A stretch of 25,558 nucleotides of DNA from a virus, in the IMG/VR virus record IMGVR_UViG_3300009175_000070, positions 1 to 25,558 of that record; one strand, given 5' to 3'. Made by a program: the position numbers and the translations under genes. Below are positions 1-25,558 of the stretch, in pieces (the stretch's first letter is position 1; each line of letters starts with the position of its first letter). Below the pieces are notes generated by a model. That model saw only the letters and a list, made by a program, of their open reading frames with translations. It was not told where the DNA came from and searched no databases.

Positions 1-18
1 AACTAATACTGTAATAAA

Positions 19-1215
19 ATGGCAAATATTAAAGTGTTTATTGATCCGAAAAAAGTAAATAAGAATGGTTATAGTGCAATCTATCTGCAGGTTTGTTTGA
101 TGTATAAGGTCTTAAATTTTCCTACCAAAGTAAATGTTATACCTGAAAAGTTTGATTTTGAACTCGGAAGAATCAAAGGGGCAATAAAAAAAGTGAAAGA
201 TGATAATTTAATAATTGAAAGATGCCTTGCCTCACTAAACGAGATCTTTGTAAGATATCGGTTGCAGAATATTGTATTAACCCCCGAACTATTGCGGGAG
301 GAATGGAAAAATCCGACCAGGCGGATTGATTTCTACGCTTTTTTTGAAGAAACGTTAAAAGAGCGAAAGAATGAAATTGCAGATGGTACATACCGGCAGC
401 ATGAATCTTCAATTAATAAGCTAAAGGAATTCCGTCCGACATTGGCTTTTTGCGAGATTAATGATGACTTACTCGAATCTTACCGCAAATGGCTAAAGGT
501 TACCAAAAAGAATGACATTAATACCATTCATACGGCGTTGAAGAATTTTAAGACGTATGTAAATATTGCAAAACGGAAGAAAGTAATTGATTCTTCACCG
601 TTTGATACATTTCGAAATCGCAAAGCGAATTCGGATCGTGTTTTTCTTTTAGAAAAGGAACTGGAGCTAATATGGCTTTTATATAAAAGGAATTACCTGA
701 ACGATACGGACCAGAAAATTCTGCGACACTTTTTGTTTATGTGCTTTACTGGTTTGAGAATTTCTGATTTGAAAGTGATCACACCAGACAATATTGTTTC
801 TGATGTTTTGGTTTATGTGCCGGTTAAAACACAATCAATGAAAAGGAGTAATGTGAAAGTTCCACTGAACAGTTATTCCCGAAAATTGATAGCCGATGAA
901 AAATCGAAAACCAATTTCCTTTTTAATTGCATTTCGGAGCAAAAAATGAATTTGCGGATCAAGGAAATTGTAAAAGTTGAGAAGATATATAAAGATGTAA
1001 GTAATCATTGTGCAAGGCACACTTTTGCAACACTTTGGCTTTATAAGACAAAGGATTTAGTTGGTTTGCAGAAACTTCTTGGTCATAGCGACATAAAACA
1101 AACCATGATTTATGTTCACACCACAGATGCAATGATAGCTGATGAAATGAAAGTGTTTGATAGAATATTGTTCTTAGATAAAAAATCAGACAATCCGCTC
1201 ATGGCGATTGCCTGA
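19..1215 (+). CDS. Tyrosine recombinase / phage-type integrase
   Basis: This 398-residue protein should catalyse site-specific DNA strand exchange, integrating or excising a mobile element. The C-terminal catalytic domain shows the expected set: R247 in TGLRISD, K270 in VPVKTQ, H330 and R333 in NHCARHTFAT, H356 in LLGHSD and nucleophile Y365 in TMIYVH. The N-terminal 95 or so residues resemble the arm-binding domain of Bacteroidota integrases, followed by a SAM-like core-binding helical region (about 103-190). The length is normal for the family. It is the only + strand gene and converges on the phage block, ending at a shared terminator. Only 18 bases lie upstream, so its promoter and any att site are outside the window. 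It may belong to the phage block or to a neighbouring mobile element; I cannot tell which. Confidence 0.93.
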   Translation: MANIKVFIDPKKVNKNGYSAIYLQVCLMYKVLNFPTKVNVIPEKFDFELGRIKGAIKKVKDDNLIIERCLASLNEIFVRYRLQNIVLTPELLREEWKNPTRRIDFYAFFEETLKERKNEIADGTYRQHESSINKLKEFRPTLAFCEINDDLLESYRKWLKVTKKNDINTIHTALKNFKTYVNIAKRKKVIDSSPFDTFRNRKANSDRVFLLEKELELIWLLYKRNYLNDTDQKILRHFLFMCFTGLRISDLKVITPDNIVSDVLVYVPVKTQSMKRSNVKVPLNSYSRKLIADEKSKTNFLFNCISEQKMNLRIKEIVKVEKIYKDVSNHCARHTFATLWLYKTKDLVGLQKLLGHSDIKQTMIYVHTTDAMIADEMKVFDRILFLDKKSDNPLMAIA

Positions 1216-1248
1216 CTTTTGTATCAGCACGCGGTGTAAATCCTTTTA

Positions 1249-1290
1249 AAAATGAAGGCACTCAGTCTGACATCTGGATGCCTTCATTTT
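1249..1290. terminator. Bidirectional intrinsic terminator between integrase and holin
   Basis: A perfect 12-bp inverted repeat (1249-1260 with 1279-1290, core ATGAAGGCA / TGCCTTCAT) encloses an 18-base loop. T-rich sequence follows on the + strand (TTTTATTTATG), and A/T-rich sequence gives a U tract on the - strand. It sits 33 bases after the integrase stop and 2 bases beyond the holin stop, as expected for a terminator shared by convergent genes. Confidence 0.85.
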
Positions 1291-1292
1291 AT

Positions 1293-1751
1293 TTATGATT
1301 TTAAATTTGCAATTACCTGATCTTTTGCCGCACTGCTGGCCGATGTTCCGTAATAATACCCATATACAAAACCAATCAATAACGAGACTATTCCCAAGAC
1401 CTCTGTATTTTTTTTATCTGAAACTACATACATGATCAGGATTGCAAAAATAAACGTGATGGTTATCAATGTCAGAATAGGCATTAAATTCTTATTGAGT
1501 TTTGTGGCCTGTTCACTTGTAGCTATTTGTGTTTCGCGTTGCCTGGCATTGGAAATATCAGCGAGAATCATTTGTTTTTCTTCATTGGAAAGTTTGGCCA
1601 TGTCAATCTGAAATTGCAATTCTGCCTTAGCCATTTCATTGTCAAGTTGCTCTTTTTCCGCTTTAGTAGTTATGACATTATCCAATACAGATCCCACAGA
1701 ATCCACAAGTTTGGATGCTCCACCACTTAATAAATCTGTTATAAAGCTCAT
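1293..1751 (-). CDS. Holin-like membrane protein (3TM/GTA-holin type)
   Basis: This 152-residue protein probably forms the inner-membrane lesion that releases the neighbouring muramidase. The first 85 residues are charged and helical, rich in Lys, Glu and Gln (KAEKEQLDNEMAKAELQFQ). Two strong hydrophobic segments follow at about 89-110 (LMPILTLITITFIFAILIMY) and 117-138 (VLGIVSLLIGFVYGYYYG), then a short polar tail. This layout resembles the holin family described for gene-transfer-agent release. It starts 18 bases after the lysozyme stop, so the two are very likely co-transcribed, and it is the last gene of the - strand block before the bidirectional terminator. The holin role rests on topology and neighbours; I see no diagnostic motif. 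Confidence 0.72.
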   Translation of the reverse strand: MSFITDLLSGGASKLVDSVGSVLDNVITTKAEKEQLDNEMAKAELQFQIDMAKLSNEEKQMILADISNARQRETQIATSEQATKLNKNLMPILTLITITFIFAILIMYVVSDKKNTEVLGIVSLLIGFVYGYYYGTSASSAAKDQVIANLKS

Positions 1752-1769
1752 AAGATTTGTTTTATTTGA

Positions 1770-2303
1770 TTAATTTTCATTAAAAGCACGGCAGATCCAG
1801 CCGTAAAAATATTTGCGGCTGACGGGCCTTTTTTTTACAATATGGATATATCGGGCAACTTTCCCGATTGTAAACAATGCCAGAAATATTTCTGTATCCA
1901 CTCCATTTAGTATCTCTAATGTTTGAGGACCAAGAACACCATCGGGTTCAGTTTTACAGGCCATTTGCGCAATGGTAATACTGGTGACAATGCCGGCATT
2001 GATACCGAAATCAAAAATTTCATGGGCAATATCTTGATCATTGATCTGATCTCCGTTCATTTTATCCCAGAAGTTTGTTTCATAAAAAGATAAAACAGCT
2101 TCCTGAAGCTGTTGGTCTTTGTCCAGGTTGGATGGGAAGTTATTTTGTTTTTTGAGCAGATCAATCATTGTCCAGCCTTCCCATTTGCTGAAATTCTTTC
2201 TGGAAATACCACGATATGTTTCACCTCCTGGATCATCCTTGTCACAGACCCAGCCACCTTCATCTGAAAACAATAAATTGTATGATTGAATAAAATTTGC
2301 CAT
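1770..2303 (-). CDS. Glycoside hydrolase 108 endolysin (N-acetylmuramidase)
   Basis: This 177-residue enzyme should cleave the glycan strands of peptidoglycan for lysis or particle entry. The N-terminus carries the GH108 signature SDEGGWVCDKDDPGGETYRG (about residues 13-32), with E15 in DEGG as the expected catalytic acid. The C-terminal part contains ACKTEPDGVLGPQTLE (about 115-130), typical of the peptidoglycan-binding domain that follows GH108. There is no signal peptide, so export would depend on the adjacent holin-like gene. The length matches the family. It lies between a small membrane protein gene and the holin, forming a standard lysis cassette at the end of the structural block. Confidence 0.92.
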   Translation of the reverse strand: MANFIQSYNLLFSDEGGWVCDKDDPGGETYRGISRKNFSKWEGWTMIDLLKKQNNFPSNLDKDQQLQEAVLSFYETNFWDKMNGDQINDQDIAHEIFDFGINAGIVTSITIAQMACKTEPDGVLGPQTLEILNGVDTEIFLALFTIGKVARYIHIVKKRPVSRKYFYGWICRAFNEN

Positions 2304-2371
2304 TGGGTTGATGTTTTGTTTTTATTTATAAATCAATTCGAACATTCAAAAGCTTAAGAAAATTTAGGATT

Positions 2372-2818
2372 TCATTTTTTTACCTCCTTATTTATTAATT
2401 GCTTATAGATTTCAATTTTTTCATCGAAGACTTTTTTTTCTTCCTGTAATTGTTGGATTGTTTCCTGGCGGACAATCTCCTTTACTTCCGTAAATCCTTT
2501 ATAAGCAGAATAAGCGATAATTGAAACAGTAATTACACCGGATAATAAAAACGGTTTCCAATACTTTTTAAAAAAGCCAATTTCAGCGACCTTTTCTTTT
2601 AGTATTTTGATTTCTGCTGTATTTGGACATAAAAGAAAATGTTTGCCTTCCACTATCTGCATCGTTTCAACGATGGTAGAGAGTTCTTTTATGCTGTGTT
2701 CAACGGAGTCACTTTTACGATTTAATGAATCCAGACGAAGGTGAACTAACTTGAATTTTTCTTCCAGGTACTTCATCATAAAATCAACTGACTCCGGTGG
2801 TTGGTTTTTTGATGGCAT
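2372..2818 (-). CDS. Small single-pass membrane protein of the lysis cassette
   Basis: I do not recognise the family. From the ATG at 2818 the product is 148 residues: a helical, probably coiled-coil N-terminal part (about 13-55), one transmembrane segment at about 88-106 (KPFLLSGVITVSIIAYSAYK), and a charged coiled-coil tail rich in Glu, Lys and Gln. The frame stays open upstream to an ATG at 2977, but that would overlap the preceding gene and lie upstream of the promoter motif at 2830-2866, so I choose 2818. It is the first gene behind that promoter and precedes the lysozyme and holin. A role as an antiholin, spanin-like or lysis-regulating protein is inferred from position only. Confidence 0.7.
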   Translation of the reverse strand: MPSKNQPPESVDFMMKYLEEKFKLVHLRLDSLNRKSDSVEHSIKELSTIVETMQIVEGKHFLLCPNTAEIKILKEKVAEIGFFKKYWKPFLLSGVITVSIIAYSAYKGFTEVKEIVRQETIQQLQEEKKVFDEKIEIYKQLINKEVKK

Positions 2819-2829
2819 CTTTTTTATTT

Positions 2830-2866
2830 CAAAGATGTATCGATGAAAGAAAAGAGGAAAGGACAA
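2830..2866 (-). promoter_or_regulatory. Element-specific promoter motif, copy E (before lysis genes)
   Basis: On the - strand TTGTCCTTT (2858-2866), preceded by a long T run, lies 24 bases upstream of TTTG (2830-2833) in the context CATCTTTG. The spacing is identical to four other copies in the window. The -7-like box ends 12 bases before the ATG at 2818, implying a very short leader. It would drive the membrane protein, lysozyme and holin genes. Confidence 0.7.
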
Positions 2867-2906
2867 AAAAAAGAGGTGAATTTTTGATTCATATCCTTTT
2901 TTTGAT

Positions 2907-4874
2907 TTACAATTTGTATCCTTTGACTTCAGCGACACCAATATGATCGGTGAATATTTCAAAATTGAGTTCATCAATTAAGAATTCTCCTTCATCTGTC
3001 CTGTATTTTTTGCAGATATTTAGAATCAGAAATTGCAGAACATTGAGCGGAAGATTAAAAGTACCGGTGATGGGCAATCGATTTGCCCAGAATGGATTCC
3101 AGTATTTCCAAAAAGTTGGGAAAATGCAATTATACCAGGTGTCTGCGGTGGGTTCATATTCAAAAGTCAGTGGCTTATTACCATCAAGATAATACATATT
3201 TCCACCACTGTTTTTATTCTGTAATGGCTGATAAAACAAAAGCCTTGGGCTGAATTCCTGTGTTTTTGAAAGCCAGCCTGACATATTCCCGGGTTGATTG
3301 ACTTCCGGATATGAAATAAAGCCATGGGGGATATCATTTACTGATCCTTTCATTGTTGTTGCCCAGCTTGAATTTATTTCTTCCACTTCGTCACGACCAT
3401 ATTCATACCATCCATCCTGAAAACCAATGGATATTTCTGCCCATCCAAGAACATCATACGATTGTTGAATTTTGGTATTTGGATCTTCCACTGTTTGAGT
3501 GATCCACTTGTATTCAACAAATTTTTGTTCGGTTTCAATATACCGGATTTCATTGGGTTCCGGATTGGGAACTTTAGTTGCCAATTCAGACCAGGCATAA
3601 ATACGTATTCCTGTTTTGATATCATCCTTTCTGTCATTAAGATCATTAAAGCGTTCTTTGAAAACCATGTCTTTATCATCCTGTTTCCGGCAAAATTTAA
3701 GAGCTACATTTTTTTGTTCTCCAATGGCCCAATTGCCAATAAAATACTGATTTAAATCAGTTGCTGACTGCTTTAAAATTTCTTCCCTTGAATATACTTT
3801 AATGGTTCTGTTTGGCAAAAAATGAAAAACAACATTGAAAAGATTTTGGGTGGAAAGCAAAAGATCACCTACTTTCATTTTTGGTAAATGACGTATTGGA
3901 AGCGCATTGGAAAAAGTATAATTGCGATCGTAATAACTGATTCCAAGACCTAATGATCTTAAATCACCTTCATTTTCCCATTCATTTAAAAATGGACCTA
4001 AATACCATGGATCACCTGGCTTTAATAACGAATAGGTCTGATTTGTGATATCAAAATTGTTGTAAATAACAAGATTTTTAAGGGCCTGATGTGTTTTAAG
4101 GTAATTTTCAGAATCCAAAAACAGGCCACTGTCTTTCAAAGCCATATCAATGATATGGTTTAAGAAAAAGAACGGAGTGACTACATTGACTTTTCCTCCG
4201 GGTACCTCCGCATAAATATTGATATAATTGGCATTCATCTGAACTGTTCCATCATTGTTCAATGCATTGACCTGAGAAAAGACATCAGGATACACATTGA
4301 ATAGATAGGAAAGCAATTCGATTTCGTATTCTTCTTTTATCTCAACGGATGGGTTCAGTTTATCCGGAACCATGCGCGATTGTTTAATGATCTGGCCACG
4401 ATCTTTAAAAAATCCTGCGTTACGAAGGGGAAAGCAACAATACTGATCTGTCTGTGGATCATACACTGATTTATTTACAAATGGGATGGGAACAGAGAAG
4501 CAAGGAATATCCAGGATCGAGCGTTCTTTTTCTTTTTCTCCAAGGATGCCCAGCTGATCTATCAGCGAGGCTTCGTAATTTTCTGAATCAGCATTGGTTA
4601 TTTTCAGGGTACCTGAAATAAGCAAAACACCCGAAAAATGTACTGCAAAATCAGAAAATACCTGATCATCGGCAGTTCTGGATTTGGAAAAACGTTCAGG
4701 GTTTCCAAAGATGGACCGGGTATATTCATTGATTGGAAAAGTAATTCCAAGGCCATAGGCAGATGGAATTTTCTCAAAATCACACATTGGAGATTTGAAT
4801 GTCAATTGCATCGAGAAATCCGCAGGAACTGGAATATTATTTCCGTTTAGTGATAAGGTAAGCATATCAGACAC
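2907..4874 (-). CDS. Large tail/baseplate-associated protein (655 aa, putative)
   Basis: I do not recognise a catalytic domain. The protein is large, acidic and aromatic, without membrane segments or a signal peptide. An early stretch (DFEKIPSAYGLGITFPINEY, about residues 33-52) and a beta-rich N-terminal third resemble structural proteins of Bacteroidota phages. Its place between the fibre group and the lysis genes suggests a distal tail, baseplate or host-contact component. The start codon at 4874 is GTG; an ATG three codons on (4865, MLTLSLNG) is an equally plausible start. A strong terminator lies immediately upstream, so the gene needs its own promoter or read-through. Confidence is high that it is a real gene and modest for the role. 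Confidence 0.62.
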   Translation of the reverse strand: MSDMLTLSLNGNNIPVPADFSMQLTFKSPMCDFEKIPSAYGLGITFPINEYTRSIFGNPERFSKSRTADDQVFSDFAVHFSGVLLISGTLKITNADSENYEASLIDQLGILGEKEKERSILDIPCFSVPIPFVNKSVYDPQTDQYCCFPLRNAGFFKDRGQIIKQSRMVPDKLNPSVEIKEEYEIELLSYLFNVYPDVFSQVNALNNDGTVQMNANYINIYAEVPGGKVNVVTPFFFLNHIIDMALKDSGLFLDSENYLKTHQALKNLVIYNNFDITNQTYSLLKPGDPWYLGPFLNEWENEGDLRSLGLGISYYDRNYTFSNALPIRHLPKMKVGDLLLSTQNLFNVVFHFLPNRTIKVYSREEILKQSATDLNQYFIGNWAIGEQKNVALKFCRKQDDKDMVFKERFNDLNDRKDDIKTGIRIYAWSELATKVPNPEPNEIRYIETEQKFVEYKWITQTVEDPNTKIQQSYDVLGWAEISIGFQDGWYEYGRDEVEEINSSWATTMKGSVNDIPHGFISYPEVNQPGNMSGWLSKTQEFSPRLLFYQPLQNKNSGGNMYYLDGNKPLTFEYEPTADTWYNCIFPTFWKYWNPFWANRLPITGTFNLPLNVLQFLILNICKKYRTDEGEFLIDELNFEIFTDHIGVAEVKGYKL

Positions 4875-4889
4875 ATATTAGATTTAGAA

Positions 4890-4928
4890 AAAGAGGAATG
4901 AAAAAACAAAATTTCCCCATTCCTCTTT
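4890..4928 (-). terminator. Intrinsic terminator upstream of the 655-aa gene
   Basis: An 11-bp perfect inverted repeat (4890-4900 AAAGAGGAATG with 4918-4928 CATTCCTCTTT) encloses a 17-base loop. On the - strand the second arm runs into TTTTTC, a U tract. It lies 33 bases after the stop of the 154-residue gene and 15 bases before the next start, so it should end the fibre-group transcript. The first arm is partly duplicated further upstream, where CGAAAGAGGA occurs twice. Confidence 0.75.
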
Positions 4929-4961
4929 CGCATTTATTATCCTCTTTCGACTGAATATTAA

Positions 4962-5426
4962 TTATTCCTTCAGGAAATAACTGAGCACTTCAGCGACCGA
5001 CACGTCTTCAGCAGATTTTGGAAAATCTTTTTCAGTGAGTTCGGTATGAACATCAACTACGACAATTTCGTTCGAAATAGCTTCCGCAGCTTCATTATAT
5101 TCTTTGTTGCATTTCAGCCACTCTTTACCTTTTTCCCAGGTCAGTAATACGTGCGTATTAATCACATTGTCATTGACAACTTCGCCCTCTTTCATCGCGA
5201 CTTCCTGTGCCTTTTTGCTTTTAAGATCATTCAGCTCATCCAATAAGTCATCGTAATTATCAGGCTTGCATTTCTTTATTGCTTCTTCCGTATCATCCTG
5301 AATTCCCTTTAGTACGCGACTATCCCGACCTAAAGAAATGGCTTTGGTAAAATCCTTCATTCCTTTCACCTGTGACAGTCCACTGACAATAAATGGTACT
5401 TCCTTACGCTTGATTGATAACTTCAT
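4962..5426 (-). CDS. Hypothetical protein, 154 aa, downstream of fibre genes
   Basis: I do not recognise this protein. It is soluble, charged and largely helical, with a Lys/Asp/Glu-rich middle (DDLLDELNDLKSKKAQEVAM, about 59-78) and no membrane segment. It begins with a basic stretch (MKLSIKRKEVPF). It is the last gene of the group that starts behind the promoter motif at 5778-5814 and ends at the terminator 4890-4928. By position it could be a small structural, assembly-chaperone or decoration protein. Its leader is AT-rich (AAATCAAATCAG before the ATG) with no Shine-Dalgarno site, as for most genes here. Confidence 0.6.
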   Translation of the reverse strand: MKLSIKRKEVPFIVSGLSQVKGMKDFTKAISLGRDSRVLKGIQDDTEEAIKKCKPDNYDDLLDELNDLKSKKAQEVAMKEGEVVNDNVINTHVLLTWEKGKEWLKCNKEYNEAAEAISNEIVVVDVHTELTEKDFPKSAEDVSVAEVLSYFLKE

Positions 5427-5427
5427 C

Positions 5428-5459
5428 TGATTTGATTTAAATGTGATTATATCAAATCA
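5428..5459. repeat. 9-bp perfect inverted repeat between two small genes
   Basis: TGATTTGAT (5428-5436) and ATCAAATCA (5451-5459) are perfect reverse complements separated by 14 bases. They fill the 33-base gap between the 92-aa gene stop and the 154-aa gene start. The arm next to the ATG overlaps the leader of the 154-aa gene, so a hairpin could mask its ribosome landing site. It has no GC and no U tract, so it is not a terminator. Confidence 0.45.
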
Positions 5460-5738
5460 TTAAAAGCTTGCAATTTCTACCTGTACCGCTTGTAGTTGGG
5501 CAATGACAGATTCCATCTTTTCGACAACCGATGAAAGATTATCGACATTGTTCTGTCCTGAATTGATTGCCCCGGTTGCCCTGTTCAAATTGATATTGAA
5601 TGAACTGGAGTAATCATCCACTAATGGAACATTACAACTGATCGTATCGTCACTGACATTCACACCGACTTTTTTCCCATCTACAACAATCTCTACATTA
5701 AGAGAAGTCACTTTACATGATTTTAATTTGTTAAACAT
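5460..5738 (-). CDS. Hypothetical small protein, 92 aa, beta plus coiled coil
   Basis: I do not recognise this 92-residue protein. Its first half is beta-like with alternating hydrophobic residues (VTSLNVEIVVDGKKVGVNVS). Its C-terminal third is a probable coiled coil (NLSSVVEKMESVIAQLQAVQ). This layout suggests a small oligomeric structural or fibre-assembly protein. It is the first gene behind the promoter motif at 5778-5814 and is followed, after a gap holding an inverted repeat, by the 154-residue gene. The ATG at 5738 follows an A-rich leader of about 30 bases after the predicted transcription start. Confidence 0.6.
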   Translation of the reverse strand: MFNKLKSCKVTSLNVEIVVDGKKVGVNVSDDTISCNVPLVDDYSSSFNINLNRATGAINSGQNNVDNLSSVVEKMESVIAQLQAVQVEIASF

Positions 5739-5777
5739 GATTTTTGGTTTTTAAATGAATATTGAATTATTACGATT

Positions 5778-5814
5778 CAAATGTGGCTCTTTCTAAAATT
5801 CCGCAAAAGGACAA
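5778..5814 (-). promoter_or_regulatory. Element-specific promoter motif, copy D (before 92-aa gene)
   Basis: On the - strand TTGTCCTTT (5806-5814) lies exactly 24 bases upstream of TTTG (5778-5781, context CACATTTG). Unlike the other copies, its upstream flank is AAAAAC rather than a T run, and it forms part of a short hairpin (CAAGTT / AACTTG, 5812-5826) next to the stop of the preceding gene. It would drive the 92-aa and 154-aa genes. Confidence 0.68.
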
Positions 5815-5827
5815 GTTTTTAACTTGA

Positions 5828-6334
5828 CTATGGGAGAGTTGTAAATGCTAAAACACCGCTATATCTTGTGCCATAAGAATTCGTTGCATAAGCTCTTACC
5901 GAGTATCCTGTATTTGGTGTTAGTCCTGTCAATGTTCCTGAAAAGCTTCCCAGACCACTTCCACAAGCTAATATTGAATTTGATGTTGTAGGGAGTATCG
6001 CTACTGCATAACAAAATCCCTTTGCAGTAATGGCAGAGTCACCCTGACCGGTTACCGTACAGTTTGCCCCAGTGAATGTTGTTCTTCCGGGTGTACCGGT
6101 ATTAACGATACTTATAACCGGAGCCGGATCAGTTAATTCATTTTGTGAAGGGATGCGTTCACTTAGGGTTTGATTTCCGGATATTTTAACAATTGCAATT
6201 GCAAGAATTTGGGTACAACTCATACCCAAAGTGTCTGAATTCGTCCCTAGGTAAGTAAATGATTCTTGTGTTCCGGCTTTGGGTTGAAAAGGCATTAAAA
6301 ATGACTTGCAAACCATTCTAAGATCACCTGCCAT
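5828..6334 (-). CDS. Fn3/Ig-like repeat protein, probable fibre-tip or decoration protein
   Basis: This 168-residue protein ends in a fibronectin type III or Ig-like beta domain. The stretch GLTPNTGYSVRAYATNSYG (about 141-159) is the typical E/F-strand region of such domains in Bacteroidota surface proteins, and the GFCYAV segment (about 113-118) would be an earlier strand. The N-terminal 70 residues form a separate module that may attach to the fibre. The start at 6334 overlaps the end of the large fibre gene by 11 bases, indicating translational coupling. There is no signal peptide, which fits a virion or tail component better than a secreted host protein. A role in binding cell-surface glycans is inferred. 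Confidence 0.66.
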   Translation of the reverse strand: MAGDLRMVCKSFLMPFQPKAGTQESFTYLGTNSDTLGMSCTQILAIAIVKISGNQTLSERIPSQNELTDPAPVISIVNTGTPGRTTFTGANCTVTGQGDSAITAKGFCYAVAILPTTSNSILACGSGLGSFSGTLTGLTPNTGYSVRAYATNSYGTRYSGVLAFTTLP

Positions 6335-8732
6335 ATTGCTTTGCTTTTAAGTCATTAATTTGTCTTTTTAGATCCAATATTTCAATTTTCATTTTGTTTA
6401 CTTTTTCATCTTCTTCCTGTATGGCTTTGGTCAGCAATCCAAGATGATTACCAAAGTTGTGTGATTTCTGTTCCATACCAGAAAGCCAGGGATGTGTATC
6501 TTCAGCAATGAAACCTATTGCAAATGCACCATTGGTCTTTAGATTATATTGCATTATTTCAACCTCATTAAGAAATCTCAAAGCATTAAAATTAAAATTT
6601 GAAATATTGGTTTTTAACGCTCTGGATGAAGTGCGCCATATCTCCGAACCGGTTATTGTTGATGAAGCGACAATCGTTCCGGTAACGGATAAATTTGCCG
6701 TTGCAAATGCATTTGACGAGCTACCGTTGACAAGCGCATACGAATGGGTGTGTGTACTGATTAGTCCTGTAAGACTAGTTTCAATAGCTGCTTTGCTAAC
6801 AGTCACAAACGCATTATTGCCACTGATTTGCAATGGTACTGCAGCACCTGTTGCTGAAAAGTTTAAAGATACTCCTCCCAAGGCTCCGGTTGTTGCCACA
6901 GGCAGAGTATAGCTTCCACCCATAGCCACCCACGACCGTACTCCTGCTGAAGTCGATGAAAGTACATAACCTGTTGTTCCCGGGTTACCCAATGGCGCTT
7001 CATAACTATGAGTATGCGTAGAAATTGATCCTGTAAGTACGTATTCAACTACGGCCTTTGTCATGGATACATAGGGCGATTCATTGTATAAGCTAACGGG
7101 TAAACACCCGGCTGCAGGAGTTCCACCAGTTATTTGTATCCCTCCCCTGGTGCCATTGGCAGCCAGTGGAAGTGTATAACTTCCACCCATTGCTATCCAG
7201 GACCTAACCCCTGACGTAGTTGATGAAAGAACATAACCGTTTGTTCCGGGATTACCTAATGATGCCTCTTTGCCAGCAACACCGAAAACCCCATAACTAA
7301 AACTGAAATCAGTTGTATTAAGAATTCCTGAATATGTACCGTTTGAAACCTTACCTATACTGGCATAAGCAGAATCCCAATTACTTTGACTTGCAGTTGT
7401 AGGAATTAAGTACCCGCTTGTCATACTTAATATCTGATTGGAGACATCCAGCGATAGACCTGTTAAACTTGATAAGGTTAGATAAAAATGTGATTTGGTA
7501 TAAGCTGTATTCCAATTAGAGGAACTATCAGTAAGTATAGAATAAGCTCCCGAGGATGCCCCACGAAGCATGATTCCCTGACTTGCAAAATCGCTATCCA
7601 CCAAAACATCAGCATGTGATGTTTGTGAGGTCAGATATCCCATTGCTGTCCATGGCGTACCCGTTACATATCCCATTCCCGTCCACGGTGTACCGGTTAC
7701 ATAGGTATTTGTATCGTAGCTGATCACCCCAGCCGTTGACTTTACGAATCCAGTACCGGAAAGTGTTGCCTGATAACCAGAATGTGTATGACCTGTTAAC
7801 GAATATAGTCCAGAATGGTTTCCCCATCCAAAAGCTGTATTCCAGTTGGTAGAGTTATCAGTGAGTATAGAATAAGCACCCGATGATGCCCCACGAAGCA
7901 TGATCCCCTGACTTGCAAAATCGCTATCTACCAAAACATCAGCATGTGAGGTTTGTGAGGTCAGATAACCCATTCCTGTCCACGGAGTACCGGTCACATA
8001 TCCCATTCCTGTCCACGGTGTCCCGGTCACATAAGATCCGGCAACTTGTTTTAAGGCAAGCTGGTCGTACAAAAGTTTAGCTGAAGGATACTGTGTATCG
8101 GTCGAAGATCCTGAAATTGAAGTTACTTTATTTGAAGTCACTTCATATCCCATGCCTGTCCACGGAGTACCGGTCACATAACCCATTGCGGTCCACGGTG
8201 TGCCCGTCACATAACCCATTATGGTCCATGGTGTGCCTGTGACATACGATCCGGCTGCTTGTTTTAAGGCAAGCTGATCGTACAGAAGTTTTGCTGAAGG
8301 GTATTGTATATCGGTCGATGATCCTGAAATGGAGGTTACCTTATTCGTTGTCACTTCATATCCCATCCCCGTCCACGGAGTACCTGTTACATAACCCATT
8401 GCGGTCCATGGTGTACCGGTCACATACGATCCGGCTGCTTGTTTTAAGGCAAGCTGGTCATACAAAAGTTTTGCTGAAGGATACTGTATATCGGTCGAAG
8501 ATCCTGAAATGGAAGTTACTTTATTCGTTATCACTTCATAATTACTATGTGTGTGCGACAATGTAGCGTAACCGGCTCCATCTGATGTGGTTAATAACCG
8601 TAAATCGGTATTATTACCTATCTTCTGATATAAACCATCCGCTTTGGCAGCAAATCCAATAAAATTAGTACCTGGAACAGTTAGATTTGCCAGAGTTTGC
8701 AAATCTAACTGTGTAAGAAACTGTTTTGACAT
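6324..8732 (-). CDS. Tail fibre protein with repeats and C-terminal S74 chaperone
   Basis: This 802-residue protein should form a trimeric side fibre or tail spike shaft. The N-terminus (about 1-60) is probably the attachment part. Residues 66-410 are made of repeats: nine copies of an 11-residue unit YVTGTPWTxMG, three copies of a segment containing NKVTSISGSST and YPSAKLLYDQLALKQ, and two copies of a 45-residue unit containing VLVDSDFASQGIMLRG. Two further copies of a VLSSTxxGVRSWxAMGGSYT unit follow. The C-terminus (about 701-802) matches the Peptidase_S74 intramolecular chaperone: TSSRALKTNI with candidate S702/S703 and K707, GFIAEDTHP, then a terminal coiled coil. In that family the chaperone cleaves itself off after trimer assembly. 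It starts 3 bases after the preceding fibre gene. Confidence 0.9.
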   Translation of the reverse strand: MSKQFLTQLDLQTLANLTVPGTNFIGFAAKADGLYQKIGNNTDLRLLTTSDGAGYATLSHTHSNYEVITNKVTSISGSSTDIQYPSAKLLYDQLALKQAAGSYVTGTPWTAMGYVTGTPWTGMGYEVTTNKVTSISGSSTDIQYPSAKLLYDQLALKQAAGSYVTGTPWTIMGYVTGTPWTAMGYVTGTPWTGMGYEVTSNKVTSISGSSTDTQYPSAKLLYDQLALKQVAGSYVTGTPWTGMGYVTGTPWTGMGYLTSQTSHADVLVDSDFASQGIMLRGASSGAYSILTDNSTNWNTAFGWGNHSGLYSLTGHTHSGYQATLSGTGFVKSTAGVISYDTNTYVTGTPWTGMGYVTGTPWTAMGYLTSQTSHADVLVDSDFASQGIMLRGASSGAYSILTDSSSNWNTAYTKSHFYLTLSSLTGLSLDVSNQILSMTSGYLIPTTASQSNWDSAYASIGKVSNGTYSGILNTTDFSFSYGVFGVAGKEASLGNPGTNGYVLSSTTSGVRSWIAMGGSYTLPLAANGTRGGIQITGGTPAAGCLPVSLYNESPYVSMTKAVVEYVLTGSISTHTHSYEAPLGNPGTTGYVLSSTSAGVRSWVAMGGSYTLPVATTGALGGVSLNFSATGAAVPLQISGNNAFVTVSKAAIETSLTGLISTHTHSYALVNGSSSNAFATANLSVTGTIVASSTITGSEIWRTSSRALKTNISNFNFNALRFLNEVEIMQYNLKTNGAFAIGFIAEDTHPWLSGMEQKSHNFGNHLGLLTKAIQEEDEKVNKMKIEILDLKRQINDLKAKQYGR
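7503..8537 (-). repeat. Tandem coding repeats in the fibre shaft
   Basis: The DNA encoding fibre residues 66-410 holds nine near-identical 33-base units (for YVTGTPWTxMG, + strand cores such as GTCCACGGAGTACCGGTCAC), interspersed with three longer copies of about 110 bases and two of about 135 bases. Copies differ mostly at third codon positions. Such direct repeats can gain or lose units by recombination and so change shaft length. They are in-frame coding repeats, not CRISPR: units are contiguous, with no unique spacers of constant length. Confidence 0.88.
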
Positions 8733-8735
8733 CCT

Positions 8736-9863
8736 TTATCCGATTATGGTTGCGGTAAATTGTGCCGCTGTTGGAGCAACATTGAAATTAAAGGTCATTA
8801 CCGTTCCGCTGGTAGCAACCATTTCACATTCAACTTCATCAAACGGAGTCCCTGTCCTGTTCACTTGCGCCACAACAGGTCCACCTATTCCGTGCGTTAC
8901 AGCATAAGTCAAGGCCGCTCCGTCACCAATAGTCTGTGTAAATTTTTTGGCCAGCGATAATGTTCCAGTTGTCCCAAGTGCTTGTTTCAGCTTGAGTGGA
9001 GTTACTGCTTTCGCATTATCAGTCCCGGCTGTTACCTCTGCAGTGGTTGCAATTTGAATAATACCCTGTAACGTTTCCGTTGCAGAAACAATATCCGGAA
9101 TATCCTTATTCACGATTGTCCAGTGCGTTGATAGGGTAGGAGTATCCTGAACAGCAATGATCATATCCCCTGGTGATACAACAGTAGCGAAAAAAGTACC
9201 ACCGACAGTTACCACATAAGTCCATCCTTGCTTGATTCCTCCAATTGGAGTTGCATCAAGCATTGGAGTATTTGCTGCTGCATCGTAACCACCTTTGTAC
9301 AGTAATGCACCGGTAATTGTGGAGTTTACGGCAGCAATCAGAGCCTCAATCTTTGTCGATGAATACAATCCGGTAGAACTTGAAGCACCGTCATTAATAA
9401 CCCTGTGTTGCGTGGCATCGGCAATATGGGTATCAATCTGTGCATGGGTGTTGGTTCCCTTATTGGCCAGGGTTGTATGGTCAATCTGCGCACCGTCACC
9501 CCCATTGTGATCATGAGCATCTCCACCAGTTACTCCCTTTCCAATAGGTGCATAGGCTGCTGCTAATCCGGCTAAAATCGTGTCGATCTGAGCATGAGTG
9601 TTGGTTCCCTTGTTCAAGAGATTTACGTGATCAATAGCTGCTCCCTGGTCACCGCCCGTATGATCGTGAGTAGAGTCATTTAATACTAACCACGCTAAAG
9701 CTCCGGCCTTATTGTAGCCATAATACTTCAGCTTCTTGATAATATTCTGGTAGTATATTCTACCTTCAGCGTTAGTAGGATCAGCCGCTAAATTTTCAAG
9801 CCTTGCTTGAAGAAGCTGATTCAGCGCAAGGTCAAGGTCTGCTAAAAATGTACGTTTTGCCAT
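8736..9863 (-). CDS. Tail fibre protein with His-rich repeats (375 aa)
   Basis: This protein probably forms a second fibre or a proximal fibre segment. Residues 68-150 contain a duplicated unit of the kind HDHxGGDxxxxIDHxxLxNK followed by GTNTHAQID, common in phage fibres, where the HxH clusters can bind metal ions. A segment with VTAGTDNAKAVTPLKLKQAL (about 279-298) is also a recurrent phage fibre motif. The C-terminal 70 residues (KFTQTIGDGAALTYAVTHGI onwards) form a beta domain seen at the end of many tail proteins. Its N-terminus (FLADLDLALNQL) resembles that of the following 802-residue fibre, suggesting a shared attachment site. It lies 6 bases from the preceding gene and 3 from the next. 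Confidence 0.85.
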   Translation of the reverse strand: MAKRTFLADLDLALNQLLQARLENLAADPTNAEGRIYYQNIIKKLKYYGYNKAGALAWLVLNDSTHDHTGGDQGAAIDHVNLLNKGTNTHAQIDTILAGLAAAYAPIGKGVTGGDAHDHNGGDGAQIDHTTLANKGTNTHAQIDTHIADATQHRVINDGASSSTGLYSSTKIEALIAAVNSTITGALLYKGGYDAAANTPMLDATPIGGIKQGWTYVVTVGGTFFATVVSPGDMIIAVQDTPTLSTHWTIVNKDIPDIVSATETLQGIIQIATTAEVTAGTDNAKAVTPLKLKQALGTTGTLSLAKKFTQTIGDGAALTYAVTHGIGGPVVAQVNRTGTPFDEVECEMVATSGTVMTFNFNVAPTAAQFTATIIG

Positions 9864-9869
9864 TTCTGT

Positions 9870-10592
9870 TTAATTTACATCGGCATATCCAGCAAAGGGT
9901 GCCGAAAAAGTTAATAATGTGATGTTTGTATCATAGTGGAATACTTCGCACTCAAATTCCATATTATTGAAATCACGAATCGTGACTGATGGAGTTTTAT
10001 TTAGATTATGGTCTAACTGCCATACGCGGGCAGGCACAAGCTGCTCATAATGAAATGTCTTGTCCTTAATAGTTACCCACTCATCATTTTCCCGCAGTTC
10101 AAGACTTTTCTCCGGTGTGTACTGTAATGTTCCATCCTCAGCAAGCTCCGCTCCATGCTTAAATTTGCCTATTTTAATGGCATTTAAAAGCTCCATCAAT
10201 CCAGACTTAAAAAGGATCAGCGCATCGCAGCGATTGTCTGCATCCGTTCCATTTCCGGCTGTTATAAGACGATCTGTTTCTATCCACTGATCGAATGTCT
10301 GCTTAAGATCTTCAAGCGGATAACTACCCAATTGCAGTTCACGGAAGGAATGAATCAGATGACCAATACCGATTCCCATGGATTGTTCTGCGAATAGGTG
10401 TATATCCTGACCAAGTGTTTGGCCGAATAAAACCGAATCATCGATTGTATTTCTTATTAAGGGATGGTCAATGGATAATGAACGGCTGTATTTTTCCAAG
10501 TATAGGCCATAATATTCGCGCCAGAGAACTTTGATCGTTTCTTTCATCCGGGGATCGGACCAAAGTTTCAATATATCGGATTGACTTCTCAT
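9870..10592 (-). CDS. Tail protein with fibre-type C-terminal beta domain (240 aa)
   Basis: The N-terminal 165 or so residues are helical and I do not recognise them. The C-terminal 70 residues match a beta domain common in phage tail and fibre proteins: VWQLDHNLNKTPSVTIRDF followed by acidic strands and LLTFSAPFAGYADVN at the end. This tip is related in plan to the C-terminus of the 375-residue fibre encoded next. The gene lies between the 516-residue tail protein (25-base gap) and that fibre gene (6-base gap), so it may link fibres to the tail. It is transcribed in the group that begins behind the promoter motif at 12187-12223. Confidence 0.75.
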   Translation of the reverse strand: MRSQSDILKLWSDPRMKETIKVLWREYYGLYLEKYSRSLSIDHPLIRNTIDDSVLFGQTLGQDIHLFAEQSMGIGIGHLIHSFRELQLGSYPLEDLKQTFDQWIETDRLITAGNGTDADNRCDALILFKSGLMELLNAIKIGKFKHGAELAEDGTLQYTPEKSLELRENDEWVTIKDKTFHYEQLVPARVWQLDHNLNKTPSVTIRDFNNMEFECEVFHYDTNITLLTFSAPFAGYADVN

Positions 10593-10617
10593 ATATCTTT
10601 ATAAAATATTACCTCAA

Positions 10618-12168
10618 TTAGCGATATGCTTCACTTATTTTCAACGGGATACTGTGAACGTCTTCCTGACTGTCATACAGTTTGAATTTGTCTTTTTCCA
10701 CCAATACAGGAATCAGTCGAAGCGGATTCTGGGGATCAGCCATCCAGCAATTTTTTGATTCCAAAAAATCCTGGAGTGCGATCATTTCATCATAGGATTT
10801 ATAACCGCTGTTGATTTCCCAGGCTCTTTGTCCTGTTACTGAAGCGGTTTTTACCCCTGGTATTTTTGTACCGGCACCGATTGGAACGGGTTGATAAATC
10901 GTTTCTGATTCTACATTAAGATTTTTGGTGTGCTCTCCTGTTAATCGAAGACAGTCAATACCCGAGAGGGGATTGACGAAAAGAAAATTAAACGTGTTTT
11001 CGTAATAAGTAGGATCAACTATGAAGGTTCTGCTTTCTGAGATGACTTCTCCGGTATCGACACGGCAAATCCAGAATTTGAAGCTGAGAATAGGATATTC
11101 TTCGCTGACTGTTCTTTTAAATCCCATGAACAATGGTTCTACATTAAATTCCAGCAATCCGCTTGCCGGGTCCAGGACAAATGTTCCGGAAAGATCGTTA
11201 TAGGTGTGAATACCGTAATTCGTTTTTTGGGTGACACTGCAATACCATACCGCATTGATATAGGTATCAAAACGGCTCAAATACCAGAGTTTCATAACCT
11301 GTGTTGGTGCAACGGACATATTATCGGGTTGATGGGTCAGGAACCTCCCTTTATTGATGTATTCGGTTGTGAAATTCTGACCAACTTCATTAAGAAGGGC
11401 CAGTTCATGCGGTCTTAATTTTCCTTTTAAGATTCGTATGGAATTGGTATTTGGATCCAGGTTATTCCAATTTTCCTGACGGTCACCATTCAAATCGACA
11501 AACGATTCACCGGTATCAATGGACACAATTAATTCCAATGGCCGATGATCAGTGATGATTCCTGCAGGTGGAAAAGAAAAGTCATATGTAGCGGGCTGAT
11601 CTACCAGACCGCTAATATTGAATTTTGCAAGATGGTTTGAATCCGGAGCGATTTCTTCCACAAATGGCGATCCCAATAAACTTGAACAAGTGATCTTTAG
11701 AAGAAGTCTATATTTGTTCTTCCCGGACATTTTTCCCGCTGTGGTTGAAACGATGATCTGAATGGGATTTCCGGACAATTGGACATTACCCATCGGAATA
11801 TTATAATAATTGTTTGTAACGATTGTTGAATTGGAAATAACTATTGTTTTATCCAATTCATCAAGCTGGTTACTTTGCGATTCTCCAAATACATTATCAA
11901 TATAATGATAATAGTATTCTTCAAAATGTAGCTTGTATGTTCCTATTGAAGTGATGTATGGTGACAGATCAATATTTATCTCATTGTTTTTATTTGGGAA
12001 AAATGATTTTTGAAAAACCGGATTAGTTTTTGAATCGCTTATTACTTTTTCAAGATATACTATGACCTGATATAAGGCAGTTTCATCCGGTGCAACAGCA
12101 TTTGTGATTGATAACTCAATAGGATTTCCCCAGGATAATGTGCCGTTATTTGTAATTGAAATTTCCAT
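10618..12168 (-). CDS. Tail-associated beta-rich protein directly after the tape measure (516 aa)
   Basis: I do not recognise a named family. The protein has no membrane segment or signal peptide and reads as a chain of beta domains (for example MEISITNNGTLSWGNPIELS at the N-terminus and INIDLSPYITSIGTYKLHFE at about 69-88). The gene after a tape measure often encodes a distal tail or tail-tip protein, and this length and fold would fit. It is the first gene behind promoter motif copy C and is followed by the 240-residue protein and the two fibres. I infer a distal-tail or baseplate-adaptor role from this order only. Confidence 0.68.
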   Translation of the reverse strand: MEISITNNGTLSWGNPIELSITNAVAPDETALYQVIVYLEKVISDSKTNPVFQKSFFPNKNNEINIDLSPYITSIGTYKLHFEEYYYHYIDNVFGESQSNQLDELDKTIVISNSTIVTNNYYNIPMGNVQLSGNPIQIIVSTTAGKMSGKNKYRLLLKITCSSLLGSPFVEEIAPDSNHLAKFNISGLVDQPATYDFSFPPAGIITDHRPLELIVSIDTGESFVDLNGDRQENWNNLDPNTNSIRILKGKLRPHELALLNEVGQNFTTEYINKGRFLTHQPDNMSVAPTQVMKLWYLSRFDTYINAVWYCSVTQKTNYGIHTYNDLSGTFVLDPASGLLEFNVEPLFMGFKRTVSEEYPILSFKFWICRVDTGEVISESRTFIVDPTYYENTFNFLFVNPLSGIDCLRLTGEHTKNLNVESETIYQPVPIGAGTKIPGVKTASVTGQRAWEINSGYKSYDEMIALQDFLESKNCWMADPQNPLRLIPVLVEKDKFKLYDSQEDVHSIPLKISEAYR

Positions 12169-12186
12169 GTTGGATTAAATTTTTAG

Positions 12187-12223
12187 CGAAGTTGCATTTT
12201 GAGCACTGAGACTGAAAGGACAA
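12187..12223 (-). promoter_or_regulatory. Element-specific promoter motif, copy C (before 516-aa gene)
   Basis: On the - strand TTGTCCTTT (12215-12223), preceded by a T run, lies exactly 24 bases upstream of TTCG (12187-12190, context CAACTTCG). This copy deviates at one base in the -7-like box (TTCG for TTTG). It sits in the 59-base gap between the tape-measure stop and the 516-aa start, and would drive the tail-tip and fibre genes. Confidence 0.68.
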
Positions 12224-12227
12224 AAAA

Positions 12228-15200
12228 TCAGCTTAATCCGGACGTTGTTGTTTTTTGCCAGTTCTCTTTTTTGCGTTCATAGGTTGCAATTGAGATTTCT
12301 GGTTTCCAACTGTTAAGCTTATTGATGGATTCAATAAGTGCCAATGCCGTATCTTCACTCATGGAGCCTTCAGACTTTTGATTTTTGATTTTTATTTTGG
12401 ATGGCAGTTGGTTTTGTGAGGAATACCCTCCCGTTGCAAAACCTCTTTTTTGTGTGATCTGAAAAGCCTGGGGTGAGATGGTGTAACGGCCCTGTCTCAT
12501 TTGTTCCAGGCCTGCCACAAGGCTAGCGATCTGAGGGTTTTTCAGCATACCTGCCGGAATGACATATTCGCCTTTATGGACTGTGCCGGCCACCTGGTAT
12601 TTTTCACCATCTCCAGTATATCCACCTTCAGAAAATCCGGCGATAGTTTGTGCCACGATGGAGGCGATACTTCCCACGGCACTGGCTGTATTAATTGCTA
12701 CCCAGGGCATTCCTCCTGTCCATGGAAATGCTGCTACTGCTTTTGCATTGGCGATAGCAGTATTAAAGACTACCTGGCCGATGGCAGCGGCCTGTTGGAA
12801 AAGGAACAGGGCTTTACCCAAAGCTGTTTCTTTGCCCACCAGTTCGGCCAAACCACCAAAAAGTGTTTGTGCCGAATTGAACATGGCATCGCCGATTTCC
12901 TGACGGGCAGACAATTCATCGGTTTTTATTTTGATCAGGTTATCGGATAGTTTCTTTTGTGCCTGTGCGAGCTTGACTGCGTTCCCATCAGCATCAATAA
13001 CATCCTGATCATAGTTAGCCCTGGCCAGGTCCCGCTGGGCTTGAAAACCTTCCTCCTGTGTTTTTGCATTGGCTTCAGCCATCAGGGCATCATCCATTTC
13101 CTTTTTTTGAATGGTAGCCTTATCCAGATCGGACATAGTTTTTTCATGTTCCGTTTTCTTCTCCGCAATGATACCATTGGTGGTTTCATTGAGTTTTATT
13201 TCCTTCTCATTGAGATCTTTCTTAACAATCAACTTTTTCTGCAAGGCTTCGAGTTCTTCTTTCCACCTTTCTTCCTCAATAGCCTTTTGTTTATCGATTC
13301 CTTCTTTCAGATTGGAAACTTTAGCGTTAGCCAGTTCTTTTTCCGCTTCTTCCAATAGCTTGTGAACCTTTTCGGTTGCTTCAAGCTTTTTGGCTTCAGA
13401 GAGTGCATAGGCTTCTTCATATTCTTTACTGCCATTTTTATATGCTTTGGCTTTCTGGTCCAGGAACTTGATTTCCTGATCCAACAGATCGGCATCATAC
13501 TGTGCATCGGAAGTCAATCCTTCAGCATGTCGCTTTTTTATGGAAGCGATTTCCTTGCTATTGGCAGCTTCAATTTGCTCGATTCGTTTTTTTACTTGCT
13601 TATCATCCTCCCGACCTTCGCGGGAAGTGCCCAAACTATTTAATTTATCGATTTCATTTTGGACAGCTTCAGCCCTTGCATTTCGTGATGCAACTTCTTC
13701 GGGTGTTACTGCAATCTCGGCTTTTATTGCAGCCAATTCTTCTTCTTTTTGTTTGATTAGATCCTGATCAGGTAATTTATCCTCTTTACTATGGCTTAAT
13801 AGCATATTAGCCGTGGCCTGGCTTTGAGTAATAGTTATTAACTTTTCCTTTTGAAGATTCAGTTCCTTCTGCCTGTCGCTTAAATTCTGCGCGGCTGACA
13901 TAGCGTTTAAAGAATAATTGGCAGATACATTCCCTAATGATAAAACAGCATTTTTTGCCTTTTGCCAATAAGTCAAATCTGCTCCTTTTCCTGAATTCAA
14001 ATCGAGAAGCTCTTTTTCTATTTCAACCAGTTTTTCTTTTGCTGCCTGAACTCTCGCATTCTCAAGCAATGATTCTGTATATTCTTTTACAGCTTCTGCA
14101 GCTTTTTTAGTAGATATATTTTCAAGGGTCAGGGATCCTAAATATTTTGGGGAAATGGCATTTAATTCCCGGATAGCATCCAGTCTTTCCTGTTTTGATA
14201 GCTTTTCATTTTTTGCTAGGCTCAGTAAAGTTTCAATTTTTACTTTTTCTTCTACAATATTTTTCTGTGCTTCCAGGTTAATATCATTCAATAATAACTG
14301 AGCTTTTTGAGCTGCGGTCAATTGGCCCGAATACATATATAATCCCACGGTAAGTGCTGTTATTGCTGTTATAACAAGACCGATAGGATTAGCCATTAAT
14401 GCACCGCTGAATATGCGGAACTGCAATGAAGCTAAAGCAAGATTTCCTTTGAGCAATGCCAGACCTGCATTATAAAGGGCAATACCTGCAAATTGAGCGC
14501 GATAGGCCAGATCCTGCAATTTTCCCAAAATAATGCTGGTTAATTTCTCTTTGTTTTTTCTGGCTTCCCAAATGGCTTCAATCTTAATCCAGGTTGTATA
14601 AGCGATAATTGAAGCTGTTGTGGTGACAATAGTTGCTTTATATTTTATAAAGAAATCTATTCCAGCAGAAACGATTTTAACGAAATATGAAAAACCACTA
14701 GTACTGATTACCAGTGCCGGAGCAAGTTTTTCACCCAGATCAATGGCCATTAAATTTAAACGGTTTACTGCCTGAGCCAGTTTTGCTGCATGTGTATCGG
14801 AATTAATGGAAGCCTGTTGCATGGCAACATTGGTTCCGGTCAATGCCTGTGTAAAATAGTCGTATCTGGCAATATTGCTTGTCAATATTGTACCTACCGA
14901 AAGGTTTCTCTTTCCAAAAATACTGATCAGCAGGTTATCCTTTTCCATCGCTGTGTTTTTGGCATCCATTTTGGATTTTAATTCGACGATAGCATCCCTC
15001 ATATTAAATGCTCCGCTCACATAACCAAGGTTTGCGGCTTTCAGGCTGACCAGTGAAGTTTTAAATTGGGTACCGGCTTCAGCTCCTTTAAGCTGATGTT
15101 CTCCCAATGTTTCCAAAACTCCGATTGTTTCTTCGAGAGTAAGATTTGAATTGTTGGCTACCGTTCCACATTTTGCAAGTGATTCCGTTAATTGGGGAAC

Positions 15201-15911
15201 CAGGGCGCTACCCTGAAGGGCTCCTGCGGAGAATGCATTAATAATCCTGGTTGATTCAAATGACTTCATGCCAAATTGATTCATAGCTGCAGCCACAGCT
15301 TCCACAGCAGGTGTGGTTTCAATTCTTGCTGCCTGTGCCAGGATCAGTGCCGATTTGGTTACTTCGGCTAATGCTTCCTTATCTTTAAGCAGTTCCGGAC
15401 GTGCTGATCCCATTAAGGTAAAAGCATCAACAATCTCACTGGCGTTTTTTGTCAGGCGGATTCCTCCATCAAGGATTGTTGTTGAAAATTCTTTCGCTTT
15501 ATCTCCGAGCCATTTTAGATTATCTCCAGACAGTCCGGTTAGTGCGGAAAGATTAGCCAGACGGGATTCAAAATCCATAAAGGCTTTTACTGTTCCCCGA
15601 ACGGCAAAAACCAAACCTGTTAGTGTTGCAATAACTCCCATGGCTAACGCCTGGTAACGGTTAAAAACATCACCAATTTTTTTCATGGACCATCCTCTTT
15701 CTACGCCAGCCAGGTCTGCTCTGTGTTGGTCAAGAATTGCTTTTAACGATCTTATTTTTGCAGTTTGTGCCAGGTATTCTTTTGAACCTATGGTCATTCG
15801 TGCCTGTGCGTTGATCAGTTTGTTCATTTCCGCACGGATACTTGCCACGTCATTTGTTACTTCTTTGCCGTTTATATACAGGTTTATTCGACGGGTATAG
15901 GATTGTGCCAT
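12228..15911 (-). CDS. Phage tail tape-measure protein
   Basis: This protein should set tail length and line the tail tube. From the ATG at 15911 it has 1227 residues. The N-terminal third carries a TP901-type core: FESRLANLSALTGLSGDNLK, then TTPAVEAVAAAMNQFGM and the GAEAGTQFKTSLVSLKAANL stretch. Hydrophobic segments in the middle include one ending in NPIGLVITAITALTVGLYMY. A long charged coiled coil (roughly residues 550-960) follows, then an Ala/Gly-rich region and a C-terminal tail. The frame extends to an ATG at 15944, but that codon overlaps the -7-like box of promoter copy B, so MAQSYTRRIN at 15911 is the better start. At about 1.5 angstrom per residue for tape measures, the tail would be long and flexible, siphovirus-like. 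Confidence 0.93.
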   Translation of the reverse strand: MAQSYTRRINLYINGKEVTNDVASIRAEMNKLINAQARMTIGSKEYLAQTAKIRSLKAILDQHRADLAGVERGWSMKKIGDVFNRYQALAMGVIATLTGLVFAVRGTVKAFMDFESRLANLSALTGLSGDNLKWLGDKAKEFSTTILDGGIRLTKNASEIVDAFTLMGSARPELLKDKEALAEVTKSALILAQAARIETTPAVEAVAAAMNQFGMKSFESTRIINAFSAGALQGSALVPQLTESLAKCGTVANNSNLTLEETIGVLETLGEHQLKGAEAGTQFKTSLVSLKAANLGYVSGAFNMRDAIVELKSKMDAKNTAMEKDNLLISIFGKRNLSVGTILTSNIARYDYFTQALTGTNVAMQQASINSDTHAAKLAQAVNRLNLMAIDLGEKLAPALVISTSGFSYFVKIVSAGIDFFIKYKATIVTTTASIIAYTTWIKIEAIWEARKNKEKLTSIILGKLQDLAYRAQFAGIALYNAGLALLKGNLALASLQFRIFSGALMANPIGLVITAITALTVGLYMYSGQLTAAQKAQLLLNDINLEAQKNIVEEKVKIETLLSLAKNEKLSKQERLDAIRELNAISPKYLGSLTLENISTKKAAEAVKEYTESLLENARVQAAKEKLVEIEKELLDLNSGKGADLTYWQKAKNAVLSLGNVSANYSLNAMSAAQNLSDRQKELNLQKEKLITITQSQATANMLLSHSKEDKLPDQDLIKQKEEELAAIKAEIAVTPEEVASRNARAEAVQNEIDKLNSLGTSREGREDDKQVKKRIEQIEAANSKEIASIKKRHAEGLTSDAQYDADLLDQEIKFLDQKAKAYKNGSKEYEEAYALSEAKKLEATEKVHKLLEEAEKELANAKVSNLKEGIDKQKAIEEERWKEELEALQKKLIVKKDLNEKEIKLNETTNGIIAEKKTEHEKTMSDLDKATIQKKEMDDALMAEANAKTQEEGFQAQRDLARANYDQDVIDADGNAVKLAQAQKKLSDNLIKIKTDELSARQEIGDAMFNSAQTLFGGLAELVGKETALGKALFLFQQAAAIGQVVFNTAIANAKAVAAFPWTGGMPWVAINTASAVGSIASIVAQTIAGFSEGGYTGDGEKYQVAGTVHKGEYVIPAGMLKNPQIASLVAGLEQMRQGRYTISPQAFQITQKRGFATGGYSSQNQLPSKIKIKNQKSEGSMSEDTALALIESINKLNSWKPEISIATYERKKENWQKTTTSGLS

Positions 15912-15941
15912 GATTTTGAAGATTTGAATTAAGAATTGATT

Positions 15942-15978
15942 CAAATATCAGAAGCATGGTTAAAAGCAGAAAGGACAA
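15942..15978 (-). promoter_or_regulatory. Element-specific promoter motif, copy B (before tape measure)
   Basis: On the - strand TTGTCCTTT (15970-15978), preceded by TTTTTC, lies exactly 24 bases upstream of TTTG (15942-15945, context GATATTTG). It occupies the 122-base gap upstream of the tape-measure gene. A transcript starting a few bases after the TTTG box would have a leader of roughly 25 bases to the ATG at 15911. Confidence 0.7.
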
Positions 15979-16033
15979 GAAAAAGGCATTTTTTTAACAG
16001 GTTTGATAAACGAGTATAAATTTCAGGGATCTA

Positions 16034-16483
16034 TTATCTGATGTTCATATTGGTTGCATTTACGGCGACATCTGCATTGATATTTGCAATTTCATCGGCA
16101 AGTTTTGGAACATTTTTATCCAGGATAGGATTAAACCATTCCACTGCTACACGCTCTTGTTTTTTAGGCGGATTTACAGCTGTTCGGATAACAAATCCAT
16201 TTCCTGAGGCTTCATAACCTCGTCCGACTCCTTTATGAACGAATACTCCGTGACGTTCGAACTGAAAAGTAACTGAATTGATTACATTATAGCTTTTCCT
16301 GTATTTTGAATCAATCGAATTAGCCAGTTTCCTTTCAATTTGTTTTCCATGGTCCCTGATAACCATTGACTCTTCTTTCCCATCTGTAAACCATCGAGCG
16401 GAAGATCGGAGTGACGCTTTTATTTTTGGTATCCATCTTAATATGGCCGTATTTTGATTGCTTAAAAGCTGTGGATCATTCAT
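16034..16483 (-). CDS. Small connector/tail-completion-like protein (149 aa)
   Basis: I do not recognise a family with certainty. The protein is basic in its first two thirds, with a central strand-turn region FERHGVFVHKGVGRGYEASG (about 75-94). This recalls HK97-gp10-type tail-completion proteins, which join neck and tail. The C-terminal part (NPILDKNVPKLADEIANINA, about 117-136) is helical. It is the last gene of the group that starts at 20459 and lies just upstream of the tape measure, the usual place for tail-completion, terminator and tube genes. It could be one of these. Confidence 0.58.
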   Translation of the reverse strand: MNDPQLLSNQNTAILRWIPKIKASLRSSARWFTDGKEESMVIRDHGKQIERKLANSIDSKYRKSYNVINSVTFQFERHGVFVHKGVGRGYEASGNGFVIRTAVNPPKKQERVAVEWFNPILDKNVPKLADEIANINADVAVNATNMNIR

Positions 16484-16496
16484 AGCATGTGATGGT

Positions 16497-17006
16497 TTAA
16501 TTGTCGGTTAACCAGACATTTTTGTCAGGTTCTGTTAGATGGACCGAGCTGATGGAATAAGTATAGCGGATTCCGTAATGGTTATCCATATCCGAGGCGA
16601 TCAGGGTAGCTTCTACCTGGGCAAAATCAAAATCCTGTATTACCGGGACCTTTCGGGATTTTTTGTCTTGTTTGATTTTGGATAAAATATCATCGCCGAT
16701 GGATTCCATCGCATTCCATACCTGTTGGATCTTGTCATAATCCGATTTATCGGATATTTTATCGAGTAAGAGAAAAGCGCCGTGGCGGTTTTTGATCAGG
16801 TTATCACTTTTATTGTCTGTAAAGTCATAACTATACCCTTCCAATACCAGGAAGGGTGTAGTGACGTTGGTGCGGTTTATTCCGGCCAATACTTCGTCTA
16901 TTTCCATCCGGAAGAAATGTTTTTCGCTGTCGCTGTGCCCGATGCTTTTATGCAATCGGGCAAGCTTTTCGAAGTATGCGATCAGATCTGAGAAATTTGC
17001 GGACAT
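16497..17006 (-). CDS. Hypothetical protein, 169 aa, tail-terminator position
   Basis: I do not recognise this protein. It is soluble, mixed alpha/beta, with a helical N-terminus (ANFSDLIAYFEKLARLHKSI) and a C-terminal strand pair (NHYGIRYTYSISSVHLTEPD, about 141-160). Such a layout would suit a tail-terminator or neck protein, but no motif proves it. It sits between the 262-aa gene (3-base gap) and the 149-aa gene (13-base gap) in one tightly packed transcript, which supports a structural or assembly function. Confidence 0.58.
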   Translation of the reverse strand: MSANFSDLIAYFEKLARLHKSIGHSDSEKHFFRMEIDEVLAGINRTNVTTPFLVLEGYSYDFTDNKSDNLIKNRHGAFLLLDKISDKSDYDKIQQVWNAMESIGDDILSKIKQDKKSRKVPVIQDFDFAQVEATLIASDMDNHYGIRYTYSISSVHLTEPDKNVWLTDN

Positions 17007-17009
17007 GGG

Positions 17010-17798
17010 TTAATATTTATTTGATTTTGAGCTAAGCGATTCCTTGTATTTACGTGTCATATAGGAAAAGATGGTATTTACCGGCTTCTCTGCCCAGAGG
17101 TGATCATGAATAATATCATCACCCACAAAATTCTGGAATACCTTGATCCAGTTGTTTGGATTTCTTTTGGCTTTTACTCCGTCTGTAGCAATGTCCAATT
17201 GTTGAACTTTTTGAAAAATTAACGGATAGGCTTCTGTAAGCCATTCATGCATCAACTGATAGTTTAGAACAATGGACTGGCGGGTATTTTCATCCAAATT
17301 TCCTATGAGTTTATATCGGTCTGCGATTATTTTTTCATCGAACTTTTCATTTTTACGCAGATAAAGCGATGCGATGAATTTACTCAGATCATCCGGATCT
17401 TTCGAATCCTGGTAACTTGAAAAATAGCTGTCGCAAAAGATAAACTGGCCGAATGAAACTCCTTTGAGTTTTCCCTGGGGTGCGAAGAGGGCAGGGGAAA
17501 TGATTGTGGGATAGACTTTGCGAATGATGAATTGGTGGTAAAGCTTATGGTTTGCAACGAATTCAAGGATCTCCATGAGCTTGAAACGCTCATACGCAGA
17601 CATTTTTTTCAGGATTCCAAGTCTCAGACCTGTCATTTCCTTCAGGAAGGAGAGCTCCGTACCTTTATCGCTATAAAGTTCGATGATCGCCCTGAGTTGA
17701 CCAGCATTCACTTCACCCCAATTCTGAGGCATGTTTGTTTTTTTCTTCCGTTTCCAGGGAAAGGTTAAGGAGCGGTGAATTACGTTTATTGTGATCAT
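17010..17798 (-). CDS. Hypothetical protein, 262 aa, in connector gene group
   Basis: I do not recognise this protein. It is basic, largely helical and has no membrane segment or signal peptide. Helical stretches include GQLRAIIELYSDKGTELSFL (about 33-52) and RFKLMEILEFVANHKLYHQF (about 71-90). The ATG at 17798 overlaps the stop of the upstream gene by 4 bases (ATGA), indicating translational coupling. An internal ATG 22 codons later (MPQNWGEVNAG) is possible but would lose that coupling. By position it could be a tail-assembly chaperone or adaptor, but I see no overlapping frameshift partner of the kind usually found in front of tape measures. Confidence 0.58.
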   Translation of the reverse strand: MITINVIHRSLTFPWKRKKKTNMPQNWGEVNAGQLRAIIELYSDKGTELSFLKEMTGLRLGILKKMSAYERFKLMEILEFVANHKLYHQFIIRKVYPTIISPALFAPQGKLKGVSFGQFIFCDSYFSSYQDSKDPDDLSKFIASLYLRKNEKFDEKIIADRYKLIGNLDENTRQSIVLNYQLMHEWLTEAYPLIFQKVQQLDIATDGVKAKRNPNNWIKVFQNFVGDDIIHDHLWAEKPVNTIFSYMTRKYKESLSSKSNKY

Positions 17799-18805
17799 GC
17801 CCAGAATGTTTTTTTATCGCTGTTATCCCTTCGAAGGACATTGCCGGGGGTACCGGCAAAGTCCGGAAATGTTGAACGGTTTGCTATGAGGAAAGATTTC
17901 AGCATTTCGATATAACTTTCTGCAAACATGCGGTTACGTTTGACAAGTAATGCCACACGGTCAGCATCGGCAGGGCTGATGATACGGTCTGACAAGTTGA
18001 TAGCTGCGGAAGCCTCAAAATACAGGCCTTTTTCCATGAGGTCAGCTCCTGATTCTTCCATAAGAAGGGCGGTTGCCAGGTATGCCAATGGTTTTTGGAT
18101 ATAGGGAATGATCTTCAGGATATCCTTATCCGGAGTTTGTTTGATCATTTCGGCTTTGATCTTTTCCAATAGAGCAGTTCCCAACAATGGACGGATAGAT
18201 ATATCTTCCACCAGTTTGAATTGCGGGATCAGGCGAAGGAAGGTGAGCCTGCTTTTATTGACGAAAAGAATTGAGTCAAGGGTTTTTGTATCCGGTATAA
18301 AAGCGGCTTTCCGGATGGTCCAGCTGGGTGTACTTTTGAAATCTGTGAAATACTCAATGTTTTCTTCGAGTGTTTCAAGAACTTCATCCAAAGCGTTGAA
18401 GCCATTTGTTTTGAAATGGTTTCGAAGATCATCCTCCTGGTATTTGAAAAGGGCTTTTACTGTGGTGCTTTCTGTACGTTTAAAGCCACTGTCAGAGATA
18501 GTGGCGTTCAGAACCTGAAATCCGGACCAATAGGCCAGATAGACCAGGGCTTTCTGAACGGAAACGATCAGTTTGCTTTGAGCGGCCAATAGTGCTACTG
18601 CCTTTTCATCGGGATTGTCTTCCGTTGGAGCTGTTGCAGTCAGTTTGGTATATGCTGACTGCAGGGTTTCCAGTAATTCTGCTCCGAGAATAGGTTTAAT
18701 AAATGCCGATTCTGCGGATATAAGATGTGGTTTAAGGCGGTTGAATTCGGTGTCTTTACCTATGGCAACGAATTCCTGAATTTCGGTAATAGTGTTGATC
18801 AGCAT
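17795..18805 (-). CDS. DUF6712-like phage structural protein (336 aa)
   Basis: This protein resembles the DUF6712 proteins found in Bacteroidota phage-like gene blocks; I assign this from memory of the family pattern. It looks like an internal duplication: an N-terminal half beginning with ITEIQEFVAI and containing FIKPILGAELLETLQSAYTK, and a C-terminal half with LRLIPQFKLVEDISIRPLLG and similar leucine-rich helices. Both halves have the same I-x-P-x-L-G-x-x-L-L-E pattern. It starts at the base where the portal-like gene stops and overlaps the next gene by 4 bases, so all three are translationally coupled. Its position after the portal suggests a head-tail connector or adaptor. The exact role is unknown. 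Confidence 0.68.
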   Translation of the reverse strand: MLINTITEIQEFVAIGKDTEFNRLKPHLISAESAFIKPILGAELLETLQSAYTKLTATAPTEDNPDEKAVALLAAQSKLIVSVQKALVYLAYWSGFQVLNATISDSGFKRTESTTVKALFKYQEDDLRNHFKTNGFNALDEVLETLEENIEYFTDFKSTPSWTIRKAAFIPDTKTLDSILFVNKSRLTFLRLIPQFKLVEDISIRPLLGTALLEKIKAEMIKQTPDKDILKIIPYIQKPLAYLATALLMEESGADLMEKGLYFEASAAINLSDRIISPADADRVALLVKRNRMFAESYIEMLKSFLIANRSTFPDFAGTPGNVLRRDNSDKKTFWA

Positions 18806-20172
18806 CAGGATAAAACTTTTTTGGTTCCGGCTCCGGTATCAAGAGTAGTGAGAATGGTGTTTCTAAAACGCCATTCCACGGTCCCGTCCCCGCCATTGAA
18901 ACGATTCATAATTTCTATTGGGTCGGTAATGGTCTGGCGATCAAGCCAGGCATTAGCGACATTGACCAGATAAGCTTCACGGATATTGCTTCCTCCCGAA
19001 TTGCCTGCGTATGCGCCACCGGGCATACCGGCACCCATCACATTGGGGTTTACCATGATGGCAAACATGATTTCTGAGTTTGCAGCTGCCGAAGTAATGA
19101 GGTTTTGTTCGTTGTTCAGCTTATTATTTAGCGGTTCAATTTTCCATTGTTCTTCAGCTTTCCCGTTTATTGGATTGATTTCGAAGAATGTAAAGATTGG
19201 TTTATCGGCATTATCGGTACCACAAAGATTGGCTTCTATTGAATTCATATAGTCGGTGATCGCTGCTTTCCGCAAATCAGTTGTTTCGAATTCATTTGCA
19301 GGAAACTGGCGATCCCAAAATGCGTAAGGAATTTGGATGTGCCATTTCCAGGTGATTTGGTTGGTATACGCTTTTTTTAGGAAAGAGGGAACCATTCCGG
19401 CGATATCAACCCATCCGGCCAGATACGAGGCGTACCAGAGGGGGGAAGAATAATATTCGTTGGTACTCCATGAATCGCGGATAGCCATCATAAAGGATTT
19501 GCCTTTTAGTTTATTAGCATATCGTCTGCGTTGAAGATCCGCATAAGGATCGAAATCATCAAGAAGTTCATGGACTGTGCATTCGGCTTCGCCTGGCGTA
19601 TCTGGCCATTTTCCCGATACTACGACCTGTTCAATCACTCCGTTGGCATTGGCAACGGTCAAACGGCAATATTTGGCGTTGACAGGATTAATTCCCACGA
19701 TTTGATCACCTGCATCATTGAGAATAAATTGGACAAAGCCGATTCCTAGTTTTAGGTAATCACGCAATACGACTTCCATGTATCTGCGTGTCATTCGGCT
19801 ATTGGCCAATACGGTTAATGTCTGATCTTTCGGTGCTGCAAGGATTTCATTTCCATCAGCATCATATCCGGTCACTATACAGGGGAAAATACCCTGACCG
19901 AGAGTAAAGTTTCGTGTAAAGCGAAGACCGGTATTCAGGGTGCCAACTTTTCCAATAATAGCATCCGCATCGGATGGCCAGGTGTTACTGCTTCCCCAGC
20001 TTGCTATGGTGATATTACCCACAGTTGTTTTATCCAGATTGATTTCAGCCGGTTTAGGGGTGGAAGTCAATTTGGATTTGGGTTCAGGAACACCCGTTGT
20101 TTTTCCCAGGAAACTTTTTCCGGAAGCCAGCAAAGGAACGCCTAGTTTGTTTAAAAGGATATCTGTCATCAC
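18805..20172 (-). CDS. Portal-like protein (455 aa)
   Basis: This protein resembles phage portal proteins, which form the dodecameric ring through which DNA enters and leaves a capsid. Portal-like features are a beta-rich region with GINPVNAKYCRLTVANANG (about 173-191), a central helical segment (YASYLAGWVDIAGMVPSFLK), and a C-terminal stretch around SEIMFAIMVNPNVMGAGMPG followed by a Gly/Ser-rich loop and a helix NIREAYLVNVANAWLD. It overlaps the 96-aa gene upstream by 4 bases and the DUF6712-like gene downstream by 1. Remarkably, no terminase or capsid gene flanks it, although these normally accompany a portal. A non-portal adaptor with a portal-like fold is the alternative. Confidence 0.72.
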   Translation of the reverse strand: MMTDILLNKLGVPLLASGKSFLGKTTGVPEPKSKLTSTPKPAEINLDKTTVGNITIASWGSSNTWPSDADAIIGKVGTLNTGLRFTRNFTLGQGIFPCIVTGYDADGNEILAAPKDQTLTVLANSRMTRRYMEVVLRDYLKLGIGFVQFILNDAGDQIVGINPVNAKYCRLTVANANGVIEQVVVSGKWPDTPGEAECTVHELLDDFDPYADLQRRRYANKLKGKSFMMAIRDSWSTNEYYSSPLWYASYLAGWVDIAGMVPSFLKKAYTNQITWKWHIQIPYAFWDRQFPANEFETTDLRKAAITDYMNSIEANLCGTDNADKPIFTFFEINPINGKAEEQWKIEPLNNKLNNEQNLITSAAANSEIMFAIMVNPNVMGAGMPGGAYAGNSGGSNIREAYLVNVANAWLDRQTITDPIEIMNRFNGGDGTVEWRFRNTILTTLDTGAGTKKVLS

Positions 20173-20459
20173 ATTTTTACTTTAGATCCATTCCAATAGA
20201 CCAAACCATCAATATGTACCGGAGTGACATGACCGCTGGCGTTACCACCTTCATCAACGGGAAGGATACCACGCATACGATTTTCCTTCATGTTCATTTT
20301 AAGACCTGTTGCTACTGCCCGGGGAACGAAAACAAGTTCACCGTCTTTTTTTACGAACTTGATAGAAAAGACCCGTTGTTTTCCATCAGGAGTTTCCTTT
20401 GCTTCGAATTCCTTCAGTACAAGATTGCGTCGGATGTATTCTGTTTTCACTAATGACAT
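20169..20459 (-). CDS. Small basic protein heading the structural transcript (96 aa)
   Basis: I do not recognise a named family. This 96-residue, Lys/Arg-rich, beta-like protein begins MSLVKTEYIRRNLVLKEFEA and contains FVKKDGELVFVPRAVATGL (about 35-53). It is the first gene behind promoter motif copy A and overlaps the portal-like gene by 4 bases, so the pair is translationally coupled. A small accessory to the portal-like protein, or a DNA- or RNA-binding regulator, would fit, but neither is shown. The leader before the ATG (AAAATCAAATCC) is A-rich with no Shine-Dalgarno site. Confidence 0.6.
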   Translation of the reverse strand: MSLVKTEYIRRNLVLKEFEAKETPDGKQRVFSIKFVKKDGELVFVPRAVATGLKMNMKENRMRGILPVDEGGNASGHVTPVHIDGLVYWNGSKVKM

Positions 20460-20475
20460 GGATTTGATTTTCTAA

Positions 20476-20512
20476 CAAATCTAATTTTAGTGGTTCAGTG
20501 GCGAAAGGACAA
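20476..20512 (-). promoter_or_regulatory. Element-specific promoter motif, copy A (start of structural block)
   Basis: On the - strand TTGTCCTTT (20504-20512), preceded by a T run, lies exactly 24 bases upstream of TTTG (20476-20479) in a perfect Bacteroidota -7 box, TAGATTTG. The box ends 17 bases before the ATG at 20459. It would drive the transcript from the 96-aa protein to the 149-aa protein. Its T run doubles as the U tract of the RadC terminator. Confidence 0.72.
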
Positions 20513-20558
20513 AAAAAAGCCGATCATCAGACTTGATTTATTCAAACCTGATGACCGG
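20513..20558 (-). terminator. Terminator after RadC, abutting promoter copy A
   Basis: A long hairpin is formed by 20520-20530 and 20548-20558 (CCGATCATCAG / CTGATGACCGG, one mismatch), with an inner TTGA/TCAA stem. On the - strand it is followed directly by eight Ts (20511-20518), the first part of promoter motif copy A. It lies 8 bases after the RadC stop. On the + strand it is followed by TTTTTT, so it may work both ways. Confidence 0.8.
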
Positions 20559-20566
20559 AATGTTTT

Positions 20567-21040
20567 TTACATCTTCCCTTCATCTGCAAACGAGAAATAT
20601 GATTCTGAAGTAATAATCAGATGATCCAATACAGCTATGTCGAGGACCTTGCCGGCTTCCTGAATCTTCTTGGTTAAATCTTTATCAGCTTCACTGGGTT
20701 CCAGGTTTCCACTCGGGTGACAGTGACTTAAAATAATTGAGCAGCTATTTGATTTCAAGGCTGTTTGCATAATCATTCGTACATCAGCCATTGTGCCAGT
20801 GAGTCCACCTGCTGAAATTTGGCAATAACCCAACACTTTGTTATTCCGGTTCAGACAAAGTATGTAAAAGTATTCCCGGTAATCCAAGCTGGGGAAAACA
20901 TCCTTTAAGCAACAGTAAGCATCAGCAGAAGTAACCACCTTTTGCAGTTCTGATGCTTTGTACTTTGGTTTGTAACTGATTTCGATTTCTGCCAAAGTTG
21001 AATTGTACATTGGCATGGGAGTAAATAAATTATTTTGCAT
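20567..21040 (-). CDS. radC: RadC-family JAB/MPN protein
   Basis: From the ATG at 21040 this is a 157-residue protein of the short RadC type common on Bacteroidota mobile elements. It has the JAB/MPN zinc motif SHCHPSGNLEPSEADKDLT, with H106, H108, S110 and D119 as expected metal-site residues. The full-length RadC helix-hairpin-helix N-terminus is missing, which is normal for these short forms. The frame stays open to 21109, but MQNNLFTPMPM is the more typical beginning. The molecular role of RadC proteins is not settled; it is not a proven repair enzyme. It has its own terminator and no copy of the element promoter motif, so it is regulated apart from the structural genes. Confidence 0.88.
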   Translation of the reverse strand: MQNNLFTPMPMYNSTLAEIEISYKPKYKASELQKVVTSADAYCCLKDVFPSLDYREYFYILCLNRNNKVLGYCQISAGGLTGTMADVRMIMQTALKSNSCSIILSHCHPSGNLEPSEADKDLTKKIQEAGKVLDIAVLDHLIITSESYFSFADEGKM

Positions 21041-21432
21041 TGTATTGTACCACTGCCCTGTGGATTTATGTAGGCTGGCTCTCCAATTAATTTTGAGCCA
21101 ATAGCACATTGAGCAGACTGGATTCTTGTCAAGGGCGAATGTCAGGTTTTTGCATAGGGTATGGATCTTTGATCATGAGGCAAAAGGGTGACCAAGCACG
21201 AAGTGTTGTCTATAAATAACACATCGCGGGAAGCCAAAACCCTTGACTTTTCGGGATGTGAAAATAACTTTGGTGATAAATTGAGTGAGAGTAGTACCTT
21301 CTAGGATTATCTGCTAAGGTAACTCATGGATATTTGTTCCAAAGGAAGAATCAATGAAGTGTTACTTGACTTTGGTAAATAAAAAAGGAGAGACTTAACG
21401 ACTCTCCTTTAAATATCTATTAATTGATCGAA
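21041..21432. other. Intergenic region between RadC and the HipT/HipS pair
   Basis: About 390 bases hold no convincing gene. The part near 21300-21410 contains the terminator of the HipT/HipS transcript. The rest should hold the RadC promoter. I see a TTGACA hexamer on the - strand (+ strand 21125-21130) but no matching -10 or TAnnTTTG box at a suitable distance, so I do not call a promoter. No tRNA, repeat array or att-like duplication is visible. Confidence 0.5.
21381..21410 (-). terminator. Intrinsic terminator of the HipT/HipS transcript
   Basis: A 9-bp perfect stem (21384-21392 AAAGGAGAG with 21402-21410 CTCTCCTTT) has a 9-base loop. On the - strand it is followed by TTT and then ATTT, giving CTCTCCTTTTTTATTT as the U-tract end. 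It begins 22 bases beyond the HipS-like stop codon and cleanly ends the two-gene transcript. Confidence 0.85.
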
Positions 21433-21828
21433 TTAAACAGCGGCTTGCAAAATATATGGGTTCGTTATGGTACGATGTCCATATTTCCGCAATAAATTGA
21501 CCTCATTACGATCCGACAATTCACTTAAAGTGATTTTTGCTTTTCGTTCTAACTGAGCAACACTTGGAATCCTACTGGCAAAAAAAGGCCACAATTCTTC
21601 TGATGTATATACTAATAATTTATTGGGAAAATTTGAAAGAGGTAAAATTTCTCCTTGTTTTTTAAAATCTTCAGAATATTCAAAAGTCCATTTTCCTTGA
21701 TTGACTGTCAAGTTACCTATTACTAATTTGCTGTATGATAAAACGAACTGTACTTGCATGTCATCAGGAGTCACCCGGTTTTCCATGCCTTCGGTGTGCC
21801 ACAATGCTTTTGCTATTTTCTTTAACAT
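21433..21828 (-). CDS. HipS-like protein: stand-alone HipA N-terminal domain
   Basis: This 131-residue protein matches the HipA N-terminal subdomain as a separate polypeptide. The core runs from about residue 33 (SKLVIGNLTVNQGKWTFEYS) through ILPLSNFPNKLLVYTSEELW to PFFASRIPS (about 89), corresponding to the LPLSLPL and FFDNLLPDS landmarks of HipA. A C-terminal 40-residue extension (from LERKAKITLSELSDRNEVNL) has no HipA counterpart I recognise. In the tripartite HipBST systems the equivalent HipS is the antitoxin to the HipT kinase. Here it is encoded 4 bases downstream of the kinase, the reverse of the usual order. No HipB-like helix-turn-helix gene is adjacent. The antitoxin role is inferred. 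Confidence 0.82.
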   Translation of the reverse strand: MLKKIAKALWHTEGMENRVTPDDMQVQFVLSYSKLVIGNLTVNQGKWTFEYSEDFKKQGEILPLSNFPNKLLVYTSEELWPFFASRIPSVAQLERKAKITLSELSDRNEVNLLRKYGHRTITNPYILQAAV

Positions 21829-21832
21829 TTCC

Positions 21833-22846
21833 CTAACCTCCTATCAACTTAGATATTTCGTTATACCTAAAATTTAAACACTCCAAAATGAGTTTTGTTC
21901 TTTCAACTCCCAAAATGTCTGAAAGATTAAACTCAATACTATCAATCATCTTCTCAAAACGGGAGCGCGAAAATAGATCATTTATTTCGGATTTGGAAAT
22001 CCCAAATTCATTTTTATAGATTTTTGACACTAACTTAAAGTGATTTATATTCGTTGCACCCTCCCAGCCAATCTTTGGACGTGAATTATTACAATACTTA
22101 GACAGGTATGTTTGCAAGCGATTTTTATCTTTCCATAAAGCTAATACTTTTTTTTCAGATTCATTCCAAAACAATCCTCTTGCTGTATCATAAATTGGAG
22201 AAAAATACGGTTCGTGTTTTGATTCGATATGACGAACAACGCCCCAGTTGTAGAAATGACGATCGTTATTGCCAACCAAAGCATCGAAAAGAAGCATTCT
22301 AACAAATTGGTTAAGAATTACTTCCCAATGATAGGGAAATGTAAATTCGAGTGCTTCTTGTGTGAATTGCAAAGTAAATAAATCACGGGCTAACTGCTTT
22401 TCTTCAATCTCTTCAACAAATTCACGGTCGTTTACAAACCCTGCAAAAATATCTGCGCCATGTATTAACTCCTGTTTTTGCGAGGATAAAAAGTATCGAC
22501 TTAAAAACCTTATCTGGCCACCGATCCATGCAATCTTTGATTTGGCCATTTCTAATCCAAACTCAACACCAAGAATATTTAACAGATATTCGGTGATTGA
22601 TTCAGTAGGATACCATTTATGCCCTGTTTTAGCAATATACAGTGGCCATTTTTTCGGTATTGACTTACGTACTTCACCATATTCGTAAACTCGAATAAAT
22701 TCTTTTGGGGCATCTCCTGTAATGGTGTAACCATCCACAATACAATACTGATGTTTTTTAACCATTAATATTTTGCCCGGACGGCGAATTCTTGCCCCCG
22801 AATTCTTTTCAAGCTTACAGACGGTTAAATATTGTCGTTTGATCAT
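21833..22846 (-). CDS. HipT-like Ser/Thr kinase (HipA C-terminal kinase domain)
   Basis: This 337-residue protein is a HipA-family kinase lacking the N-terminal HipA subdomain, which is the next gene. Visible landmarks are a candidate ATP lysine K73 (LYIAKTGHKW), the TESITEYLLNILGVEFGL helix, RFLSRYF (the counterpart of the HipA LVVERFDR strand), a catalytic loop GNNDRHFYNWGV with D195 and N200, and the metal-binding FSPIYDTARG with D220. Known HipA and HipT kinases phosphorylate aminoacyl-tRNA synthetases and arrest translation; whether this one does is unknown. The N-terminal 60 residues are unlike HipA and include a Lys/Arg-rich beginning. It has its own candidate promoter and a hairpin-spaced GGAGG. 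All core residues are present, so it is probably active. Confidence 0.85.
   Translation of the reverse strand: MIKRQYLTVCKLEKNSGARIRRPGKILMVKKHQYCIVDGYTITGDAPKEFIRVYEYGEVRKSIPKKWPLYIAKTGHKWYPTESITEYLLNILGVEFGLEMAKSKIAWIGGQIRFLSRYFLSSQKQELIHGADIFAGFVNDREFVEEIEEKQLARDLFTLQFTQEALEFTFPYHWEVILNQFVRMLLFDALVGNNDRHFYNWGVVRHIESKHEPYFSPIYDTARGLFWNESEKKVLALWKDKNRLQTYLSKYCNNSRPKIGWEGATNINHFKLVSKIYKNEFGISKSEINDLFSRSRFEKMIDSIEFNLSDILGVERTKLILECLNFRYNEISKLIGG
21837..21842 (-). promoter_or_regulatory. Strong Shine-Dalgarno site of the HipS-like gene
   Basis: AGGAGG on the - strand lies 8 bases before the ATG at 21828 and inside the last codons of the kinase gene. It is a near-ideal anti-16S match, unusual in this window, where most genes have only A-rich leaders. 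It fixes the start codon and could keep the HipS-like protein in excess over the kinase. Confidence 0.85.
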
Positions 22847-22848
22847 CG

Positions 22849-22877
22849 ATAAAAATACTAATTTTTATATTTCCTCC
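22849..22877 (-). promoter_or_regulatory. GGAGG plus hairpin in the kinase gene leader
   Basis: On the - strand GGAGG (22873-22877) lies 26 bases before the kinase ATG (22846), too far for normal initiation. Between them is a perfect inverted repeat TAAAAAT-TAGT-ATTTTTA (22850-22867, extendable by one A-T pair). Folding would leave about 6-8 bases between GGAGG and ATG, the usual distance. This could be a folding-dependent start, or the GGAGG may be incidental. Confidence 0.45.
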
Positions 22878-22927
22878 ACCACACCTGCCAGTCATGGCTG
22901 GAACTCATTGGTTAGTAATGAATTTAT

Positions 22928-22959
22928 CAAATCTGCGGAAGCTTAATCGTTGGCAACGA
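22928..22959 (-). promoter_or_regulatory. Candidate promoter with overlapping palindrome upstream of the kinase
   Basis: A near-perfect -7 box CAGATTTG (- strand, 22928-22935) lies 18 bases after GTTG, which could serve as the -33 element. The GTTG is part of a 13-base palindrome TCGTTG-g-CAACGA (22947-22959), suitable as an operator over the -33 region. It starts just after the stop of the upstream gene. Promoter spacing is one base shorter than the usual range, so this is tentative. Confidence 0.38.
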
Positions 22960-22964
22960 ATTTA

Positions 22965-24905
22965 TTAATTTTTCTTTATTGACCCATCTATTGCCAAATC
23001 ATTTACAATCTTTAATAATGCCAATATAAATAGCTTTAAATAAATCAAATAGGAATTTTGATGTTCTTCATCCGAATCACTGTTTGTTCCATGCAAATAC
23101 CTATTTCGTAAATCTAATCCGTCCGTAAAATCCGATTTATTTAGATAGTAGTTGAAATACTTTTGTTCTGGCTCTGAGAAAAGAGTTTTACCGAAATGGA
23201 TCATACCTTCTTCATGCATTTGATCAATCACATTTCGTATTACCAAAGGGAAAGGCCAATAACTAATTACTTCATCTTTATACAACATACCAATTATATA
23301 TAGTTCGAGTGCTTTAAGAACCTTTACAAAACCCTCTTGATTTTCAGTTAAATATCCATCTTCTATGAACTTCTCTATTTCAGGTCTTTGATAGTTTCTG
23401 AAATCACTTAACCTTACATCTTCTTTGATTAATAAGCTATAGAGGTCATGATATTTATCTTTGTTCTGATCGACATACCAAAGCATGGATTGATCGGAGA
23501 AAAAAGAATGTTGAAGCCATTGTAATTTCTGGCTTGCTGTTCCATAACCATACTTCTTATCAACCAAGCTTTTTATATCACTTATCTTTTTAGGAGTAGA
23601 ACTAATTCGCAGTAATTCATGATCGATGATGCCATCTTCAGCAAATAATTGGAATTGCTTTAAAAGTGATTCAAATTCTGGTGCAATCATCCTAACCTTT
23701 TCCAATTTTGAAGTATTTTCAGAAGGAAATGTAAGCAAGAGATTTTTGAGTCCGAAGAAGCCATTAAAGATGCCATCAATCACATCTTTCAATATCAATT
23801 CAATTGTCTTATTCCTTCCCTTTAAATATTCTGCAAACATGAAAATTTGAATGTGGGAAAGATTTGATTTTCTGGTAAATGCAATTCCTTGGGAATAGCT
23901 GTTCTTTGATGTCATAAGTAACTTCTCCATTACATCCATTTCTTCTTTTTTACTGACTAATTCGACTAAGCCAAATTCATCGGTGAACCAAAAAAGATTT
24001 GAGAAAATCTGGAATAGAGAAAAGCTGTCGTCAAACTGATCAAGCCACTTCGTACTATAGGATACTTTCTGGATATTATCCTCCCAGGTAATTAAAACAG
24101 GTTCATCCTGTTGTTCTGAAAATGATACTTGAGTGCCACAATTCAAAACATAACCTTTCTCAAATATTTCATTGTTTTTTTTCCTCTCAACTTGATGTGC
24201 TTTAAGTCTTGTTTTATCGGATAACTTTAACTTATCTGTTTCTCTGGAATTGACAATCAATCGAATATAGTTCAGATTTGCATCTTCCCAATTAAGATAG
24301 TTTAGGATGATTTGTTCCTTATCTTCAAGGGTTAAACATCCTGGAAAATTTATTGTAGTAAAATTACGCTCATGCCTTTCTTCAAATTGAGCTAAAAGTA
24401 ATTCCGCTGATTTTTCATATTCCAGCATGTGTTGTTTAATTTCTTGCCCGTAATACTTTACAAGTTTTTTATGATGCAACACATCGCGGAGAAATATATG
24501 CTTGCTATTTAGTACCTTAACAAATATCTCTTTTGAAATTTTTTTATAGATTTCGAAAGTCTCAATTAAATCCCAAAAAGAATCCCGATAACTGAATTCA
24601 AGAGCGTTAAATAACTTTCTAAAATTACGATCATCAATCGTGATAAAGTATTTACGGATGGTATTCCAAAGTTCTTTTACAACCTCCTTAAAATAACCTC
24701 GATCACTTTCAGGCCAATGGTCAAAAAACAGATCAGCATCGATGTACTGTTTGATCTGATAAAGCTCAATGATGTCGTTAATGTCGTCGATTGATTTTTC
24801 TTTATCAAAATTTCGCAAAATAGGTTCAGCCAAAGCAAGATAATGCCCAGAAGCACCATCGCTTTTGGAAAAGAATTTAATCCTATTTGCTTCTTTATTT
24901 GGCAT
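22965..24905 (-). CDS. Large helical protein with C-terminal HEPN-like motif (646 aa)
   Basis: I do not recognise the family. The 646-residue protein is almost entirely helical and charged, with no membrane segment or signal peptide. Near the C-terminus it has LRNRYLHGT, where R600 and H605 form the R-x4-H pair typical of HEPN ribonuclease domains, followed by a hydrophobic helix (YLIYLKLFILALLKIVNDLA). The preceding region (about 535-590) would supply the other HEPN helices. HEPN RNases are frequent in abortive-infection, toxin and CRISPR systems. The large N-terminal part could be a sensor. It lies between a nuclease-like gene (110-base gap) and the HipT/HipS pair (118-base gap), consistent with a defence-type cluster. 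RNase function is inferred from a single motif. Confidence 0.62.
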   Translation of the reverse strand: MPNKEANRIKFFSKSDGASGHYLALAEPILRNFDKEKSIDDINDIIELYQIKQYIDADLFFDHWPESDRGYFKEVVKELWNTIRKYFITIDDRNFRKLFNALEFSYRDSFWDLIETFEIYKKISKEIFVKVLNSKHIFLRDVLHHKKLVKYYGQEIKQHMLEYEKSAELLLAQFEERHERNFTTINFPGCLTLEDKEQIILNYLNWEDANLNYIRLIVNSRETDKLKLSDKTRLKAHQVERKKNNEIFEKGYVLNCGTQVSFSEQQDEPVLITWEDNIQKVSYSTKWLDQFDDSFSLFQIFSNLFWFTDEFGLVELVSKKEEMDVMEKLLMTSKNSYSQGIAFTRKSNLSHIQIFMFAEYLKGRNKTIELILKDVIDGIFNGFFGLKNLLLTFPSENTSKLEKVRMIAPEFESLLKQFQLFAEDGIIDHELLRISSTPKKISDIKSLVDKKYGYGTASQKLQWLQHSFFSDQSMLWYVDQNKDKYHDLYSLLIKEDVRLSDFRNYQRPEIEKFIEDGYLTENQEGFVKVLKALELYIIGMLYKDEVISYWPFPLVIRNVIDQMHEEGMIHFGKTLFSEPEQKYFNYYLNKSDFTDGLDLRNRYLHGTNSDSDEEHQNSYLIYLKLFILALLKIVNDLAIDGSIKKN

Positions 24906-25015
24906 TTACTAATTATGTACTTCTTCCTATTCTTCCACCTCATTCACAGCTTTGGCTGGAACGCCCCGTGCACCAAAGGTTTTAGCAGTTGCTCGAGAAT
25001 TTGCAGAAATGCTTC
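24906..25015 (-). other. Short intergenic region with an unassigned open frame
   Basis: This 110-base gap separates the nuclease-like and HEPN-like genes. On the - strand one frame stays open through most of it without an ATG and would read SANSRATAKTFGARGVPAKA and then VNEVEE to a stop near 24928. It could be a remnant of a gene end or chance. GGAAGAAG lies about 14 bases before the ATG at 24905. Confidence 0.3.
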
Positions 25016-25558
25016 TTACATCGCCAATTGTTTTTGTCGTTCAAATAATTCAATTCCAGGAACATCAGCATAACGTTCATTTAGTCTGGCTCTTAAATTA
25101 AACAGTCTCCTTTCAGATGAATCAACCAACTGAGAGAATAAACATATATGAACTTTCCCCATTTCAACTTCATTGCTATTCTTTATGGTCTGAATTGGTT
25201 GTAATTTTTCATTAAACGATTCTCCAACAACAAATGCATTAATATATGGATTACCTATTATAGATCCACAGCCAATAAAGTCTTCAACATATCCCACTGC
25301 TTGATTTCTTTCTTCTTTACCGAGTTTAAAACCACCTCTTTTTAACTCAATTATTAAAATTTTATTTAACATTGATAATCCTGTTTCATTATCAAAAGAG
25401 ACAGTAGATGTAACAGAAAATACAGATTTGCTAATTGCAACTAAATCAGGCCTTTTTTTGTTGTTATTAAAAATTGTTTTATCAATTTTTTTTCCAAAAA
25501 CCTTTTCAATTGCTATTTGTAATTGACTATTGAAAGAATATTCTGGTGAATCAAATTC
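25016..25558 (-). CDS. PD-(D/E)xK nuclease-like protein, C-terminal part (runs off window)
   Basis: The frame is open to the window edge, so at least 180 C-terminal residues are seen and the N-terminus is missing. KRPDLVAIS followed 34 residues later by KILIIELKRGG gives the D...ExK arrangement of PD-(D/E)xK nucleases. KEERNQAVGYVEDFI then forms the helix with conserved Gln expected after the core. In Bacteroidota a domain of this type often closes large proteins with a GHKL/HSP90-like ATPase at the N-terminus, but that part lies outside the window and is only a guess. An ATG at 25372 would cut through the nuclease core, so it is not the start. The gene precedes the HEPN-like gene in the same direction. 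Confidence 0.68.
   Translation of the reverse strand, partial: EFDSPEYSFNSQLQIAIEKVFGKKIDKTIFNNNKKRPDLVAISKSVFSVTSTVSFDNETGLSMLNKILIIELKRGGFKLGKEERNQAVGYVEDFIGCGSIIGNPYINAFVVGESFNEKLQPIQTIKNSNEVEMGKVHICLFSQLVDSSERRLFNLRARLNERYADVPGIELFERQKQLAM

Follow-up and report, generated by a model that had tools for sequence, protein, structure and literature searches.

How are the late genes of a temperate phage of Bacteroidota turned on together, and by what factor? The window analysed here (the whole 25,558-nucleotide stretch of IMG/VR record IMGVR_UViG_3300009175_000070) is a truncated phage fragment, likely from a prophage of a temperate siphophage of Bacteroidota. Its structural genes are preceded by a recurring 9-mer, TTGTCCTTT, which a preliminary description had read as part of coordinated late promoters under the control of an element-specific activator, anti-terminator or alternative sigma factor.

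Re-scanning the sequence identified five exact copies of TTGTCCTTT in the whole window, all of them on the - strand. All copies (20504-20512, 15970-15978, 12215-12223, 5806-5814 and 2858-2866) were intergenic, and each headed a gene or operon (5/5). The distance to a downstream TTTG was 24 bases in four copies, the copy at 12215 having TTCG at the same distance. The corresponding -7 boxes (TAGATTTG, GATATTTG, CAACTTCG, CACATTTG and CATCTTTG) were of the nAnnTTTG type, with the A present in 5/5. The strand, intergenic position, spacing, conserved A and location before gene groups described previously were therefore all confirmed. In 1000 dinucleotide-preserving shuffles of the window, the bare 9-mer occurred 0.54 times on average (maximum 4, versus 5 observed), and the composite of 9-mer, spacing and box, observed five times, was never found; the possibility that the motif is equally frequent at random, which would have refuted the initial reading, was thus not borne out. 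Allowing one mismatch in the bare 9-mer abolished any enrichment in the window (17 versus 13 expected), indicating that the strength of the signal resides in the exact core together with its spacing, strand and position.

The five putative promoters, all on the - strand, cover the portal, tail and lysis genes. Late promoter 1 (20476-20512) combines TTGTCCTTT at 20512-20504 with TAGATTTG at 20483-20476; its predicted start lies at about 20471 (A), upstream of a 96-aa gene (20169-20459, ATG at 20459) and the portal gene (18805-20172), which together span 18805-20459. The portal assignment relied on matches to phrog_11226 (E 2.6e-5) and TIGR01540 portal_PBSX (E 1.2e-4, under that model's cut-off), and the protein was 27% identical to the annotated portal of Polaribacter phage Leef_1. 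The remainder of the portal operon (16034-18805) encodes a DUF6712 adaptor-like protein (17795-18805, E 5.8e-27) and proteins of 262, 169 and 149 aa, in a gene order kept in relatives. A terminator-like hairpin (-22.1 kcal/mol) adjoins promoter 1 on its upstream side. Just upstream of this promoter and outside its control lies a RadC-like gene (20567-21109, - strand; RadC E 1.7e-38). Late promoter 2 (15942-15978; TTGTCCTTT with GATATTTG, predicted start about 15937, A) precedes the tape measure gene (12228-15911, likely ATG at 15911; PhageMin_Tail E 8e-23, phrog_28 E 6e-34). Late promoter 3 (12187-12223; TTGTCCTTT with the weaker -7 box CAACTTCG, predicted start about 12182, A) precedes a tail and fibre unit (5828-12168, ATG at 12168) made of genes for 516, 240, 375, 802 and 168 aa, with a Peptidase_S74 chaperone domain and matches to tail-fibre PHROGs. 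Late promoter 4 (5778-5814; TTGTCCTTT with CACATTTG, predicted start about 5773, G) precedes genes for 92, 154 and 655 aa (2907-5738, ATG at 5738), the last of which is conserved after the tape measure gene in relatives. Late promoter 5 (2830-2866; TTGTCCTTT with CATCTTTG, predicted start about 2825, A), with a hairpin of -12.0 kcal/mol upstream, precedes the lysis unit (1293-2818), which comprises a 149-aa gene (ATG at 2818), a GH108 endolysin (1770-2303; Glyco_hydro_108 E 9e-20) and a holin-like gene (1293-1751; phrog_3427 holin E 2.7e-5).

The surroundings of portal genes from 151 relatives were then surveyed. Exact composites were found on the late-gene strand only (31:0 and 28:0 relative to the opposite strand); neither neighbouring spacings on the late strand nor scrambled cores gave a single exact composite in these regions. 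Core sites numbered 211 forward versus 4 reverse. Across the 137 non-redundant sites, the consensus reads NTGTCC(T/C)(T/A)T between about -41 and -33, TAHHTTTG at -12 to -5 and A at +1. Three features that played no part in selecting these sites were recovered: T at -12 in 77%, G at -9 in only 5%, and A exactly 5 nt past TTTG in 71%. Open reading frames started a median of 20 nt downstream of TTTG. Transcription from Bacteroidota primary-sigma promoters starts 4-5 nt downstream of the -7 box (PMC6847099), and the TAHHTTTG box followed by A at +1 fits such a promoter, an inference made from sequence alone, as the starts have not been mapped. Clades without TTGTCCTTT carried TGTCCC or TGTCCCA at identical spacing in an unbiased de novo count. 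The idea that the motif is missing in some relatives was rejected, these phages having TGTCCCA or TGTCCTA variants with the spacing unchanged. Many sites directly followed terminator-like hairpins with T runs (59/136 at or below -10 kcal/mol).

The TTTG of the -33 element was not matched in the 137 sites: TTT was mostly found at -35 to -33, followed by C or T (G in 10%), and TGTCC was conserved upstream of the -33 position. The earlier statement that the usual -33 TTTG is replaced was overstated, the -33 motif being weak and hardly visible in Bacteroidota host promoters anyway (PMC6847099). What is unusual about the late promoters is a strong additional box at about -41 to -33 rather than the loss of -33.

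Scanning of host genomes and related phages, which the preliminary description had proposed, indicated that the motif is specific to the phage group. In 295 random Bacteroidia genomes, exact composites were at chance level (53 versus about 99 for a backwards control), and the composite is therefore not a host promoter; in lysogens, composites clustered within prophage contigs. Bacteroides stercorirosoris DSM 26884 and Draconibacterium aestuarii Z1-6 are two lysogens carrying a prophage of this kind. In an exact-pattern scan of viral_contigs about half of the sites were due to chance, and only strand-coherent contigs with multiple sites were kept. Although this is inferred from sequence, the motif very likely defines a promoter class of the whole phage group and not of the window alone. 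Several late operons are headed by a shared box at a fixed distance from a host-type -7 box, which meets the criterion of activator-dependent late promoters.

No regulator had been recognised in the window, and this observation held; full-length relatives supplied a candidate. The search for a regulator gene co-occurring with the motif, also proposed previously, identified an unannotated family of about 160-200 aa, referred to as f11, encoded upstream of the late promoters in full-length relatives. Every contig that holds the region encoded it (29/29), even where the motif had been the sole criterion for choosing the contig. When searched at similar sensitivity, portal and adaptor were the only other genes to match this figure, and other early genes reached at most 22/29. 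f11 lay upstream of every late site, except in permuted contigs, and in Mae-Yong924-2 it was found among early genes after the helicase, apart from the head genes. In the reverse test, in which f11 was used to pick prophages in random genomes, three of five carried strand-biased arrays (5:0, 4:0 and 3:0) and one further genome had a variant motif (4:1). Conversely, f11 was absent from 10 of the 11 contigs with a single, probably chance motif; the exception (G346) also has the portal, adaptor and tape measure genes of the group. One genome (G090) had an f11-like match (E 8e-9) yet no motif array. Collectively, the sequences show that the promoter class exists, that its geometry is rigid, that it is confined to the phage group and that it co-occurs with f11.

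Co-occurrence by itself cannot separate f11 from portal or adaptor, as genes of one phage group travel together; f11 is preferred because of its position and the absence of a virion role. We lean towards f11 as the activator of the late promoters, an inference made without binding, transcript or mutant data. Searches of Pfam, PHROG and NCBIfam gave no match to f11, and fold searches gave none in PDB and only the Leef_1 homologue in BFVD. A helix-turn-helix is possible: this is our reading of a predicted helix-loop-helix with an invariant Arg, in which the loop is long. Clear covariation of the box variants with the f11 helix was not established. In the phage analysed here, f11 would lie upstream, past the contig end. 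Other candidate regulators were discarded. RadC, found in 9/11 motif contigs versus 0/3 without the motif among the first 14, was present in only 8/29 full relatives; the TerS-like and 95-aa HTH-like genes (fam13, fam17) lie inside late units, fam17 occurring in only 19/29; and the LuxR annotation of Leef1_22 lacked Pfam support.

We propose that host RNA polymerase with the primary sigma factor would read an ordinary -7 box, TAHHTTTG, productive initiation depending on a phage-encoded DNA-binding activator. This protein, most likely f11, whose gene precedes the first late promoter, would bind the conserved box NTGTCC(T/C)(T/A)T (around -41 to -33), next to or overlapping the site of sigma region 4. 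Accumulation of f11 after induction would switch on all late units together (head, packaging, portal, tail and lysis), many of them presumably insulated from the preceding unit by a terminator running into the promoter. Coordinated, element-specific control of late promoters, as initially suggested, is supported by the family-wide conservation, rigid spacing, strand bias, -7 box with A at +1 and absence from host promoters, transcription itself being inferred. Among the three types of factor envisaged, the evidence favours a DNA-binding activator: retention of the housekeeping -7 box argues against a replaced sigma, and the presence of a promoter for each transcription unit, many adjoining a terminator-like hairpin, argues against a single anti-terminated transcript. 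On balance we favour f11-activated late promoters of a temperate Bacteroidota siphophage over the alternatives, with activator dependence, the role of f11 and the timing all inferred in the absence of transcript, binding or mutant data.

An alternative sigma factor of the phage, perhaps f11 or an unseen gene, could recognise the TGTCC and -7 boxes alike. Two elements read by a single sigma typically stand at a rigid distance, as the 24 bases do here, and the box overlaps the -33 position. Alternative sigmas usually alter both promoter elements, but the downstream box keeps the host TAHHTTTG, including T at -12 and the avoidance of G at -9, and the conserved genes of the group yielded no sigma-like family, making this explanation unlikely. 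A host-encoded activator or alternative sigma exploited by the phages, if conserved, could account for the use of the motif across several host families and classes. It remains very unlikely, given that the composite is at chance in the 295 host genomes and clusters in prophages, leaving no host regulon.

Ordinary housekeeping promoters in AT-rich gaps, to which the box only adds strength without a dedicated factor, can draw on a -7 box that alone suits the primary sigma and on T-rich upstream sequence that could resemble an UP element. Against this, TGTCC is invariant at one spacing over very distant phages, hosts do not use a TGTCC box, and constitutive late promoters would be expected to harm the lysogen; we consider this reading very unlikely as well. 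That many copies come right after terminator-like hairpins with T runs could suggest a loading or utilisation site for anti-termination instead of an initiation site. This is highly improbable given the -7 box and +1 A at fixed distance, the separate promoter of each unit and the lack of any conserved transcribed element downstream of the sites. Lambda Q-type systems work from one late promoter.

Activation of late genes in temperate phages of Bacteroidota, a dominant gut and marine phylum, is hardly known, and among the papers available for full-text search none turned up that describes a motif or switch of this kind. The motif provides a precise signal by which late operons can be marked in prophages and viral contigs that lack annotation, and f11 is a candidate regulator without an entry in Pfam, PHROGs or NCBIfam. 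A bolder reading, which we hold marginally more likely than not, is that temperate siphophages of several Bacteroidota classes share an undescribed late-promoter class, switched by the unnamed f11 family of small DNA-binding activators, which make the primary sigma dependent on TGTCC between about -40 and -36. If true, no late-gene switch would have been identified earlier in these phages, and the system would show how an activator works with the divergent sigma of Bacteroidota; box and protein together could then be transferred as an orthogonal expression system, giving a phage-derived inducible promoter pair for Bacteroides.

One of the closest described phages is the Helgolandviridae Polaribacter phage Leef_1 (MT732473), which encodes an f11 homologue in the order f11, short gene, ClpP protease/capsid and carries TGTCCTTTTT boxes at the same spacing (4:0 by strand). 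Unlike in the phage of the window, its host is flavobacterial and its -7 boxes are degenerate (e.g. CATCTTGC). The word 'promoter' is absent from the main text of the Leef_1 paper, and its promoters are undescribed (PMC8776804). The relation to Helgolandviridae, based on the portal identity and the order shared by full relatives, is too distant to support a formal placement. The window is itself only a fragment. Compared with the Bacteroidota primary-sigma promoter (-33 TTTG/-7 TAnnTTTG), the late promoters share the -7 TAHHTTTG (PMC6847099) and differ by a strong TGTCC between about -40 and -36, with invariant spacing and in this phage group only. As in T4 middle promoters, the host -10 element is kept and an activator box lies at a fixed distance, which in T4 replaces the -35 (PMC6755090). 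The MotA box is however centred at -30, versus about -37 here, f11 has no similarity to MotA (hhalign probability 0.2), no AsiA-like partner was identified, and late instead of middle genes are concerned. Phage Mu differs in host phylum, -7 box and activator box, and f11 has no detectable similarity to Mu C (hhalign probability 0.2; no Pfam Mor/C match). Like that of f11, the gene for the C activator precedes the late genes. A -10 element is retained in several Mu late promoters, which rely on an upstream activator site, and in the Mu record a terminator adjoins the late promoter that directly follows gene C. By analogy, and with binding and transcription inferred, f11 most likely acts in the manner of Mu C or T4 MotA.

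The preliminary description had placed five copies of TTGTCCTTT on the - strand of the window (20504-20512, 15970-15978, 12215-12223, 5806-5814 and 2858-2866), all between genes, 24 bases upstream of TTTG or TTCG and with A as the second base of the preceding tetrad. Each of these claims held at all five sites, and no copy was present on the + strand. The bare 9-mer was found on average 0.54 times (maximum 4) in 1000 dinucleotide-preserving shuffles of the window, and the composite motif (9-mer and, 24 bases on, the TTTG of an nAnnTTTG box) in none of them. At the five sites the +1 base is predicted to be A, A, A, G and A, and the sites at 20512 (-22.1 kcal/mol) and 2866 (-12.0 kcal/mol) are directly preceded by a terminator-like hairpin. 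The composite is not a host promoter in the genomes analysed: it was found 53 times in 295 Bacteroidia genomes versus about 99 times for a control read backwards (hand count from tabulated results), and 28 times in 14 genomes with such prophages, mostly clustered in prophage contigs, with about 7 control matches (hand count). All five matches in genome G009 lay inside one prophage.

A search with the portal protein returned loci in viral contigs (71) and in bacterial genomes (80, mostly Bacteroidales). Exact composites were restricted to the late-gene strand (forward:reverse, 31:0 and 28:0, respectively); at these loci, neighbouring spacings gave none bar one reverse match, and two scrambled cores used as a control gave none. 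Allowing up to one mismatch per element, about 105 of 148 portal-bearing loci contained at least one site. Loci without TTGTCCTTT were addressed by an unbiased 6-mer count at fixed distances upstream of A..TTTG. With the distance unchanged, TGTCCC stood in 21 loci versus 0 on the opposite strand, and the idea that these loci are exceptions was rejected; TGTCCT was recovered in the remaining loci (70 versus 1 on the opposite strand). The core is therefore a TGTCC whose distance is fixed and which varies in form between clades. When a collection was scanned with the motif alone, at least 120 sites were found; of 120, 55 fell within contigs coding for proteins of this phage group, and many contigs had 3-9 sites on a single strand. 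Two contigs filed under Sulfuricurvum (L199) and Candidatus Falkowbacteria (L214) carry this group's portal genes (75% and 60% identical, respectively) and are probably misbinned.

In the Polaribacter phage Leef_1 (Helgolandviridae; portal 27% identical), TGTCCTTTT boxes precede genes 2, 4, 5, 13, 41 and 46; with the spacing kept exactly and a degenerate -7 box, there are 4 forward and 0 reverse matches. Sites were confined to the late strand in Microcystis phage Mae-Yong924-2 (2 sites) and in two human faecal phage records (3 and 2 sites). Despite being catalogued as a Microcystis phage, Mae-Yong924-2 (locus L352, MZ570427) has promoters of the Bacteroidota type (TGTCC box and AnnTTTG); its true host may be a Bacteroidota bacterium that accompanied the culture.

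With NTGTCC-N24-A..TTTG as the sole criterion, 211 sites were forward and 4 reverse; the non-redundant set comprised 137. Outside the selected positions, T-12 was present in 77% of the non-redundant sites and G-9 was nearly absent; precisely the fifth base past TTTG, likewise not selected on, was A in 71%. Published mapping in Flavobacterium johnsoniae (PMC6847099) placed transcription starts 4-5 nt past a TAHHTTTG box and described the -33 element as weak. Open reading frames start a median of 20 nt past TTTG. The 45 nt upstream of the sites had a mean fold of -10.2 versus -6.0 kcal/mol in shuffles, with folds of -10 kcal/mol or below at 59 of 136 sites versus 13 of the shuffled means, indicating that a terminator-like hairpin immediately precedes many of the sites. 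In the absence of expression data, we consider it highly probable that the motif sites are late promoters.

Upstream of all sites in full relatives lies a conserved gene, f11, for a protein of about 190 aa. A short gene usually comes next, ahead of those for the ClpP protease and capsid, and a first late promoter often lies in between. Mae-Yong924-2 has an altered gene order, in which f11 follows the helicase within the early genes, separate from the head genes, and is still upstream of the first site. Despite its presence in every full relative read (locus L321:9998-10558, alignment A4), f11 had no match in Pfam, PHROG or NCBIfam. Its AlphaFold2 model was fair (pLDDT 83.7); Foldseek found no match in the PDB and, in a viral library, an uncharacterised Leef_1 homologue (E 6.9e-4), confirmed by hmmsearch of that genome (E 6e-10), where it occupies the equivalent position in the gene order. 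Conservation is highest in a predicted helix, loop and helix (IxxFxxxYxIxE...DxIxKxxxR) with an invariant Arg, which we read as a putative helix-turn-helix by inference from the predicted structure. Two other unassigned families were observed in relatives. fam8 (contig L277:5792-6373 and relatives) is a conserved gene of the late packaging unit, matching an endonuclease PHROG (phrog_16945) and present in 15 of 29 full relatives; fam0 (e.g. L277:1592-2068 and 4272-4856) comprises two clustered copies of a related gene that flank the protease/capsid genes, without useful annotation.

The check for a regulator co-occurring with the motif, run by iterated profile and including contigs picked by motif alone, found an f11-like frame on the late strand in 29/29 contigs holding the region (best E for reversed-sequence decoys, 0.0099). 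The four contigs without f11 were fragments or cut pieces, the window included. Similarly treated, only portal and adaptor also reached 29/29; protease, TerS-like and TerL genes reached 28/29, capsid 26-27/29, primase-like genes at most 22/29 and RadC 8/29. In the reverse search, f11 profiles matched 8 of 295 random genomes. Five of these were read further: three had arrays on the f11 strand (5:0, 4:0 and 3:0), G033 had TGTCCTA variants (4:1) and G090 had no motif array. f11 was absent from 10 of 11 contigs whose single motif match was probably due to chance; the one contig that did have it, G346, also encodes portal, adaptor and tape measure proteins of this group. Genes of a phage group also co-occur for non-regulatory reasons, a caveat to this association.

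The preliminary description had recognised no regulator in the window, and this held: the window's own regulator lies outside the record. The window is an IMG/VR virus record of 25,558 bases. From an integrase at one end, the - strand encodes holin-like, endolysin, fibre, tape measure, adaptor and portal proteins; RadC, a HipA-like pair and unknown genes occupy the other end. Portal, adaptor and tail genes are accompanied by neither terminase nor major capsid genes (noted at 20567-25558). Because full relatives place these upstream, past a region of variable cargo that separates TerL from portal, the contig probably stops inside that region and is unlikely to be a capsid-less element. The cargo region includes a HipA-like toxin split over two frames (21433-22846; HipA N-terminal domain, 131 aa, and HipA_C, 337 aa) and a 646-aa protein without a Pfam match (22965-24905), which might be a defence gene.

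Without expression or binding data, we think it likely that the late promoters depend on a phage-encoded factor, and lean, by a narrower margin, towards f11 being that factor. In the proposed mechanism, f11 bound at about -41 to -33 would activate host RNA polymerase, and the -7 box would be read by the primary sigma; activation by f11 is the most likely reading because the -7 box stays that of the primary sigma. Comparisons with Mu C and with T4 MotA revealed no homology. We therefore hypothesize, by analogy, that f11 works like the activators Mu C and MotA, rather than being one of them.
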